NCBI RefSeq assembly: GCF_004000215.1
Contig: NZ_RBVY01000011.1
Span: forward strand, 32,601-96,600
Source of the DNA: Nitratireductor alexandrii
Lineage (GTDB): Bacteria > Pseudomonadota > Alphaproteobacteria > Rhizobiales > Rhizobiaceae
Length of the DNA: 64,000 nt
Direction: 5' to 3'
Shown: positions 1 to 64,000 of the stretch, piece after piece
Layout of the letters: every line of letters begins with the position of its first letter
How positions within the stretch are numbered: the stretch's first letter is position 1
Position numbers and translations under genes: made by a program
The notes under the pieces: generated by a model
Seen by the model: the letters and a program-made list of their open reading frames with translations, nothing else
Databases searched by the model: none
What the model was told of the DNA's origin: nothing

Positions 1-3000
1 CGATTTCGACAGACGCTGCTCGATGAGCATGATCAGCCGGACGGCCATGACGGAATCGAGCCCCACGGACGGCAGCGGCGTGCGCGGGTCGAGCTCGTCG
101 AGCTTGAGCAACTCCCGGACGATCGCGACGAGATCGCCTTCCAGGCCTTCATCTTGGCTTCGGCCAGGTGGCGTCGCAGGCTGACGATCCGGAGTTGCGG
201 CAACCGCCTCGCCACCGGATCGGCTCGAAAGCAATCCGCTCACGAGATCGAGATGTTGCATGATCCGGTTGCGGTCGCCGTGCATGGCCAGGATATCCGT
301 GACGGGCTGGGCCATGACATTGCGCAAGGCGCGCACGCCGGTGTCCGCATCCATGAATTGGTAACCGAGCGACTGGAACCACGCGTCGACGGTTTCGGTG
401 ACGTATTTGTCCCATTTCCAGCGCGACCAGCTGACGGCGTAGCTGCGCCCGCGCCGGCGTCCGGCCGCGACCTCGCGATTGCGCCAGTTGGCGAAGGCAT
501 TCTGGAATGCGCATGCGTAGGCATAGTCCGCTCCCCCGGCAAAACCCAACGCGGCGAGCGAGGAGAAGGCGACGATAAAATCGAGGTCCAGTTCGGCGGT
601 GGCCAGGTCCAGATTGACGCTGCCCACCACTTTGGACGCGATCACCGCGGAAAAATCCTCCCAGCGCTTGTTGTAGATGTAGGCGTCGTTGTGCGCGGTG
701 ACCAAATTGACGATGCCGTTCAAGCGTCCGTGGCGGCCGACGATGTCGGTTACCAACGCTTGCGTCTGCGCGAGGTCCGCTATGTCGCATGGGACATAGA
801 CCAGGCGGTCGGAGCGGCCTGCCTTGCGTGCCAGCGCGTCAACGCGATCCTTGACGACGCCGGCGAGCGGTGAACGGCCTGTGATGACGAAGGTCGCATC
901 GACCTCGCGCAGCAGCCTCTCAACCAGCCGACAGCCCAGTTCGCCGGCACCGCCCGGGCAAAGATAGACGCCGTCGTCGCGGAACCACAGGCCGTCTTCC
1001 GGCCGTCGCTCGGGTACGGATGCGGGCTGAAGGCCGTAGACCTGGCGCACGCCGTCGAAGCGGACGGTCTGCGGCGACGCCGCAGGCACAGCAACGAGCT
1101 CGAGGGCGACGAGGCGCCGCCAGTCCTGTCCATTGAGATCGCCGAAATAGAGCGAATGGAGCTTCAGCCGTTCGTTTTCGAGGAAGGCGGACTTGGCGAG
1201 CGCGGGAAGAGCATCGTCCGCGGGATTGGCGCCGAAGTCGCGGCCGGCGACATGGAAGATGTCGATCTGTCGACCGAAGGAGCGTTCCATCAGCTCCTTC
1301 GTCAGTTCGAACAGGATATGAACCTCGTCGGCACGCGCTGCAACGTCCGCCGCTGCAGGCAGAAGCACGATCAGGTCCGGGGCGTTGTCCCCGGCGTTCC
1401 AGCTTTCGAGCGACGGTTGGGGCACGACCGCGCGCCCGTCGATCAGCGAGGTGACCAGTTTCGCCGTCGACGGAAGCACGCTGCGCAGGATCGGCGCGAA
1501 CGTGGCGATCTGTTCGTTGTCGCGGCCGATCACCCAGATGGATTTTCCGTCGAGCCGCCGCGAAGGCCCCGCGGCCGCCTCGCGCCAGCCGGGCTGCAGG
1601 TAGATCATCCCGGCCGGTTCGTCGCTGTCGTCGTCGGCCGGCCGCGCTTCGAACCAGCAGCTTCGCTCCGGCCATGGCGAAACCGGCAGCGGCAGCCGCC
1701 GCGCCTCGGGAATGTCCGGCCAGTCGACGCTGCCGCCGTCCAGCCACTGCCCGACATGTGCCGGCCAGGTTCGGCATGCCGCCGAGCCCTTGATCGCGAC
1801 GGTTGCGGGCAGCGGCTGGCCGGAGGCGATGGCCTCGAGCCCGCGCAGCAGTTCGGATCGTGACGACGCGCGCACGACGGCGCGGGCAGGGCGGGTTTCG
1901 TTTCTTTGCTGCAGGGTGAAGGCGACATCGCAGAGCTCGGCGTCCATGCCGCCCGCGTGCTCGGGCGCGCGAACGATCCGCGCCAATGCTGCGGCATAGG
2001 CCTTCAGGCGATCGGGGTCGGACGCCGCGACCGGAACGAAGACCTCTGCGGCAAGCTCCCGGTTTGGCGCGGGCGCGACATGCTGCTGCACGACGACGGA
2101 AGCATTCGCGCCGCCGAAGCCGAAGGAATTGACGATGGCGGCGCGGGCTCCGCCGGAGGCGTTTACGGGCCAGGGACCGGTTTCGGCCTGGAGAACGAAA
2201 CCGTCGTCGAGCACGACGCGCGGATTGAGGCTGCGGAAGTTGGAAAGCCCGGGTAAAGCCCCGTGTTTCAGCGAAAGCAGCACGTTGATGACCCCGGCAA
2301 TCCCCGCCGCTGGTTCCAGATGGCCGATATTCGTCTTCACCGAACCAACCGCGCAGGCAGACGGTTGCTGGCCGCGTTGTCTCCTCAAGCTGCGGAAAGC
2401 CTCCTTCACGCCCTCCATCTCGATCGGGTCGCCGAGTTCCGTGCCGGTTCCATGCATCTCGACATAGGATATGTCGTCCGGCGAGAGTTTTGCGTCGTTG
2501 AGTGCGCGCATGACGAGGTCGGCCTGCGCCGGGCTGTTCGGAGCGGTGAGGGAAGCCGCCTTGCCGCCATGATTGACCGCCGTGCCTTTGACGACGCCGT
2601 AAATGTGGTCGCGGTCGCGCAACGCCGCCTCGAACGGCTTCAGCAGCACAACGCCGACGCCTTCCGCCCGCACGTAGCCATCCGCATCGGCATCGAAGGT
2701 GCGACATTGCCCGGTCGGAGACAACACGCCGAGCTGCCGGCCCATCACAAACAGATCCGGCGTCAGGAGGAGGTTGACGCCGCCGGCCAAGGCAAGGTCG
2801 CATTCGCCGTTGCGGATGGCCCGAACGGCATTGTGAAGCGCGACGAGGCTGCTCGAGCAGGCTGTATCGACCGCCTCGCTGGGACCATGCACGTCCAGGA
2901 GAAACGATACCCGGTTGGCAACCATTGCATGGGCGCTGCCGGTCAACACTTGTGCGCTCGACATGCCCTTCTGGTCGAGAAGCTTCTGGTAGTCCTGGAA

Positions 3001-3702
3001 CTGGACGCCGGCGAAAACGCCGACCGATCCGCCGGCCTGCCCATTCGGGTCGTAGCCCGCATCCCAGAGCGCCTCCCATGCCGTCTTCAGGAACAGGCGA
3101 TGCTGCGGGTCCATGAGTTCGGCCTCATAGACCGAGATGCCAAAGAACTCGGGCGCGAAAAGGTCCTCGCCGTCGATGAAGCCGCCCCATCTGACGTCGG
3201 TGCGGCCGGGATCGCGCAGCGGATCGCCCGACAGGGCCCGCCAGTCCCAGCGCCGCTTCGGAACTTCGCGGATGCAATTCCTGGCGCCGAGCTGGTTGGC
3301 CCAGAACTCCTCCTTCGACGCCGCGCCCGGCAGCCGGCACGCCAGGCCGATAACGGCGATGTCGCGGCTGCGGTCGGTTTGCGGCGCGGCGGGCCCGGCG
3401 CTCGCTTGTACCGGCAATTCCAGGCTTTCCGAACGGGGGTCTTGTTCGGCGATATGCGCGCTCAGCGCCTGCAGCGTCGGGTGGGCAAAAAGCGACACGG
3501 CATCGATCCGCATGCCGAAGCGATCCGAAAGCCGCGCTGAAAACAGCTTGAGCGCGGCGGAATCGAAGCCGAGATTTCCGAGCGCCTCATCCGGGTCGAG
3601 ATCGTCGGCCGATATGTCCAGTATCGCGGCCGCCACCGCTTTCACCGCTTCCAGATAGTCGCGACTTTCCCGGCCGGCGCCGTTTCCTTCCACTGCGTTC
3701 AT
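1..3702 (-). CDS. trans-AT-type polyketide synthase, ACP-KS-KR-ACP (3' end beyond window)
   Basis: The frame is open from the ATG at 3702 to the window edge (1234 codons, no stop). Domains in order: a carrier domain with LGFDS (Ser48); a ketosynthase from about residue 112 with DTACSSS (Cys282), EMHGTGT (His417) and KTNIGH (His461), closing with the post-KS linker near 675; a ketoreductase with a structural half (about 690-910) and a catalytic half starting at GGAGELG (917-923); and a second carrier domain with GLDSV (Ser1217) at the edge. No acyltransferase lies between KS and KR, so malonyl units would have to come from a separate enzyme. The KR has Lys1024, Ser1047/1048 and Tyr1060, but the usual Asn of YxxxN is Cys1064. 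GAGG sits seven bases before the ATG. The KS gene upstream ends 57 bp away, so the two are probably cotranscribed. The product is unknown. Confidence 0.9.
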   Translation of the reverse strand, partial: MNAVEGNGAGRESRDYLEAVKAVAAAILDISADDLDPDEALGNLGFDSAALKLFSARLSDRFGMRIDAVSLFAHPTLQALSAHIAEQDPRSESLELPVQASAGPAAPQTDRSRDIAVIGLACRLPGAASKEEFWANQLGARNCIREVPKRRWDWRALSGDPLRDPGRTDVRWGGFIDGEDLFAPEFFGISVYEAELMDPQHRLFLKTAWEALWDAGYDPNGQAGGSVGVFAGVQFQDYQKLLDQKGMSSAQVLTGSAHAMVANRVSFLLDVHGPSEAVDTACSSSLVALHNAVRAIRNGECDLALAGGVNLLLTPDLFVMGRQLGVLSPTGQCRTFDADADGYVRAEGVGVVLLKPFEAALRDRDHIYGVVKGTAVNHGGKAASLTAPNSPAQADLVMRALNDAKLSPDDISYVEMHGTGTELGDPIEMEGVKEAFRSLRRQRGQQPSACAVGSVKTNIGHLEPAAGIAGVINVLLSLKHGALPGLSNFRSLNPRVVLDDGFVLQAETGPWPVNASGGARAAIVNSFGFGGANASVVVQQHVAPAPNRELAAEVFVPVAASDPDRLKAYAAALARIVRAPEHAGGMDAELCDVAFTLQQRNETRPARAVVRASSRSELLRGLEAIASGQPLPATVAIKGSAACRTWPAHVGQWLDGGSVDWPDIPEARRLPLPVSPWPERSCWFEARPADDDSDEPAGMIYLQPGWREAAAGPSRRLDGKSIWVIGRDNEQIATFAPILRSVLPSTAKLVTSLIDGRAVVPQPSLESWNAGDNAPDLIVLLPAAADVAARADEVHILFELTKELMERSFGRQIDIFHVAGRDFGANPADDALPALAKSAFLENERLKLHSLYFGDLNGQDWRRLVALELVAVPAASPQTVRFDGVRQVYGLQPASVPERRPEDGLWFRDDGVYLCPGGAGELGCRLVERLLREVDATFVITGRSPLAGVVKDRVDALARKAGRSDRLVYVPCDIADLAQTQALVTDIVGRHGRLNGIVNLVTAHNDAYIYNKRWEDFSAVIASKVVGSVNLDLATAELDLDFIVAFSSLAALGFAGGADYAYACAFQNAFANWRNREVAAGRRRGRSYAVSWSRWKWDKYVTETVDAWFQSLGYQFMDADTGVRALRNVMAQPVTDILAMHGDRNRIMQHLDLVSGLLSSRSGGEAVAATPDRQPATPPGRSQDEGLEGDLVAIVRELLKLDELDPRTPLPSVGLDSVMAVRLIMLIEQRLSKS

Positions 3703-3759
3703 TGCTTCGCCTCGTCATCGGTTTTCGAACCTATCGACCCCTGCCGCAGCCCTTGCCCG

Positions 3760-5853
3760 TCAAGCCACGGGCTGCAATCTCGAGCGGAACCAGATACGCG
3801 AGCGCGCGAAAGGATAGCCGGGTGCGGAGACACGCCGTCGCTGGCCGCGAGTGTAAAGGCTGGCGAAATCCACTTTTTCGCCATCCACCCACTGTTGAGC
3901 GAAGCGCACCGTCGATTCCGTGAGTTCGTCGCGCGGTGCGACGGCGGGCAGCGGAGCGCGCCCCTTGCGCAGGATGTCGGAATCCTCGTCGCCGGCCTCC
4001 AGCCGGGCGAGCAGGTCTTCAAGGCTTGGCCAGTCTTGTGCGACAAGCGCCAGCCGGACCGGGAACGGGGTGCGTCCGACTTGAAACGTGTAGACGAAAT
4101 CGTCGAAGTGAGGCCTGCGGTCGCCTGTCTCGCCTCGGCTTTCGGCCAGCGATTTCACGAACCGGTGCAGCCTTTGCGCATAGCGGCGCAGGCCGGCCTC
4201 GTCCTTGGCCGACAGTGGCAGAACCGGGAGCGCTGACGAGACCTGATTGTCGGCGCCCGCGTTCGTTTGCCGGCGTTCCTCGAGCACCGCATGTCCCAGG
4301 GCCCCGCCGAAGCCAAAGGAATTGATTGCCGCGCGGCGGGGAACCGCGCTGCCGTCCGGGCCGCGCGGCGTCTGCCAGTCTTCGGTTTCGCGTACGAAGC
4401 GAAAGGGCGTGCCGTCGGTCTCGCACATCGGGTTGACGGTGGTCAGATGGGGATTGCCGGGGATCTTCCCGTGCTGCATCGCCAACAGCACCTTGATCAC
4501 ACCGGCCAGGCCGGAGGCCGTTTCCACGTGGCCGATATTGGCTTTGACCGAGCCGATACGGCAATGCGGCTGCCCGTCTTGCGCCTGGCCGGCGGTCAAC
4601 GCGCCGTAAGCCTGGCTGATGGCATTGAACTCGATGGCATCGCCCAGGGGCGTGCCCGTGCCGTGCGCCTCGATGTAGCTCACCGAGCGCGGATCGACAC
4701 CCGCGCGTCGCCAGGCCTTCACCATGAGCTGTTTTTGGGCGACCGCGTTCGGCGCGGTCAGCCAGTTGGCGCGGCCGCCATGGCTGATCGCAGAACCGAT
4801 CAGCAGCCCGTAGATGTGGTCTCCGTCGGCTTCGGCGTCGTCGAGCCTTTTCAAAAGCAACGATGCCGCCCCCTCGCCGCGGGCATAGCCGTTACCGGCC
4901 GCGTCGAAGCTTTTCGTGCGGCATTCGGGGCTCAGGGCGCCCTCTTCCTTGAGCGACAGCGACAGCGTGGAGTGAAGAATGAGATTCACCGCGCCGACGA
5001 TCGCAGCCGTGCAATCGCCGTTGCGCAGCGCCTGCGCGGCCAGGTGCAGGGCCGCCAGCGACCCGGAACAGGCGGTGTCGACGGCGAGGCTGGGACCGGT
5101 CAGGCCGAGCGCGAAGGACACCCGGTTGGACACGATCGAGGTGGCGACGCCCGTCGCCAGTTTGGCGTGGGCGGCGGTTCCGTCACGGTAGAGAAGTTCC
5201 TCGTAGTCGGACTTGCCCGCCGCAAAGAACACGCCCGTTTCGTCGCGGCCCAGATCGGCCGCCCGGTAGCCGGCATCCTCGACGCAATGCCAGGCGGACT
5301 CCAGCGCCAGACGCTGGAGAGGGTCCATCAGCCTGGCTTCTTCCTCCTGGATGCCGAAAAAAGCGGCGTCGAATGCATCGACGTCGCGGATGAAACCGCC
5401 TTCGCGAACGCCGGCCGCCTCCGCCTGCCCGGCCGCATTGGCCGGCCAAAACCGGTCGTCGGGAGGCGGGCCGACGCAGTCGCGACAGTCGATCAGGTTT
5501 TGCCAGTATTCGTCGAGCGTTTCGCAGGCGGATCCCGGAAAGCGTGCGTGGATGCCGACCACGGCGACCGGGTCGAGCCAATGCTGGTCCCTGTTCGGCG
5601 TCGGCACGCCATGATGCTGGCTGCCGGTTGCGAAGCCGCCGTCGGGTGCGGTCCCCTTCACCCGTGTCGTCCCTTCGGACTTCCGCTCACCAGTGCCATG
5701 CGAAACACCTCGTCTCCAGATGGATGGGAACGCGCCAGCGGGCATGGCGCGATGCTGTACGTGCCGGTCGAGTGCCCCACGTCGGTCGGACCGGAAGGGG
5801 TCGGGCTCCGCGAGCCGCGACGCGTTGCGAAAACCCGGCGTCACGCGGGACAT
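3760..5853 (-). CDS. stand-alone ketosynthase of a polyketide synthase
   Basis: A 697-residue protein with one complete ketosynthase domain starting near residue 93. The catalytic triad is present: Cys262 in DTACSGS, His397 in EAHGTGT and His442 in KANIGH. The C-terminal 150 residues form the post-KS linker ending in YPFARSRIWF, typical of KS domains not followed by a cognate AT. No carrier, AT or reductive domain is present. The first 90 residues match nothing I recognise and are rich in Arg and Gly, so the real start could be downstream; the ATG at 5853 was kept because a CAGG lies just upstream in an AT-rich patch. With the next gene it makes a split PKS line continuing past the left edge. 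It is the first gene of the transcript and is divergent from nothing. Confidence 0.88.
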   Translation of the reverse strand: MSRVTPGFRNASRLAEPDPFRSDRRGALDRHVQHRAMPAGAFPSIWRRGVSHGTGERKSEGTTRVKGTAPDGGFATGSQHHGVPTPNRDQHWLDPVAVVGIHARFPGSACETLDEYWQNLIDCRDCVGPPPDDRFWPANAAGQAEAAGVREGGFIRDVDAFDAAFFGIQEEEARLMDPLQRLALESAWHCVEDAGYRAADLGRDETGVFFAAGKSDYEELLYRDGTAAHAKLATGVATSIVSNRVSFALGLTGPSLAVDTACSGSLAALHLAAQALRNGDCTAAIVGAVNLILHSTLSLSLKEEGALSPECRTKSFDAAGNGYARGEGAASLLLKRLDDAEADGDHIYGLLIGSAISHGGRANWLTAPNAVAQKQLMVKAWRRAGVDPRSVSYIEAHGTGTPLGDAIEFNAISQAYGALTAGQAQDGQPHCRIGSVKANIGHVETASGLAGVIKVLLAMQHGKIPGNPHLTTVNPMCETDGTPFRFVRETEDWQTPRGPDGSAVPRRAAINSFGFGGALGHAVLEERRQTNAGADNQVSSALPVLPLSAKDEAGLRRYAQRLHRFVKSLAESRGETGDRRPHFDDFVYTFQVGRTPFPVRLALVAQDWPSLEDLLARLEAGDEDSDILRKGRAPLPAVAPRDELTESTVRFAQQWVDGEKVDFASLYTRGQRRRVSAPGYPFARSRIWFRSRLQPVA

Positions 5854-5861
5854 TTACCTGA

Positions 5862-5879
5862 ATTACACTAATATAACAG
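5862..5879 (-). promoter_or_regulatory. AT-rich patch before the PKS genes, possible -10 region and small dyad
   Basis: Just upstream of the ketosynthase start lies an AT-rich stretch in otherwise GC-rich DNA. On the minus strand it contains TATATT (5870-5875), and it holds the dyad ATTA-CAC-TAAT (5862-5872). This is where a promoter for the PKS transcript would be expected. No convincing -35 box at standard spacing is visible, so the call is tentative. Confidence 0.3.
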
Positions 5880-6075
5880 AAGTGGCGATGTAAACCCGCC
5901 AATCGTCCACCGAGCGCGGGGTTGGGGCACCGTGGCGGGGAGGCGCCGGACGCGTCATCCGGGCCGGACAGCTCTCCACGGCGCCGCGGGGGGGCTGAAT
6001 TGGTTATGGCGAAGCGCTCCAGCAGAGCCTCGCGGTCCGCCGACGCGCGCGACGCCGTTTTCCGGCCGAAGGGCC

Positions 6076-6375
6076 CTATCGCGGCCCGCAAAACGCCGTG
6101 TGCAGCGCTTCCACGATCGTCAGCACCTCGGGGCGCGTGATGCGATAATGGACGGTCGTGCCGTCGCGCCTGGCCTCGACCAGCCCGGCCCCTCTCAGCC
6201 GCATCAGCTGTTGCGACATCGGCACCTGGGCGATGTCCAGTTCGGCGCGCAGTTGGGCGACGGATTTCTCCTCCGCGCCCAATGCGCAAAGCACCAGGAG
6301 CCGCTGAGGATGCGACAGGCTGCGCATGAGCTCTGCGGCGTCATGCGAGGCGGGGATCATTTCTTTTACATTCAT
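6076..6375 (-). CDS. sqrR: sulfide/persulfide-responsive ArsR-family repressor (SqrR/BigR type)
   Basis: A 99-residue winged-helix repressor. The start at 6375 was chosen because the ArsR fold begins right after it and an operator overlaps this codon; an upstream in-frame ATG would add a non-homologous 35 residues. The sequence follows BigR/SqrR closely: LSHPQRLLVLCAL, the recognition-helix region with MSQQLMRLRGAGLVEARR, and a C-terminal helix ending HTAFCGPR. The Cys in LVLCAL and the Cys in FCGPR match the pair that forms a tetrasulfide link in SqrR when sulfide or persulfide is present, releasing DNA. It is divergent from sulfide:quinone oxidoreductase and probably controls that operon and itself. 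Confidence 0.88.
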   Translation of the reverse strand: MNVKEMIPASHDAAELMRSLSHPQRLLVLCALGAEEKSVAQLRAELDIAQVPMSQQLMRLRGAGLVEARRDGTTVHYRITRPEVLTIVEALHTAFCGPR

Positions 6376-6385
6376 AATCTTGAAT
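6370..6385. promoter_or_regulatory. SqrR operator ATTC-N8-GAAT
   Basis: A perfect ATTC (6370-6373), eight bases, then GAAT (6382-6385), the motif reported for SqrR binding. It overlaps the sqrR start codon, so binding would block the repressor's own transcription and sits in the divergent region before the sulfide oxidoreductase. A second GAAT half-site lies at 6397-6400 inside a near-repeat (TTGAAT at 6380 and 6395, period 15 bp). Confidence 0.75.
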
Positions 6386-6488
6386 TTATAATGTTTGAAT
6401 GTTATATGCAAGCATGACGACGTCGTTCGTTCGGAGCGTTTGCCTCCGCGGACATGCCGGAGCCCCGGATGCTCGCGCAATGCGAGAT

Positions 6489-6502
6489 TTGAGCCGGATC
6501 AA
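6489..6502. promoter_or_regulatory. FNR/FixK-type site before the sulfide oxidation operon
   Basis: TTGAG-CCGG-ATCAA matches the TTGAT-N4-ATCAA consensus of FNR/FnrL/FixK proteins at nine of ten positions. Its centre is about 73 bp before the sqr start codon, compatible with a class II activator site and a short leader. This suggests that low oxygen adds to sulfide control. Confidence 0.55.
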
Positions 6503-6568
6503 AGCACCGCCGTGTCACGGGTGGCAGACATAGCAAAATTTCGGCGCTTTCGCCTGGAGGAAGAGCTC

Positions 6569-7861
6569 ATGTCGCATATCGTCATTCTCGGTGCCGGCCT
6601 GGGCGGCGTCATCATGGCCTATGAGATGAGGGAGAAGTTGGGTCCGTCGGACGAACTGACGGTTGTCAATCTCGGCGCTACCTATTCCTTCGTGCCTTCC
6701 AATCCCTGGGTGGCGGTTGGTTGGCGCAAGCCGGAAGAGATAACCGTCGCGTTGGAACCGATCTTCAAGCAGAAGGGGATCGTGCTCAAACCGCAGGGCG
6801 CCCGGCGCGTGCTTGCGCCCGAAAACCGGGTCGAGCTCAATGACGGCACTGTCGTCGACTACGACTATCTGATCATTGCCACCGGCCCCGATCTCGCCTT
6901 CGACGAGGTGCCGGGGCTGGGTCCCGACCACCATACCCAGTCCGTCTGCCAGACCGATCACGCGGTGGAGGCCAAGAAGGCCTTCGATGCGCTCGTGGTG
7001 CGGCCGGGGCCGATCGTGGTCGGCGCCGTGCAGGGCGCCTCCTGCTTCGGCCCAGCATACGAATTCGCCTTCATCCTGGACACGGCGCTTCGCCGGGCCA
7101 AAAAACGTGACCAGGTGCCGATCACCTTCGTCACGCCCGAGCCCTATATCGGCCATCTCGGGCTCGACGGGGTGGGCGACACGAAGGGCTTGCTCGAAAG
7201 CGCCATGCGCGAGCGCCACATCAAATGGATTACAAACGCCAAGGTGACCAGGGTTGAGTCGGATCGGATGTATGTCGAGGAGGTCGACGAGGCCGGCGCG
7301 ACGCGGACGAAACACGAACTTCCCTTCGCCTTTTCGATGATGCTTCCCGCGTTTCGCGGCGTGCCCGCCGTTTACGGCATCGAAGGGCTCGTCAATGCGC
7401 GCGGCTTCGTCACCGTCGACAAATATCAGCGCAACGAGGCCTATCCCAACGTCTTTGCCATCGGCGTGGGCGTGGCGATCCCGCCGGTCGGCAAGACGCC
7501 GCTTCCCGTCGGCGTGCCCAAGACCGGCTTCATGATCGAATCCATGGTCACCGCGACGGCGGAAAACATCGCCGCGCTTGTCAGGGGAGAAAAGCCGAGT
7601 GCGGTCGCCTCCTGGAACGCGGTGTGTCTGGCTGATTTCGGCGACGAGGGCATTGCCTTCGTGGCGCAGCCGCAGCTTCCGCCGCGCAACGTCAACTGGT
7701 CCTCGCAGGGCCGGTGGGTGCATGCGGCCAAGATCGGCTTCGAGAAATACTTCCTGCACAAGGTCCGGCAAGGCAAGGCGGAAACCCTTTACGAGAACCT
7801 TGCTCTGCACATGCTGGGCATCGACAAGCTCAAGGAAATCGAACTCGAGCCGGGCGAATGA
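6569..7861 (+). CDS. sqr: sulfide:quinone oxidoreductase
   Basis: A 430-residue FAD flavoprotein of the disulfide reductase superfamily that oxidises sulfide to sulfane sulfur and passes electrons to quinone at the inner membrane. GAGLGG (residues 8-13) is the FAD Rossmann motif and ATGPDL (104-109) the second FAD motif. Three cysteines, Cys127 (SVCQTD), Cys159 (GASCFG) and Cys353 (AVCLAD), match in position the catalytic triad of characterised SQRs (Cys128, 160 and 356 in the Acidithiobacillus enzyme). Length is normal for the family. GGAGG lies nine bases before the ATG. It is divergent from sqrR, with the SqrR operator and an FNR-like site between, and is followed closely by a DUF2892 protein and an RND pump. 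Confidence 0.9.
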   Translation: MSHIVILGAGLGGVIMAYEMREKLGPSDELTVVNLGATYSFVPSNPWVAVGWRKPEEITVALEPIFKQKGIVLKPQGARRVLAPENRVELNDGTVVDYDYLIIATGPDLAFDEVPGLGPDHHTQSVCQTDHAVEAKKAFDALVVRPGPIVVGAVQGASCFGPAYEFAFILDTALRRAKKRDQVPITFVTPEPYIGHLGLDGVGDTKGLLESAMRERHIKWITNAKVTRVESDRMYVEEVDEAGATRTKHELPFAFSMMLPAFRGVPAVYGIEGLVNARGFVTVDKYQRNEAYPNVFAIGVGVAIPPVGKTPLPVGVPKTGFMIESMVTATAENIAALVRGEKPSAVASWNAVCLADFGDEGIAFVAQPQLPPRNVNWSSQGRWVHAAKIGFEKYFLHKVRQGKAETLYENLALHMLGIDKLKEIELEPGE

Positions 7862-7890
7862 ACGCGCGGCCCAATCCAAGGAGAATGACT

Positions 7891-8094
7891 ATGACCCTCG
7901 ATCGTATCGTCATGATGTTTGCCGGCTTCATGGTGCTCGCCTCCCTGGCGCTCGGCTTTTATGTCTCGCCCTACTGGTATCTGCTGACCGCCTTCGTCGG
8001 CCTCAACCTGATGCAGGCGTCGCTCACTGGTTTCTGTCCGGCCGCCATGGTCTTCAAGAAACTCGGCGTGAAGCCGGGCGTGTCGTTCAAATAG
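7891..8094 (+). CDS. DUF2892 / YgaP-like small membrane protein
   Basis: A 67-residue protein with two hydrophobic segments (about 7-25 and 29-46), then TGFCPAAMVFKKLG. This Cys-Pro motif after the second helix is the hallmark of the DUF2892 family, often found as a free protein or fused to rhodanese (YgaP) in sulfur-handling operons. AAGGAG at 7878-7883 is seven bases before the chosen ATG; an ATG six bases earlier is too close to it. It lies 29 bp after sqr and 10 bp before the adaptor gene, so the genes form one transcript. The role is not established; the single Cys may carry sulfane sulfur, which is inference. Confidence 0.8.
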   Translation: MTLDRIVMMFAGFMVLASLALGFYVSPYWYLLTAFVGLNLMQASLTGFCPAAMVFKKLGVKPGVSFK

Positions 8095-8104
8095 GGCGGC
8101 ATCC

Positions 8105-9106
8105 ATGTCGCGATCCCGCCCTCCTGTCCTCGCCGTTTTGATGCTTTTCGTCGGCGCCACGACCGCCGCCGCCGACGAGTTCTCGGTCGAGACCCTGTCG
8201 ATCCCGGAAATGAAGGCCGTGTTCGGCCAGGTAAAGAGCCGCACCGTGGTGCCGGCGCGGTCGCGGACCGGCGGCACGATCCGCGCGATCCATGTCACCG
8301 AGGGCAGCGAAGTCGAAGAGGGGCAGGTCGTCGCCATCGTCGTCGACGAAAAGATCACGCTCGAGCTCGACGCCGCCCAGGCAAGGATCAAGGAGGTCGC
8401 CTCGCAACTCGACAACGCCAGGACGGAGCTGGAGCGGGCCGAACAGCTCTTCGCCCGCGGCGTCGTCTCCCAGGGGCGTGTCGATTCGGCCAGGACGCAG
8501 TTCGACGTGGCGACCAATCAGTTGACGGCCGCCGAGGCGGCGCGGGCGGTCATCGAACAGCAGGCCCGCGAGGGAGAGGTGCTTGCGCCGGCAACCGGCC
8601 GCGTGCTCACCGTTCCGGTGACGTCGGGCTCGGTCGTGCTTCCGGGCGAGGCGGTCGCGCGCGTCGCCACCGGCCGCTACTACCTCCGGCTCTCCCTGCC
8701 GGAACGGCATGCCGCCACCATCGCGCAGGGCAGCACCGTCCTGCTCGGCCGGCGCGGCTTCGGCGATGCGTCCGAGGCGGAGGCGGAGAGGCAAGGCCGC
8801 ATTGCCAAGGTCTATCCGGAAATATCGGAAGGCCGTGTCATCGCCGATGTCGAGGTCGAAGGCCTCGGCGACTATTTCGTCAACGAGCGCACGCTCGTGC
8901 GTATCCCGGTCGGCCGCCGCAGCGCCGTCGCCGTACCGCCGGCGGCGGTCACCACCCGCCACGGCATCGACTATGTCGCGCTTTCGACCGCCGACGGCGT
9001 CGTCGAGGTCGCCGTCATCCTCGGCGAGACCTTTTTGGGCGATGATGGACCGCGCGTGGAAATTCTCACAGGCCTGCGCGACGGCGACAAGGTGCTCCTC
9101 CCATGA
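8105..9106 (+). CDS. periplasmic adaptor subunit of an RND efflux pump
   Basis: A 333-residue membrane fusion protein. A signal peptide covers roughly residues 1-24 (cleavage near TTAAADE). A biotinyl-lipoyl-like domain follows (GTIRAIHVTEGSEVEEGQ), then a helical hairpin with ARIKEVASQLDNAR, the returning half of the lipoyl domain, and beta-barrel and membrane-proximal domains. It bridges the inner-membrane transporter to an outer-membrane channel; no TolC-like gene is in the window. Its stop overlaps the start of the transporter gene by four bases. Placement behind sqr and DUF2892 suggests sulfide-dependent expression; the exported substrate is unknown. Confidence 0.88.
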   Translation: MSRSRPPVLAVLMLFVGATTAAADEFSVETLSIPEMKAVFGQVKSRTVVPARSRTGGTIRAIHVTEGSEVEEGQVVAIVVDEKITLELDAAQARIKEVASQLDNARTELERAEQLFARGVVSQGRVDSARTQFDVATNQLTAAEAARAVIEQQAREGEVLAPATGRVLTVPVTSGSVVLPGEAVARVATGRYYLRLSLPERHAATIAQGSTVLLGRRGFGDASEAEAERQGRIAKVYPEISEGRVIADVEVEGLGDYFVNERTLVRIPVGRRSAVAVPPAAVTTRHGIDYVALSTADGVVEVAVILGETFLGDDGPRVEILTGLRDGDKVLLP

Positions 9107-12100
9107 AGCTCGGTATCGCCGGCTTGCTGACGCGGGCGTTCATCGCCTCGCCGCTCACGCCGCTCTTCCTCATCACCGCGTTTGCGCTCGGCCTCGTCGC
9201 CCTCTTCACGCTGCCGCGCGAGGAGGAGCCGCAAATCTCCGTGCCCATGGTCGACATCCATGTGGAGGCCAACGGGCTCAAGGCGGAAGATGCCGTCAAA
9301 CTTGTCACCGAACCGCTGGAATCGATCGTCAAGAGCATCGACGGCGTCGAGCACGTCTACTCGCAGACCAGGGACGACGGTGCGGTCGTCACCGCCCGCT
9401 TTCTGGTCGGCACCAGCGCTGACGCGGCCATCCTGCGCGTGCACGACAGGGTGCGGGCAAACATGGACCGTATTCCCTACGGTATCCCCGAACCGCTGAT
9501 CGTCGGCCGCGGCATTGATGATGTCGCGATCGTCGTCGTCACGCTGACGCCGACGCCCGAGGCCGCCGGACGCTGGACGACCAATGGGTTGTCGCGCCTT
9601 GCACGCGAACTCCAGGTGGAGGTCGCCAAGCTCCCGGACATCGGCCTCACCTATATTGTCGGTGAGCAGCCGGAGGAGGTCCGCGTCGAGGCGGACCCGG
9701 AAAAGCTCTCGCTCTACGGCGTCACGCTGCAACAGCTTGCGGGCAAGGTGGAGGGCGCCAACCGCTCGTTCCAGGCCGCCCTCGTGCGCGAGGATGGAAA
9801 GCAGCGCACGCTGCTCGCCGGCCAGACGCTGCAGACACAAAGCGAAATCGGCAACCTGCTTCTCACCGCCCGCGATGGCCGGCCGGTCTATGTGCGCGAC
9901 GTGGCCGACATCGTGCTCGCCACGGAGCCGAACGAAACCCGCGTGAGCGAGCTGCGCAAAACGGGAGAAGGGCTTCAGCGCCTGCCTGCCGTCTCGCTCG
10001 CCATCGCCAAAAGGCCGGGCACCAACGCGGTGAGCATCGCCGAGAGTATCATCCATCGGCTGGAGCAGGTGCGCGGTCAGATCTTCCCCGACGACGTGGA
10101 TATGACGATCACGCGCGACTATGGCGAGACGGCCAACGAGAAGGCCAACGAGCTTCTTTTCCACCTCGGGCTCGCCACGGTCTCCATCGTGCTCCTCGTC
10201 GCTTTCGCGATCGGCTGGCGCGAGGCGCTGGTGGTGGCGGTGGTAATCCCCACGACCATCCTGCTCACCCTCTTTGCCTCCAACGTCATGGGCTACACGC
10301 TCAACCGCGTGAGCCTGTTCGCGCTCATCTTTTCCATCGGCATCCTGGTGGACGACGCCATCGTGGTGATCGAGAACATCGCCCGCCACTGGGGCATGAA
10401 CACCGGTCGCTCGCGCGCGCTCGATGCCATCCTCGCCGTGGCCGAGGTCGGCAACCCGACCATCGTCGCCACGCTTACGGTGGTGGCGGCGCTGCTGCCG
10501 ATGCTGTTCGTTTCCGGCCTGATGGGCCCCTATATGAGTCCGATCCCGGCCAACGCCTCGGCCGCGATGGTCTTTTCCTTCTTCGTCGCCGTCATGCTGA
10601 CGCCCTGGCTGATGCTGAAATTCGTGGGTCGGGCCGAAATCTCGGAACATGACGGCCAGGGCGGACGTCTGGGCCGGGCCTATGTCGCGGTGGCCCGGCC
10701 CATCCTGAAATCGCGCTTCCGAGCCTGGACCTTCATCATCATCGTGGGCATCGCCACGCTCGCCTCGCTCGGGCTCTTCTACACCAAGGACGTGACGGTG
10801 AAGCTGCTGCCCTTCGACAACAAGGCGGAGCTTCAGGTGGTCGTCGACCTGCCGGAGGGCGCCTCGGTGGAGGATACGGACCGCGTGCTCCAGCAGGTGG
10901 CGGTGAGGCTGGCCTCCATTCCGGAGGCCGTCTCGTTCCAGACCTATGCCGGTACCGCCGCTCCGTTCAACTTCAACGGGCTGGTGCGCCACTATTATCT
11001 GCGCGCCTCGCCGGAACTGGGCGACGTCCAGGTCAATCTGCTGCCCAAGGACAAGCGCGAACGGGAGAGCCACGCCATCGCGCTCGACATGCGCGCGCGT
11101 CTGGCGGGGCTCGACATGCCGCAGGGGACGGCGCTGAAGGTGGTCGAGCCGCCGCCCGGACCACCGGTGCTGGGCACGTTGCTGGCCGAGGTCTATGGCC
11201 CCGATCCCGAGGTGCGGCGGGCGGTCGCGGCCAAAGTGCGCGAGGCTTTCGAGAGCGTGCCCTTTATCGTCGATGTGGACGATTCCTATGGCGTTCGCCA
11301 GGAGCGCGTGCGGATATCGATCGACCAGGACAATCTCGAATATCACCGCGTCGAGCAGGCGGATGTCTATGACACGATCCGCTCGCTTTATGCGGGCTCG
11401 ACCGTCGGCTATTCGCATCGCGGCGGCGGGCGGTCGCCGATCCCCATCAAGGTGGCGCTCGCCAAGGGCGACAGGATCGTGAACGAGCGGGCGCTCGCCA
11501 CGCCGGTGCCCGCCAATGCCCTGCCTGGCGAGCGCGGCGTCATCGAGCTCGGCGACGTGGTGACGGTGACACGCGAGCCCGCCTCCTATCCCATCTTCCG
11601 CCACAACGGGCGGGCGGCCGAAATGGTGACGGCGGAACTGGCCGGTGCCTTCGAGGCGCCGGTCTATGGCATGATGGCCGTCGGCGAGGCGATCGAACAG
11701 GCCGATTGGGGCGACGTGCCGAAGCCGGTGATCGCTCTCAACGGCCAGCCCGACGACGAGGCGCATCCCACACTGTTGTGGGACGGCGAGTGGGAAGTCA
11801 CCTGGGTCACCTTCCGCGACATGGGCGCGGCCTTCATGGTGGCGATCCTCGGCATCTATATTCTCGTGGTCGCCCAGTTCGGCTCCTTCAAGTTGCCGCT
11901 GGTCATCCTGACGCCGATCCCGCTCACCTTTATCGGCATTATGGTGGGGCACTGGCTGTTCGGCGCGCCGTTCTCGGCCACCTCGATGATCGGCTTCATC
12001 GCCCTCGCCGGCATCATCGTGCGCAACTCCATCCTGCTGGTCGATTTCATCCGCCATGCCCGCGCGCCCGAGCGGCCCCTGCTCGACGTGCTTCTGGAAG

Positions 12101-12366
12101 CCGGCGCCATCCGCTTCAAGCCGATCCTGCTGACCGCCGTCGCCGCGATGATCGGCGCGGCGGTCATCCTCGCCGATCCGATCTTCCAGGGGCTCGCCAT
12201 TTCCCTGCTTTTCGGGCTTGCCTCCTCGACCGCGCTCACCCTGCTCGTCATCCCGGCGATCTATGTGGCGCTCAGGGGCGGGCAGAAAGGCGAGTCCGCA
12301 CGGCAAGACGCAAGCTCGGCCGGAGATCTTCCGCCCACCGGCCAAGAGGCCTCCGAGCCGGCCTGA
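9103..12366 (+). CDS. RND family efflux transporter permease (AcrB/HAE-like)
   Basis: A 1087-residue inner-membrane proton antiporter. It shows the duplicated RND layout: a first transmembrane helix near residue 20-35, a large periplasmic domain, helices 2-6 around 360-520, a second helix/periplasmic domain from about 550, and a closing helix bundle from about 910. GILVDDAIVVIEN contains the paired aspartates of transmembrane helix 4 needed for proton relay. Its start overlaps the adaptor stop (ATGA). The gene ends 3 bp from the convergent DUF4010 gene with no visible terminator. Operon position links the pump to sulfide oxidation, perhaps for exporting toxic sulfur species or for general stress; this is inference. 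Confidence 0.9.
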   Translation: MKLGIAGLLTRAFIASPLTPLFLITAFALGLVALFTLPREEEPQISVPMVDIHVEANGLKAEDAVKLVTEPLESIVKSIDGVEHVYSQTRDDGAVVTARFLVGTSADAAILRVHDRVRANMDRIPYGIPEPLIVGRGIDDVAIVVVTLTPTPEAAGRWTTNGLSRLARELQVEVAKLPDIGLTYIVGEQPEEVRVEADPEKLSLYGVTLQQLAGKVEGANRSFQAALVREDGKQRTLLAGQTLQTQSEIGNLLLTARDGRPVYVRDVADIVLATEPNETRVSELRKTGEGLQRLPAVSLAIAKRPGTNAVSIAESIIHRLEQVRGQIFPDDVDMTITRDYGETANEKANELLFHLGLATVSIVLLVAFAIGWREALVVAVVIPTTILLTLFASNVMGYTLNRVSLFALIFSIGILVDDAIVVIENIARHWGMNTGRSRALDAILAVAEVGNPTIVATLTVVAALLPMLFVSGLMGPYMSPIPANASAAMVFSFFVAVMLTPWLMLKFVGRAEISEHDGQGGRLGRAYVAVARPILKSRFRAWTFIIIVGIATLASLGLFYTKDVTVKLLPFDNKAELQVVVDLPEGASVEDTDRVLQQVAVRLASIPEAVSFQTYAGTAAPFNFNGLVRHYYLRASPELGDVQVNLLPKDKRERESHAIALDMRARLAGLDMPQGTALKVVEPPPGPPVLGTLLAEVYGPDPEVRRAVAAKVREAFESVPFIVDVDDSYGVRQERVRISIDQDNLEYHRVEQADVYDTIRSLYAGSTVGYSHRGGGRSPIPIKVALAKGDRIVNERALATPVPANALPGERGVIELGDVVTVTREPASYPIFRHNGRAAEMVTAELAGAFEAPVYGMMAVGEAIEQADWGDVPKPVIALNGQPDDEAHPTLLWDGEWEVTWVTFRDMGAAFMVAILGIYILVVAQFGSFKLPLVILTPIPLTFIGIMVGHWLFGAPFSATSMIGFIALAGIIVRNSILLVDFIRHARAPERPLLDVLLEAGAIRFKPILLTAVAAMIGAAVILADPIFQGLAISLLFGLASSTALTLLVIPAIYVALRGGQKGESARQDASSAGDLPPTGQEASEPA

Positions 12367-12369
12367 AAC

Positions 12370-13617
12370 CTATACCGGCATGAGGCGATAGACGCCGTAA
12401 CCCACCACCAAGGCCAGGAGGGTAAAGCCGGCGAGGGCAAGGGAGAAGCGGGGCGGCGCGACTGCGGCTGCCAGTGCCACGCGGGTAATCGCATTGGCTG
12501 CCAGCGCAGCCAACACCGCCTGTCCCGCAACCGTGGCGTCGATCGAACCTCCCACCAGGCGGATCGCGCCGAGTACGGCCACGTCGACGTCAAGCGCGCC
12601 GGAAAGCGAGGAGGTGGCAACGAGACCGCTGATGCCGGAAATTTTGGAGAGAGCCGCGCCCGCGGTCGCCACCATTCCGAAGAACAGGGCAAACAGCAAC
12701 AGTGGCGCCAGGTCGAATGGATTGCGTGCTGGCGCATCGCCCATCTTGCCGCCTTTGCGGAACAGCAGCATGCCGCAGGCGCCGAAGCTCAGCGCCGCCG
12801 CCAGCGCCGGTGCGGCGACTGTCGGAAAGACGCTGGGCTCGATCAGCGTAATCACCAGCGCCACGCGCAGGATGGAAACCATCGCCGCGAGCGAGGCGGC
12901 ACCGGCCAGCGGCATCGGCCTGGCGCCCTCCTTGGCCGCGCTGCGTGCGATTGCGACCGTCATTGCCGTGGAGGAAACGACTGCGCCGGCCAGTGTGCTG
13001 ACGAGAAGGCCGCGGGCTTCGCCGAACAGGCGTATGGCGATGTAGCCGAGGAAGGAAATGGCAGCGACAAGGACGGTGAAGAGCCAGATTTCCCAAAGGT
13101 TCAGACCGCCCCACGGATCGATCGTCCTGTTGGGAAGAAGCGGCAGGACGACCGCCGTCATGACCGCGAGGATGAGCGCGGAGCGCAGTTCGATCCAGGT
13201 CAGTCGCCGCAAGAGCCCGTGCAGCACCTCACGACTGGCAAGCACGCCGGCAAGCGCCGCGCCGCCCGCCGCCGCGGCGCGATAATCGCCTGCAACCGCA
13301 AGGGCCCCCAGGGCGAAGACGCCGAGCCCGGCGACGACACTGGTGACGCTGTAGTCCTCGTCGTGAACCGATTCGCGGGCCTTGTACCATGCAAGGATGA
13401 AGGCAAAGCCGATGAAGCCGGCGACGAGGACGGCGTTCGAGCCCGACGCCGCGGACAAGGCGGCGAAGACGCCGCCCAAGAGGCCGAAAATCCCGAAAGT
13501 GCGGATTCCCGCGGTGCGGCTGTGGTCCGGCGCGTCGCGTTCCCGCCAGCCCCGTTCCAGCCCGACCAGAAGGCCGATGGCAAGGGCCAGTCCAAATTTC
13601 GCGATCAGGGGATCCAT
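12370..13617 (-). CDS. MgtC/SapB-DUF4010 family membrane protein
   Basis: A 415-residue hydrophobic protein with about a dozen predicted helices. The N-terminus KFGLALAIGLLVGLERGWRE is the MgtC/SapB domain signature, and the remainder matches the DUF4010 architecture. The family's biochemical role is unsettled, with links to ion homeostasis. It lies 8 bp downstream of the thioredoxin 2 gene on the same strand, so the two are likely cotranscribed. It meets the RND gene tail to tail. Confidence 0.8.
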   Translation of the reverse strand: MDPLIAKFGLALAIGLLVGLERGWRERDAPDHSRTAGIRTFGIFGLLGGVFAALSAASGSNAVLVAGFIGFAFILAWYKARESVHDEDYSVTSVVAGLGVFALGALAVAGDYRAAAAGGAALAGVLASREVLHGLLRRLTWIELRSALILAVMTAVVLPLLPNRTIDPWGGLNLWEIWLFTVLVAAISFLGYIAIRLFGEARGLLVSTLAGAVVSSTAMTVAIARSAAKEGARPMPLAGAASLAAMVSILRVALVITLIEPSVFPTVAAPALAAALSFGACGMLLFRKGGKMGDAPARNPFDLAPLLLFALFFGMVATAGAALSKISGISGLVATSSLSGALDVDVAVLGAIRLVGGSIDATVAGQAVLAALAANAITRVALAAAVAPPRFSLALAGFTLLALVVGYGVYRLMPV

Positions 13618-13625
13618 CGAACCGC

Positions 13626-14069
13626 TCAGGCGGCCGGCGACAGCCGGTCGTGGACCCAGCGCACGATCTGGGCGGTGGACATGGCGCCAGACGTGCGGGC
13701 CACTTCCCGCCCGCCGCGGAACAGGATCATGGTGGGAATGCCGCGGATGCCGAGTTTCGCCGCCACCGCCTGCTCCGCGTCGGAATTAAGCTTGATCAGC
13801 CGCACCCGCGGCTCCAGCTCGGACGCGGCCGCCTCATAGGCGGGCGCCATCATCTTGCACGGTCCGCACCAGGGCGCCCAGACGTCGACCAGCACGGGGA
13901 TGGTGCCGCGGGTGAGCTGGCGCTCGAAGACATCTGCGCTCACGTCCATCGGACGGGCAGTGAAAAGCCTTGTCCCGCACTTGCCGCATTTCGCTTCAAG
14001 CGCCGGTCGCGAACCGGGCACGCGGTTCACCCCGCCGCATTCGCTGCACACGACGAGTTTCTCGCTCAT
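13626..14069 (-). CDS. trxC: thioredoxin 2
   Basis: A 147-residue thioredoxin with the extra N-terminal zinc-binding module of TrxC: VCSECGGVN and AKCGKCGTR give two CxxC pairs. The thioredoxin fold follows with WAPWCGPCKM, the redox-active WCGPC, and a cis-Pro region GIRGIPTMILF. It reduces disulfides in the cytoplasm and is typically induced by oxidative or disulfide stress. AGGAGG-type sequence stands before the ATG at 14069. It is the first gene of a two-gene unit with the DUF4010 protein. The closeness to the sulfide module suggests a shared thiol-stress theme, but they are on opposite strands and separately promoted. Confidence 0.92.
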   Translation of the reverse strand: MSEKLVVCSECGGVNRVPGSRPALEAKCGKCGTRLFTARPMDVSADVFERQLTRGTIPVLVDVWAPWCGPCKMMAPAYEAAASELEPRVRLIKLNSDAEQAVAAKLGIRGIPTMILFRGGREVARTSGAMSTAQIVRWVHDRLSPAA

Positions 14070-14549
14070 TGCGAGGCTCCTCCTCTGCCTGAGATGAGTG
14101 ACGCAAACCCATCATAACGGGCGCTGGTCGTCTTGGCGCCGAACTGCGCGGCAACCCCGCCGGGTTCGCGGGCGGCATCGTCGACAACGGCGAATAATAC
14201 CCCGTCGTGCCCTGACATGGTTTGATCCTGGTCAACGGCAGCGTATCAAAGCGCTACGGCGGGTGTCTCTCCGCTCCGCTCGGGCAGGTCCGTGACGGGA
14301 TGCCGGGGCTGAACTGGGCGCGAGAGTGCGGTAGACACGCAAATCCGACGCGGCGTGAGCCGTCGTTGGGCCGAAGCGTTCGCGCAGAGGCTTGCGTTCG
14401 CCGGTCCGCGCCGCGCGCGGCAGCGGTCGGGAAAACCGGGCGTTCCCGCAGCGTATGTTTGAGGCTATCGATGGCCGCGGCCTTGTCGTGGCGCTCCGTC
14501 TCCGGTGTATCCAAAAAACTATGCGTTCAGAAACAGGTCTTTTTCGAAC
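14070..14549. other. intergenic region between trxC and sbcD
   Basis: About 480 bp between two divergent genes with no coding frame I would support. It must hold the promoters of both. The only clear motif is an FNR-like site at 14222-14235. No hairpin, repeat or RNA gene was recognised. Confidence 0.5.
14222..14235. promoter_or_regulatory. FNR/FixK-like site between trxC and sbcD
   Basis: TTGAT-CCTG-GTCAA matches TTGAT-N4-ATCAA at nine of ten positions. It lies about 155 bp upstream of the trxC start and over 310 bp from sbcD, so trxC is the likelier target. The long distance and lack of a visible core promoter keep confidence modest. Confidence 0.4.
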
Positions 14550-15692
14550 ATGAGGATTTTGCACACTGCCGACCTGCATCTCGGGCGCCAGTTCAACGGG
14601 ATCGCGCTCGATACCGATTGCGCGGCCGTCCTCGACCAGATCGTGTCGGCGGTCATTGCCCGTCAAGCCGATGTGCTTGTTATCGCGGGCGATATCTTCG
14701 ATCGTGCGTCCCCGCCCGCGTCGGCGGTTCGCCAGCTTAACGGGTTCCTGTCCCGCGTCGCCTCCGAGACCGAGGCGGCCGTTGTCATGATCGCCGGCAA
14801 CCACGATTCGGGGGATCGGATCGCGGCGATGTCGATCATGACCGACACCCGGCGAGCCCTGATACGCGGGCCGATCAGTTCGGACGAAAGACCGCTCGTG
14901 CTGGCGGACGCGCACGGTCCCGTGGCCTTTTCCGCTTTGCCCTTCGCCCATGAATACGCGGCGCGCGCATGTTTTGCCGACGAGAGCCTGCAGTCGCCTC
15001 AGGATGTCCTCGCCGCCCAGCTCGCCTGCGCGCGGCGGCATCTTCCCGATGGCGCGCGCTGGGTGGTCGTTGCCCATGCCTTCGTTGCCGGCGCATGGGG
15101 GAGCGACAGCGAACGGCCTTTGACGCGGGTCGGCGGGATCGAGACCGTCGATCCCGGAATTTTCGACGGCGCCCACTACGTGGCGCTCGGGCATCTGCAT
15201 CGACCGCAGGCGGTCGGCGCGTCCCACATACGCTATTCGGGCGCGCCGCTCGCCTTCGGGTTCGACGAAACCGATTGCGCCAAGTCGATGAGCCTGGTCG
15301 AGCTCGATGCGGCGGGCCGGGCGACAGTCGAGGTGATCCCGTTCGAACCGCGGCGTCGTGTGCGCGTTCTGCGGGGAAAACACGCCGAACTCCTCCAGGC
15401 GGAACCGTCGGAGGATTTCGTCAAGCTGGTGCTCACCGATGACGTGCCGGTTATCGACGCGATGAAACGCATTCGCCAGGTATTTCCCAACGCCTGCGAA
15501 CTCGCCTACGAGCACCGGCAGCGCGCACCGGAGCTGAAATCGCTCGCGGGACGCTCTGTCGCGGTTGCGGATCCGGTCGACATCATCGGCGATTTTCTCG
15601 AACACGTCCGGGATGACCGGCTGTCGAAGCGCGAACGGGCGGTCGTGGCCTCGGCTCTCGGCCGGCTTGGCGAAAAGGAGCAGCGCGAATGA
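14550..15692 (+). CDS. sbcD: nuclease SbcCD subunit D (Mre11-like exonuclease)
   Basis: A 380-residue metallophosphoesterase-type nuclease. The N-terminus MRILHTADLHLGRQ and then VIAGDIFDR, IAGNHDSGDR and HLHRPQ give the conserved phosphodiesterase motifs that bind two manganese ions. With SbcC it opens hairpins and trims blocked DNA ends. The start at 14550 was chosen because the fold begins right there; an in-frame ATG 15 codons earlier adds unrelated residues. Its stop overlaps the sbcC start by four bases, the usual translational coupling. Confidence 0.93.
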   Translation: MRILHTADLHLGRQFNGIALDTDCAAVLDQIVSAVIARQADVLVIAGDIFDRASPPASAVRQLNGFLSRVASETEAAVVMIAGNHDSGDRIAAMSIMTDTRRALIRGPISSDERPLVLADAHGPVAFSALPFAHEYAARACFADESLQSPQDVLAAQLACARRHLPDGARWVVVAHAFVAGAWGSDSERPLTRVGGIETVDPGIFDGAHYVALGHLHRPQAVGASHIRYSGAPLAFGFDETDCAKSMSLVELDAAGRATVEVIPFEPRRRVRVLRGKHAELLQAEPSEDFVKLVLTDDVPVIDAMKRIRQVFPNACELAYEHRQRAPELKSLAGRSVAVADPVDIIGDFLEHVRDDRLSKRERAVVASALGRLGEKEQRE

Positions 15693-18600
15693 GACCGGTC
15701 CGGCTCACCCTGCAGGCGTTCGGCCCCTATCCGCAGCGGGTCGTCATCGATTTCCGTGATGCGGTCGAGGCCGGACTGTTCGGCATTTACGGCCAGACCG
15801 GATCGGGAAAATCGACCATTTTCAGCGCCATGACCTTCGCGCTCTTCGGGGAACCGGCGAACGCCGAGCAGGACGCCCCGTCGCTGCGCTCGGATCATGC
15901 CGATCCCGATGTTCAGACCGAGGTCGAATTCGTGTTCGACGTCGGCGATCGGCGCTACGTCGTTGTGCGGCGCCCGGACCAGATGCGCCCCAAGGCGCGC
16001 GGCGACGGCGAGACGCGCAGCGCGCACGAGGCCTATCTTTTCGATGCGACCGGGATGGCGCCCGACGCGATAACCGACGCGCAACGCGGCAGGATCGTCG
16101 CCGAAAAGAAGGTGCGCGAGGTTGATACCGCGATCGCGGAGATGCTCGGCTACGGGGCGCAGCAATTCCGGCAGATCGTCCTTTTGCCGCAGGGACGTTT
16201 CGAAAAATTCCTGTCGGCCAAAACGAGGGAGCGCCTGGAGATCCTGCGCGAGCTTTTCGACGTCTCGCGCTACGAGGCGCTGATGGCCGATCTCAAATTC
16301 GAGGCCGACGCTGCCGAACGGCATGTTCAGGAGGAACGCGCCTTGTGTGCCCGGCAGTTGTCGGCGGAGGGGTTCGAGAGCGCCGATGCGCTGATTGCCG
16401 GCATCGCGGCGGCGGAAACACGCTTAGCCGAGTTCCTGCAAGCCGAAAAGATCGCGCAATCCAGGGCGCAGGCGGCCGAGAAGGCGGTGCGGCAGGCCGA
16501 GACCGTCGAGGAGAAGTTCGTGGCGGCCGAAAAGACCCAGCGGCAGCTTGCGGAACTGGAGACGCGCAGGCAGGACATCGAAGCCCGTGCCGAGCAAGTT
16601 CGGCAAGCCGAACGCGCGCGTTCGCTGCTCGACGCGGAAGCCCGCGTCAGCGAGGCCGCCTGCGAGGTCGGCGACGCCGAAGCGGCGGTTGAAAAGGCGC
16701 GCGCGGCGGCCGAGCAGGCCACACAGAGCGCCGAGGCTGCCGCCACGACGCTGCGGAACGAGGAAGAACGTGCCGCCGAACAAGACGCCCTGCGCCGGAA
16801 GAAGGACGAACTGGAACGGTTCGGACAGGTCTTCGAAGCGGCCGCAGGTATCGAGCAGGCGGTCGAGACTGCGCTGGCGGCGCAGCGCGGGGCCGGTGCC
16901 GCGTTCGAGGATGCCAATGCGCGGCTGACGGAAGCGCGCGCAATCCGCGCTGCCAAAGGCGAAGCCCTGAAAGCCGCGCGCGAAGCGGAGGCGCGGCGTG
17001 CCGAGATCGCCGGCCGGCGCGCGACCCTGGCCGCGCGGCACGTCCTCGCCGAGACCTGGGCGAAGGCCAAGCAGGATGTTCATGTGGCACAGGCCGAGCT
17101 CGAACGGCAGACGCGCGTTGCGGATGCGGCTTGCGAACGCGCCGGGAACGCGCGCTCGCTTTTGGAGGCGGCCGAGCAAAACCTTGCTGCCGCGCAGGCG
17201 CTGCACCTGGCCACCAAGCTGAAGGCCGGGTCGCCCTGTCCGGTGTGCGGGGCGCGCGAGCATCCCAACCCCGCGACAGGCGATCTCGACAATGCGGGTC
17301 GCGACACGAGGTTCCGGGAGGCCAGGAAAGCCTGGCAGGCGGCCGATCTGGAGTCCCGCCAGGCAGCCGAAACGCTGGCCGGACTGCAGGCCAGGCTCGC
17401 CGACCGCACGCAGCGGCTGTCCGGTCTGGCCCGGCCCGAGGAGACCGCAGAAGCCCTGGGCGCGACGATCGCGGGTCAGGACAAGGCCCTCGCGGCGCTG
17501 GGTCCGCAAATCGATATCGTCGCGGCAGAGGCGGAAATCGAAGACTTGGATGTGCGGATCGCCAAACTGGAACGGGACCGCGACCAGTCGCGCGATCGCT
17601 TCGAGGAATGCCGCAACGAAGCGACACAGGCCACGACCGCGCGTGCTGCCAAGCTGGCGGAAGTGCCGGAGGACCTGAGAAACACCGCGGCACTCGCTGC
17701 CGCCCTGACGACGATATCGCGGTTGCTGGAGGAGCGCGTCGCGGCCAAGGCTGCGGCGGATCAGGCGTTGAGAACCGCGCGCGAAACGGCTCTCGGCGCC
17801 GCCAAGGACCGCGAGAACGCCGACAAGGCTCTCGCGGCCTGCCGGGAACGCCATCGGAACGCGAAGCAAACGTTCCACACCCGCCTTCGCGGGCTCGGCC
17901 TTGGCGAGGAAGCCTTCCAGGCTCTCAAGCCGGCCATCGAGACGCTGGAGTCGGACCGGGAGGCCGTCGAGGTGTTTTGGCGCGCGCACAAGAGCGCCGA
18001 GGACGCGGCGAGGACGGCAGCGTCCGCCGTTGCGGGCACGGCCCGACCTGACCTGGAGGCGCTGCGGCAAGCGCATGCCGCCATGCTGGAGGCGCTGGGC
18101 CGGGCGACGGAGGAGCGCGTCGGAGCGAAAAACCGTGTCGAGCATCTGACGAGGCTCAAGACCGGGCTGGACGATACGCTGCGCCGGCTCGACGAGGCCG
18201 AGGCCGCCTCCGGTCCCCTGCGCGGACTGGCTGCGCTCGTGAACGGGCACAACACGCAGCGATTGACCCTGGAGACCTTCGCGATCGGCGCCATGTTCGA
18301 TCAGGTGCTGGAAGCGGCCAATCTGCGGCTCGGCCCGATGACCGCCGGCCGCTACCGGATGGAACGCGATCTGGTCGGGACGGGCCGCGGCAGTCGCGGC
18401 CTGGGTATCCAGGTGTTCGATATTCACACCGGCAAGTCGCGGGCCACGAACACGTTGTCGGGCGGCGAGACGTTCATCGCGGCGCTTGCGCTTGCGCTGG
18501 GGCTTGCCGACGTGGTTGAAGGCGCCAGCGGAAAGGTGCGGCTCGACACGATCTTCATCGACGAGGGGTTCGGAAGCCTGGACACGGAGAACGGGTCGGG

Positions 18601-18763
18601 CACGCTCGACCAGGTTCTTCATGTCCTGAACGCCCTTGTCCGACAGAACCGCGCCGTGGGACTGATCTCCCATGTGCCGCTCGTTCAAGAAGCGATCCCC
18701 AACGGGTTCTATGTCCGCAAAGGCCTTGCGGGTAGCCGCGTGGAAGAACGACAGCCGACCTGA
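15689..18763 (+). CDS. sbcC: nuclease SbcCD subunit C (Rad50-like SMC ATPase)
   Basis: A 1024-residue SMC-family ATPase. Walker A is GQTGSGKST near residue 35. Long alanine- and glutamate-rich coiled coils (about 190-510 and 525-880) flank a zinc hook CPVC (Cys517 and Cys520). The C-terminal half carries the LSGGE signature and Walker B with DTIFIDEGFGSLD. It dimerises through the hook and powers SbcD in processing DNA ends and hairpins. Length is normal. Overlap with sbcD makes a two-gene operon; the following 300 bp are non-coding. Confidence 0.93.
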   Translation: MRPVRLTLQAFGPYPQRVVIDFRDAVEAGLFGIYGQTGSGKSTIFSAMTFALFGEPANAEQDAPSLRSDHADPDVQTEVEFVFDVGDRRYVVVRRPDQMRPKARGDGETRSAHEAYLFDATGMAPDAITDAQRGRIVAEKKVREVDTAIAEMLGYGAQQFRQIVLLPQGRFEKFLSAKTRERLEILRELFDVSRYEALMADLKFEADAAERHVQEERALCARQLSAEGFESADALIAGIAAAETRLAEFLQAEKIAQSRAQAAEKAVRQAETVEEKFVAAEKTQRQLAELETRRQDIEARAEQVRQAERARSLLDAEARVSEAACEVGDAEAAVEKARAAAEQATQSAEAAATTLRNEEERAAEQDALRRKKDELERFGQVFEAAAGIEQAVETALAAQRGAGAAFEDANARLTEARAIRAAKGEALKAAREAEARRAEIAGRRATLAARHVLAETWAKAKQDVHVAQAELERQTRVADAACERAGNARSLLEAAEQNLAAAQALHLATKLKAGSPCPVCGAREHPNPATGDLDNAGRDTRFREARKAWQAADLESRQAAETLAGLQARLADRTQRLSGLARPEETAEALGATIAGQDKALAALGPQIDIVAAEAEIEDLDVRIAKLERDRDQSRDRFEECRNEATQATTARAAKLAEVPEDLRNTAALAAALTTISRLLEERVAAKAAADQALRTARETALGAAKDRENADKALAACRERHRNAKQTFHTRLRGLGLGEEAFQALKPAIETLESDREAVEVFWRAHKSAEDAARTAASAVAGTARPDLEALRQAHAAMLEALGRATEERVGAKNRVEHLTRLKTGLDDTLRRLDEAEAASGPLRGLAALVNGHNTQRLTLETFAIGAMFDQVLEAANLRLGPMTAGRYRMERDLVGTGRGSRGLGIQVFDIHTGKSRATNTLSGGETFIAALALALGLADVVEGASGKVRLDTIFIDEGFGSLDTENGSGTLDQVLHVLNALVRQNRAVGLISHVPLVQEAIPNGFYVRKGLAGSRVEERQPT

Positions 18764-19078
18764 GCGCGCCGCGCCGGCTCGCACGGCGCGCGAAAAATGG
18801 TCCGTCGCCCCTTCGCCGCCCTGTCGCTCTGCCGACAATCGTGGAACGCTTGATCAGGAGGTGTTGGTATAAACTAATGGTAATGTTTTCCTCCGTTTAA
18901 TGTAAGTTGACTTATTCCTTGATCAGCCTATCAATTTTGTAAGCGCACCAAGAAGAGGGCGCAGCGGGATCACAACCCGATCTGGGGTCGGCATTCCACG
19001 GCGACGATAGCAACCAGATTTCCTGGACGAAGGGCTTGGCGCTTCCGTCGAGGCGGCTGGTCGAAAAGAGTGAGCAGA
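18764..19078. other. non-coding region before the sulfatase operon
   Basis: About 315 bp without a supported gene. Its middle is AT-rich and holds the 40-bp element shared with the ABC operon (18879-18918) and, next to it, the inverted repeat TTGAT-N6-ATCAA (18919-18934). This is evidently the promoter region of the sulfatase/TRAP operon, leaving a leader of about 140 bp in which I see nothing else. Confidence 0.55.
18879..18918 (+). promoter_or_regulatory. shared 40-bp promoter element, copy A (sulfatase/TRAP operon)
   Basis: It contains GTAATGTT (18880-18887), TTTAATGT (18896-18903) and TTGACTTAT (18907-18915). An ungapped comparison with 27456-27495 gives 30 identical bases of 40. TTGACT (18907) can serve as -35 with TATCAA (18929-18934) as a -10 at 16 bp. 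The conserved part upstream of the -35 looks like an activator site, plausibly for one of the two nearby LysR proteins. Confidence 0.6.
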
Positions 19079-20737
19079 ATGCCCGCAAAGAACATTCTTT
19101 TCGTGATGTACGATCAGTTGCGCTTCGACTATCTGGGCTGCGCAGGCCATCCCCACCTGAAAACGCCGAACTTCGATCGCGTCGCCCGAAAAGGTGTCCG
19201 GTTCACGCATGCCTATGCCCAGTCGACGATCTGCGGCAGTTCGCGCATGTCCTTTTATACCGGGCGTTATGTGCATTCGCATGGCGCTGCCTGGAACGAA
19301 TTTCCGCTGCGTGTGGGCGAGATGACGCTGGGGGATCATCTGCGCAAGCAGGGAATGGAATGCTGGCTGATCGGCAAGACCCACATGCGCCCGGACAGCG
19401 AGGGGCTTGCGCGGCTGGGGATCGAGGTCGACAGCGTGATCGGCGCCCGTCAGGCCGAATGCGGGTTCGATGTTTTCGTGCGCGAAGACGGCCTCATCGC
19501 GCAGGGGCCGGAGGGCTTCTACAGCGACCAGCAGCCCTATAACGACTATCTTCGCGCCAAAGGCTACGAGGGCGAAAACCCTTGGGCCGATTTTGCCAAT
19601 GCGGGTTTCGAGGATGGCATGACGGCCAGCGGCTGGTTCATGCGCAACGCCGCCAAGCCGGCAAATATCGAAGAAAAGGACAGCGAGACCCCTTGGCTGA
19701 CGCGAGAAGCGATCGCCTTCATGGAGGGCGCGCGCCAAAAGGGCGGCAAGCCGTGGTGCGCGCATCTTTCCTACATCAAGCCGCACTGGCCCTATATCGT
19801 TCCGGCGCCCTATCACGACCTCTACGGCCCCGAACACGTCGTTGATCCGGTGCGCTCGGAGGCGGAGCGCGACAATCCCCATCCGCTTTTCAAGGCCTTC
19901 CAGCAGCAAGGATTTTCGCAGGCGTTCTCGCGCGACGAAGTTCGCCAGGCGGTCGTGCCCGCCTATATGGGGCTGATTGCGCAATGCGACACCGAGCTGG
20001 GGCGCATACTCGACTATCTCGCCGAAACCGGACAGGACCGCGACACGGTCATCGTCCTGACGTCCGACCATGGCGATTATCTGGGCGACCACTGGCTCGG
20101 CGAAAAGGACATGTTCCACGACTGCTCCGTTCGGATTCCGATGATCGTCTACGACCCGTCGCCGGAGGCGGATGCGACGCGCGGGACGAGCTGCGATGCG
20201 TTGATCGAGGCGATCGATCTCGTCGCCACCTTCATCGAGATCGCCGGCGGAAAGGTCCCGGCGCATATCGTCGAGGGGCGTTCCTTGCTGCCCTTGCTTC
20301 ACGGTGAAATCCCCGACGACTGGCGCCGGTTCGCCATCAGCGAATACAACTACGCACAGCAGCCCGTGCGCACGCGTCTGGGGGTAAGCCAGAAAGATGC
20401 GCATATGTTCATGGTGGTCGACCATGACTGGAAACTGATCCACGCCGAGGGCGGTTTCCGCCCGATGCTCTTCGATCTCAGAAACGACCCGGGCGAGCTT
20501 GTCGATCTGGGCGCCGACCCGGACAAGGCCGACATCGTCGCCATGATGTATGAGCGGCTCGCGCGGTGGGCGCGGCGCGACGCGCAGCGCGTCACGATGC
20601 CGGACGATCTGGTCGAGGCGCGTTTCGCCGAAGGGCCGCGGAAAAAGGGCATCCTGCTCGGACTCTTCGACGAAGACGAGGCGCCCGAGGAATACCGATC
20701 GTTCTACGTCAAGCCGATTTCGGCCAAGGCGGGCTGA
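19079..20737 (+). CDS. sulfatase / phosphonate monoester hydrolase family enzyme
   Basis: A 552-residue alkaline-phosphatase-superfamily hydrolase. YDQLRFD (Asp12, Gln13), HLSYIKPHWPY and TSDHGDYLGDHW supply metal and substrate ligands in the arrangement of the rhizobial phosphonate monoester hydrolase, so sulfate esters, phosphodiesters or phosphonates could be substrates. The nucleophile motif is CGSSR (Cys52-Arg56). The formylglycine-generating motif is normally CxPxR or CxAxR; Ser54 replaces Pro/Ala, which may affect maturation. No signal peptide is visible, so it should be cytoplasmic. A GTG nine bases upstream is an alternative start. The TRAP importer starts 80 bp downstream, implying that the ester is imported and then cleaved. 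Confidence 0.85.
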   Translation: MPAKNILFVMYDQLRFDYLGCAGHPHLKTPNFDRVARKGVRFTHAYAQSTICGSSRMSFYTGRYVHSHGAAWNEFPLRVGEMTLGDHLRKQGMECWLIGKTHMRPDSEGLARLGIEVDSVIGARQAECGFDVFVREDGLIAQGPEGFYSDQQPYNDYLRAKGYEGENPWADFANAGFEDGMTASGWFMRNAAKPANIEEKDSETPWLTREAIAFMEGARQKGGKPWCAHLSYIKPHWPYIVPAPYHDLYGPEHVVDPVRSEAERDNPHPLFKAFQQQGFSQAFSRDEVRQAVVPAYMGLIAQCDTELGRILDYLAETGQDRDTVIVLTSDHGDYLGDHWLGEKDMFHDCSVRIPMIVYDPSPEADATRGTSCDALIEAIDLVATFIEIAGGKVPAHIVEGRSLLPLLHGEIPDDWRRFAISEYNYAQQPVRTRLGVSQKDAHMFMVVDHDWKLIHAEGGFRPMLFDLRNDPGELVDLGADPDKADIVAMMYERLARWARRDAQRVTMPDDLVEARFAEGPRKKGILLGLFDEDEAPEEYRSFYVKPISAKAG

Positions 20738-20817
20738 GTTGTCCGCCGCATCGCCCGTCGAAACCCGGTTCTAGACCATCGACACCAACCCCAAAACCAA
20801 AAGAAAGGGAACGAAAG

Positions 20818-21846
20818 ATGATCGGGGAGAAACTCAAGACGTCACTTGCGGTCTTCACATTGGCAATGGCCACGTTGAATGTGTCGGCGGCGGCCGCGGA
20901 AACGAAGTTGTTGTTCTCGACCTTTTTTCCGATGACCCATCCGCTGGTCGCCGACGTTCTCAAGCCCTGGGCCGATGCGGTGGAGGAGGAGACCAAGGGC
21001 GAGGTCGTCATCGAATTTTCCGCTGCAAGTCTCGCGCCGCCTCCCGAGCAGTTGGATATGGTGCAGAACGGGGTCGCCGACATTACGGTGCAATATTCGT
21101 CCGTGGTGCCCAACCGGCTCACCTCGCTGATGATGACGGAGTTGCCGAACCCGCACAAGACGACGGACGCGACGTCTGTGGCGCTGTGGCGAACCTACGA
21201 GAAGTACTTTTCCGCGGCCGACGAGATGAAGGGCGTGAAGCTGCTGTCGCTGTTCACGCTCGCGCCGCAGGCATTGTTCAGCCTGAGCGAAACGCCGCCG
21301 CAGAGCGTGGAAGAACTCAAGGCGCTGAAACTCGCCACGACGCCCGGCATGGCGGCGACCGCCTGGGGCTCGATCACGCCCGGTGTCGTGGCCGGGCCTG
21401 CGTTCAGATATTTCGAAGTCGTGTCCAAGGGCATGGTGGATGCCTATGTGGCCTTCACCCCGATCGAGGTCATCAGCTTCAACCTGTCGCGCTATACGAA
21501 ATCGATCGCGGGGCTGGGCGAACTGACGACGGCCGGCAGCTTCGCACTGGTGATGAATGAACGCGCCTGGCGCCGCCTGTCCGAGGAAAATCGTGCCGCG
21601 CTCGAATCGCTGTCGGGCGAGGCGTTTTCGCGCAGGCTCGCAGCCGTGGAAGCGGCAAACAACCGGGTGATCGAGGACCTGAAGAAGGACGGGGTGGTCT
21701 TTTCGACGATTTCCGACGAGTTCTCGGCCGATCTCGGCGAAGCGTTCCAGTTTCTCCAGGAGGACTGGATCCAGAAGGTTTCGGACAAGGGCATCGATGG
21801 CGCTGCGGCGATCGAATATTATCGCGATCTCCTGAAGTCCCTGTGA
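20818..21846 (+). CDS. TRAP transporter substrate-binding protein (DctP type)
   Basis: A 342-residue periplasmic binding protein. A signal peptide ends near residue 28 (VSAAAAET). The body is the DctP fold: FPMTHPLVADVLKPWADAV at the start, GVADITVQY, and a central ALKLATTPG region where carboxylate-binding TRAP proteins carry their key Arg (here the PGMAATAWG segment differs, so the ligand is unclear). AGGGA lies before the ATG. It is followed by DctQ and DctM genes, making a complete importer downstream of the sulfatase-like gene. Confidence 0.88.
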   Translation: MIGEKLKTSLAVFTLAMATLNVSAAAAETKLLFSTFFPMTHPLVADVLKPWADAVEEETKGEVVIEFSAASLAPPPEQLDMVQNGVADITVQYSSVVPNRLTSLMMTELPNPHKTTDATSVALWRTYEKYFSAADEMKGVKLLSLFTLAPQALFSLSETPPQSVEELKALKLATTPGMAATAWGSITPGVVAGPAFRYFEVVSKGMVDAYVAFTPIEVISFNLSRYTKSIAGLGELTTAGSFALVMNERAWRRLSEENRAALESLSGEAFSRRLAAVEAANNRVIEDLKKDGVVFSTISDEFSADLGEAFQFLQEDWIQKVSDKGIDGAAAIEYYRDLLKSL

Positions 21847-22077
21847 CCGGCCGTTGACATCCAGCGGTCTCGATGGAGGGGCAGACCGATCGCGCCCCTC
21901 CTGCGGTGGTCGTCGACCTCCGATTGGCCGCCTGAACGCAACGCCCTCCGTCAAGCATGTCCCCCCTCAACGCTAAGGCGACGTCATGTCTCTACCTCTC
22001 GATCCTCGATGCGATATCTTCCAGCACTATCGCGGCCGGTGCGCACGGCCCGGGATGCCGGCGGGATGCGCGGTGTC

Positions 22078-22617
22078 ATGAGTTCGCCGATGCCGTTTTC
22101 CTTCGCGCGCAAGGCACAGAGCCTGGCGCGTCTGCTCCTGATCGGTTCGGGTGGATGCCTGCTGATCATGATCGCCATTACCGTGATCGATGTGATCGGG
22201 CGTTATGTCTTCCACCGGTCCTTGCCGGGAGCGGTGGAGCTGGTCAGTTTTTCGCTCGCCGTCGCCGTGTCGCTGTCGCTTCCCGCAGTGACCCTGCGCC
22301 GTGGCCATATCATGCTGACCCTGTTCGAAGGGCCGCCGACCAGCCTGCGCGAACGGATCAGGATGGTCGTCGTTTCGCTGGTGTCGGCCGTGGTGGCGGG
22401 CGTGCTGGCGTTGTTGATGTGGCGACACGCGACGGAGGCGGCCGAATTCGAGGATGTGATCGGCTATCTCGAACTCCCGGTCGCGCCGATCGTCTATGTT
22501 TTCTCCCTCACGAGCGGTGCCATGGCCGCAATCTTCCTGGCAGCGACGCTGCGCGCCTTGGGCAACGGTGAGGCCGTCGACGCCGAGGCCGAACCTGCCG
22601 GGGAGACGCCGGCATGA
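22078..22617 (+). CDS. TRAP transporter small membrane subunit (DctQ type)
   Basis: A protein of about 179 residues with four predicted helices: near 16-38, 50-70, 93-115 and 130-150. It contains the DctQ feature VIDVIGRYVFHRSLPGAVEL. The start is uncertain: in-frame ATGs occur at 22009, 22066, 22078 and 22090 and none has a strong ribosome binding site; 22078 was taken because the hydrophobic fold begins shortly after. The 230 bp before it hold nothing obvious. Its stop overlaps the DctM start by four bases. Confidence 0.85.
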   Translation: MSSPMPFSFARKAQSLARLLLIGSGGCLLIMIAITVIDVIGRYVFHRSLPGAVELVSFSLAVAVSLSLPAVTLRRGHIMLTLFEGPPTSLRERIRMVVVSLVSAVVAGVLALLMWRHATEAAEFEDVIGYLELPVAPIVYVFSLTSGAMAAIFLAATLRALGNGEAVDAEAEPAGETPA

Positions 22618-23909
22618 CCGCTTCCCTCATCGGGTTCGCAGCCCTTTTCGTACTCAGTTTCATCGGCGTTCCCCTTGCCGTCGCGCTGTTGCTCGTAGGA
22701 ACGGTCGGATTTGCCTATTTTCGCGGCTGGGAGGCCTCCAGCGCCGTCGTCGGCACGCAGCTCACCGACGCGATTTCGAGCTACGGCTTTTCGGTCATTC
22801 CGTTGTTTGTGCTGATGGGCGCCTTCATCTACCGCGCCGGGCTGGCGGGCGATCTTTTCGCGGCGGCGCGCGCGTGGCTCGGACATTATCGCGGAGGGAT
22901 CGCCCACGCCACGATCGGCGCCAGCGGTGCGTTCTCGGCCGTCTCGGGCAGCTCGGTCGCCACCGCCGCCACGATCTCGCGCGTGTCGCTGCCCGAACTC
23001 AAGCGCTACGGCTATCGCGACAGCTTTGCCTGCGCAGCGGTCGCGGCGGGCGGTACGCTGGGTATCCTGATTCCGCCGAGCGTGCCGCTGGTGCTGTACG
23101 GGATCATCACCGAAAACGACATCGCCGCGCTTTTCATGGCGGCTTTGGTCCCTGGCCTCATGCTGGCGCTGCTTTACATGCTCGCCGCCTGGCTGATGGT
23201 ATATTTCCGTCCCGACATGGGCCGCCCGGCGGAAGCCTTGCCGATGCGCGACAAGGCCCGGAGCCTGAAAAAGACCTGGATGGTCGCCGCACTGTTCCTG
23301 CTTGTGCTGGGGGGCATGTATTCCGGCGTCTTCACACCCACCGAAGCCGCAGGTTGCGGCGCGGCGGGCGCGCTGGTGATGATGGCGATCCGCGGTTGCG
23401 CAAACCGCACCCAGATTGGAGAGGCGCTGGTCGACACGATGATGACCACCGGCTCGCTGCTTCTGGTCATGGGGGCCGCGCTTGTCTTCAACAATTTCCT
23501 CACCATCGCCGGGCTGACGGCGCAGCTCGTGCAATGGATCCAGGCGCTGAACGTTCCGCCGGTCGGCGTGATCGTCGGCATCTGCGTGATCTATATCCTG
23601 CTCGGCTGCGTTTTCGACAGTCTTGCCGCGATGGTGCTGACGGTTCCGGTGTTCACGCCGCTGGTGGTGGGGCTCGGCTACGATCCCATCTGGTTCGGCG
23701 TGATCGTCGCGCTGGTGGTAGAACTCGGCCTGATCACGCCGCCACTGGGCATGAACGTGTTCATCGTCCAACGTCTGGCGCCCGGCCGGGTGACGATCTG
23801 GCAGGTCTTCGGGGCGATGACGATTTTCGTGGCGGCGAACTTGGTTGCCGTCGTCTTGCTGATATTGTTCCCGCCGCTGGCGACGTTCTTGCCGGATATC
23901 CTGAACTGA
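22614..23909 (+). CDS. TRAP transporter large permease (DctM type)
   Basis: A 431-residue polytopic protein that carries out sodium-coupled uptake with DctP and DctQ. Typical DctM segments are present: IPLFVLMGAFIYRAGLAGDL, ATIGASGAFSAVSGSSVATA, GGTLGILIPPSVPLVLYG and ELGLITPPLGMNVFIVQ. Length is as expected. It is the last gene of the sulfatase-dctPQM unit and is followed by a hairpin and then the convergent CoA-transferase gene. Confidence 0.92.
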   Translation: MTASLIGFAALFVLSFIGVPLAVALLLVGTVGFAYFRGWEASSAVVGTQLTDAISSYGFSVIPLFVLMGAFIYRAGLAGDLFAAARAWLGHYRGGIAHATIGASGAFSAVSGSSVATAATISRVSLPELKRYGYRDSFACAAVAAGGTLGILIPPSVPLVLYGIITENDIAALFMAALVPGLMLALLYMLAAWLMVYFRPDMGRPAEALPMRDKARSLKKTWMVAALFLLVLGGMYSGVFTPTEAAGCGAAGALVMMAIRGCANRTQIGEALVDTMMTTGSLLLVMGAALVFNNFLTIAGLTAQLVQWIQALNVPPVGVIVGICVIYILLGCVFDSLAAMVLTVPVFTPLVVGLGYDPIWFGVIVALVVELGLITPPLGMNVFIVQRLAPGRVTIWQVFGAMTIFVAANLVAVVLLILFPPLATFLPDILN

Positions 23910-23924
23910 ACCGGCACGGCGGTC

Positions 23925-23943
23925 GGCCGTTGCAAAAACGGCC
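23925..23943. terminator. hairpin between convergent genes, possible terminator
   Basis: GGCCGTT (23925-23931), loop GCAAA, AACGGCC (23937-23943): a perfect 7-bp stem in the 45-bp gap between the DctM stop and the CoA-transferase stop. No run of T follows on either strand, so a Rho-independent terminator is only possible. Confidence 0.4.
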
Positions 23944-23954
23944 CCGCCGGCCGG

Positions 23955-25115
23955 TCAATCCCGGCGCGGCTCGACGTTGGCGCCACGCCGCGTCGGCGCG
24001 AATTCCTCCCGCACCTGCCTGGTATGGGCACCCAGGGCCGGCACGCGCCCGAAATCGGGCACCTTCCCGTCGACGACGGCGCCCGGCGCCAGAAGACGGA
24101 CCGGGCCGGTGGGGGTCTCGGCCTCGACGTAGCGGTTCTGCGGATGCCGGACCAGGTCTTCCATCGCGTTGACCAGGCCGCTGGCAATGCCGGCCTGGCG
24201 CAGCAGGTCCGAAAGCGCGTGCGCGCCATGACGGGAGAACACGCCTTCGATGATCTCGTTCAAGGCGGCCCGGTTGGCGACCCGGTTGGAATTGGTGTCG
24301 AAACGAGGGTCGCTGGCCAGGTCCGGCCACTCCAGCACGGTTTCGCAGAACTTCGCCCATTCGCGCTCGTTCTGGATCGAGAACAGGACTTCCTTCCCGT
24401 CGGCGCCGGCATAGGCGCCGTAAGGTGCGATCGTGGGATGGTTCAGGCCGTTTCTGTCCGGCGATTTGCCGCCATAGGCATATTGCAGGTAAGGCACGTT
24501 CATCCAGTCGGCCAAGGCGTGGAACAGGCTGACGGAGATGTGGCGCCCCTTGCCGGTGCGGTGGCGGGCGATCAGCGCCTGCAGCACCGCCTGGTGCGCC
24601 GTCATCCCGCAGGCAATGTCACAGACCGAAACGCCGACCCTGGCCGGGCCCGCCTGGTTGCCGGTAATCGACGAAAGGCCGCTTTCGGCCTGAACCAGGA
24701 GGTCGTAGGCCTTGCGCTGCCTGTAGGGGCCTTCTTCGCCGTAGCCGGAAATGGAGACGGTGATCAGGCGCGGGTTTTCGGTCCGCAGCCGTTCGGGCGC
24801 GAAACCCAGACGGTCGATCGCCCCCGGCGCCAGGTTCTGTATGAAGACGTCCGCTTTTTGCACCACGGCTTCCAGAACGGTCTTGTCCGCCTCGTTGCGC
24901 AGGTCGAGGCAAACCGATTCCTTGCCCCTGTTGAGCCAGACGAAATAGGCGCTTTCGCCATGGACGAGATGGTCGTACTCGCGCGCGAAATCACCCTCGG
25001 GACGTTCGACCTTGATCACTCTCGCGCCGGCTTCGGCCAAACGGCCCGACAGGTACGGCGCCGCGACGGCTTGCTCGATTGAGACGACCAGAAGGCCCTC
25101 CAGATCACCCGACAT
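23955..25115 (-). CDS. class III (CaiB/BaiF) CoA transferase
   Basis: A 386-residue family III CoA transferase. It would move CoA between acyl-CoA and a free carboxylic acid. The N-terminal EQAVAAPYLSGRLAEAGARV and IKVERPEGD segments, the region YDLLVQAESGL and the SVCDIACGM motif with the expected catalytic aspartate (Asp166) are all in place. GGGAG is eight bases before the ATG. It lies downstream of two LysR genes on the same strand with a 288-bp gap. The donor and acceptor acids cannot be deduced; context suggests a product of the neighbouring catabolic genes. Confidence 0.87.
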   Translation of the reverse strand: MSGDLEGLLVVSIEQAVAAPYLSGRLAEAGARVIKVERPEGDFAREYDHLVHGESAYFVWLNRGKESVCLDLRNEADKTVLEAVVQKADVFIQNLAPGAIDRLGFAPERLRTENPRLITVSISGYGEEGPYRQRKAYDLLVQAESGLSSITGNQAGPARVGVSVCDIACGMTAHQAVLQALIARHRTGKGRHISVSLFHALADWMNVPYLQYAYGGKSPDRNGLNHPTIAPYGAYAGADGKEVLFSIQNEREWAKFCETVLEWPDLASDPRFDTNSNRVANRAALNEIIEGVFSRHGAHALSDLLRQAGIASGLVNAMEDLVRHPQNRYVEAETPTGPVRLLAPGAVVDGKVPDFGRVPALGAHTRQVREEFAPTRRGANVEPRRD

Positions 25116-25178
25116 GGCAAGGCTCCCGTTTTGTTCGATGTGTCGGGCTTTCTGACACGGCGCGGGCCGAACCGGGAT

Positions 25179-25215
25179 ATAGGTTTAAACGGGCGCGACC
25201 ATCGAAAAAACCTAT
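25179..25215. promoter_or_regulatory. inverted repeat before the CoA-transferase gene
   Basis: ATAGGTTT (25179-25186) and AAACCTAT (25208-25215) form perfect 8-bp arms 21 bp apart. The arms lie 64-100 bp upstream of the CoA-transferase start, in the 288-bp gap after the LysR gene. It could be an operator for its promoter. The rest of the gap shows nothing else. Confidence 0.4.
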
Positions 25216-25403
25216 GCCGTCGCGCGAATGAGAACATGGCCGTGGGCACGACCCGGCCGTCAGGGCGGCGGCTATTTGAGGTGTCTCAGGCGAAGTGGAA
25301 GCCGGTTCGCCGTTCAAAGTCGCTTTGGAAGATTGAATCACTGCCGGTCCGCGAATCCGTGAAAAAGCAAAAACGGCGTCCAAAGGCTGCGCGCGCTGCG
25401 GGC

Positions 25404-26351
25404 TCAGCCCGTGTCCCCGACAAGTTCGCCTTCCCAGATATCGCGCCGGACCATCTCGCGGGCGACATCGAGCGTAAGCGCCTCGACGGACGCGCATGCG
25501 CGGGTTTGTATCCGGGCCGGATTGCGGACCAGATAGACGGGGCGCGCGATGACGGGTCCCACGATCGGCGCCTTCAGCAGGCGGCCGGCTTCGACGAAGT
25601 CTTGACAGGCGGCCGGGGCGAAGATCGAGTAGCCGGAGCCGCGCGCGACCAGTTCCTTGATCTGCGTCATCGCGTCCAGCTCCGTCATGATGCACAGAGA
25701 GACGCCGCTTTCGGCCGCCGCGTCCTCGACGACGCTGCGCAGGCCGTGTGGCTCTCCGGGTAGGACGAGCTCGATTCTCTCGAGATCGCGCAAGCGCACC
25801 GGTGTTCCGGGCGCCGTCTTGAGCGGCCAGGCATCCGGCGCGGAAAAGAAATAAAGTCGCTCGTCGAGGACGTGCGTGGCGCTGAAATGGTCGACCCCGT
25901 TCAAGTCGTAGAGAAAGCCGATATCGACCGTCTCGTCGTCGATCCATGTCTTGATGAAGCCGCTCATCGCCTCGCTGACCCGGAGCCTGACGTCGGGAAG
26001 CTCGACGCGTATCGTTTCGGCCAGCGGCACCGACATCACCATCGACACCGAGGACGGCATGCCGAAACGCACATGGCCGCGTATATGGGTGGACAGTTCG
26101 CGCATCTCGAAGACGCAGCGCTCGAGCCTGCTGCAGATTTCCGTTGCGTGGCGCAGCAGCACCTCTCCTTCGGGCGTCAAAACGGATCCGCGCGACGAGC
26201 GTTCGACCAGCCTGACATCCAGCTCCCGCTCCATGTTGACCAGATGCTGGGACAGCGAGGGTTGCGCGATGCGCAGTCTTTGCGCCGCGGCCGACAGGGA
26301 CCGGGCCTCGGCGATCGCCATGAAATATCGAAGCTGACGAATGTCCATCAT
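25404..26351 (-). CDS. LysR-family transcriptional regulator
   Basis: A 315-residue LysR protein. The N-terminal winged helix (about 3-62) reads RQLRYFMAIAEARSLSAAAQ, then IAQPSLSQHLVNMERELDVR, with LVERSSRGSVLTPEGEVLL as the wing. The effector domain occupies about 95-300. It lies 90 bp downstream of a second LysR gene on the same strand and upstream of the CoA transferase. A pair of LysR genes facing a transporter operon suggests control of the adjoining catabolic genes in response to the imported substrate or an intermediate. Confidence 0.9.
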   Translation of the reverse strand: MMDIRQLRYFMAIAEARSLSAAAQRLRIAQPSLSQHLVNMERELDVRLVERSSRGSVLTPEGEVLLRHATEICSRLERCVFEMRELSTHIRGHVRFGMPSSVSMVMSVPLAETIRVELPDVRLRVSEAMSGFIKTWIDDETVDIGFLYDLNGVDHFSATHVLDERLYFFSAPDAWPLKTAPGTPVRLRDLERIELVLPGEPHGLRSVVEDAAAESGVSLCIMTELDAMTQIKELVARGSGYSIFAPAACQDFVEAGRLLKAPIVGPVIARPVYLVRNPARIQTRACASVEALTLDVAREMVRRDIWEGELVGDTG

Positions 26352-26441
26352 GGCATGTCCGGGCTTGGCCGGGCGCGCGGACCTGCCCGCCCGTCTGCCG
26401 CGTCGATCGCAACGGAGAACCTTGCGGCGGGTGACGGCCGT

Positions 26442-27413
26442 TCAGCCACCGGTCGCGTTCCGGCCGGACCGGGGGGCCGGGCCGAGGCCACGGCATACCT
26501 CCCGCAATATTTCGAGGACGAGCTGATGGGATTCCGAATAGCGGCGATCGGCAAGCCATATCAGGCCCAGGCGCAATTGAACGTCGGGAACCGGGATGGG
26601 CAGGATGGTGACGACTCCCAGCCGCTCGAAATACTGCCCCAGGGAATTGGAAACGAAACCGATCGAGTCCGTATGCTGGATCGCTCCGACGACCACCATC
26701 GTGGAAACGGTCTCCACCCGCCGTGCCTCGATCGTCACGTCCTCGGCGGCGAGAAAGGCGTCGATCGGCAAGCGGGTGGTCGCCGAGGACGGGGGTAGGA
26801 TTAGGGGAAACTGCGCCACGTCCTCCCACGATAGTCTTTTGACGCGTTCCAGGGGATGTCCCCTGCGGACGGCGACGGCGAGCGGATCCTCGATCAGGAG
26901 TTCGCTGCGAAATTCGGCCGACATCGGCGCGTTCGGCAGCAGGCCCAGAACGAAATCAGCATCCCCCGCGCGAAGCGACGGCAACAGGCGGTCCATCGTC
27001 CCTTCCGTGATGCGGATATTGGTGGAGGAGGCGATGCTTTCCAGCCGGGCGATGAATTGGGGAATGATCACGACGGAGGCGGTGGGCAGGACGCCGAGGG
27101 AGATGCGGCTGACGCGGTTCTCGGCGATCTCGCGGAGTTGGGTCTGCGCTTCGCTCAGTTGCCCGAGAATGTCGCGCGCGTGGCGGATCAGGCTCGCTCC
27201 CAGCATCGTCGGTTCCATGCCGCGGTTCGTGCGGTGGAACAGTTTGAGGCCGAGGCCGGCTTCGAGGCCCGACAGTGTCTTCGATACTGCAGGCTGGGTC
27301 ACGTTGAGATAGGCCGCGACGCGCTTGACGTTGCGATAATCGTCCAGGGCCACGAGGATGCGCATGTGGCGGAAGTTCATGTGATCGCGAAAGAATCGCT
27401 CGATTGCCAGCAT
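26442..27413 (-). CDS. LysR-family transcriptional regulator, divergent from the ABC importer
   Basis: A 323-residue LysR protein. The winged-helix part begins near residue 12: MNFRHMRILVALDDYRNVKR, then YLNVTQPAVSKTLSGLEAGL and LFHRTNRGMEPT. The remainder is a two-subdomain effector-binding region. GGAGG sits seven bases before the ATG at 27413, which fixes this start although residue 12 is another Met. It is divergent from the sugar-type ABC operon across 132 bp that contain the shared 40-bp element and a long dyad, the classical layout for a LysR protein that represses itself and activates its neighbour. Confidence 0.9.
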   Translation of the reverse strand: MLAIERFFRDHMNFRHMRILVALDDYRNVKRVAAYLNVTQPAVSKTLSGLEAGLGLKLFHRTNRGMEPTMLGASLIRHARDILGQLSEAQTQLREIAENRVSRISLGVLPTASVVIIPQFIARLESIASSTNIRITEGTMDRLLPSLRAGDADFVLGLLPNAPMSAEFRSELLIEDPLAVAVRRGHPLERVKRLSWEDVAQFPLILPPSSATTRLPIDAFLAAEDVTIEARRVETVSTMVVVGAIQHTDSIGFVSNSLGQYFERLGVVTILPIPVPDVQLRLGLIWLADRRYSESHQLVLEILREVCRGLGPAPRSGRNATGG

Positions 27414-27445
27414 CTAAGGTCCTCCCAGTCCCCGGCCATACTGAT

Positions 27446-27519
27446 ATGAGAGATTCGTAATGTTATTCCGATTTTAATGTCAATTGACTTATCCCTATCG
27501 CTGTCGAAAAATCTCTCAT
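27446..27519. promoter_or_regulatory. extended dyad in the LysR/ABC divergent promoter
   Basis: Perfect 10-bp inverted arms ATGAGAGATT (27446-27455) and AATCTCTCAT (27510-27519) surround a central palindrome GTCAATTGAC (27479-27488) almost exactly at the midpoint. The arms are about six helical turns apart, as expected for a LysR tetramer contacting two sites. This is an inference from symmetry. Confidence 0.5.
27456..27495 (+). promoter_or_regulatory. shared 40-bp promoter element, copy B (ABC operon)
   Basis: GTAATGTT (27457-27464), TTTAATGT (27473-27480) and TTGACTTAT (27484-27492) correspond to copy A at 18879-18918 with 30 of 40 bases identical and the same spacing. TTGACT can act as -35 with AAAAAT (27507-27512) as a weak -10 at 17 bp, 62 bp before the binding-protein start. 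Confidence 0.6.
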
Positions 27520-27532
27520 CAATAGTGATGAG
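27515..27532 (+). promoter_or_regulatory. small hairpin in the leader of the ABC operon
   Basis: CTCATCA (27515-27521), loop ATAG, TGATGAG (27526-27532): a perfect 7-bp stem directly before the GGGGGAG ribosome binding site of the binding-protein gene. It could influence translation or be part of the operator arm it overlaps. Confidence 0.35.
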
Positions 27533-27545
27533 GGGGAGACGACAT

Positions 27546-28622
27546 ATGACTTTATCGATGGCACTTCGCGCAGGCCTGCTTGCTCCGATGATCGCGGTCG
27601 CGGGGCCGGCTCTTGCCGAGGCCGACTGGTATCCGCTTGCGGTGGACGCGACCGATCGCGACGGAAATACCGAGCGCGTCGATTATGTGCCGCTCAGCGC
27701 CTCCGAGACCGCAAGCCGCCCCTGGCAGCTTTGCGTGTCGGTTCCGCACATGAAGGATGCCTTCTTCGTCGCCGCCAATTACGGCATGGTGGAAGAGGCC
27801 AAGCTGCTGGGCGTCAACGTCCAGACGATGGATGCCGGCGGTTATACGCGGCTCGCCAATCAGATCAGCCAGATTGAGAACTGCGTCGCCGGCGGCGCGG
27901 ATGCGGTGCTGATGGTGGCGATCGCCGCGGAGGGCGTGAACAATCTGCTCGCCACGCTCGAGCAGAAGGGCATTCCCGTCATCGACATCGTGAACGGTGT
28001 CGACAGCGACAAGGTCGCGGCGCGGGTGCTGACCAGCCCCTATGCCGAGGGGCTGCGCGCGGGCCAGTATCTGGCCGAAAAACATCCCGCCGGCGGCGAG
28101 CCGGCCAAGATCGCCTGGCTGCCCGGTCCGGCTGGCGCGGGTTTCGTCACCGCCTTCGACACCGGTTTCAAGAAGGGAATAGAGGGCAGCGCCGTCGAGA
28201 TCGTCGAAACCAAGCACGGCGACGTCGGCAAGGAGGTTCAGGCGCGGCTGGTCGAAGACATTCTGCAGACCCATGACGACGTCGACTACATCGTTGGGAC
28301 GGCTGTCATGGCCGAGGCGGCGGTTCCTCTCTTGAAGGCGAGAGGCATCGCCGACACGGTGAAGCTGGTCTCGGTTTATATGCTGCCCGGCGTGTACGAA
28401 TATCTCAAGACGGGCGACATCGAGGCGGCCGGCGTGGCGCCGATCACGCTGACGGGCCGCATCATGCTGGACCAGGCCGTTCGCGTGCTGGAAGGCAAGC
28501 AGGAACATTTCAACATCGGGACCCTCGGCGCTGTCTACACCAAGGAGAGCGTCGACGAGATGAACCGCGATGAGGTGATGGCGCCGCGCGGCTACCGGCC
28601 CGTCTTCAATCTGTCCCAGTAA
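27546..28622 (+). CDS. periplasmic binding protein of a sugar-type ABC importer (TorT-like)
   Basis: A 358-residue protein with a signal peptide ending near residue 25 (GPALAEAD). The mature part is a type I periplasmic binding fold: WQLCVSVPHMKDAFFVAANYG, then QISQIENCVAGGADAVLMVA and IPVIDIVNGVDS. It resembles the TorT subgroup, which binds small ligands and in E. coli signals TMAO, but the following ATPase and permease genes show that it serves transport here. GGGGGAG precedes the ATG at 27546; an earlier in-frame ATG would spoil the signal peptide. The ligand is not predictable. Confidence 0.85.
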   Translation: MTLSMALRAGLLAPMIAVAGPALAEADWYPLAVDATDRDGNTERVDYVPLSASETASRPWQLCVSVPHMKDAFFVAANYGMVEEAKLLGVNVQTMDAGGYTRLANQISQIENCVAGGADAVLMVAIAAEGVNNLLATLEQKGIPVIDIVNGVDSDKVAARVLTSPYAEGLRAGQYLAEKHPAGGEPAKIAWLPGPAGAGFVTAFDTGFKKGIEGSAVEIVETKHGDVGKEVQARLVEDILQTHDDVDYIVGTAVMAEAAVPLLKARGIADTVKLVSVYMLPGVYEYLKTGDIEAAGVAPITLTGRIMLDQAVRVLEGKQEHFNIGTLGAVYTKESVDEMNRDEVMAPRGYRPVFNLSQ

Positions 28623-28657
28623 CGGCATCCCGGAAGCGAGATTCGGGAGGCGTGGGA

Positions 28658-30202
28658 ATGAGTATCGCGTTGCAGGAGCCGATTGCCCCGGCCGCCTCGG
28701 TTCAGGCGGGTCCCGCGGTGATTGGCGTCCGTGAAATCACGAGACGGTACGGGCGCAACGTCGCGCTCGCTCCGGTCACGCTCGATTTCCGGGCCGGCGA
28801 AGCGCATGTTCTGTTCGGCGAGAACGGCGCGGGCAAGTCGACGCTCATCTCGCTGCTGGCGGGCGCGAATGCGCCCAGCGGCGGCGAGATCGTCGTCCGC
28901 GGCAAGGTCGCCCGGTTCGGTTCCGTCGCCGAGGCCCGCGCCCACGGCGTGCGTGCGGTGTTCCAGGAGTTTTCGCTCATTCCGCACCAGACGGTGGCCG
29001 AGAACATCATCCTGGGGGAGGAGCCGACCAACCGTTTCGGCCTGCTGGCCAAGCAGGCCGCCGTCGAGGAAGCGCAGGCCCTGATCGACAGTCTGGGCTT
29101 CGACCTGAACCCCAGGTCGCGCGTCGTTTCGCTGACACGTGGCAAGCAGCAGATGGTGGAGATATGCAAGGCGCTGAGACGGCCGCCCGAACTGCTGATC
29201 CTCGATGAACCGACGGCATCGTTGTCGGAGCATGATGCGCAGGCGCTGCTCAAGCTGGTCCTGCGCCTGAAGGCCGAAGGCACCGCCATCATCTACGTCA
29301 CCCACCGCATCCACGAAATACCGATCGTCGGCGATCGGGTCACGGTCCTGCGCGACGGCAGGCACATCGACACGGTTCCGGCGGATACGTGCGAAGACGA
29401 CCTCATCGGGCTGATGACCGGCCGACAGATGGCGAAGATCTATCCGACGCCACGAGCCGATCTCGGCGCGGTGCGCCTGAGCCTCGATGCCGTTACCACT
29501 GTCCCGAGGCGAGGCCAGGTCCAGGTTCAGGATGCGGGGCTTGAGGTGCGAGCCGGCGAGATCGTGGGCGTTGCCGGGCTGGTGGGGTGCGGCAAGGGGG
29601 AGCTTGCACAAGCGTGTTTCGGCCTCCATCGCCTGCGCTCGGGGACGATAACCGTCGATGGCCGGCCCGTGAAACAGGGCGATCCTGCGGATGCGATCCG
29701 CAACGGGCTCTGGATGACGCCCTCGGACCGGCGCCATGACGGTTTGTCGATGGGACGCAGCGCCCGCGAGAACATATCGCTGTCATCCTACAGTTTCGGG
29801 CCTCTGCGCGGCCGCTGGATCAAGACCGACCAGGAGAACCGTCTCCTGACGGAGATCTCCCGGCTGGTCGATTTCGAACCCGCCAAGCTTGATGACCCCG
29901 TCGAGAGCCTGTCGGGCGGCAACCAGCAGAAGGTGCTGCTGGCCAAGGCCATGGTGCAAGACATTTCCGTCTACGTCTTCGACGAACCCACTGTCGGCGT
30001 GGACATCGGCGCGTGCCTGTCGATCTACAACGCGCTTTCCAAGCTGAGCGAGCGCGGCGCCGCCATCCTGATCGCGTCGTCGAACCTTCCCGAACTGATG
30101 GGCTTGGCGCATCGGATCAAGGTCATGAGCAATGGCCGCTTCGTCGCGGAATTCGCGCGGGACGAATACGACGAACACAAGATTCTGGAACAATTCTTTT
30201 GA
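28658..30202 (+). CDS. sugar-type ABC importer ATPase (RbsA/MglA-like)
   Basis: A 514-residue protein with two ABC domains. The first has Walker A GENGAGKST, signature LTRGKQQMVEI (a divergent LSGGQ) and Walker B LLILDEPTASL. The second has the degenerate Walker A GLVGCGKGE, signature LSGGNQQKVLLAKA and YVFDEPTVGVD. This asymmetry is standard for carbohydrate uptake ATPases of the CUT2 family. GGGAGG is seven bases before the ATG at 28658; a GTG two codons earlier is less likely. It lies between the binding protein and permease genes. Confidence 0.92.
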   Translation: MSIALQEPIAPAASVQAGPAVIGVREITRRYGRNVALAPVTLDFRAGEAHVLFGENGAGKSTLISLLAGANAPSGGEIVVRGKVARFGSVAEARAHGVRAVFQEFSLIPHQTVAENIILGEEPTNRFGLLAKQAAVEEAQALIDSLGFDLNPRSRVVSLTRGKQQMVEICKALRRPPELLILDEPTASLSEHDAQALLKLVLRLKAEGTAIIYVTHRIHEIPIVGDRVTVLRDGRHIDTVPADTCEDDLIGLMTGRQMAKIYPTPRADLGAVRLSLDAVTTVPRRGQVQVQDAGLEVRAGEIVGVAGLVGCGKGELAQACFGLHRLRSGTITVDGRPVKQGDPADAIRNGLWMTPSDRRHDGLSMGRSARENISLSSYSFGPLRGRWIKTDQENRLLTEISRLVDFEPAKLDDPVESLSGGNQQKVLLAKAMVQDISVYVFDEPTVGVDIGACLSIYNALSKLSERGAAILIASSNLPELMGLAHRIKVMSNGRFVAEFARDEYDEHKILEQFF

Positions 30203-30215
30203 AGGCGGGGTAGAC

Positions 30216-31223
30216 GTGAACACTTTGGATGTACCGAACGACGCCGGCTCCCGTCCGGCAACAAGCGCTGCACTTGCCTGGCTCGTGCAGAACCGGCAAT
30301 CCGCCACCTTGCCGGTCATGTTTCTGCTCGTTTTCGTGATCTTTTCGCTGCAGGCGCCGAACTTTCTGACCGTCGACAATCTGACAAACGTGGCGCGACA
30401 GTCGGTCTATCTGCTGATCGTGTCGCTCGGACAGTTCATCGTCATCGTCAATGGCGGGCTGGACCTGTCGGTCGGCAGCACCGTGTCTCTGACGTCTGTC
30501 GTGGGGGCGCTGGTGATGGCGGCGGTCTATGCCGCCTTTCCCGAATTCCAGCTTTTGGCGTTGCTGGCCGGTGTCGGCACCGCGGTGGCGATCGGCGTGG
30601 GGGCCGGCCTTGTCAACGGTCTGGGCATCAGCGTGCTGCGCATTCCTCCCTTCATGATGACGCTCGGCATGGGCTCGGTTTTGTTCGGCGTCACCCTTTT
30701 GGTTTCCGGCGGCATGCCGATCTACGGGCTCCCGCCGATGCTTGGAGAGTGGTTCGGGTTCGGCCGTGTGCTGGGATTCCCGATCGCCGCCGTCGTGGCG
30801 CTGGTTCTGGTGGCGCTCGTCTACGTGCTGATGGAGTGGACGCGTTTCGGCCGCCAGCTCTACGCGGCCGGGGGCAACGCGAAGGCCGCCGCCTTGTCGG
30901 GGGTGAACACGGTTCGCGTCACGATCGCCGCCTTCACGCTGGCAAGTCTGCTGGCGGCCCTGTCGGGGCTGTTGCTGACGGCCCGGCTTGGCACCGGCGA
31001 GGCCAATGTGGGCACCTCGCTGCCGCTTGAATCGATCGCGGCCTGCGTGATTTCGGGCGTTGCCCTGGCCGGTGGGCGCGGCCGCACGCTGGCCGTGCTC
31101 CTGGGAACGCTGCTTATCATGCTTGTGCAGAACGGGCTGAACCTTATGCAGGTTGGGGCCTATGCCCAAACGATGGCGACGGGCGCCATCCTGATATTCG
31201 CCATGGCTATCGCCAGACATTGA
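30216..31223 (+). CDS. sugar-type ABC importer permease (RbsC-like)
   Basis: A 335-residue protein of the BPD_transp_2 family with eight to ten helices. FLTVDNLTNVARQS and GQFIVIVNGGLDLSVGSTV are characteristic of CUT2 permeases. A GTG at 30216 preceded by GGCGGGG was chosen because a longer frame begins inside the ATPase gene. It lies 13 bp after the ATPase gene and 58 bp before the first monooxygenase gene, so import and catabolism may share a transcript. Confidence 0.9.
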   Translation: MNTLDVPNDAGSRPATSAALAWLVQNRQSATLPVMFLLVFVIFSLQAPNFLTVDNLTNVARQSVYLLIVSLGQFIVIVNGGLDLSVGSTVSLTSVVGALVMAAVYAAFPEFQLLALLAGVGTAVAIGVGAGLVNGLGISVLRIPPFMMTLGMGSVLFGVTLLVSGGMPIYGLPPMLGEWFGFGRVLGFPIAAVVALVLVALVYVLMEWTRFGRQLYAAGGNAKAAALSGVNTVRVTIAAFTLASLLAALSGLLLTARLGTGEANVGTSLPLESIAACVISGVALAGGRGRTLAVLLGTLLIMLVQNGLNLMQVGAYAQTMATGAILIFAMAIARH

Positions 31224-31281
31224 GCGAAGACCGCCACGGGCGAACCGGCGGTGCCGAGCAAAAAGATCGAAGGAGGACCGA

Positions 31282-32823
31282 ATGAACGTGCAAGCCAGCC
31301 ATATCCGAACCGAATTCCTGCCGATGACCGGCAAGGAGTATTTGGAAAGCCTGAATGACGGCCGGGAGGTTTGGATCTACGGCAAGAAGATCAAGAATAT
31401 CGCCGAGCATCCGGCGTTTCGCAACGCCGCGCGCATGATCGCGCGCTTCTACGATGCCTTGCACGACGACAAGCGCCGGGACATCCTGACCTGTCCGACC
31501 GAGTGGGGTGGGCGTACGCATCGCTATTTCCGCGCTCCGAAATCCGTTGGCGAGCAGATTGCGGCGCGCGACGCCGTGGCCGAGACGCAGCGCATCTCCT
31601 ATGGCTGGATGGGGCGCTCGCCCGACTACAAGGGCTCCTTTCTCGCCACGCTCGGCGCCAATTTCCAGTACTACAAGGGCTATGAAAACAACGCGCTGCG
31701 CTGGTACCGCAAGGCGCAGGAGCGCACCTGGTACATCAACCACGCGATCATGAATCCGCCGGTCGACCGCAACGCAAAAAGCGCCGACCAGTCGGATGTG
31801 TATGTGCGGGTCGAAAAGGAGACCGACGCGGGCCTGTATGTCAGCGGGGCCAAGGTCGTGGCGACGGCCTCCGCCCTGACCAACTACACTTTCGTGGCGC
31901 ATGCCGGGCAGATTCCGATCAAGGACGCCGCGTTCACGCCGGTGTTCATCGTTCCTACAGGCGCGCCGGGCGTCAAGATGGTGTCCCGGGCTTCGAACGA
32001 ACATCGCGCCGCCGTGCTGGGCAGCCCGTTCGACTATCCGCTTTCCAGCCGCATGGACGAGAACGACGCGATCCTCATCCTGGATAACGTCTTCGTGCCC
32101 TGGGAAGACGTCTTCATGTACGGCGATCCGGAGCTGTCCAACGACTTTGCCCCGGGTTCCGGTTTCAACTCGCGGGCGGCGATGCACGGCTGCACCCGGC
32201 TCGGGGTCAAGCTCGACTTCATCACCGGCGCGCTGAAGAAGGCGCTGGACATCAACGGCACCTCCGCCTTCCACGGGATCCAGTCGCGTCTGGGCGAGGT
32301 CATCGCGTGGCGCAACACGATGTGGGGCCTGAGCGATGCCATGGCCAAGTCCAACGTCGAGTGGAACGGGATGGTGCAGCCGGATTCGCGCTTCGGAACC
32401 GCGTATCGCACGATCAGCCAGATCGCCTATCCGGCGATCAAGAACATCATCGAGGCGAGCGTGGCGTCGGGCCTGATCTATCTCAACAGCCATGCCGACG
32501 ACTTCAAGAGCGAGGAGCTCCGGCCGCATCTGGACCGCTATCTGCGCGGTACCGGGGGCGTCGAGGCGATTGAGCGCATCAAGCTCATGAAGCTGTTGTG
32601 GGACTGCGTCGGCACCGAATTCGGCGGCCGCAGCGAACTCTACGAGATCAACTATCTCGGGTCGAACGATCTGACGCGCCTGCAGAACTATTGGGAAAGC
32701 CTGAGCCTCGGCGAAATGGAGAAGATGACCTCGATGGTCGACGAGTGCATGTCCGAATACGACCTCGACGGCTGGACGGTGCCCGATCTGATCAACAACG
32801 ACGATGTCAGCGTCCTGAAGTGA
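31282..32823 (+). CDS. HpaB-type FADH2-dependent monooxygenase oxygenase, copy 1
   Basis: A 513-residue member of the 4-hydroxyphenylacetate 3-hydroxylase (HpaB) family, an acyl-CoA-dehydrogenase-like fold that uses reduced flavin supplied by a separate reductase to hydroxylate a phenolic or heteroaromatic ring. Typical segments: MTGKEYLESLNDGREVWIYG near the start, WGRTHRYF-like CPTEWGGRTHRYFRAP, MGRSPDYKGSF, ERTWYINHAIMNPPVDRN and LDNVFVPWEDVFMYGD. Length is normal. GAAGGAGG stands before the ATG. A close paralogue lies 1.5 kb downstream and a flavin reductase 3 kb downstream. The substrate is unknown. Confidence 0.88.
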   Translation: MNVQASHIRTEFLPMTGKEYLESLNDGREVWIYGKKIKNIAEHPAFRNAARMIARFYDALHDDKRRDILTCPTEWGGRTHRYFRAPKSVGEQIAARDAVAETQRISYGWMGRSPDYKGSFLATLGANFQYYKGYENNALRWYRKAQERTWYINHAIMNPPVDRNAKSADQSDVYVRVEKETDAGLYVSGAKVVATASALTNYTFVAHAGQIPIKDAAFTPVFIVPTGAPGVKMVSRASNEHRAAVLGSPFDYPLSSRMDENDAILILDNVFVPWEDVFMYGDPELSNDFAPGSGFNSRAAMHGCTRLGVKLDFITGALKKALDINGTSAFHGIQSRLGEVIAWRNTMWGLSDAMAKSNVEWNGMVQPDSRFGTAYRTISQIAYPAIKNIIEASVASGLIYLNSHADDFKSEELRPHLDRYLRGTGGVEAIERIKLMKLLWDCVGTEFGGRSELYEINYLGSNDLTRLQNYWESLSLGEMEKMTSMVDECMSEYDLDGWTVPDLINNDDVSVLK

Positions 32824-32870
32824 GTGCCGGGGGCGAAGCGCCCCGAACCCAAATCAAGAGGAGAGAAGCA

Positions 32871-33806
32871 ATGCCCAGAGCAGTCGATCTGGCCTATGTG
32901 CGATACCAGGTCCCCGACCTCGACAAGATGCAGACCTTCATGGAGGATTTCGGTCTGATCACGGCCAAGCGGACGGACGACGTCCTGCTCATGCGTGGCG
33001 GCGGTGTGGCCCCGGTCGTGCACATTACCTACAAGGGCGACAAGAAGTTCCTCGGCGGCGCGCTCATCATGAGCAGCAAGGAGGATCTCGAGGAACTGGC
33101 CAAGCTCGAGGGCTCCGGACCGGTGGAAGAGATCACCGATCTGCCGGGCGGGGGCTGGCGTGTCCGCATGCAGCACCCCGACGGGCTGGAGATCGACGGC
33201 GTGTGGGGTCAGGAGCCGGTCGAACCGATCGAGCATCGTTCCTCCCACCACTTCAACTGGGGCGACCGCAAGGAACGCGTGAACCAGTCGCTGCGGCCGC
33301 AGCGCGAGCCCGGGCTTGCGCTGAAGCTGGGCCATTTCGTGCTGAAGGTGCGCGATCACGACCAGACGCTGGCCTGGATGCGGGAGCGTTTCGCGATGTT
33401 GGACAGCGACAAGATGATCGTTCCCAGCGTGAACAAGGCCGTCGGCACTTTTATCCGCTTCGATCTCGGCAGCGAACTCGTCGATCACCATTCGATCCTG
33501 ATCAACGAGGCCTCGGAGGTCGGCTGCCACCACTGCGCCTTCGAAATGCAGGACTTCGACGCCGTCATGGGCGCGCACGACTACCTGGTCAGCAAGGGCT
33601 ACCACCTCGATATCGGCGTGGGGCGCCATCTGATCGGCAGCCAGATCTTCGATTATTGGACGGACCCGTTCGGCAATCGCATCGAGCACTACACCGACGG
33701 CGACGCCAACACCGCCGAATACAAAGGCAAGGACTACTACCTCGACGACGAAGGGCCGACCAAGTCGCAATGGGGCATGGATCCGACGCCCGAATTCTTC
33801 CGCTGA
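32871..33806 (+). CDS. extradiol ring-cleavage dioxygenase (VOC superfamily)
   Basis: A 311-residue two-domain type I extradiol dioxygenase. The C-terminal domain provides the iron ligands expected from the family: His155 (KLGHFVL), His220/221 (GCHHCAFEM) and Glu272 (NRIEHYTDG). The segment GRHLIGSQIFDYWTDPFGNR contains the conserved Tyr and Asp-Pro of the family signature. It would split a catechol-like ring next to the hydroxyl pair. AGAGGAGAG precedes the ATG. Position between the hydroxylase and a Rid-family gene fits ring opening followed by enamine hydrolysis. Confidence 0.82.
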   Translation: MPRAVDLAYVRYQVPDLDKMQTFMEDFGLITAKRTDDVLLMRGGGVAPVVHITYKGDKKFLGGALIMSSKEDLEELAKLEGSGPVEEITDLPGGGWRVRMQHPDGLEIDGVWGQEPVEPIEHRSSHHFNWGDRKERVNQSLRPQREPGLALKLGHFVLKVRDHDQTLAWMRERFAMLDSDKMIVPSVNKAVGTFIRFDLGSELVDHHSILINEASEVGCHHCAFEMQDFDAVMGAHDYLVSKGYHLDIGVGRHLIGSQIFDYWTDPFGNRIEHYTDGDANTAEYKGKDYYLDDEGPTKSQWGMDPTPEFFR

Positions 33807-33846
33807 ACCGCGCGGTCGATCAATCCAGCAAGAAAAGGAGCTGAAC

Positions 33847-34299
33847 ATGACGGCACTAAAGGAAATGAAGATGTCGAATGACAACGCCACCCCTTTGAAG
33901 AAGCAGCGCTTTATCACCGACAAGGTCGCCGAGTACCCCGAGGGCCACTGGTCGAACACGATCAGCGTCGGCGACCATATCTTCCTGTCGGGGTTCACTT
34001 CGCGTGCGAACGATCTCAAGAAGATCCAGGGCGTCGGAAGCGCCTACGAGCAGGCGAAGGTGATTTTCCAGAAGATCAAGGACTGCCTGGAAGGCGCCGG
34101 ATCGTCGATGGCCGACGTCGTGACCATGACGATCTACGTCACGAACATGGCCGACAACAAAGGCATCTGGGAAGCGCGCAAGGAGTTCTTCGAGGGCGAT
34201 TTCCCGTGTTCCACGCTGGTGCAGGTCGCGGGACTGGCCGATCCGGACATCCTGCTCGAGATCACCGCGCAGGCCTATCGGGGCAGCGGCAGTGACTGA
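33847..34299 (+). CDS. Rid/YjgF/UK114-family protein
   Basis: A 150-residue Rid protein with the family core HIFLSGFTSRAND, CLEGAGSSMADVVTMTIYV and the end region STLVQVAGLADPDILLEITA. Family members hydrolyse enamine or imine intermediates; 2-aminomuconate deaminase belongs here and acts right after extradiol cleavage of aminophenols. In this member the usual Arg of the xCxRxxV-type active region is not obvious (PCSTLVQV), so catalytic activity is uncertain. AAGGAG lies before the ATG. Its end overlaps the second hydroxylase by eight bases. Confidence 0.85.
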   Translation: MTALKEMKMSNDNATPLKKQRFITDKVAEYPEGHWSNTISVGDHIFLSGFTSRANDLKKIQGVGSAYEQAKVIFQKIKDCLEGAGSSMADVVTMTIYVTNMADNKGIWEARKEFFEGDFPCSTLVQVAGLADPDILLEITAQAYRGSGSD

Positions 34300-35860
34300 G
34301 GCGTCCGCATCGCGACAGAAGGGCGCCGGTAGCAATACCGGCGACTTCATGCCCTTCACCGGCCAGGAATATCTCGACAGTCTCAAGGACGGTCGCGAGG
34401 TCTGGATCTATGGCGAGCGGGTGAAGGACGTCACCACCCATCCGGCGTTCCGCAACGCGGCCCGGATGATCGCGCGGATGTACGACAAGCTGCACAATCC
34501 GGAATTTCGCGACGTTCTGACCGTGCCGACCGAATGGGGCGGCAGGACCCATCGCTTTTTCCGCGCGCCCAAGGATGCTGTGGAACAGCTTGCCCAGCGT
34601 GATGCGATTGCCGAATGGCAACGCACGTCTTGGGGCTGGATGGGACGTTCGCCCGACTACAAGGGCGCCTTCCTGGGCACGCTCGGCGCCAATGCCGACT
34701 TCTACAAAGGCTACGAAGCCAACGCGCTGCGCTGGTACCGCAAGGCGCAGGAACGGACCTGGTACGTAAACCACGCCATCATGCATCCGCCGGTAGATCG
34801 CGACCTGCCCACGGCGGACGGCTCCGACGTGTTCGTGAAAGTGGTGAAGGAAGACGATGCCGGCATCTATGTCTCCGGCGCCAAGGTCGTGGCGACGAAT
34901 TCGGCCCTGACGCATTTCACCTTCGTGGCACATGTCGCCCAGGTGCCGATCGCGGATCCGAAATTCGCGCCGGTCTTCATGGTTCCGACCGGCGCTCCAG
35001 GCGTGAAGCTGCTGTGCCGTGTCTCGAACGAATACCGGGCCGCGGCGATGGGCTCGCCCTTCGACTATCCGCTGAGTTCGCGACTGGACGAGAATGACGC
35101 CATCCTGGTGCTCGACAATGTCTTCGTGCCCTGGGAGGACGTGTTCATGCATGGCGATCTCGAGGTCGCCAACCGGTTCAATACCGGCTCCGGCTTTCTC
35201 GAGCGCGCCTCCTTGCACGGCTGCACGCGGTTCGCCGTCAAGCTGGACTTCATCGTCGGCCTGTTGACCCGCGCGCTCGAAATCACCGGCGCCAAGGGGT
35301 TCCACGGGGTGCAGGCGCAACTGGGCGAGGTGATCGCCTGGCGCAACAATTTCTGGGCGCTTTCCGACGCGATGGCCAAGAGTGCGGCGCCCTGGAACGA
35401 GATGGTCCGCCCCGACAGCGGCTTTGCCGGCGCCTATCGCGTGCTCAACCAGCACGCCATGCCGAAAATCAAGAACATCATAGAACAGATCGTCGCTTCG
35501 GGTCTGATTTACCTGAATTCGCACACCGCCGATTTCAAGGCGCCGGAAATCCGCGGTTATCTGGATCGCTATCTCAGAGGGTCGGGCGGTGCCGACGCCG
35601 TCGAGCGTGTCAAGGTGATGAAGATGTTGTGGGACGCCATCGGCACCGAGTTCGGCGCCCGGCACGAGCTCTATGAGATCAACTATATCGGCAGCAACGA
35701 CATCACCCGGCTGACCAATCTGTGGAACGCCCAGGCCAACCGAGACCTCGATCGGTTCAAGGCCTTCGCGCAGTCGGCGATGGACGAATACGACCTCGAT
35801 GGATGGACGGTGCCGGATCTGCTCGACCCGCAAGACGTCAACCTGTTCGGCAAACGCTGA
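34292..35860 (+). CDS. HpaB-type FADH2-dependent monooxygenase oxygenase, copy 2
   Basis: A 522-residue paralogue of the gene at 31282, visibly similar over its whole length (for example PTEWGGRTHRFFRAPKD, GWMGRSPDYKGAF, VFVPWEDVFMHGD and DEYDLDGWTVPDLL at the end). The GTG start overlaps the Rid stop; an internal ATG at 34349 is an alternative, but the paralogue also has residues before the equivalent Met. Two related oxygenases may hydroxylate successive positions or different substrates, or form a mixed enzyme. The adjacent flavin reductase is 36 bp downstream. Confidence 0.87.
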   Translation: MTEASASRQKGAGSNTGDFMPFTGQEYLDSLKDGREVWIYGERVKDVTTHPAFRNAARMIARMYDKLHNPEFRDVLTVPTEWGGRTHRFFRAPKDAVEQLAQRDAIAEWQRTSWGWMGRSPDYKGAFLGTLGANADFYKGYEANALRWYRKAQERTWYVNHAIMHPPVDRDLPTADGSDVFVKVVKEDDAGIYVSGAKVVATNSALTHFTFVAHVAQVPIADPKFAPVFMVPTGAPGVKLLCRVSNEYRAAAMGSPFDYPLSSRLDENDAILVLDNVFVPWEDVFMHGDLEVANRFNTGSGFLERASLHGCTRFAVKLDFIVGLLTRALEITGAKGFHGVQAQLGEVIAWRNNFWALSDAMAKSAAPWNEMVRPDSGFAGAYRVLNQHAMPKIKNIIEQIVASGLIYLNSHTADFKAPEIRGYLDRYLRGSGGADAVERVKVMKMLWDAIGTEFGARHELYEINYIGSNDITRLTNLWNAQANRDLDRFKAFAQSAMDEYDLDGWTVPDLLDPQDVNLFGKR

Positions 35861-35895
35861 GCCCGAGGCATTTCGAAAGCAAGAAGGAGGCTGCT

Positions 35896-36468
35896 TTGGC
35901 CAAGGCGGAACATGTCCCTCAAGCTCCTGAAGCGCAGAACTTCTCGCAGCGCGATTTCCGCGCTGCGATGGGGCAGTTCGCCTCCGGTGTCGTCGTGATC
36001 TCGACAGGCCGGGACGCCGAAATCCACGCCATGACGGCCAATGCGTTCATGTCGGGATCGCTGGCGCCCGTTCTCGTCCTGGTCTCGGTCGCCAAGACGG
36101 CGCGCATGCACGGCCGGATTGTCAGCACCCGCCAGTATGGCGTCAGCGTCCTGTCGCAGAGCCAGCAATGGGTATCGAACCATTTTGCGGGCAAGGCGGT
36201 TCCGGACCGCGTCCCGGCCTTCGATCAACTCGCCGATATTCCGGTCGTGCACGGCGCGATGGTGCGGCTGGCGGCGGATTTGGCGCACGAGTACGACTGC
36301 GGCGACCACACGCTGTTCGTTGGCGAGGTGCGGGCGCTGGAACTGCACCACGACCACCAGAAGCCGCTGCTCTACTACGGCGGCAGCTACCGCAACGTGG
36401 CCCCCCCGGATTGGAGCGTCGAGTCGGTGCCGGAGATCCTCTGGCAGGATCAGGGCTTTAGCTATTGA
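35896..36468 (+). CDS. flavin reductase (HpaC/RutF-like) for the two-component monooxygenases
   Basis: A 190-residue flavin reductase-like protein: FRAAMGQFASGVVVISTG at the start, MTANAFMSGSLAPVLVLVSV, YGVSVLSQSQQW and GDHTLFVGEVRALEL. It uses NAD(P)H to make FADH2 or FMNH2 for the HpaB-type oxygenases just upstream. The start is a TTG at 35896: a full GGAGG lies five bases before it, no ATG fits, and the family N-terminus begins shortly after. Confidence 0.87.
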   Translation: MAKAEHVPQAPEAQNFSQRDFRAAMGQFASGVVVISTGRDAEIHAMTANAFMSGSLAPVLVLVSVAKTARMHGRIVSTRQYGVSVLSQSQQWVSNHFAGKAVPDRVPAFDQLADIPVVHGAMVRLAADLAHEYDCGDHTLFVGEVRALELHHDHQKPLLYYGGSYRNVAPPDWSVESVPEILWQDQGFSY

Positions 36469-36516
36469 GCCCGCGAATAGTGAAGCAGTGAGACGACCAA
36501 GCCGGTGCAGGACAGG

Positions 36517-38934
36517 ATGAACAAAATCGTAAACGAGATGCCCGCTGGAACTGTGGTGACGCCGTCGCGACAGTTGAACCATAGCGGCATCGGCGCGCCG
36601 GTTCGGCGCCGCGAGGATCCGCGCCTGCTGACGGGAAAGGGGCGTTTCGCCGACAACATCACCATGACGCGGCAGCTGCGCGGCTACGTTCTGCGCTCGC
36701 CCGTGGCCCATGCCAAGATCAAGCGGATCGACGTCTCGCCCGCGCTGGACGTGCCCGGCTTGGTCGCCATCTTGACCGGCGAAGACTACGCGGCCGACGG
36801 TTGGGGAGACATTCCCTGCGTCAGCATCCCGCCGAACATAACGGGCGGAGGTTACCATGCCACGCCGTTCCCGCCACTGGCCACCGATCGCGTGCTTGCG
36901 GTCGGCACGGGGGTTGCCTTCATCGTCGCCGAAACCCTGGCGGCCGCGATCGACGTGGCCGAGCGCATCGAGGTCGAATACGACGAATTGCCGGTGGTGC
37001 CGACGCTCGAAGCGGCGCTGGCCGACAACGCGCCGCTCGTGTGGCCGCAGGCCAAGGGCAATCGTTGCTTCACGCACGAACTGGGCGATGCGGCGGCGGC
37101 CGATGCGGCGTTCGAGCGCGCCGAGCATGTCGTCCGCGCCAGGATCCGCAATCAGCGCGTGGCCGGCAATCCGATGGAGCCGCGCACCTGTATCGGCGCT
37201 TGGGATCCCGGCGACATGCGCTGGCAGCTCACCAGCTCCACCGCCAATCCGCACCGCATCAGGCTGATCCTGGCCGACCAGATCCTCGGCGTTCCCGCCC
37301 ATCGCGTCCATGTCGTCGCCGGCGACGTCGGCGGCGGTTTCGGCACCAAGGGCGGCATCTATCCCGAGGAAATCCTGGTGCTGTGGGCGGCACAGCGCAC
37401 CGGGCGTCCGGTCAAGTGGGTCAGCGACCGGTCGGAGGCCTTTCTGTCCGACTTCAACGGACGCGACCAGATCGCCGATGCCGAGTTCGCCTTCAACAAG
37501 GACGGCACGGTGCTGGGCGCCCGGATCGTCGTCAATCACAATCTCGGTTGCCAGCTCGGCCCGTCGACCGCGCATCCGCCGCTGGTCGGCACGCGGATGC
37601 TGTCGGGCGTCTACGCGATCCCGGCCATGCATGTGACGGTCAACGGCATCTTCACCAACAGCCGAACCCTGACGACCTATCGCGGTGCCGGGCGGCCCGA
37701 GGCGACCCTGGTCGTCGAGCGCATGATGGATCTGGCAGCCGAGGAATTGGGGCTGGCTCCCGACGAGATCAGACGCCGCAACTTCATCAGGCCGAACCAG
37801 ATGCCCTACACGACCTGCATCGGCGAGACCTACGATTGCGGCGAGTTCGAAGCCATCATGGATGAAGCGCTTCGGCTTGCCGACTGGGAGGATTTCGCGG
37901 CGCGCCGCGCGGACAGCGAAGCCCGGGGGCGGCTGCGCGGGCGCGGACTGGCGGTATATATCGAGGTCTGCGCCACGATCAGCGAACGCATGGAGGTCCG
38001 CTTCGACAGCGCGGGCGGGGTGACCATCCTTGCCGGCACGTTCAGCTACGGCCAGGGCCACGAAACCAGCTTCGTGCAGATGGCGCATGAATGGCTCGGC
38101 GTTCCGATCGAAAAGATCCGTCTGCTGCAGGGCGATACCGACAAGATCGCGACGGGCCGCGGCAGTTTCGGCTCGCGCAGCATGACCGTGGGCGGCTCCG
38201 CGCTCAAGCAGGCTTGCGAAAGCGTGATCGACAAGGGTACCCGGCTGGCCGCGATCATGCTTGAGGTCGATCCGGCTGAGATCGTGTTCGAGAGTGGCCT
38301 TTATCTGTGGAAGGCGGGCGATCAGCGCTCCGTGACGATCGACGAGGTGGCGAAGGCCAGCTTTGCCTGGAAGGGCGTGACCACCTATGCGTCCGGAGCG
38401 CTGAAATCGATCCCGGCGGATCTGTGGTCCGGGCTCGAAGGCATCGGCCATTTCTCGGCAAATCCGCAGAACTATCCCAATGGCTGCTACATCGCCGAGG
38501 TCGAGGTCGAGCCGGAGACCGGACAGGTTCACCTTGTCGGCGTGACCGCGGTCGACGATGTCGGCAATGTGGTCAATCCCCTTCTTTTGGAAGGGCAGAT
38601 CATGGGCGCCATCGCGCAGGCTGCGGGCCAGGCCCTGAAGGAGAAGGTGGTGCACGATGAGACCGGCCAGCTTCTGACGGGTGCATACACCGACTACGCC
38701 ATGCCCCAGGCCGGAGATTTCCCGCGCTTCAAGCTGGGCCTGCGGTCCGTCCCCACGGCGACGAATCCGCTGGGGGTCAAGGGCGGCGCTGAAGCCGGCA
38801 CCGTCGGCTTGCCGCCCGCCATCGTGTCGGCCGTCGTCGATGCCCTGCGTCCCTACGGGGTGCGCGACCTAAAGATGCCGCTGACGCCGATGTCGGTCTG
38901 GGAGGCGATGAACCCCGAAGGAGAAGAGGAATGA
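36517..38934 (+). CDS. molybdenum hydroxylase large subunit (xanthine dehydrogenase/CoxL family, form II)
   Basis: An 805-residue molybdopterin-cytosine-dinucleotide subunit. The N-terminal domain has GAPVRRREDPRLLTGKGRFA and the catalytic part GDVGGGFGTKGG, then TTYRGAGRPEATLV and GVKGGAEAGTVGLPPA with the Glu that abstracts a proton. The active-site loop AYRGAGR-like (TYRGAGR) marks form II enzymes; true aerobic CO dehydrogenase has AYRCSFR, so CO is not the substrate. It most likely hydroxylates an aromatic or N-heterocyclic ring with water. An ATG at 36517 is preferred over a GTG four codons earlier. FeS and FAD subunits follow. Confidence 0.9.
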   Translation: MNKIVNEMPAGTVVTPSRQLNHSGIGAPVRRREDPRLLTGKGRFADNITMTRQLRGYVLRSPVAHAKIKRIDVSPALDVPGLVAILTGEDYAADGWGDIPCVSIPPNITGGGYHATPFPPLATDRVLAVGTGVAFIVAETLAAAIDVAERIEVEYDELPVVPTLEAALADNAPLVWPQAKGNRCFTHELGDAAAADAAFERAEHVVRARIRNQRVAGNPMEPRTCIGAWDPGDMRWQLTSSTANPHRIRLILADQILGVPAHRVHVVAGDVGGGFGTKGGIYPEEILVLWAAQRTGRPVKWVSDRSEAFLSDFNGRDQIADAEFAFNKDGTVLGARIVVNHNLGCQLGPSTAHPPLVGTRMLSGVYAIPAMHVTVNGIFTNSRTLTTYRGAGRPEATLVVERMMDLAAEELGLAPDEIRRRNFIRPNQMPYTTCIGETYDCGEFEAIMDEALRLADWEDFAARRADSEARGRLRGRGLAVYIEVCATISERMEVRFDSAGGVTILAGTFSYGQGHETSFVQMAHEWLGVPIEKIRLLQGDTDKIATGRGSFGSRSMTVGGSALKQACESVIDKGTRLAAIMLEVDPAEIVFESGLYLWKAGDQRSVTIDEVAKASFAWKGVTTYASGALKSIPADLWSGLEGIGHFSANPQNYPNGCYIAEVEVEPETGQVHLVGVTAVDDVGNVVNPLLLEGQIMGAIAQAAGQALKEKVVHDETGQLLTGAYTDYAMPQAGDFPRFKLGLRSVPTATNPLGVKGGAEAGTVGLPPAIVSAVVDALRPYGVRDLKMPLTPMSVWEAMNPEGEEE

Positions 38935-39239
38935 CGCTTTATTCCGTGTATCGGATCGACCGCAGCGACGGTCGTGCCGCGGAGGTCCGGGCGGCGACGC
39001 GGCCGGCGCATCGCGAATACATGAGCCGGTTCGCCGATCGCGTTCGTTGCGGCGGCCCGCTGCTCGACGAAAACGGGGACGCCTGCGGCGGGCTGATGCT
39101 GATCGAAGCCGATTCCGAGGCCCAGGTGCGGGAAATCCTCGCAAACGACCCGTTCGAAATCGCCGGATTGTCGGAGCGCATCGAGGTGCTGGCCTTCCGC
39201 TGGCAGACCAATCGTCCTTCCGAAATGCCTCCGCTTTGA
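38931..39239 (+). CDS. YciI-like protein
   Basis: A 102-residue protein of the YciI/YCII ferredoxin-like fold: HREYMSRFADRVRCGGPLL, GGLMLIEADSEAQVREIL and ANDPFEIAGLSERIEVLAF. The family includes muconolactone-isomerase-like and dehalogenase-related members. The His in RPAHREY and the Asp in ANDPF are the usual conserved pair. It overlaps the large-subunit gene by four bases, so it belongs to the same transcript. Its role is unknown; lactone or ring-product handling would fit the context. Confidence 0.78.
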   Translation: MTLYSVYRIDRSDGRAAEVRAATRPAHREYMSRFADRVRCGGPLLDENGDACGGLMLIEADSEAQVREILANDPFEIAGLSERIEVLAFRWQTNRPSEMPPL

Positions 39240-39285
39240 CCCGCGAAACGGCGATGCCCGCGATATCAGAAGATCGGATAGTGAC

Positions 39286-39969
39286 ATGCAATTGACTGGA
39301 AGCCAGGACATCGAAGCCCCGCGCGAACGCGTATGGGACGGGCTGTTGGACCCCCGATTCTTGAAGGCTGCGATTCCCGGCTGCGAGTCCTTTACCCTCG
39401 ACGACGACGGCGCCTATTCGGCGGTCGTTCTGGCTTCGCTCGGCCCGGTGCGCGCCCGTTTCCGCGGGCGGCTGTGGCAGGAGGACCTGCATCCGCCGGC
39501 ACGTTGCACCCTGCGCTTCGAGGGCGAAGGCGGCATTGCCGGCTTTGCCAAGGGCAGTGCGCAGGTCGTGCTTGAAGACATCGACGGCGACACGGCGCGC
39601 ACCCGTCTCAGCTATAGCGCGGATGTGGCGATGGGCGGCCGGCTGGCGCAGATCGGATCGAGGCTGATCGACGCGACGGCCAAGCGCATGGCGGGGCAGT
39701 TTTTCGACAAGTTCGAAGCGCTGCTGAAGGACCCGTCGGCCCTGGCGGAGGGATCGGGGGAGGCCGCGGCCCCTGCTGCTTCCGGTGGCCAGGAGGCGTT
39801 CGGGTCTGACCGCGAGCCAGCGGCGGCCGTGCCTGGAAAAGCGGCGCTGGTCGCGGCCGCGCCCGCCGTTTCGCCGGCCGGCCAGTTCACGTTGCAGATG
39901 CCTGGCTGGGCCTGGGCCTTCACGGTTGCCGTCCTTGCCGCGGCCGCCGCCTGGCTTGGCACGCACTGA
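39286..39969 (+). CDS. CoxG-family (SRPBCC) protein
   Basis: A 227-residue protein. The first 150 residues match CoxG, an SRPBCC fold associated with molybdenum hydroxylases (MQLTGSQDIEAPRERVWDGL, PGCESFT, KRMAGQFFDKFEALL). An alanine-, glycine-rich linker follows and a final hydrophobic helix (about 205-225) that would anchor it to the membrane. In Oligotropha, CoxG helps to recruit CO dehydrogenase to the membrane; here it may do the same for this hydroxylase and link it to the respiratory chain. It lies between the large and small subunit genes. Confidence 0.85.
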   Translation: MQLTGSQDIEAPRERVWDGLLDPRFLKAAIPGCESFTLDDDGAYSAVVLASLGPVRARFRGRLWQEDLHPPARCTLRFEGEGGIAGFAKGSAQVVLEDIDGDTARTRLSYSADVAMGGRLAQIGSRLIDATAKRMAGQFFDKFEALLKDPSALAEGSGEAAAPAASGGQEAFGSDREPAAAVPGKAALVAAAPAVSPAGQFTLQMPGWAWAFTVAVLAAAAAWLGTH

Positions 39970-39981
39970 GAGGCGACGGTC

Positions 39982-40473
39982 ATGAACGAAGTCACGATCA
40001 CCGTTAACGGGGTTCCCGAAACCCATCAGGTCGAGCCGCGCATGTTGCTCGTCCATTTCCTGCGCGAACTCTGCGGGCTGACCGGCACCAATGTCGGGTG
40101 CGACACCACGCAATGCGGATGCTGCACCGTTCACCTGGACGGGCGGGCGGTCAAATCCTGCACGCTCCTGGCCGTGCAGGCGGACGGTTCGGAGGTGGCC
40201 ACGATCGAGGGGCTGGGAACCTCCGACAGGCTGCATCCCATGCAGGAATCGTTCAGGGAGCATCATGCGCTGCAGTGCGGCTACTGCACGTCCGGCATGG
40301 TGATGCAGGGGATCGACGTCGTGCGCAGCGGCATCGGCCATGACGAAAGGGCGGTCCGCGAGGCCCTGGAGGGCAATCTGTGCCGCTGCACCGGATATCA
40401 GAACATCGTCGATGCGATCATGGACGTTGCCCGCAACGCACCGGACTCATGCGGCGACGGTAGCGTGCGATGA
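39982..40473 (+). CDS. molybdenum hydroxylase small subunit (2x[2Fe-2S])
   Basis: A 163-residue iron-sulfur subunit. The plant-type cluster ligands are in GCDTTQCGCCTVHLDG and the following SCTLLAV; the second, all-helical cluster uses QCGYCTSGMV and NLCRCTGYQNI. It passes electrons from the molybdenum centre to FAD. It is 12 bp after the CoxG-like gene and overlaps the FAD subunit start by four bases. Length and motif order are typical. Confidence 0.94.
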   Translation: MNEVTITVNGVPETHQVEPRMLLVHFLRELCGLTGTNVGCDTTQCGCCTVHLDGRAVKSCTLLAVQADGSEVATIEGLGTSDRLHPMQESFREHHALQCGYCTSGMVMQGIDVVRSGIGHDERAVREALEGNLCRCTGYQNIVDAIMDVARNAPDSCGDGSVR

Positions 40474-41294
40474 ACCTTCCCGATTTCAAATACGAACGCC
40501 CGCAAAACCTGGACGCGGCTCTCGAGCTTCTGCGCGGCAACCCGCAAGCGCGCGTGCTGGCGGGAGGCCAGACGCTGATCCCCGCCCTCAAGCAGCGGTT
40601 GGACCGGCCGAGCGTGCTGATCGACCTGCGCGCGATCGCGGAGCTGCGCGGGATCGAGGTCTCCTCCACCCATGTGAGCGTGGGCGCGATGACGCGCCAT
40701 GCCGAAATCGCCGCCCATGCCGATATCGGCATGGCGATCCCCGCGCTGCGGCATCTGGCTTCGGGCATCGCCCATCCGCAGGTGCGCAACATGGGAACCA
40801 TCGGCGGTTCGATCGCAAACAATGATCCGGCGGCGGACTATCCCGCCGCCGTCGTCGGCCTCGACGCGACGGTTGAGACCACGAAGCGGCGCATCCCCGC
40901 CGACGCCTTCTTCACCGGATTGTTCGAGACGGCGCTCGAGCCGGAAGAGCTCGTCTTGCGGGTGCATTTCCGGGTGCCGCGCCGCGCGGGCTATCACAAG
41001 ATCGCCAACCAGGCATCGGGCTACGTCACGGTGGGGTGTTTCATCGCCGCGTTTGACGGGCAGATCAGGGTTGCCGTCAACGGCGCCGGCCCTTGCGTGT
41101 TCCGGCAGGCGGATTTCGAGGCCGCGCTGCGCGCAAACTGGTCACCGGACGCGATCAGGGACCTCAAACAGGATCCCGCGACCATGAACGAGGACATGCA
41201 TGCCAGCAAGCGCTACCGCGCGCATCTGGTCGCAGTGGCCGCCGCCCGCGCGCTGAACATGGCGGCCGGCGGATTGGAAATGGAGAAAGCCTGA
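40470..41294 (+). CDS. molybdenum hydroxylase medium subunit (FAD-binding)
   Basis: A 274-residue CoxM-like FAD subunit. AGGQTLIPALKQRLDRP and GTIGGSIANNDPAADYPA are the two FAD-binding signatures. It completes the three-subunit enzyme. The last base of its stop codon is the first base of the next start (ATG at 41294), showing tight coupling with the hydrolase gene. Confidence 0.93.
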   Translation: MNLPDFKYERPQNLDAALELLRGNPQARVLAGGQTLIPALKQRLDRPSVLIDLRAIAELRGIEVSSTHVSVGAMTRHAEIAAHADIGMAIPALRHLASGIAHPQVRNMGTIGGSIANNDPAADYPAAVVGLDATVETTKRRIPADAFFTGLFETALEPEELVLRVHFRVPRRAGYHKIANQASGYVTVGCFIAAFDGQIRVAVNGAGPCVFRQADFEAALRANWSPDAIRDLKQDPATMNEDMHASKRYRAHLVAVAAARALNMAAGGLEMEKA

Positions 41295-42148
41295 TGAAGT
41301 TGATGTCTTACGTGACGCCGTCCCGAGCCAGTTTCGGAGTGGCGGACGGCGAGCGGGTGTTCGATCTTGGTTGCCGGCTCGGTGGCGATCTGGTCGCGTT
41401 GCTGCGCGACGGGGGGCTGGAACGTGCCGCCGCTGCCGTCAAGGGCGCGAGCGCCGACTTTCATCTGGACGATTTGTGCTTTTTGCCGGTCGTGCCCAAT
41501 CCGGGCAAGATCGTCTGCGTCGGGCTGAACTACAAGGCCCACCGCGCCGAGGGCAACCACGACACCGAAAAGCCGGCCGCGCCGTCGCTGTTTCTGCGTA
41601 CCGCGGAATCGCAGACCGGCCATGGGCGCGCGCTCGTGATCCCGCGCGAAAGCGATCAGTTCGACTTCGAGGCGGAGATGGCCGTGGTGATCGGCAGGGC
41701 CGGCAGGCGCATCCCCCGGGCCAGGGCGCTGGAGCACGTGGCGGGCATATCCTGCTACAATGACGGGTCGGTCCGCGACTGGCAATTGGCCGTCAACCAG
41801 TGGACCGCCGGCAAGAACTTCCCCGCGACCGGCTCGTTCGGCCCATGGATGGTGACCGCCGACGAGATCGCGCCCGATAGCAGCCTGGCCTTGAAATGCC
41901 GCCTGAACGGCCAGGTCATGCAGGACACGACCACCGATCTGATGATGTTCGACCTCGCCGAGCAGATCGAACACGTCTCGACCTTCATGACACTCAATCC
42001 CGGCGACGTGATCGTCACCGGCACGCCGGGCGGCGTCGGGCTTCGCCGGGATCCGCCAGTCTGGATGAAGCATGGCGACACGGTCGAAGTCGAACTCGAA
42101 GGCGTCGGCATCCTGCGCAATACGGTCGTCAAGGAGCCCGCAGCGTGA
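41294..42148 (+). CDS. fumarylacetoacetate hydrolase-family enzyme
   Basis: A 284-residue FAH-family protein: N-terminal small domain to about residue 70, then GKIVCVGLNYKAHRAE, the metal site ESDQFDFEAEMAVVIGR, SCYNDGSVRDWQ, and FGPWMVT and GDVIVTGTPGGVG. Members hydrolyse, decarboxylate or isomerise 2-oxo acids from ring cleavage (FAH, HpaG, MhpD-like). It starts one base inside the preceding stop and ends overlapping the aldolase gene. It probably processes the ring-opened product. Confidence 0.88.
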   Translation: MKLMSYVTPSRASFGVADGERVFDLGCRLGGDLVALLRDGGLERAAAAVKGASADFHLDDLCFLPVVPNPGKIVCVGLNYKAHRAEGNHDTEKPAAPSLFLRTAESQTGHGRALVIPRESDQFDFEAEMAVVIGRAGRRIPRARALEHVAGISCYNDGSVRDWQLAVNQWTAGKNFPATGSFGPWMVTADEIAPDSSLALKCRLNGQVMQDTTTDLMMFDLAEQIEHVSTFMTLNPGDVIVTGTPGGVGLRRDPPVWMKHGDTVEVELEGVGILRNTVVKEPAA

Positions 42149-42888
42149 CGCAGACCGCGCCCATTTCCGACGCCCTGCGCCGGACGCTCGAGACATGCGA
42201 TCCCGCCAGCTTGGCCAATGCGCTCCTGAAACGGGGGCTGCGCAACAGCTTCATGGTCGGCCTGTCGCCGGTGGCGGAGAACCAGCCGCGACTCGTCGGG
42301 CCAGCCTTCACCTTGCGCTTCATTCCCGCGCGCGAGGATCTGGACACGATGGCGCTCTACGCCACCGAGGAGAGCCTGCACCGGCGCGCTATCGAAGAAT
42401 GTCCTCCGGGTGCGGTCCTGGTCATGTCGACCGGGGGCGACCGGCGCGCATCGTGCATGGGCGACATGATGGCGCTCCGCCTCAAGACGCGCGGCGTCGC
42501 CGGGGTGGTGACCGATGGCGGCTATCGCGACAGCCCCGGTGTGGCGGAGACCGGCCTGCCGTGTTTTCAGGCGGGGCCGTCGGGACCGGCCACGCCGATC
42601 GCGTTGAGTCCGGTGGCGTTCAACGATCCGATCGGCTGCGCGGGCGTGCCGGTCTATGCCGGCGACATCGTCGTCGCCGACAAGAGCGGGGTCGTGGTGC
42701 TGCCGCGCCATCTGGCCCAGGAGGTCGCCGACGAGGTCGCCGCCGCCGGCGATTACGAAACGTTCGTCGCCGCGCATATACGGCGCGGCCGCTCGATATT
42801 CGGCCTGTTCCCGGCCACGCCCGACAGCCGGAAGGAATACGAAGCCTGGGTGGCCGCCGGCCGCCCCAACCTGGAGGAAGATGCATGA
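42145..42888 (+). CDS. RraA-like / 4-hydroxy-4-methyl-2-oxoglutarate aldolase-family protein
   Basis: A 247-residue protein of the RraA fold. The segment MGDMMALRLKTRGVAGVV followed by TDGGYRDS contains the conserved Arg and Asp used by HMG/CHA aldolases to bind the metal and oxaloacetate-like group. Such aldolases cut 4-carboxy-4-hydroxy-2-oxoadipate or related acids to pyruvate. Start is GTG at 42145, overlapping the hydrolase stop, with AAGGAG nearby. In this cluster an aldolase completing meta-cleavage is the natural reading; an RNase E inhibitor role is unlikely. Confidence 0.83.
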   Translation: MTQTAPISDALRRTLETCDPASLANALLKRGLRNSFMVGLSPVAENQPRLVGPAFTLRFIPAREDLDTMALYATEESLHRRAIEECPPGAVLVMSTGGDRRASCMGDMMALRLKTRGVAGVVTDGGYRDSPGVAETGLPCFQAGPSGPATPIALSPVAFNDPIGCAGVPVYAGDIVVADKSGVVVLPRHLAQEVADEVAAAGDYETFVAAHIRRGRSIFGLFPATPDSRKEYEAWVAAGRPNLEEDA

Positions 42889-43316
42889 ACGCGGAACAAA
42901 AGGCTGCGTTGGCGCAGTCGCTCGAAGTGTTGATCGACCGCGACGCGCTGGATGCGGACAAGTGGCTGGACTTCCCCGATTACGGTCTGCGCCAGTATTT
43001 TCTTTGGAAGAACCCGGAAACCGGCGCCTCGATCGCGATCCTGGAGTTCGACAAGGGAGGGCATATTCCCGTCAAGCACATCCATGCCTCGAACCAGTTC
43101 ATGTACTGCCTTGAGGGCGACTACGAATATACCGATGTCGGGCTGCGGCTGAAACCCGGCAGCTTCTACATGAACCCGAAGGACAACCCGCACGGGCCGA
43201 CGCTGGCGCACGAGAAAAGCGTCCTGATCGAGATCTATGACGGGCCGCATTATTACGAAAAGCCGGTGTTCCACACCGATGAGACCATCGGGGATTTTCT
43301 GCACAAGGGCGACTGA
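42885..43316 (+). CDS. cupin-domain protein
   Basis: A 143-residue single-domain cupin. HIPVKHIHASNQFMYCLEGD has the first motif (His-x-His and the downstream residues) and PGSFYMNPKDNPHGPTLA the second with its His. Cupins bind a metal and may be dioxygenases, isomerases or decarboxylases; no closer function is recognisable. Four-base overlap with the aldolase gene places it in the operon. Confidence 0.8.
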   Translation: MNAEQKAALAQSLEVLIDRDALDADKWLDFPDYGLRQYFLWKNPETGASIAILEFDKGGHIPVKHIHASNQFMYCLEGDYEYTDVGLRLKPGSFYMNPKDNPHGPTLAHEKSVLIEIYDGPHYYEKPVFHTDETIGDFLHKGD

Positions 43317-43407
43317 ACGCCCGCCGCGCCCAGCAAGGGGCGATGAAGTGCCGCGGCGCCGTTTTCCTTGGCGCGAACGGCCTCGCTTCAACCACCGGGG
43401 CACCCTG

Positions 43408-44259
43408 ATGAGACTCGTCCGATCCTTTCAAGAACTTGCCGACGGCGACCGGCGCGCCTGCGCCGCGATCGGCAATTTCGATGGCGTGCACTTCGGTCAT
43501 CGCGCCATCATCGACACGGCACGCAAGCAGGCCCTGCGACACGGCGGCCCGCTGGGAGTGGTGACCTTCGAGCCGCATCCGCGGGCGTTTTTTTCGCCCC
43601 ATGCTGCGCCGTTTCGGCTTACCGATTGCCGGACCAGGGCCGAGCGCCTTGAAAGGCTCGGTGTCGACTGCCTGTTTGAACTGGCGTTCGACCGCGAGAT
43701 GGCCGGCCTGTCGCCGGAAGACTTCGCGCGCCTGGTTATCTGCGACGGGCTCGATCTTCGGCATGTGGTGGTCGGTGAAAATTTCCGCTTCGGCAAGGCC
43801 CGTGCCGGCACCACGGACACCTTGCTTGAACTGGGTCGCGCGCTCGGCTTTGGCGTCACGGTCTTACCGCTGCTGCGCGCTTCGACACAGCAGATCTCCT
43901 CCACCGCGATACGCAACGCGCTGCTGGCCGGCCAGCCGCGCGTCGCCGCGCGCGGCATGGGCGAGTTCCATCGCATCGCCGGAAGGCTGCGCCATGTCCA
44001 AAGCAACCGATTCAGGCTGACGGCGATGGAAGGAGGCCGCGTGCGCACCGACCTCATGGAGCCGCGGGCGGGCCTCTACTCCGTCGGAATCCAGCGTGAG
44101 GGCGGCGCGCGCCTGGCCGGCACCGCTGCAATCGGCCATCGCCTGCCGCCCTACGACAAGCCGCTGGAAATCGACCTGCGGGTCTTCGGCGGCGATGCCT
44201 CGCTTCACGTGGAGGAGGCCTGCGTGGTCCTGCTGGACTATCACGGCTGCCCGGTCTGA
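43408..44259 (+). CDS. RibF-like FAD synthetase with degenerate riboflavin-kinase domain
   Basis: A 283-residue protein. The N-terminal adenylyltransferase domain is intact: IGNFDGVHFGHRAIID, GVVTFEPHPRAFF, VVVGENFRFG and ISSTAIRNALL. The C-terminal half aligns with riboflavin kinase (GLYSVGIQREGG, LEIDLRVFGGD) but lacks the GxPTAN motif that binds ATP and magnesium, so it may only adenylate FMN or have lost both-step function. A housekeeping RibF is normally elsewhere. In this operon it would supply FAD to two monooxygenases and the hydroxylase FAD subunit. The ATG at 43408 begins 91 bp after the cupin. Confidence 0.8.
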   Translation: MRLVRSFQELADGDRRACAAIGNFDGVHFGHRAIIDTARKQALRHGGPLGVVTFEPHPRAFFSPHAAPFRLTDCRTRAERLERLGVDCLFELAFDREMAGLSPEDFARLVICDGLDLRHVVVGENFRFGKARAGTTDTLLELGRALGFGVTVLPLLRASTQQISSTAIRNALLAGQPRVAARGMGEFHRIAGRLRHVQSNRFRLTAMEGGRVRTDLMEPRAGLYSVGIQREGGARLAGTAAIGHRLPPYDKPLEIDLRVFGGDASLHVEEACVVLLDYHGCPV

Positions 44260-44336
44260 CGGGGCGGAAACGACGGACCGGCCTGCCGCCTGGCGCAGCC
44301 CGGCCACCCAACAATCGGGGAGAGACGAGCGACACC

Positions 44337-45557
44337 ATGACGAACAGCGACGCGACGCAAGCCATCGACGGTGCTCTCACCGGCCTCAGGGTGATCGAGA
44401 TGGGCAGTTTCATCGCCGGGCCCTTCTGCGGTCAGGTCCTGGCCGACCTCGGCGCCGAGGTCATCAAGATCGAACCGCCGAGGCGTGGCGATGCCATGCG
44501 GCAATGGGGCGTGGAAACGCTCAATGGCCGCAGCCTGTGGTGGCCGGTCATCGCCCGCAACAAGAAATCGCTCACTCTCGACCTTCGCGAGAACGCGGGG
44601 CGCGAGATCGCGCGCAAGCTGATCGGCCAGGCGGACGTTCTGGTCGAAAACTTCCGTCCGGGCACGCTCGAGAAGTGGGATCTGGCTCCCGCGCGCCTGA
44701 TGGGGGCCAATCCCAAACTCGTCATCGGCCGGGTGTCGGGTTTCGGCCAGACCGGGCCCTATTCGAACCGCACCGGTTTCGGGGCGATCGCCGAGGCGAT
44801 GTCGGGCGTCCGCGCTCTGTGCGGCTTTCCCGATCGGCCGCCGCCGCGCATGGGCCTGTCGGTGGGCGACAGCGTGGCCGGGCTTTTCACCTGTATCGGC
44901 ATCCTCTCGGCGCTTCACGGCCGCGCCCTTACCGGCAAGGGGCAGGTGGTGGATGTCGGCATTACCGATGCAATGCTTGCCATGTGCGAGAGCGTGCTGT
45001 CGGAGCATGGCGCGACCGGGGCCGTGCGCGAACGCGCGGGCACCGGCCTGCCGCGGATCGCGCCGTCGAACCTCTATCCGACCGTGGACGGCAAGTGGCT
45101 GCTGATCGCCGCCAATGGCGATGCGATTTTCGAACGGCTGACCCAGGCCATGGCACGCCCGGAACTGGCCGGGGACCCGCGCTTTGCCGATCATCGCAGC
45201 CGCGGCCAGCATCAGGCCTTGCTCGACGACATCGTCGCGGAATGGACGAAAACCCTGACTAGGGATGCGCTTTTGGCCCGCCTGAACGATTACGGCGTGC
45301 CGGCGGGACCGATCAACGACGCGGCCGACGTGTGCGCGGACCCGCATTTTCGTGAGCGCGGCGCCGTCATCGAAGTGGCGAGCGAGACCTATGGGCCGGT
45401 TGTGATGCAGGGCGTTGTGCCGCGGCTGTCGGCCAATCCGGGACGCGTGCGCTGGGTGGGGCCCGAGCTTGGCGAGCACAATGTCGAGATACTCACGCAA
45501 GCGCTCGGCCTTTCCCCGAACGAGGTCGAGGCTCTGGGCAAGCGCGGCGTGGTTTGA
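44337..45557 (+). CDS. class III (CaiB/BaiF) CoA transferase
   Basis: A 406-residue family III CoA transferase. LRVIEMGSFIAGPFCGQVLA and GAEVIKIEPPRRGD form the N-terminal signature, and MGLSVGDSVAGLFT contains the expected catalytic Asp. It activates a carboxylic acid with CoA from a donor such as succinyl-CoA. It lies 3 bp before the HMG-CoA-lyase-like gene, suggesting that the acid it activates is the lyase substrate, for example a 3-hydroxy-3-methylglutarate-like acid. It is related to, but clearly different from, the transferase at 23955. Confidence 0.88.
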   Translation: MTNSDATQAIDGALTGLRVIEMGSFIAGPFCGQVLADLGAEVIKIEPPRRGDAMRQWGVETLNGRSLWWPVIARNKKSLTLDLRENAGREIARKLIGQADVLVENFRPGTLEKWDLAPARLMGANPKLVIGRVSGFGQTGPYSNRTGFGAIAEAMSGVRALCGFPDRPPPRMGLSVGDSVAGLFTCIGILSALHGRALTGKGQVVDVGITDAMLAMCESVLSEHGATGAVRERAGTGLPRIAPSNLYPTVDGKWLLIAANGDAIFERLTQAMARPELAGDPRFADHRSRGQHQALLDDIVAEWTKTLTRDALLARLNDYGVPAGPINDAADVCADPHFRERGAVIEVASETYGPVVMQGVVPRLSANPGRVRWVGPELGEHNVEILTQALGLSPNEVEALGKRGVV

Positions 45558-45560
45558 GCC

Positions 45561-46487
45561 ATGGTCATCCATTCAGACGACAACCGGGCCGGTTCGCCCT
45601 TGCGCCGCGCGCAGTCCGTGTCGATCACCGAGGTCGGTCCGCGCGACGGCCTGCAGAACGAGACCCGGCTGATGCCGAGCGACGAAAAGACGGAGCTGAT
45701 CGAGCGGCTGGCGGGTGCCGGCTGCACCGAAATCGAGATCACCTCGTTCACGCATCCCAAATGGATTCCGGCGCTGGCGGATGCCGAGGAGGTGGCGCGG
45801 GCTACCGGACGACTGGGCATTACGCGTTTCGGGCTGGTGCCGAACCGCCGCGGCCTCGAACGGGCACTGGCGGCAGGCGTGGAAGGCGTGACGCTGGTGA
45901 TGTCGGCCAGCGAGGGGCACAATCGCGCCAATCTGAACCGTTCGGTCCAGGCGTCATTGAACGATTTGTCGGCGCTTCACGAGGAGGCCCGGGCTGCGGG
46001 GCTCGTGACCAGGGTGTCGCTGTCGGTCGTGTTCGGCTGCCCGTTCGACGGTGCCGCGGATCTCGACAAGGTCGTCCGGCTGGCCACGCGGCTTGCCAAA
46101 GCCGGCGCCGACAGGATCGGGCTGTGCGACACGGTGGGCATGGCGAACCCGTTGCAGGTCGAGGCTTTTTGCCGGCGCTTGATGGAGGAGCTGCCCGAGG
46201 TCGATTTCGAGCTGCATCTGCATGACACGCGCGGCTTGGCCCTGGCGAACGCCTATGCCGGATGGCGGGTGGGGATTCGGCGGTTCGACGGGGCGGTCGG
46301 CGGGCTGGGAGGCTGCCCGTTCGCGCCCGGCGCGAGCGGCAATGTGGCGACCGAAGCCCTGGATGCGATGTTCGCCGCCATGGGCGTCGACACGGGACTG
46401 TCTGCGCAGGCGCTAGGCCCTATCGGCGCCGATCTGGTCCGATGGCGCGATTGCGCGCCGCCGCAAGGCCTCGACGCGAGCGCCTGA
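45561..46487 (+). CDS. hydroxymethylglutaryl-CoA lyase-like enzyme
   Basis: A 308-residue HMGL-like TIM barrel. EVGPRDGLQNE carries the metal Asp, LHLHDTRGLAL the two metal histidines, and GGLGGCPFAPGASGNVATE the catalytic Cys loop that is the family signature. It would cleave HMG-CoA or a similar 3-hydroxy-3-methyl acyl-CoA to acetyl-CoA and a 3-oxo acid. Three base pairs after the CoA transferase, it forms an activation-cleavage pair and closes the plus-strand catabolic run. Confidence 0.9.
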   Translation: MVIHSDDNRAGSPLRRAQSVSITEVGPRDGLQNETRLMPSDEKTELIERLAGAGCTEIEITSFTHPKWIPALADAEEVARATGRLGITRFGLVPNRRGLERALAAGVEGVTLVMSASEGHNRANLNRSVQASLNDLSALHEEARAAGLVTRVSLSVVFGCPFDGAADLDKVVRLATRLAKAGADRIGLCDTVGMANPLQVEAFCRRLMEELPEVDFELHLHDTRGLALANAYAGWRVGIRRFDGAVGGLGGCPFAPGASGNVATEALDAMFAAMGVDTGLSAQALGPIGADLVRWRDCAPPQGLDASA

Positions 46488-46507
46488 AGTCCCTGTCGCC
46501 CGCGCCG

Positions 46508-47869
46508 TCACAGCACCCCCTTGTTGGCGGCGCGCAGGGCCGACAGCAAGCCTGGGTCCTGATAGCGGCGCAGGGAAAAGCCGTCCGCATAATCGGGAAG
46601 CGCGCTGCCGGCCATCCAGGCGGCGCAGAGTTCGCCGGCCGCGCAGGCCGCCATCGTCCCGAATCCCGACAGAGCGCAGTTCATGAACGCGCCGTCCGGC
46701 CCCATCGGGCCGATCAGCGGCCAGTTCTCGCCGGTCATGGTGTACCAGCCGCCATAATGATGCATGCTGCGCGGCAGCCGGCCATAATAGGCCTTGAGCG
46801 CCGGGGACAGGCGCGCCGCGCCACGCAGCACGATTTCGGGGAAATTGTCGTGACGCTGCTGTTCCCAGGTGGCCTGGGCCGGGGTCTCGTTATAGGCCCA
46901 GCCGAGCTTGACCCATTTGCCGCCGTCGCCGCCGTCGGGGCGGCAATGGATCGCGCCGGGCATGGGGTGTGCCAGCCAGGCAAAATCCGGATCCTCCAGC
47001 AGCATCGCCCGTTCTTCTTCGGACCAGTCGATCGTCTGGGCATCGAGATCGATCGAAAACGGGAGCGTGCGCGGCACGGCGCCCAGATGGTCCTCGAATG
47101 CGACCTTTTGCTGGAACGTGCTGTGGACGGGCAGGTCCACGCCCAGCATGGCGGCGATCTTGTCGGCGAACGGACCGGCCGCGTTCACGATCCTGTCGGC
47201 CTCGAGATGCCGGATCCCGTCCGGCGTCGCGACCTCGACGCGGAATCCGTCTCCGGTCGCGATGTCGCGCACTTCGCCGAGCAGGCGCTCGGCGCCGGCC
47301 TCGCGCAAATAGTCGAGCATGTACATGCCGAGCTGCTGGCCGCTGATGTCGCCGCCGCGGCGGATGTGAATGACGGTCTCGACCTGCGGGTCGTAGCTCG
47401 GGAAGCGGTCGCGAATGAGCGCGCGGTTTTGCAGGATGTCGACGCCGTCGGGAACGCCTTGCCAGTCGGGCTTGTCGAACGATGCGTAGGTCGGGGCGAC
47501 GTCCTTGGTGTGATAGCGCACCAGGCGGCCGGCCTCGTCGCCGAGCCCGTCGTGCAACTGCGCGACGATCGCGTCGATGTCGCTGCCGCGCGTGGCCAGG
47601 GCGTAGCCGCGCCTGTTCATGTTGATCCGGTTGCCGCTGTCGCGGGCGATGTCTTCCATCAGGTCGATGCTGCGATTGGTGAAGGCCACCATTGCGGGGT
47701 GCGGCCACCAGTTGCGATAGTTCTCGCCCGACTGGGCCGATGTGAACGCCATCGGCTGATCCCGGTCCACCAGCACGACCTTCGGCTGGTTCCGGGACCG
47801 GGCGAGATAATAGGCCGTCGCAATGCCGATAATGCCGGTTCCGATCACGATCGTTGTGGGCGAGGACAT
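46508..47869 (-). CDS. FAD-dependent oxidoreductase, DAO family
   Basis: A 453-residue amine/amino-acid oxidase-like flavoprotein. IVIGTGIIGIATAYYLARS is the FAD motif, followed by LVDRDQPMAFTSAQSGENYR, and the C-terminal FAD loop NCALSGFGTMAACAAG. Members oxidise N-methyl amines, imino acids or D-amino acids. The ATG at 47869 has AGGAG nine bases upstream; a longer frame adds an unlikely Arg-rich leader. It is divergent from a GntR regulator with a palindromic operator between and ends 20 bp from the convergent lyase gene. Confidence 0.85.
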   Translation of the reverse strand: MSSPTTIVIGTGIIGIATAYYLARSRNQPKVVLVDRDQPMAFTSAQSGENYRNWWPHPAMVAFTNRSIDLMEDIARDSGNRINMNRRGYALATRGSDIDAIVAQLHDGLGDEAGRLVRYHTKDVAPTYASFDKPDWQGVPDGVDILQNRALIRDRFPSYDPQVETVIHIRRGGDISGQQLGMYMLDYLREAGAERLLGEVRDIATGDGFRVEVATPDGIRHLEADRIVNAAGPFADKIAAMLGVDLPVHSTFQQKVAFEDHLGAVPRTLPFSIDLDAQTIDWSEEERAMLLEDPDFAWLAHPMPGAIHCRPDGGDGGKWVKLGWAYNETPAQATWEQQRHDNFPEIVLRGAARLSPALKAYYGRLPRSMHHYGGWYTMTGENWPLIGPMGPDGAFMNCALSGFGTMAACAAGELCAAWMAGSALPDYADGFSLRRYQDPGLLSALRAANKGVL

Positions 47870-47946
47870 GGCTGACGGCTCCTGCTGTGCAATTCGGGAC
47901 GCGCGAGACGATCTTTGCGCCGGCGTTCGTATTCTCCATTGACAAA

Positions 47947-47958
47947 ATAGTATACGAT
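47947..47958. promoter_or_regulatory. GntR/FCD operator in the divergent promoter
   Basis: AT-A-GTATAC-G-AT is a palindrome of the AT-N-GTATAC-N-AT type bound by FCD-subfamily GntR proteins. It lies 20 bp before the GntR start and in the promoter region of the divergent flavoprotein, so it could control both. Confidence 0.55.
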
Positions 47959-47978
47959 TTGCAAGAATCAAATCCGAA

Positions 47979-48650
47979 ATGGCAAACGTAACCCACCCTC
48001 AGGCCGGAGCCAAACGCGCGACCAGCGCCTCGGATCCGATTTACGCGGACATCAAGGCGCGGATCCTTTCCGGCCGACTGCCTCCGGCGACGCCGCTGCG
48101 CCAGGACGAAATCGCGCGCAGCCATGGCGTCAGCAAAATTCCCGTGCGCGAGGCGTTGCGCCGCCTGGAAGTCGAAAACCTGGTCGTGTTTGAAAAGAAC
48201 AAGGGGGCCACCGTCCGCTTCTACACCGAAACGGAGATCCTCCAGCTTCTCGACATCCGCATCGCGCTTGAATGCCGGGCGCTGGAACTGGCGGTGCCGA
48301 ACATGATCGCCGCCGATTTTCGCGAGACGCAGGCGCTGCTGCGGGACTACGCGCAGAAGGTCGAGGTGAGCGAGTGGAGCCGGCTCAACGTGCAGTTCCA
48401 TCAAATGCTCTACGAGCCATGCGGCAATCGGCAGTTGCTGGCGATGATCGACGATCTCCAGCAGAAGCTGGGCCAGTATTTGCGGCTGCTCGTCACCGAG
48501 GCCACCGGCCTCGAGCGGCCGATGCGCGAGCACCAGGACATACTCTCCGCCTGCATGGCGGGCGACGTGGACGCCGCCGTCGCGGCGCTGCGCGCGCATA
48601 TCGAGGCGACCAAGAAAGAAGTCGCGGCCTTCTTGAGAAGAGGTGCCTGA
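47979..48650 (+). CDS. GntR-family (FadR/FCD) transcriptional regulator
   Basis: A 223-residue regulator. The N-terminal winged helix contains LPPATPLRQDEIARSHGVSK and IPVREALRRLEVENLV. The FCD domain supplies metal-binding residues: Asp in DIRIALECR and His in NVQFHQMLY, REHQDIL and LRAHIEATK. It senses a small carboxylate, usually the substrate of neighbouring genes. It lies directly upstream of a TAXI-type TRAP importer and divergent from a DAO flavoprotein, so it likely controls both. Confidence 0.9.
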   Translation: MANVTHPQAGAKRATSASDPIYADIKARILSGRLPPATPLRQDEIARSHGVSKIPVREALRRLEVENLVVFEKNKGATVRFYTETEILQLLDIRIALECRALELAVPNMIAADFRETQALLRDYAQKVEVSEWSRLNVQFHQMLYEPCGNRQLLAMIDDLQQKLGQYLRLLVTEATGLERPMREHQDILSACMAGDVDAAVAALRAHIEATKKEVAAFLRRGA

Positions 48651-48693
48651 AAAAAATGCAAACCGGATCAAGCAATCGGCAAGAGGAAGCCAG

Positions 48694-49674
48694 ATGAATA
48701 TAGTTTTTAAGATCGCACTTGCTGCCGGCGTAGCCGCGCTCACGGCCTCTGGAGCGGCCGCGCAGGAACGCCAGTTCGTCAATATCGGCACGGCTGGTAT
48801 CGGCGGCGGCTATTATCCCACCGGCGGTTTCATCTGCAATGTGCTCAACAAGAGCCGTGAGGCGCAGGGCCACAATATACGCTGCACGGTCGAATCTACG
48901 GGCGGGTCGGTGGCCAATCTGCGTTCGATGGCGGCAGGCGACCTGAATGTCGCCATCGTCCAGTCGGACTGGCAATACCATGCCTTTAACGGCTCCTCCG
49001 TCTTCGACGCCAATGGCGCGAACGAGGATCTGCGCTTCTTGTTTTCTCTGCATATCGACACGTCCCATCTCGTCGGACGGGCGGATATGGAGTTGGAAAA
49101 TTTCTCCGACCTGAAAGACAAGATCGTCAATATCGGCAATGCCGGCTCCGGTCAGGAGGCGAGCATGGTCGCGGCGCTGGCGCGTTACGGCACCGATCCG
49201 GATTCCTATTTCGGTCAGGCCACGCGGCTGACGTCGCGCGAACAGGCACAGGCGCTGTGCGACGGCAAGATCGACGCCTTTTTCTACACCACCGGTATAA
49301 CGGCTTCGTCGATCACCGAGGCGACCAACACCTGCGACACCACGGTCATCAACTGGTACGACGACACGATCGCGGCGATGATCGGGGAACTGCCCTATTT
49401 CTCGAAATCCGTGATCCCGGCGGGCACCTATAAGGGCCAGGACAAGGAGGTGACGACCTGGGGGCTTACCGCGACCCTGATTGCGACGGCCGATACCGAC
49501 GAGGAGGTCGTCTACAATCTGGTCAAGGCGGTGTTCGACAATTTCGAAGACTTCAAGGCCCAGTCGACGCTCTATGCCCATGTGAACCGTGACGGCGCGG
49601 TCGCAAATGGCCGCTCGGTCCCCTACCACCCGGGCGCCGAACGATATTTCCGCGAAGTCGGCCTGCTGAAATAA
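48694..49674 (+). CDS. TRAP transporter substrate-binding protein, TAXI family
   Basis: A 326-residue periplasmic protein. The signal peptide is residues 1-24 (ASGAAAQE). The TAXI fold opens with VNIGTAGIGGGYYPTGGFIC and continues with STGGSVANLRSMAAGDLNVA and IGNAGSGQEASMVAALARYG. AAGAGGAAG precedes the ATG at 48694. It delivers an organic acid or amino acid-like ligand to the fused permease downstream. It begins 43 bp after the regulator. Confidence 0.9.
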   Translation: MNIVFKIALAAGVAALTASGAAAQERQFVNIGTAGIGGGYYPTGGFICNVLNKSREAQGHNIRCTVESTGGSVANLRSMAAGDLNVAIVQSDWQYHAFNGSSVFDANGANEDLRFLFSLHIDTSHLVGRADMELENFSDLKDKIVNIGNAGSGQEASMVAALARYGTDPDSYFGQATRLTSREQAQALCDGKIDAFFYTTGITASSITEATNTCDTTVINWYDDTIAAMIGELPYFSKSVIPAGTYKGQDKEVTTWGLTATLIATADTDEEVVYNLVKAVFDNFEDFKAQSTLYAHVNRDGAVANGRSVPYHPGAERYFREVGLLK

Positions 49675-49750
49675 CAAGGGCGGCAGATCAGGAAGAAGAC
49701 GAACGGGTGCTCTCAGTGGCACCCGTTCTCGTCAGCGCGGGAGACATCGG

Positions 49751-52345
49751 ATGAACGCGAAGACCCAGCAGGACGATCTTGACGACCTGATTGCGGAAAA
49801 CGACACCGGTGCGCGCGCCCCGTCCGGCACTGCGCGCGCGATCCTGTTCGTGGTCGCGCTGTTCTGGCCGCTCTATCAGCTTTACGTGGCCTCTCCTCTG
49901 CCCTTCGTCACCGGGATCGGCCTGATCGACGACAGTCAGCAGCGCGCACTGCATCTGGCTTTCGCGCTTTTTCTGGGGTTTCTGACCTTTCCCGCCTTTC
50001 GCTATTCGTCGCGGACCAGAATTCCCGCGCATGACTGGCTTTTGGCCGCGCTCGCGGCCGGATGCTGCCTCTACATTTTGCTCTTTTACCGCGACGTGGT
50101 CCAAAATGCCGGCGGTGTGCGCACCACCGCCGAAACGACCGTATCGATACTCGGCATTCTCCTGGTGCTGGAGGTTACCCGCCGGGTGCTCGGCCTGTCG
50201 CTGGTCATCGTGGCCGCGGTGTTTTCGGTCTATGTTTTCCTGGGGCCGCTGCTTCCCGACCTGATCTCGCATCGCGGGTTTTCCCTGAACCGCTACGTGG
50301 ATCATATGTGGCTGACGACCGAGGGTGTCTTCGGTCTGCCGCTCGGGGTGTCGAACAGCTTCATCTTTCTGTTCGTCCTGTTCGGCGCCCTGCTCGACAA
50401 GGGCGGCGCCGGCAATTTCTTCATCAAGCTGGCCTTCTCGATGCTCGGCCATTTGCGCGGAGGGCCGGCGAAGGCCGCCATCGTCTCGTCCGGCCTCACC
50501 GGGCTGATCTCCGGCTCGGCCATCGCCAATGTCGTAACCACCGGCACCTTCACCATTCCCCTTATGAAACGGATCGGCTTTTCGCGCGAAAAGGCCGGCG
50601 CGATCGAGGTCTCGGCTTCGATTAACGGGCAAATCATGCCGCCGGTGATGGGGGCGGCCGCGTTTTTGATGACCGAGTTCGTCGGCATCACCTATTACGA
50701 GGTCGTCGTGCACGCGTTCGTGCCCGCGATCGTCAGCTATATCGGCCTGTTCTACATCGTGCATCTCGAGGCGGTGAAGGCCAACATGCCGGTGCTGGCC
50801 AGGGTCCGCGAAAGCTCGCTGCTGCGCCAGATCTGGAGCTTCCTGTTCGGGTTCGGCCTGGTGGCGCTGGTCGCCGGGCTGGTTTACGTGACCGCCAACG
50901 GGATCGAGCTTTTCGCCGGCGACTACGCCACGCCCGTCGCCGGCCTGGTGATGGCCGCGCTTTACCTCTGGCTGCTCAAGGTCGCGTCCGGATATCCGCA
51001 GTTGGAGATCGACGATCCGAACGCGCCGCTGGTGACGATCCCCGAGCTGAAACCGACGCTGATGGCGGGGCTGCACTTCGTGCTGCCGATCGGTGTTTTA
51101 GTGTGGTGCTTGATGGTCGAACGCCTGTCGCCGGGGCTCGCCGTCTCCTGGGCGATTGTCGTGATGGTGGCGATCATGCTGACGCAAAAGCCGATCACGG
51201 CCTATTTCCGCGGCCGGAAAAGCGAGGCGTTGGGCCCGTGCCTGCGGGAAGGCGGGGCGGACCTCGTCGAGGGTCTGATCTCGGGATCGCGCAACATGGT
51301 GGGCATCGCGGTGGCGATGGGCGCGGCCGGCATCATCGTCGGGGTCGTCTCGCTGACCGGCCTCGGCCTGTTGATGACGGAAATCATCAACGCGGTTTCC
51401 GGCGGCAACGTCATGATCATGCTGCTGTTCACGGCCATAATGTGCGTGGTTCTGGGCATGGGGCTGCCGACGACGGCAAACTATATCGTGGTCGCCAGCG
51501 TCATGGCGCAGCCCCTGGTCACGCTCGCGGCCCAGAACGGGGTGGTGATCCCGCTGTTTGCGGTGCATCTGTTCGTCTTCTATTTCGGCCTGATGTCCGG
51601 CACCACGCCGCCCGTTGCCGTCGACAGTTTCGCCGGCGCGGCCGTGGCCCGCTCGGACCCGATGAAGACCAGCGTGCAGGCCTTCTACTACAGCCTTCGC
51701 ACCGCCATCCTGCCATTCATCTTCGTCTTCAACCCGCAATTGCTCTTGATGAATATCGCAAGCTGGTGGGGCGCCGTGCTGGTCATCGTTTCGTCGACGA
51801 TCGCCATGTGCGCGTTCGGCGCGGCCACCCAGGGTTATTTTCTCGTCAAGAGCCGGCTTTGGGAGAGCGCCGTGTTGCTGGTGGTCGCCTTGTCGCTTCT
51901 GCGGCCGGGCTTCTGGCTGGACCTGGTGCAACCGCCCTTCGAGGCGGCCGAGCCGGCCTCGATCCACGAGATCGTCGCCGACGCCGAAGACGACGCCCAG
52001 CTGCGTCTGCTGATGGAAGGGGAGAATTTCAGCGGCGACATGATCCAGCGCGTGATCGCGATTCCGCTCGGCCGGGCCGGCGAATCCGGCCAGGATCGCC
52101 TGCGTGAGGCGACTGGCATGGAGATGCGCATCGGCGATGACGGGGTTTATGTCGACAATGTCGACTTCAACAGTCCCGCGCAGCAATGGGGCGTCGATTT
52201 CGGCTGGAAGGTGCTGGAGGTGGAGCGCCCGTCCGCCCGCGTGGCGAAAGAATGGTTCTACGGCCCCGCCTATGCCGTGCTCGGGCTAATCGTGCTCCTG
52301 CAAATGGGGCGGCGGAACAAACGCAAGGCGTTGCCCGATGTTTGA
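49751..52345 (+). CDS. TRAP transporter fused permease (4TM/12TM) with DUF3394 tail
   Basis: An 864-residue protein that combines the small and large TRAP membrane subunits. The large part contains KGGAGNFFIKLAFSMLGHL, SSGLTGLISGSAIANVV and MGLPTTANYIVVASVMAQPL. After residue 730 come an extra-membrane DUF3394-type domain (GMEMRIGDDGVYVDNVDFNS) and a last helix (about 835-855). This tail is a known feature of TAXI permeases. It follows its binding protein by 76 bp and overlaps the universal stress gene by eight bases. Confidence 0.9.
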   Translation: MNAKTQQDDLDDLIAENDTGARAPSGTARAILFVVALFWPLYQLYVASPLPFVTGIGLIDDSQQRALHLAFALFLGFLTFPAFRYSSRTRIPAHDWLLAALAAGCCLYILLFYRDVVQNAGGVRTTAETTVSILGILLVLEVTRRVLGLSLVIVAAVFSVYVFLGPLLPDLISHRGFSLNRYVDHMWLTTEGVFGLPLGVSNSFIFLFVLFGALLDKGGAGNFFIKLAFSMLGHLRGGPAKAAIVSSGLTGLISGSAIANVVTTGTFTIPLMKRIGFSREKAGAIEVSASINGQIMPPVMGAAAFLMTEFVGITYYEVVVHAFVPAIVSYIGLFYIVHLEAVKANMPVLARVRESSLLRQIWSFLFGFGLVALVAGLVYVTANGIELFAGDYATPVAGLVMAALYLWLLKVASGYPQLEIDDPNAPLVTIPELKPTLMAGLHFVLPIGVLVWCLMVERLSPGLAVSWAIVVMVAIMLTQKPITAYFRGRKSEALGPCLREGGADLVEGLISGSRNMVGIAVAMGAAGIIVGVVSLTGLGLLMTEIINAVSGGNVMIMLLFTAIMCVVLGMGLPTTANYIVVASVMAQPLVTLAAQNGVVIPLFAVHLFVFYFGLMSGTTPPVAVDSFAGAAVARSDPMKTSVQAFYYSLRTAILPFIFVFNPQLLLMNIASWWGAVLVIVSSTIAMCAFGAATQGYFLVKSRLWESAVLLVVALSLLRPGFWLDLVQPPFEAAEPASIHEIVADAEDDAQLRLLMEGENFSGDMIQRVIAIPLGRAGESGQDRLREATGMEMRIGDDGVYVDNVDFNSPAQQWGVDFGWKVLEVERPSARVAKEWFYGPAYAVLGLIVLLQMGRRNKRKALPDV

Positions 52346-52763
52346 CAATATCCTCGTCCCGGTCGACCTCGACCATCCGCGCGTCAACGACAAGGCCATG
52401 AAATCGGCTCGGCAGATCGCTCTCGATTACGACGCCGTTCTGCATGTGTTGAACGTCGTTGCGCCGCTGGACAGTTTCGCCTCGACCTTTTTTCCGAAGG
52501 ATTTTTCGAAAAGGCTGACCGAGGCGGCACGGGCGCGTTTGCACGATTATACCGGGCAGGCCGGCCTTGAAGGCCTGCAGGTGCATCACATCGTGGCCCA
52601 TGGCGCGATCTACGATCAGATCCGGTCAATGGCCGAGACGGTGAACGCGGATCTGATCGTGATGGCCTCGCACCGTCCCGAGCTCGGCGACTATCTGCTC
52701 GGACCCAATGCGGCCAGGGTTGTGCGACACGCGACATGTTCGGTCATGGTCGTGCGCGAGTAG
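52338..52763 (+). CDS. universal stress protein (UspA family)
   Basis: A 141-residue UspA domain. MFDNILVPVDLDHP begins the fold and ASHRPELGDYLLGPNAARVV followed by CSVMVVRE is the ATP-binding end with its G-x2-G-x9-G-like pattern. Single-domain Usp genes behind TAXI or other TRAP permeases are common (TeaD-like), where ATP-bound Usp tunes transport. The eight-base overlap with the permease supports that role. Confidence 0.88.
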   Translation: MFDNILVPVDLDHPRVNDKAMKSARQIALDYDAVLHVLNVVAPLDSFASTFFPKDFSKRLTEAARARLHDYTGQAGLEGLQVHHIVAHGAIYDQIRSMAETVNADLIVMASHRPELGDYLLGPNAARVVRHATCSVMVVRE

Positions 52764-52813
52764 CCGGCCTGGCGCCGCGAAGGGAAGAATTCGAAACTGT
52801 CGAGACAAATGTG

Positions 52814-53977
52814 ATGAAAACGAACGTTGCAATCATCGGCGGCGGAGCGATCGGCGCGGCCGCGGCCTATTTTTTGAAGACGCTCTCGCCCGCGCTCGAC
52901 GTCACGGTGATCGAGCGCGACCCGGGTTATGGACAGGCATCGACGCCGCGTGCTTCGGGAGGTGTGCGGCGGCTGTTTTCCTTGCCTGAAAACATCGCGC
53001 TTTCGAACTACTCGATCCCGTTTTACGAAAACTTTCCCGAGACGATGGCGACCGAGAACGGCCCGGCCGAGATCGGCTTCAAGAAGCAGGGATATATCTT
53101 CATCGTGCCGCCGGCCGAAATCGACGTGCTCAAGGCCAATTACGATACCGAGCTCGGCCTCGGCTGCAATGTGGTCTGGCTGGAGCCCGGCGAGATCAAG
53201 GCGCGCTTTCCATCGATGTATGTGGGGGATCTGGGCGCGGCGGTGCTGTCGCCCGACGACGGCTGGCTCGATCCGTATGCGGTGCTCATGGGCTTGCGCA
53301 AGAAGGCGCAGGCGCTGGGCGCGGTTTTTCTGGCCGAGACCGTGACGGGAATGGAGCGCGGGGCGGCGACGGTGACGGCGGCGCTGACCGACAAGGGCTC
53401 GCGCATCAAGGCCGACCATTTCGTCAACGCCGCGGGCGCGTGGGCCAAGGATATCTGCGCCATGCTGGATTTTGCGGTGCCGATCGAACCTCTGCGCCGG
53501 TTCGAGCACTATTTCGAATGCGAGGACGAGATCGAGGCGCTGCCTTATCTCAAAGACCCTGAACGGCTTGCCTTCCGGCCGGAGGGCAGGGGCTACTCCG
53601 GTGGCGTGCCGACGCTCGAGGAACCGCGCGGCTATAATTTCGAGGCCGACCACGGCTATTTCGAGCATGTCGTCTGGCCGGCTCTGGCGCACCGCTTTCC
53701 GAAATTCGAGCGGACGAAATGCAAGGCCACCCTGCCGGGGCTTTATGACCAGAACGATTTCGACGGCAACGCCATCATCGGCCCCGGCGCCGATGGTCTG
53801 GGCAATTTTCACATGGCGGCCGGCTTTTCCGGCCACGGGCTGATGCACGCGCCGGGCTGCGGGCGGGCGATCGCCGAACTGATTGTCAAAGGCGGCTACG
53901 AGACGATCGACCTGACGCGGTTCGGATGGCAGCGCGTCGCGGACGGAAAACCGTTGCCGGAGCGCGGCATCATCTAG
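52814..53977 (+). CDS. FAD-dependent oxidoreductase, DAO family (sarcosine oxidase/FOXRED1-like)
   Basis: A 387-residue flavoprotein. VAIIGGGAIGAAAAYFLK is the FAD motif, followed by VIERDPGYGQASTPRASGG, and GAWAKDICAMLDFAVPIEP. The C-terminus has the FAD loop MAAGFSGHGLMHAPGCGRA. It probably oxidises a secondary amine or amino acid imported by the TAXI system. The ATG at 52814 matches the fold start. It overlaps by four bases the open frame coming from the opposite strand and is otherwise followed by about 105 bp of non-coding DNA. Confidence 0.87.
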   Translation: MKTNVAIIGGGAIGAAAAYFLKTLSPALDVTVIERDPGYGQASTPRASGGVRRLFSLPENIALSNYSIPFYENFPETMATENGPAEIGFKKQGYIFIVPPAEIDVLKANYDTELGLGCNVVWLEPGEIKARFPSMYVGDLGAAVLSPDDGWLDPYAVLMGLRKKAQALGAVFLAETVTGMERGAATVTAALTDKGSRIKADHFVNAAGAWAKDICAMLDFAVPIEPLRRFEHYFECEDEIEALPYLKDPERLAFRPEGRGYSGGVPTLEEPRGYNFEADHGYFEHVVWPALAHRFPKFERTKCKATLPGLYDQNDFDGNAIIGPGADGLGNFHMAAGFSGHGLMHAPGCGRAIAELIVKGGYETIDLTRFGWQRVADGKPLPERGII

Positions 53978-54083
53978 ACCGCCTGCAATACGGTGGGCCC
54001 GAAGCTGGCCGCGCCGGGCCGAAGGGCAAACGGCCTCACTCCGCTTGTCCTTGACGACGCGCGACGCCCCGCTCCGGCGCGGT

Positions 54084-54663
54084 TCAGCACATCTGCCTTA
54101 TCAACCGCGATAAGAGCAGATCGCATTGGCCAAGATCGGAAAGCGGCAAGAATTCGTCCGGCTTGTGGGCCTGCTCGATCGAGCCCGGGCCGCACAGGAC
54201 CGTATCGATTCCTTGGCCCTGAAACAGGCCCGCTTCCGTCGCATAGCCCACGCATCTGACCTCGCGGTCTCCAGTCAGCGCGCGCACCAGCCGTTCGGCG
54301 CTCGAGTTCGTATCGACGGCCAGGGGCGGGATGTCGAAATCGGTCGTCGTGCGTATCGACGAGCGCGGGCCGACGGCCCGCATCTCGGGCAGGATGACGT
54401 CCTCGACCCAGTGCGTGAACGTATCGACGATTTTTTGCGACTTGGTTCCCGGCAGGGTTCGGATATCCCAGCAGAATGCGCAATGGCGGGCGATGATCGA
54501 TGGCGCCAGCCCGCCCTGAACCATGCCGACATGGATGGTCGTGTAAGGCGGCACGAACGCCTGCTGCAGCAGGCCCGGCCGCTTTTGCGCCTCGGCCATC
54601 TCGGCCAGGCGCGCGATCAGCCGGCCGGCAGTCATGACGGCGGAGACGCCGATGTCGGTGCGG
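54084..54663 (-). pseudogene. C-terminal fragment of an acetylornithine deacetylase (ArgE/M20) gene
   Basis: The sequence from about RTDIGVSAVMTAGRLIARL to the end (SIEQAHKPDEFLPLSDLGQ) is the second half of an ArgE-type M20 peptidase: the dimerisation domain, CWDIRTLPG, EAGLFQGQGIDTVLCGPGS and the final metal His. The first half with the remaining zinc ligands is absent; upstream lies the end of a different gene in another frame. An ATG at 54710 could start a 208-residue polypeptide, but it would lack the catalytic site. I read this as a remnant. The exact left boundary of the fragment is uncertain by about 10 bp. Confidence 0.75.
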
Positions 54664-55887
54664 ATAGGGGATGGCATATTGGTGCTCATACAGGTCGCAG
54701 GCCCGGTCAACGGCGTAGTCGAAACCGGCCCAGTCCCCGAAACGGCGCGGGTCCCAGGCCGCCATGTCCCACTCGGTTTCGCCTTCGCTGATCCACTCCG
54801 CGATCGCCTTGCCCGCCGCCGCGGAATGGGTGATGCCGACAGGAAAGCCGCACGCGTGAAAGACGTTCGGCAAGCCGTAGGCGGGACCGCATAGCGGGGC
54901 GCCGTCGGGACTGTAGGGAATCGGCCCGTTGACGAAGCGCCTGACGCCAGCCTGCCGCAGCAACGGGATGTGCTCCAGCGCGGCTTCGAGCACCTCCATC
55001 ATGTCGTCGACACTGTCTGGAAAAAGCTGATTGGCAAAACAGTCGGGCATGCCGTCCAGCCACGCGGCACGGCCGGCGTGCCCGTAGGAGCCCATCAACA
55101 GCCCGTTGCGCTCGCGGCGCAGGTAGAACATGGAGTCGGGATCGCGCACCAGCGGAAAATTCGCCGGGTCGGCTTCCAGTTCCGCCAGCGCCTCGGTGAC
55201 GAGATATTGGTGCTCGAGCGTGACGATCGGCAGCGATTGGCCGACCATCTGCCCGACCCGTCGCCCATAATAGCCGGCGGCATTGACCACCACCTGGCAA
55301 ACCACATCGCCCCTGTCGCTTGCAACCAGCCAGTCGCCCGAGGGGCGCCGGGTGATCGCGCGCACGGTGGTGAAGCGGGCGATGGCGGCGCCCAGATCGC
55401 GCGCGCCCTTGGCCAGGGCCTGGGTCAACTGACTGGGATCGGCATCCCCTTCGTAAGGATCGTAAAGACCGCCGATGACGCGCGTGCCGGCCGTGTAATA
55501 GGGATGCATCGCCTCCATCTCGCACGGTGTCAGCATGCGCAGATCATAGCCAAGCGTATCGGCAATACCGACGAGGTGGCGGTAGAAGTCGACCCTTTCC
55601 TGGGTTTGGGCGGTCCAGAAGGCTCCGGTATGGCGATAGGTGATCGGGGCGTCGACGGCCTGTGCCAGATCCTTGTAGAGCCGCCAGGCATAGTTTCCCG
55701 CACGCATGCCGCCCTGGCTGTTGGCATAGGTCGGGATGTTGCCGGCGGCGTGCCAGGTCGAGCCGCTGGTCAGTTCGTTCTTCTCGATCAGCAGCGTGTC
55801 GCTGACGCCGGCCTTGGCCAGGTGATAGAGGATCGACATGCCGACCGCACCACCACCTATGACGACGACATGGGCATGGGTTTTCAT
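54664..55887 (-). pseudogene. N-terminal part of a dimethylglycine/sarcosine dehydrogenase-like gene, truncated
   Basis: About 408 codons encode an intact DAO-type FAD domain: VVVIGGGAVGMSILYHLAKA, SGSTWHAAGNIPTY, VNAAGYYGRR and GFPVGITHSAAAGKAIAEWI. Full-length DMGDH/sarcosine dehydrogenases (about 800 residues) continue with a folate-binding GCV_T half. Here recognisable sequence stops at HQYAIPYP near 54664 and the same frame runs on through the argE remnant as an Arg-rich, non-homologous tail to 53974 (637 codons in all). Gene is therefore broken by a deletion or rearrangement; the FAD domain might still be made. Confidence 0.72.
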
Positions 55888-56251
55888 TGATCAAATCAGC
55901 GTATTTTCGAAGAAAACGAGGCGGATACCGAAGGTCGCGGGGACAGTAGGAACAGTTTCGGCCGCGTCCAAACACATAAAGAACGGGATTTGGTGAAAGA
56001 AATTCAATCGGCCGGCCTTGCCGGACAAGACGCGCCGCCCGTCGACGCGAACGCCTCGCCCCCGGCCTTCCCCCGCTGGATTTTCCGAACCGGTCGGGAG
56101 GGATCGTTGCCGCATTCGCCTTTCTCGGGTCTCGCCCGGGCCGTGACGCCCCTTCGAAACGATCCGACCCGGTCTTGGAAAACGGTCGAGACACGAACGG
56201 TTTGATCGAGCGCAAGGCGCGGGGATCGCCGGTCGGAATAAGCTCCAAAAC
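55888..56251. other. divergent intergenic region before nqrA
   Basis: About 364 bp between the truncated dehydrogenase and nqrA, with no coding frame I support. The first 50 bp are AT-rich and could hold promoters in both directions. I found no clear repeat, riboswitch or regulator site. Confidence 0.45.
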
Positions 56252-57607
56252 ATGCAGTCTGCGGATTGCCTCTTTCATGCGGCACGGAACAGGTCAGGGT
56301 TGGTTGGGACAAGGTTGGCTGGAACAGGGACACACGATCCGATCCACCTGGGGATCAGGCGGGGGCTGGACATCCGCTTGCCTGGCAAGCCGCGCCAGCT
56401 CGTGCGCGAGGCGGCCGGCGCGGTCGCCTCGGTCGCGGTCTCCGGCCACGACCTTCCCGGGGTAAGACCTGATTTCGCGGTCGGGCCCGGCGACAGGGTC
56501 CGCGCCGGTCAGACGGTCTTCGTCGATCGAAAGCGGCCCGAGATCGCCTTTGCCGCACCGGCCGCCGGCATCGTCACGGCGATCAATTACGGCCGGCGGC
56601 GCGCGCTCGATTCGCTGGTGATCCGGCGCGACGGCGACGAGGCGGAAAGCCACGACGTGCCGTCGAACCCCGCCGAGGCGGGGGATATGCGCGGCCTTCT
56701 TCTGCGCAGCGGGCTGTGGCCCTCCTTCCTGGCGCGTCCCTTCGGCCACATTCCCGACCCCGACGCGCGCGCCGACGCGATCTTCGTGACCGCATTGGAC
56801 AGCAATCCGCTGGCGGCGGATCCGCGCGTGGCGATTGGGCTGCACGCGGACGCCTTCCAGCGCGGTCTCGCCGTGCTGCCGCTGCTGACCCGCGGACCCG
56901 TTTACGTGTGCCGCGCGCCGGGTCCGTCGCTATGCGGCGATGGGGACGGACGCATCCGCGACGTCGCGGTGTCGGGCCGGCATCCGGCGGGGCTGGCGGG
57001 CACCCATATCCATCACCTCGCTCCGGTGGCGCATGGCGGGACGGTCTGGCAGATCGGCTACCAGCATGTGATCGCCATCGGCCATCTGTTGGCGACCGGA
57101 CGGTTGCCGGGCGAGCGTGTCGTGGCGATCGCCGGCGCGGGCGTGCGCGATCCCTCGCTGGTGCGGCTGCCTGTGGGCGCTTCGCTGGACGAGGCGCTCG
57201 ACGGCGAACTGATCGAGGGCGCGGTGCGGGTCATTTCCGGCCCGGCGCTGTCCGGTCGCGAGGCGGCCTATCTCGGCTGCTATCACAACCAGGTCACCGT
57301 GCTTGCGCACGAGGCGGAGGGGCGGGGCAGGCACGGGCTGCTTGCCCGGCTGGGCGGGCTGTTCGCGGGCGCCCCGGACAGGGCGATCATACCGCGCGAG
57401 GCCTTCGAGCGCGCTATGCCGCTCGACATATTGCCGGTGCCGCTGCTGCGCGCGCTCTCGATCGGCGATGTCGAGACGGCCCGCGATCTGGGGTGTCTCG
57501 ACTTGGTGGAGGAGGATCTCGCGCTGCTTTCGCATCTGTGCACCACCGGCACGGATTACGGCGCCTTGCTGCGCGAGGTGCTTGACCAGATCGAGGCGGA
57601 AGGCTGA
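56252..57607 (+). CDS. nqrA: Na+-translocating NADH:quinone reductase subunit A
   Basis: A 451-residue peripheral subunit of Na+-NQR. Family segments: IRRGLDIRLPGKP at the start of homology (near residue 34), FAAPAAGIVTAINYGRRRAL, FVTALDSNPLAADP, HPAGLAGTHIHHLAPV and PLDILPVPLLRAL. About 30 residues precede the usual N-terminus (family: MIxIKKGLD), so a start nearer 56320, perhaps a TTG, is possible; no strong ribosome binding site decides it. First gene of nqrABCDEF-apbE-nqrM. Confidence 0.9.
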   Translation: MQSADCLFHAARNRSGLVGTRLAGTGTHDPIHLGIRRGLDIRLPGKPRQLVREAAGAVASVAVSGHDLPGVRPDFAVGPGDRVRAGQTVFVDRKRPEIAFAAPAAGIVTAINYGRRRALDSLVIRRDGDEAESHDVPSNPAEAGDMRGLLLRSGLWPSFLARPFGHIPDPDARADAIFVTALDSNPLAADPRVAIGLHADAFQRGLAVLPLLTRGPVYVCRAPGPSLCGDGDGRIRDVAVSGRHPAGLAGTHIHHLAPVAHGGTVWQIGYQHVIAIGHLLATGRLPGERVVAIAGAGVRDPSLVRLPVGASLDEALDGELIEGAVRVISGPALSGREAAYLGCYHNQVTVLAHEAEGRGRHGLLARLGGLFAGAPDRAIIPREAFERAMPLDILPVPLLRALSIGDVETARDLGCLDLVEEDLALLSHLCTTGTDYGALLREVLDQIEAEG

Positions 57608-58455
57608 TGGACGCGCGGATCGACTTCCCTCAGACCGCGCTGGCTGCCGGGCGGGGCGGACATCTTCCACGCCGCTGGACCGGCGACCGGGCAACGAGCG
57701 TCTTTTCGCTGGCGCTGGCCTTTCCGCTTGCCGCGGCGGCCTATGAGACGGCGGGCGCGATCCTGCCGCTGATCGCCGGTGCGCTTGCCGTCGCGCTCGG
57801 CTGGACCCTGTTGTTTACGCGGCTGCGCGGCCGGCAGATGAACTGGCACGCCGTGCCGACCGCGATCGTCTTCTGCCTGATGGTGCCGTCCGGGCTTCCC
57901 GCCTGGCAGGCGCTGCTGGCGCTGAGTTTCGGCGTGGTGATCGGCGAGCAGATATTCGGCGGGCGCGGCTATTCCTTTTTGCACCCGGCCGTCGCCGCCC
58001 TTGCCTTCGTGTTCTTCTCGTTCCCGGCATCAGGCGCCGAACAGGGCGATACGTTGCTCGTCGCCGCCGCCGTGCTGCCGGGGGCGCTTCTTCTTCTGGC
58101 GTCGGGGCTGATTTCCTGGCGCATCCTGGTGTCCGTGGCGATCGGCTTTTCAAGCTGGGCGATGTTGAAGGGGCTCGGCATGCCGGGCGCGTTGTTGACG
58201 TCGAGCCTCGCACTCGGCGCGGTCTATCTCGTGTGCGAGCCGGCAAGCGCGGCGGCCACCAACCCCGGACGCTGGGCCCACGGGCTGCTGGTGGGCGTGC
58301 TGATCGTCATCCTCGGCGAAGCCGGGCAGGGCGTCGGCTCCACCGCCGCCATCGTGTTTTCAGCCCTTCTCGGCAGCGTGTTCGCGCCGCTGATCGACCG
58401 CATCGCCGTCCGCATCAACATCACTCGCAGGAAGCGCAGGCCATGGCAGACCTGA
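57607..58455 (+). CDS. nqrB: Na+-translocating NADH:quinone reductase subunit B, short form
   Basis: A 282-residue membrane subunit; NqrB is usually 400 or more. It keeps LPAWQALLALSFGVVIGEQI, GGRGYSFLHPAVAALAFVFF, CEPASAAATNPGRWAHGLLV and FAPLIDRIAVRIN. Two parts are missing compared with Vibrio NqrB: much of the N-terminus, and the loop after the FFxxPA segment that carries the SGAT motif where ApbE attaches FMN. Here that segment passes from SFPASGAEQGDTLL straight to the next helix. It starts on the last base of the nqrA stop. The assignment is firm from order and homology; the cofactor content is probably altered. Confidence 0.87.
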   Translation: MDARIDFPQTALAAGRGGHLPRRWTGDRATSVFSLALAFPLAAAAYETAGAILPLIAGALAVALGWTLLFTRLRGRQMNWHAVPTAIVFCLMVPSGLPAWQALLALSFGVVIGEQIFGGRGYSFLHPAVAALAFVFFSFPASGAEQGDTLLVAAAVLPGALLLLASGLISWRILVSVAIGFSSWAMLKGLGMPGALLTSSLALGAVYLVCEPASAAATNPGRWAHGLLVGVLIVILGEAGQGVGSTAAIVFSALLGSVFAPLIDRIAVRINITRRKRRPWQT

Positions 58456-59255
58456 ACCCTCTCAGCTGGTGGCGGCGATTCCTCGCGCTGCCCAACGACA
58501 GCAGCGCCAAGACCTTCCTGGTGGCCTTTCTGGTCGCGTCCGTTTCGGCCGTCGCCGTGGCTGTCACCGCCGTCAGCCTCAAGCCGCGGCAGATGGAGAA
58601 TGTCGAGCGCGCCCGCCAGCAGCGCATGGCCGAGATGCTGGCTTCCGTGCCGGGGATGGCCGATATTCTCGGCGAGGTCGACGCCGACACGCTGGAGACG
58701 CGTATTGTCGACCTGACGGCCGGTATCTATGAGGACGATGTCGATCCGGCCTCCTTCGTCGCGGCGGCGGCAGCGACCGACCCCGCGCGCTCGGTCGCGC
58801 TGTCGAAGGAGCAGGACATTGCCGGCATCGGCCGGCGGCCCGACCTTGCGCCGGTCCACATCGTGCGCCGGGACGAGGAGACGCTGCTCGTCGTGCTGCC
58901 GGCCTACGGCACCGGCTACCAGTCGACCATCCGCGCCTATCTGGCGCTTGAAGGCGATCTCAACACGATCGCGGCCATCTCGATCTACGAGCAGGGCGAG
59001 ACGCCCGGGCTGGGCAGCCGCATCACCGACACCGAATGGCAGGCCCAGTGGGCCGGCAAGAAGGTCGCCGACGAGGCCGGCGAGATGCGCATAGGCGTCG
59101 TGCGCGACGCGTCCGGCAACGCCTACGAGGTCGACGGCATCACCGGCGCGACGCGCTCCTCGCTCGGCGTTTCCAATCTCGTCCGATTCTGGCTCGGCGC
59201 GGACGGGTTCGGCCCGTTCCTCGACAATCTGCGCGAGGGGAGGCTGCCGCGATGA
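58443..59255 (+). CDS. nqrC: Na+-translocating NADH:quinone reductase subunit C
   Basis: A 270-residue subunit with one N-terminal helix (about 24-46) and a periplasmic FMN-binding domain. [15 protein letters not shown] contains the flavinylation site; the acceptor is Thr237. [19 protein letters not shown] is also typical. The ATG at 58443 lies inside the nqrB end (13-bp overlap). FMN is attached by the ApbE encoded downstream. Confidence 0.93.
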
Positions 59256-59914
59256 GGCGCGCCGGCTTGCGTACAGTTCTGTTTCCGATCCTCGACGGCA
59301 ACCCGATCACCGTGCAGATTCTCGGCATCTGCTCGGCGCTCGCCGTCACCACGTCGCTGGCGACCTCGCTGACCATGAGCGCGGCCCTGACCTTCACGGC
59401 CGTCGCCGCGAGCTTCCTGATCAGCCTGATGCGCAACCATATAGCGTCCTCGATCCGGCTGATCGTGCAGGTGACCGTCATCGCCTCGCTGGTCATCGTC
59501 GTCGATCAGCTTCTCAGGGCCTATGCCTACGGCATGAGCCAGCGCCTCTCGATCTTCGTGGGGCTGATCATCACCAATTGCCTCGTGCTCGGCCGCGCCG
59601 AAGGTTTTGCGATGCGCAATCCGCCGCTCGCCGCCGCGCTCGACGGTCTCGGCAACGGTCTCGGCTACAGCCTGATCCTGGTCGTGGTCGGCACAATCCG
59701 CGAGCTTTTCGGAACCGGCATGCTGCTCGGCTTTTCCGTTCTGCCCACCGTGGAGGCTGGCGGCTGGTTCCAGCCGCTCGGCCTGATGCTGCTGGCACCG
59801 AGCGCGTTTTTCATCATCGGTTTCCTGATCTGGGCGCTGCGTACCTGGAAACCCGAGCAGGCCGAGGAGCCGGAGTTTCGACTGCGCACCGGCGATCAGC
59901 GGAGGCGGGCATGA
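59252..59914 (+). CDS. nqrD: Na+-translocating NADH:quinone reductase subunit D
   Basis: A 220-residue six-helix membrane subunit of the NqrD/RnfE family. [20 protein letters not shown] and [17 protein letters not shown] hold the two cysteines that, with those of NqrE, bind an intramembrane [2Fe-2S] cluster. ATGA overlap with nqrC. A hydrophilic Glu/Arg-rich tail of about 20 residues ends the protein. Confidence 0.94.
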
Positions 59915-60513
59915 TCGAGCTTTTCCAGCGCGCCCTGCTTGAGGACAATCTCGCGCTCGCCTTCTTCCTGGGCATGTGCACGTTCCTGGCCGTGTCGAAC
60001 CGGTTCGAAACGGCGCTGGGCGTTGGCGTGGCGCTGGCGGTCGTGCAGACGATCACCGTGCCGGCAAACTATCTGGTACAGACATTCCTGCTCTCGGAAG
60101 GCGCCTGGACTTGGGCCGGCCTGCCCGAGGTCGACCTGTCCTTTCTGCGTTTCATGGTCTTCATCGGCGTGATCGCGGCGGTGGTCCAGATTCTCGAAAT
60201 GGTGCTTTATCGCTACGCGCCGGCGCTTTACGGCGCGCTCGGCATCTTCCTGCCGCTGCTGACGGTCCAGTGCGCCATCCTTGGCGGCAGCCTGTTCATG
60301 GTGGAACGGCGTTACGATTTCGCCGAAAGCGTCGTCTACGGGCTGGGCAGCGGATTGGGCTGGGCGCTGGCGATCGTCGCCTTCGCCGCGATCCGCGAGC
60401 GGCTGCGCTATGCCGACATTCCCGCCGGGCTGCAGGGTCTCGGCTCGGCCTTCATCGTCGCCGGGCTGATGTCGATGGGCTTTTCGGCCTTTGCCGGGGT
60501 GCGGCTGCCATGA
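59911..60513 (+). CDS. nqrE: Na+-translocating NADH:quinone reductase subunit E
   Basis: A 200-residue six-helix subunit of the NqrE/RnfA family. [20 protein letters not shown] and [17 protein letters not shown] carry the partner cysteines for the intramembrane iron-sulfur cluster. Four-base overlap with nqrD and with nqrF. Start ATG at 59911 follows GGAGG. Confidence 0.94.
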
Positions 60514-61730
60514 ACGAAATCGTCCTCGGCGCGGTCCTGTTCGTTGCGGTCGTGCTGATCCTGTCTTCGATCGTGGTCGCCGCGCGGGCGCTGCTGTTGC
60601 CGAGTGTCGGCGTCGCGGTGCGCGTGAACGGGGAAAAGACCCTGCACGGCCGGGCGGGTATGAAACTGCTGGAAATCCTGACGGATGGCGGCGTGCCGGT
60701 GCCCGCCGCCTGTGGCGGCAAGGGCACGTGCGGCCAGTGCCGGGTCACGGTCGAGCAGGGCGCGGGCGCGCCCGCGCCCACGGAGGCGGCCAAGCTCACC
60801 CGTCGCGAGATGCGCGAAGGGGTGCGCCTGGCCTGCCAGGTGAGCGTGCGCAACGACCTCGACGTCGGCGTCGCCGACGAGATCATGGGCGTGGAAAGCT
60901 GGGTTTGCCGGGTGTTGTCGACGCGGATGCTGTCGCCGCTGATCCGCGAAATCGTGCTCGAGCTGCCATCCGGGAAAAGGCTCGATTTTCGCGCCGGCGC
61001 CTTCGTGCAGGTGACCGCCCCGGCCCATGATCTGCGCTTCGCCGAGCTGGACGTCGCGCCCGCCTATCGTGAGACATGGGAACGGCTCGGGCTGCGCGCG
61101 CTCGTCTCGCACAGCGCCGGCTCCACCTCGCGCGCCTATTCGATTGCGAACCGGCCGCAGGATACCGGCCGCATCGTCCTGTTGATCCGGCTCGCCCTGC
61201 CGCCGCCCACGGTCGATGGTGCCGCGCCGGGGATCGTGTCGTCGTGGCTGTTTGACCGCAAGCCCGCAGACGAAATCGCCGTGGCCGGGCCCTATGGCGA
61301 TTTCGCCGCGCGCCAGACCGATCGCGAGATGGTGTTCGTCGGCGGCGGTGTCGGCATGGCGCCTTTGAGGGCGATGATTTTCGATCAGCTCCAGCGCCTC
61401 GGCACAAAGCGACGAATGAGTTTTTGGTACGGTGCGCGCAGCCGCGCGGACCTCTTCTATCAGGACGAGTTCGACGCCCTACAGGCCGACCATGCCAATT
61501 TTTCCTGGACGCCGGCGCTTTCGGAACCGGCCGCCGGCGACGCGTGGAAGGGCGCCACCGGCTTCATCCACGACGTCGTGCTGAGCGACCATCTGGCCGA
61601 CCATCCGGCTCCCGAGGATTGCGAATATTATCTCTGCGGCCCGCCGCTGATGATCAAGGCGGTGCTGGCCATGCTGGACGAGATCGGTGTCGATCCCGAC
61701 AGCATCTTCTTCGACGATTTCGGAGTCTGA
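60510..61730 (+). CDS. nqrF: Na+-translocating NADH:quinone reductase subunit F
   Basis: A 406-residue NADH-oxidising subunit. One N-terminal helix (about 4-28) is followed by a [2Fe-2S] ferredoxin domain with Cys68, Cys74, Cys77 and Cys109 ([11 protein letters not shown]), an FAD domain with RAYSIANRP, and an NADH domain with [12 protein letters not shown] and YLCGPPLMI. It starts electron transfer through the complex. Overlaps nqrE by four bases. Confidence 0.95.
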
Positions 61731-61732
61731 CC

Positions 61733-62695
61733 ATGAAACTGTCCCGACGCGATCTGATGCTTTTTGCAGGCGGTGCGGTGCTGGCCGGGGCCCTGCCGGC
61801 CGAGGCGGCGGAGGCCGGGCAGCGTGTCCTGCGTGGCCCGGCTTTCGGCGCGTCCTGGACCCTCGTGGCGGCGGTGCCCTTGGACGCGGGGGCGATCCGA
61901 AGCGCTTTCGCGGCGGTCATCGCCTCGGTGGACGGCGCCATGTCGCCGTTTCGCGCCGACAGCGAGCTGTCGCGTTTCAACCGCGCGGCCACGACCGGCT
62001 GGCAGGCGCTGTCGGCGGCGAGCTGCGCGGTGGCGGCGGAGGGGCTGCGCGTAGCGGCCCTGACGGACGGCGCCTTCAACCCGACGCTCGGCCCGCTGGT
62101 CGGCCGCTACGGCTTCGGCCCGATCCGTCAGGGCCGGGCCGGCCGGCCCAGCGAGATCGAGGTGGCCGACGGCGCGGCGCGCAAGGCGCGGCCGGACCTG
62201 TCGCTCGATCTGTGCGGCATCGCCAAGGGCCATGCGCTCGACCGCATGGTCGCCGTGTGCCGCGCGCGCGGCATGACCGATTTCGTGCTGGAACTCGGCG
62301 GCGAGGTTTTCGCCATCGGCCGCCACCCGTCGGGCCGGCGCTGGCGGATCGGCATCGAACGGCCGCTGCCGCAAGGCGGCCTTCAGCGCGCGGTCGCGCT
62401 CGACGGCATGTCTTTGGCCACGTCCGGCGATGCGGTCAATGGCTATGCCTATGGCGGACGGCGCTACGGCCACATCATCGATCCGGCGACGGGCGCGCCG
62501 GCGCGTTCCGCTCTCGCCTCGGTCACGGTGGCGGCGGAAACGGCGATGACGGCGGATGCGTTGGCCACGGCGCTTTACGGGATGGGCGCGCGGCGGGGCC
62601 CCGAATTCGCCCGGCGCGCGGCGATCGAGGCGCTGTTCGTCATGGACGATGCGCGCGAGGTCGCCACCGCCGGCTTCCAGGCGCGGCTGCTTTGA
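61733..62695 (+). CDS. apbE: FAD:protein FMN transferase
   Basis: A 320-residue ApbE protein. The N-terminus MKLSRRDLMLFAGGAVLAGA has a Tat-like twin arginine and a hydrophobic stretch, so it acts in the periplasm. DGAMSPFRADSELSRFN, DLCGIAKGHALDRM, FVLELGGEVFA and GYGHIIDPATG-like RRYGHIIDPATG are family signatures. It attaches FMN to Thr in NqrC. Two base pairs after nqrF. Confidence 0.93.
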   Translation: MKLSRRDLMLFAGGAVLAGALPAEAAEAGQRVLRGPAFGASWTLVAAVPLDAGAIRSAFAAVIASVDGAMSPFRADSELSRFNRAATTGWQALSAASCAVAAEGLRVAALTDGAFNPTLGPLVGRYGFGPIRQGRAGRPSEIEVADGAARKARPDLSLDLCGIAKGHALDRMVAVCRARGMTDFVLELGGEVFAIGRHPSGRRWRIGIERPLPQGGLQRAVALDGMSLATSGDAVNGYAYGGRRYGHIIDPATGAPARSALASVTVAAETAMTADALATALYGMGARRGPEFARRAAIEALFVMDDAREVATAGFQARLL

Positions 62696-62707
62696 GCGGA
62701 GGCGGGC

Positions 62708-62875
62708 ATGCAGACATTTCTTCTCACGCTTTTCCTGATCCTGCTGTCCATCGGCGGGTTGGCGCTCGGGCTGCTGTTCGGGCGCGCTCCGATCCGCGGT
62801 TCGTGCGGCGGGCTTTCGGGCGGCGACGGCGCGGATTGTGCGGCCTGCGGCTGCAAGACGAGGCGCACGCCATGA
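62708..62875 (+). CDS. nqrM: Na+-NQR maturation protein NqrM (DUF539)
   Basis: A 55-residue protein: one N-terminal helix (about 3-24) and then a Cys-rich tail, RGSCGGLSGGDGADCAACGC, with four cysteines. This is the NqrM pattern; the protein is needed for assembly of Na+-NQR, probably by delivering iron for the NqrD/NqrE cluster. ATG at 62708 after GGAGG-like sequence; its stop overlaps the next start. Confidence 0.88.
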   Translation: MQTFLLTLFLILLSIGGLALGLLFGRAPIRGSCGGLSGGDGADCAACGCKTRRTP

Positions 62876-63267
62876 AAGCCAGGCCGAAGATCGCCGACTA
62901 TATGGCCACGCAACTGGTGACGCTGACCCCGGGGATGGAAATCAACAAGGCGATGAAAATCCTGCTCGACGCGCGGCTTTCCGGCGCGCCCGTGGTCGAC
63001 GACAAGGGCCAACTGATCGGCATGCTGTCCAAGAAGGACTGTCTCAAGGCCGCGCTCAGCTCGCATTATTATCGGGAGTGGGGCGGCGTGGTTGGAGACT
63101 ATATGGCCACCCAGGTCGAGACCCTCGAGGCCGAGATGGAACTTGTACAGGCGGCCGAACGCTTCCTTGCGAGCCATTTCCGCCGCTTTCCCGTGCTGCG
63201 CGACGGTCGTCTCGCCGGTCAGATCAGCCGCAGCGACGTGCTGCGGGGATTGATCGAGACCTGGTGA
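62872..63267 (+). CDS. CBS-domain pair protein
   Basis: A 131-residue protein consisting of two CBS domains: IADYMATQLVTLTPGMEINK with LSGAPVVDDKGQLIGMLSKK, and VGDYMATQVETLEAEMELVQ with FRRFPVLRDGRLAGQISRSD. Such pairs bind adenine nucleotides and report energy or redox state. The four-base overlap with nqrM puts it in the nqr operon, where it might regulate the sodium pump by nucleotide level; that is inference. Confidence 0.87.
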   Translation: MKARPKIADYMATQLVTLTPGMEINKAMKILLDARLSGAPVVDDKGQLIGMLSKKDCLKAALSSHYYREWGGVVGDYMATQVETLEAEMELVQAAERFLASHFRRFPVLRDGRLAGQISRSDVLRGLIETW

Positions 63268-63328
63268 GGAGCGGCGTGCGGAGGTCGATCGCGCCACCGC
63301 AGCGGCGCGACCGGCAGAGGCCGGAGGC

Positions 63329-64000
63329 TCATTGCGCGACGTAGCCGCCGTCCACCGGGACGTTTGCCCCGGTCATGAAGGAGGCGCGTGGAGAGCAGAG
63401 CCACACGATCAGTTCCGCCACCTCTTCGGGCCGGCCGATCCGCCCGATCGGATGCATGGGGTCCATCATTTCCGCCGATGTCTGCGCGCCGTCGGTCGAC
63501 TGCTCGGCGAGCGAGTCCAGCATGCGGGTGTCGATGCCTCCCGGGCAGATCGAATTGACGCGTATTCCGTGCTTGCCGTATTCCAACGCCGCGTTCTTCG
63601 TCAGGCCGTTGACGGCGTGCTTGGAGGCGACGTAGGGCGCGAGGCCGGGAAAGCCGACCAGGCCGGCGACGGAGGCCAGATTGACGATGGCGCCGCCGCC
63701 ATTCGACGCCATCTGCGCCAGTTCGGCCTTCAGGCACAAGAAGACGCCCTTGGCGTTGATCGTCAGAACGCGGTCGAAATCCGCCTCATCCTGTTCGGCC
63801 AGCGGCGCGATCTTGCCCTCGATACCCGCATTGTTGCAGGCGCAGTCCAGACGGCCATAGGTCTCCACCGTTTTGGCGATCAGCGCGGAGACGTCGGCGG
63901 CGGACGAGATATCGGCTTTGACGAAAATCGCCTCGCCGCCGTCCTTGCGGATCAGTTCGACGGTTTCCGCGCCGCCCGTTTCGTTTACGTCCGACACCAC
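63329..64000 (-). CDS. short-chain dehydrogenase/reductase (5' end beyond window)
   Basis: At least 223 residues of a classical SDR, cut by the right edge. CNNAGIEGKIAPL is the NNAG motif, NLASVAGLVGFPGLAPYVASK gives Ser and YxxxK, and VNSICPGGIDTRM and VPVDGGYVAQ close the fold. The N-terminal GxxxGxG nucleotide motif lies outside the window; the first codon here is GTG but is unlikely to be the start. Substrate unknown. It ends 61 bp from the convergent CBS gene. Confidence 0.88.
   Translation of the reverse strand: MVSDVNETGGAETVELIRKDGGEAIFVKADISSAADVSALIAKTVETYGRLDCACNNAGIEGKIAPLAEQDEADFDRVLTINAKGVFLCLKAELAQMASNGGGAIVNLASVAGLVGFPGLAPYVASKHAVNGLTKNAALEYGKHGIRVNSICPGGIDTRMLDSLAEQSTDGAQTSAEMMDPMHPIGRIGRPEEVAELIVWLCSPRASFMTGANVPVDGGYVAQ

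Follow-up and report, generated by a model that had tools for sequence, protein, structure and literature searches.

What does a run of 16 closely packed genes, with two HpaB-type oxygenases, a Rid protein and a Mo hydroxylase among them, do for its host? The window analysed here is a stretch of 64,000 nucleotides from Nitratireductor alexandrii, and gene calling placed the 16 genes on its plus strand between positions 31282 and 46487. We give an even chance to the reading that the locus is an operon for the aerobic extradiol (meta) breakdown of a hydroxylated nitrogen-containing aromatic by the full chain set out below, and the operon is probably inducible. The genes and their upstream neighbours are as follows.

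26442..27413, minus strand: LysR regulator, PcaQ-like (PcaQ model, 183 bits, cut-off 303.8)
27477..28622, plus strand: TorT-like periplasmic binding protein of a sugar-type ABC importer (NF008185 TorT, 329.8 bits, cut-off 200)
28658..30202, plus strand: ABC importer ATPase (relatives at 46-61% in L014, L020, L034 and L067)
30132..31223, plus strand: ABC importer permease (BPD_transp_2)
31282..32823, plus strand: HpaB1, flavin-dependent oxygenase (Pfam/NCBIfam)
32871..33806, plus strand: VOC extradiol ring-cleavage dioxygenase, core (glyoxalase/dioxygenase fold; weak C23O/HpaD matches)
33847..34299, plus strand: Rid protein that lacks the RidA arginine, core (Ribonuc_L-PSP)
34292..35860, plus strand: HpaB2, flavin-dependent oxygenase (Pfam/NCBIfam; relatives at 71-87%)
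35896..36468, plus strand: flavin reductase (Flavin_Reduct)
36505..38934, plus strand: Mo hydroxylase large subunit (MoL), proposed aldehyde oxidiser (NCBIfam)
38931..39239, plus strand: YciI-like protein (Pfam/NCBIfam; in 12 of 79 loci)
39286..39969, plus strand: CoxG-like protein (PF06240)
39982..40473, plus strand: Mo hydroxylase [2Fe-2S] subunit (MoS; Pfam/NCBIfam)
40470..41294, plus strand: Mo hydroxylase FAD subunit (MoM; Pfam/NCBIfam)
41294..42148, plus strand: FAH-family hydrolase/decarboxylase, core (PF01557)
42145..42888, plus strand: RraA-like aldolase, core (Pfam; Arg-Asp pair)
42885..43316, plus strand: cupin, proposed dienedioate hydratase, core (Cupin_7; ChrR-type)
43408..44259, plus strand: RibF-like protein, FAD synthetase domain only, accessory (FAD_syn)
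44337..45557, plus strand: class III CoA transferase, membership doubtful (PF02515; not conserved with the core)
45561..46487, plus strand: HMG-CoA-lyase-like enzyme, membership doubtful (PF00682; NF004283, 322.8 bits, cut-off 246)

The 16 plus-strand genes of an earlier note on this DNA, many of them described there as overlapping, were borne out, and its naming of the protein families is backed by Pfam and NCBIfam matches. Neighbouring genes overlap at six of the 15 junctions, by 8 bases (Rid/HpaB2), 1 base (MoM/FAH) or 4 bases (MoL/YciI, MoS/MoM, FAH/RraA and RraA/cupin), and are separated by 3-91 bp at the other nine. Starts were refined for the dioxygenase (32871), flavin reductase (35896), FAH (41294), RraA (42145), cupin (42885) and RibF (43408). 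No Rfam families or tRNAs were reported in the window.

The neighbourhood search that the earlier note had proposed was run with the cupin as probe against 84,980 species genomes, and it found the gene set widely. The 79 loci kept come from Proteobacteria and Actinomycetes. The conserved core consists of extradiol dioxygenase, Rid, FAH, RraA aldolase and cupin; of the 79 loci 33 carry all four further core genes and 52 at least three. The dioxygenase is present in 50 and missing in 29, partly through short contigs. In a betaproteobacterium (L021) the order is ABC permease-HpaB-VOC-Rid-FlvR-MoL-YciI-CoxG-MoS-MoM-RraA-cupin, with neither a second HpaB nor an FAH. Since the same order recurs there and 33 of the 79 loci hold the full core, the grouping is more than chance.

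The TorT-like ABC importer and PcaQ-like LysR regulator (26442-31223) also recur next to the cluster in other genomes. Relatives of the regulator (45-47%) adjoin it in L014, L020, L034 and L067, the same four loci have relatives of the binding protein (54-61%), and relatives of the permease (52-70%) are found in these and in L021. The bounds first drawn, 31282-46487, left out these conserved upstream genes, and the conserved unit extends further at the front and stops sooner at the back.

At the back, the RibF-like, CoA transferase and HMG-CoA-lyase-like genes do not recur as a set beside the core elsewhere. The latter two are only sporadic in other loci, and tail-type genes were undetected within 4 kb past the cupin of L009, the closest cupin to ours. 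On these grounds CoA activation and HMG-CoA-lyase-like C-C cleavage, with which the earlier chain had ended, are not supported as parts of the pathway, while its ring-cleavage catabolic unit is supported. We lean towards two or more adjacent operons, the first running from the core to the cupin and followed by an unrelated RibF-CoA transferase-lyase group. The result for L009 favours this division, as do the two largest gaps (91 and 77 bp), both of which come after the cupin; against it, a RibF-like gene (33%) sits at the equivalent position in Polaromonas L015. In the window's RibF-like protein no flavokinase domain was matched at E <= 0.001, and a flavokinase-bearing gene sits at another place in the genome. 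The division is compatible with our main explanation of the core.

Hydroxylation and ring cleavage would open the pathway. The two HpaBs share 67% identity, and the HpaBs of L011, L015, L016, L021 and L023-L025 are nearer to HpaB1 than to HpaB2; the flavin reductase presumably serves these oxygenases. Scores of 625.4 and 655.4 bits for the HpaBs (TIGR02310 equivalog cut-off 885.2) and of 58.1 bits for the VOC dioxygenase (HpaD TIGR02295, 321.4) fall below the cut-offs, and the ordinary 4-HPA pathway was rejected as the identity of the cluster on this basis. Further HpaB-family genes lie away from the cluster in G405 (58%) and G411 (56%).

Two of the enzyme positions are filled differently among the 50 loci with a VOC dioxygenase, when hits above set identity thresholds are counted. 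The hydroxylase is an HpaB in 27, a flavoprotein in 11 and a second Mo hydroxylase in eight (none seen in four); the aldehyde oxidiser is an ALDH7 in 35 and a CoxL-like Mo enzyme in 11 (none seen in four). Two kinds of either enzyme never occur together above these thresholds (0/50), with a probability of 3.7e-8 if the relatedness of the loci is ignored. This exclusivity depends on the threshold, as L059 and L061, with the second Mo hydroxylase, also have an HpaB relative at only 34%; in L057 the flavoprotein occurs together with small Mo subunits, and actinomycete loci have an additional HsaA-like oxygenase. The exceptions are distant or incomplete relatives. At least five changes of hydroxylase type and at least four of aldehyde-oxidiser type were counted on the VOC tree, a 'quick' tree with a long-branch warning that includes the window's row.

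Together with the Rid, the Mo hydroxylase had been taken as a hint of nitrogen in or on the ring, a use of this enzyme that the analysis does not support. The window's CoxL-like enzyme is better read as oxidising the ring-fission aldehyde rather than the ring, since it is mutually exclusive with ALDH7 and its best-scoring NCBIfam model is an aldehyde-oxidising Mo enzyme (glyceraldehyde dehydrogenase alpha; 583 bits, below the cut-off of 790). CO dehydrogenase was rejected (CoxL model TIGR02416, 484.3 bits vs a cut-off of 991.15). L-piperidine-6-carboxylate dehydrogenase, an enzyme that acts on an amino-semialdehyde, is the best-scoring model for the ALDH7 that takes the Mo enzyme's place in relatives (579 bits against a cut-off of 730). 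No ALDH, of HpaE type or any other, was found among the 16 genes with Pfam and NCBIfam, and the ALDH7 of relative L022 reaches 261.6 bits to the HpaE model (cut-off 638.35).

With regard to nitrogen, a Rid is present in 46 of the 50 loci with VOC. Its nearest solved structure is PA3499, with 2-aminomuconate deaminase fourth in the list (E 1.1e-9); in the alignment a Ser stands opposite the Arg of 6IZH, and the arginine kept by 2-aminomuconate deaminase is absent. The earlier use of the Rid as a pointer to nitrogen is supported in that such a protein fits nitrogen in the ring-fission product, and the substrate is likely a nitrogen-containing aromatic.

The last steps would fall to FAH, RraA and the cupin. 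The best NCBIfam model for the FAH is 2,4-didehydro-3-deoxy-L-rhamnonate hydrolase (177.6 bits, cut-off 500). RraA aligns with the HMG/CHA aldolase 3NOJ at the catalytic Arg-Asp pair, residues whose roles in that aldolase have been described (PMC5065237). Cupin relatives at 49-77% keep HxHASNQFM and HGPT invariant. In a fold search with a predicted model the nearest folds were acetylacetone dioxygenase, DAD and KdgF. The best matches are KdgF and dioxygenases that cleave C-C bonds, none of the best 50 is named as a hydratase, and the cupin may be a dioxygenase, isomerase or hydratase. In lumichrome breakdown, as far as described in the text available, a 16 kDa cupin performs the hydration and a 26 kDa aldolase the retro-aldol step (PMC12746152). 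In the L060 genome, a gene ~10 kb upstream of the Mo-type dioxygenase (L091) matches malonic semialdehyde reductase at 256.6 bits (cut-off 152), and such a reductase is named in RefSeq in a Gemmobacter cluster (L103). We favour a hydratase/retro-aldolase chain because of the Arg-Asp pair, the lumichrome precedent and the nearby reductase.

Gene content, conservation, enzyme families and both swap patterns are observed directly; from these we infer each reaction, the step order, the regulation and the substrate. The TorT-like importer would take up the compound, and HpaB1/HpaB2, with reduced flavin from the reductase, would add a hydroxyl beside the existing one. The VOC dioxygenase would open the ring to an amino/imino semialdehyde, and the CoxL-like Mo enzyme would oxidise the aldehyde to the acid, in the role of most relatives' ALDH7. 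Rid would hydrolyse the enamine to release ammonia, the cupin would add water to an oxo-dienedioate, and RraA would split the product by retro-aldol cleavage into pyruvate and a second fragment, in the simplest case malonic semialdehyde; FAH may tautomerise, decarboxylate or hydrolyse one intermediate. Several points stand against this chain. If the nitrogen sits in the ring itself, a C6 oxo-dienedioate cannot arise directly, and by alignment the Rid is without the arginine of 2-aminomuconate deaminase; the cupin's best fold matches, the threshold dependence of the exclusivity and the 29 loci that lack the dioxygenase also count against it. More tentatively, a single core in two phyla may take several N-containing hydroxyaromatics to one ring-cleavage product, with an HpaB, an FAD monooxygenase or a Mo hydroxylase able to fill the hydroxylase position, and then through an interchangeable aldehyde oxidiser, arginine-less Rid deaminase, cupin hydratase and RraA retro-aldolase to pyruvate and malonic semialdehyde.

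It is possible, at rather below an even chance, that the substrate is an N-heteroaromatic of hydroxypyridine type (perhaps N-methylated or sulfated upstream), cleaved as a dihydroxypyridine diol with the nitrogen kept in the chain, and that Rid acts like RutC on a 3-aminoacrylate-like enamine to give malonic semialdehyde. This would be consistent with the XdhA-like Mo hydroxylase that replaces HpaB in eight of 50 loci, the TorT-like binding protein, the malonic semialdehyde reductase close by in two genomes, and a transporter resembling NCS1/cytosine permeases, which 14 of the 16 actinomycete loci possess; homologues of the permease in the kpi 4-hydroxypyridine cluster carry N-heterocycles, according to the part of that report available (PMC7356986). 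However, diol cleavage would give amide or N-formyl groups, yet the core has no amidase or deformylase, a real aldehyde for ALDH7 is harder to draw, and the cupin and RraA lack a clear role.

An aminophenol-type compound is rather unlikely as the substrate. HpaB would then form an aminocatechol, VOC and the oxidiser an amino-hydroxymuconate and Rid a dioxoadipate, which FAH would cleave as an acylpyruvase. Such a modified meta-cleavage suits VOC, the amino-semialdehyde-type dehydrogenase and Rid, the highest score of the FAH, 177.6 bits against a cut-off of 500, is for a hydrolase of 2,4-diketo acids, and a similar route via 4-aminocatechol was proposed for 2,4-diaminotoluene in the text available (PMC7118221); it leaves the XdhA-like Mo hydroxylase and NCS1-like permease unexplained and the cupin and RraA without a step. 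A nitrogen-free phenolic pathway, in which Rid merely clears reactive enamines from side reactions, would match the usual homoprotocatechuate enzyme types (HpaB, VOC, ALDH, FAH, aldolase). We regard it as improbable: Rid accompanies nearly all VOC loci (46/50) and overlaps HpaB2 in the window, and the relatives' ALDH is of the amino-semialdehyde type.

Because ALDH7 and Mo enzymes should share one aldehyde, the swap pattern offers a direct test of the assignments in the favoured chain. If true, genes with generic names from Streptomyces to Variovorax would gain a function, and meta-cleavage biochemistry a deaminating Rid/cupin/RraA finish. In two plasmid records the cluster's genes bear generic names, and a Streptomyces record calls them only 'VOC family protein', 'cupin', 'RidA family' and 'dimethylmenaquinone methyltransferase'; two further plasmid records that hold a VOC relative have other neighbours. 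No paper on this gene set was found in the main texts of the open-access literature, within which the earlier statement that it matches no named pathway holds. Related clusters with interchangeable enzymes appear to recur in distant bacteria without a pathway described there.

Among known systems, the 4-HPA (homoprotocatechuate) pathway shares the types HpaB/flavin reductase, extradiol dioxygenase, aldehyde oxidation, FAH and pyruvate aldolase. The window's HpaB, VOC and FAH differ in scoring below curated cut-offs, and Rid, RraA and cupin hold the positions of later steps, which are HpaF/HpaH/HpaI-type in 4-HPA. In 2-aminophenol/3-hydroxyanthranilate breakdown (amn, nba) a ring-fission semialdehyde is followed by a dehydrogenase and a Rid deaminase, and a Rid-family deaminase is likewise present here. 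Ring cleavage in amn/nba is by LigB-type or 3-HAA-type enzymes, whereas Pfam and NCBIfam show a single ring-cleavage dioxygenase in the 16 genes, the VOC, and no aminophenol or 3-HAA dioxygenase, and the window's Rid differs in the arginine noted above. Gallate/protocatechuate 4,5-cleavage uses LigB-type dioxygenases and differs in having no Rid. It is alike in its last step, an RraA-fold HMG/CHA aldolase (PMC5065237).

The kpi and lum pathways were also set aside as exact matches. Within the available text, kpi (PMC7356986) resembles our cluster in its flavin hydroxylase, ring cleavage, FAH, permease and FadR-family regulator (GntR-type regulators occur in some relatives' clusters), but for ring cleavage it has an enzyme of amidohydrolase fold together with a deformylase of alpha/beta hydrolase type, and Rid, RraA and cupin are missing from its gene table as seen there. 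A set of 215 Nocardioides genomes, in which N. simplex itself is possibly absent, was searched with a cupin profile; the matches inspected included other Rid-cupin-FAH loci and RraA loci but no lum-like locus. In the portion of the lum report available (PMC12746152), lum has a P450, pyrimidine hydrolases, a TPP decarboxylase and a Rieske dioxygenase, and HpaB and Rid are unnamed; P450, TPP decarboxylase and Rieske genes were not found among the window's 16 genes with Pfam and NCBIfam. By that description, lum is nonetheless similar in its 16 kDa cupin hydratase, 26 kDa retro-aldolase, FAH, xanthine-oxidase-type enzyme and catechol dioxygenase.

Gene calls and family searches bore out the sixteen plus-strand genes that the earlier note had listed at 31282-46487, with start sites adjusted, in a window of 65.3% G+C (source assembly, 4.87 Mb). 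The gene junctions are tight: 6 of the 15 overlap (in one case by just 1 bp), and inside the run no gap exceeds 60 bp except the two that lie 3' of the cupin gene (91 and 77 bp). Upstream, at 58 bp from HpaB1, lies the end of a three-gene sugar-type ABC importer, whose binding protein scores 329.8 bits against the TorT model (cut-off 200). The importer is preceded by a divergent LysR gene, for which the closest model was PcaQ, with a score under the PcaQ cut-off. The RibF-like copy (43408-44259) has the FAD synthetase domain only; a flavokinase-bearing gene was found at G000:C38 (G-numbers denote genomes).

The VOC extradiol dioxygenase was rare within the same bacterial order (3 of 397 genomes at E <= 1e-30, own genome counted). 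One of these three, G144, holds VOC, Mo hydroxylase, Rid, and CoxG genes together with a cupin 73% identical to ours, and HpaB was absent from the stretch read. Because of this rarity and the lack of HpaB on that stretch of G144, the cupin was chosen as the probe for the genome-neighbourhood search proposed in the earlier note. Two peptide patterns were searched in a collection of 84,980 species; of the 246 stretches matching either pattern, 117 coded for a relative, and 79 loci (L-numbers below) came from the best 80 of these 117, a set tied to the cupin probe. Their neighbourhoods were read by tblastn with the window proteins, and contig ends cut some of them. We would place the conserved unit at 26442-43316, because the importer and LysR again adjoin the cluster in L014, L020, L034, and L067, while the RibF, CoA transferase, and HMG-CoA-lyase-like genes did not recur as a set across loci. 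These last three genes, none of which was detected in the 4 kb 3' of the cupin in L009 (closest cupin, 85%), are best treated as putatively accessory or separate. The extent claimed previously (31282-46487) thus held for the core up to the cupin, but left out the importer and LysR upstream and took in the three non-recurring genes.

Among the 79 loci from the best 80 of 117 cupin relatives, VOC was present in 50 and missing from 29, some of the latter on short contigs. Genes were called by identity thresholds (e.g., HpaB 60%, second Mo hydroxylase 33%, MoL 45%, ALDH7 50%, Rid 35%, FAH 29%). The hydroxylase of the 50 VOC loci was HpaB in 27, an FAD monooxygenase in 11, and an XdhA-like Mo hydroxylase in eight (none seen in four), and never two kinds above thresholds. 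Similarly, the aldehyde oxidiser was ALDH7 in 35 and a CoxL-like Mo enzyme in 11 (none seen in four), and never both above thresholds. With relatedness of the loci ignored, naive probabilities of such disjoint patterns were 3.7e-8 (ALDH7/MoL), 3.6e-5 (HpaB/FAD monooxygenase), and 9e-4 (HpaB/XdhA-like); a quick tree of 51 VOC rows required at least five changes of hydroxylase and four of oxidiser. There were exceptions: an HpaB relative below threshold (34%) accompanies the XdhA-like enzyme in L059 and L061, the FAD monooxygenase of L057 occurs alongside small Mo subunits but no XdhA-like large subunit, and a further HsaA-like oxygenase adjoins HpaB in eight actinomycete loci. Three of the FAD monooxygenases exceed the PRK07538 cut-off (511-536 bits vs. 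400), and the closest model for an ALDH7 representative was L-piperidine-6-carboxylate dehydrogenase, with a score below the cut-off (579.3 vs. 730). Based on the disjoint patterns and the nearest models (glyceraldehyde dehydrogenase alpha, 583 of 790, for the window Mo enzyme; XdhA, 606 of 780, for the second Mo enzyme of relatives), we infer that MoL is probably the aldehyde oxidiser and that the second Mo enzyme of other genomes is probably the ring hydroxylase.

HpaB1 and HpaB2 share 67% identity, and their relatives split into those nearer to one or the other. When 16 genomes were searched whole (E <= 1e-60), HpaBs of the window type numbered one each in Polaromonas, two Advenella genomes, and Pseudomonas, and two in Paracoccus; Streptomyces (58%) and Enterobacillus (56%) genomes have another HpaB-family gene elsewhere. 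Since either type is found alone, the pathway need not involve two HpaBs hydroxylating in succession.

The substrate probably contains nitrogen, either in the ring or exocyclic, and the gene content does not decide between these. Nitrogen is favoured by Rid, found in 46 of the 50 VOC loci (from the best 80 of 117 cupin relatives), and by the amino-semialdehyde-type ALDH and XdhA-like hydroxylase of relatives. Other genes of relatives point the same way: 14 of the 16 actinomycete loci carry a transporter resembling NCS1/cytosine permeases (45 of 326 bits against the cytosine permease model; name also in RefSeq), and the cluster of Aminobacter (L062) includes a corrinoid methyltransferase protein (196.7 bits vs. 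a cut-off of 370). Two points argue against ring nitrogen: the core has neither an amidase nor a deformylase, and a carbocycle bearing an exocyclic amine is the structure on which the aldehyde/hydratase/aldolase series is most easily drawn.

Near the core in Aminobacter lie an MttB-like methyltransferase (by eye; L090, 6012-7613) and the corrinoid protein (L062, 12898-13677), a hint that the substrate could be a quaternary N-methylated compound. Two 20-kb loci (L046 and L073) combine Rid, FAH, and cupin genes with an ABC importer but lack VOC, so this trio may have a further role with compounds that need no such ring cleavage. The importer's binding protein looks PotD-like by eye; a relative in L028 had no NCBIfam match at 1e-10.

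Three further features of the window lie outside the conserved unit:
19070-20737, sulfatase/phosphodiester-hydrolase-like gene (best model PehA, 315.6 of 900 bits)
23955-25115, second class III CoA transferase
46508-55887, three FAD oxidoreductase genes (one DAO family by Pfam; two weakly matching N-methyltryptophan oxidase, ThiO, and sarcosine oxidase)

In Polaromonas (L015, 15834) and Massilia (L017, 14826), relatives of the sulfatase-like gene (44%) adjoin the clusters; the starting compound may be an aryl sulfate. Relatives of the CoA transferase lie near the clusters of Paracoccus (L016, 54%) and a betaproteobacterium (L021, 48%), accompanied by a LysR1-like gene (36% and 32%, respectively). 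The transporter amid the FAD oxidoreductase genes looks like TAXI-TRAP by eye. In Mo-type clusters (L092, 677-2152; L103, 24325-32779), GMC oxidoreductase, carboxymuconolactone-decarboxylase-family, and SnoaL/NTF2-like genes accompany the TorT-like importer. Two Nocardioides genomes (L127-L130) carry a variant with a cupin 49-50% identical, Mo enzyme genes, and different flavin monooxygenases (by eye).

With regard to known systems, no description of this gene set was found in the open-access literature searched, consistent with the earlier claim that the combination matches no named pathway, and two plasmid relatives bear only generic product names. We rate the cluster as a variant of an extradiol ring-cleavage pathway. 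Rid aligned best with PA3499, and 2-aminomuconate deaminase ranked fourth of 46, its arginine aligning with a serine of Rid. In alignment, RraA retains the Arg-Asp pair of HMG/CHA aldolase, the residue roles of which are described in PMC5065237. No solved structure related to the cupin was found at E <= 0.001. By fold, the predicted cupin structure (mean pLDDT 85.4) came closest to those of acetylacetone dioxygenase, 2,4'-dihydroxyacetophenone dioxygenase, and KdgF (TM-scores near 0.6). A profile search of 215 Nocardioides genomes gave no locus like that of lumichrome breakdown (lum) among the matches inspected. In the lum pathway (PMC12746152), the 16 kDa cupin LumY hydrates a dienedioate and the 26 kDa aldolase LumX cuts the product into pyruvate and acetoacetate. 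On a substrate without the methyl group, lum-type chemistry would yield pyruvate and malonic semialdehyde. This product would fit two finds in relatives: the genome of L060 has a malonic semialdehyde reductase (L091; 256.6 bits, cut-off 152) ~10 kb upstream of its Mo-type dioxygenase, and RefSeq names another such reductase in the Gemmobacter cluster. The sizes of LumY and LumX agree with those of our cupin (143 aa) and RraA (247 aa), which by analogy only may act as the corresponding hydratase and aldolase.
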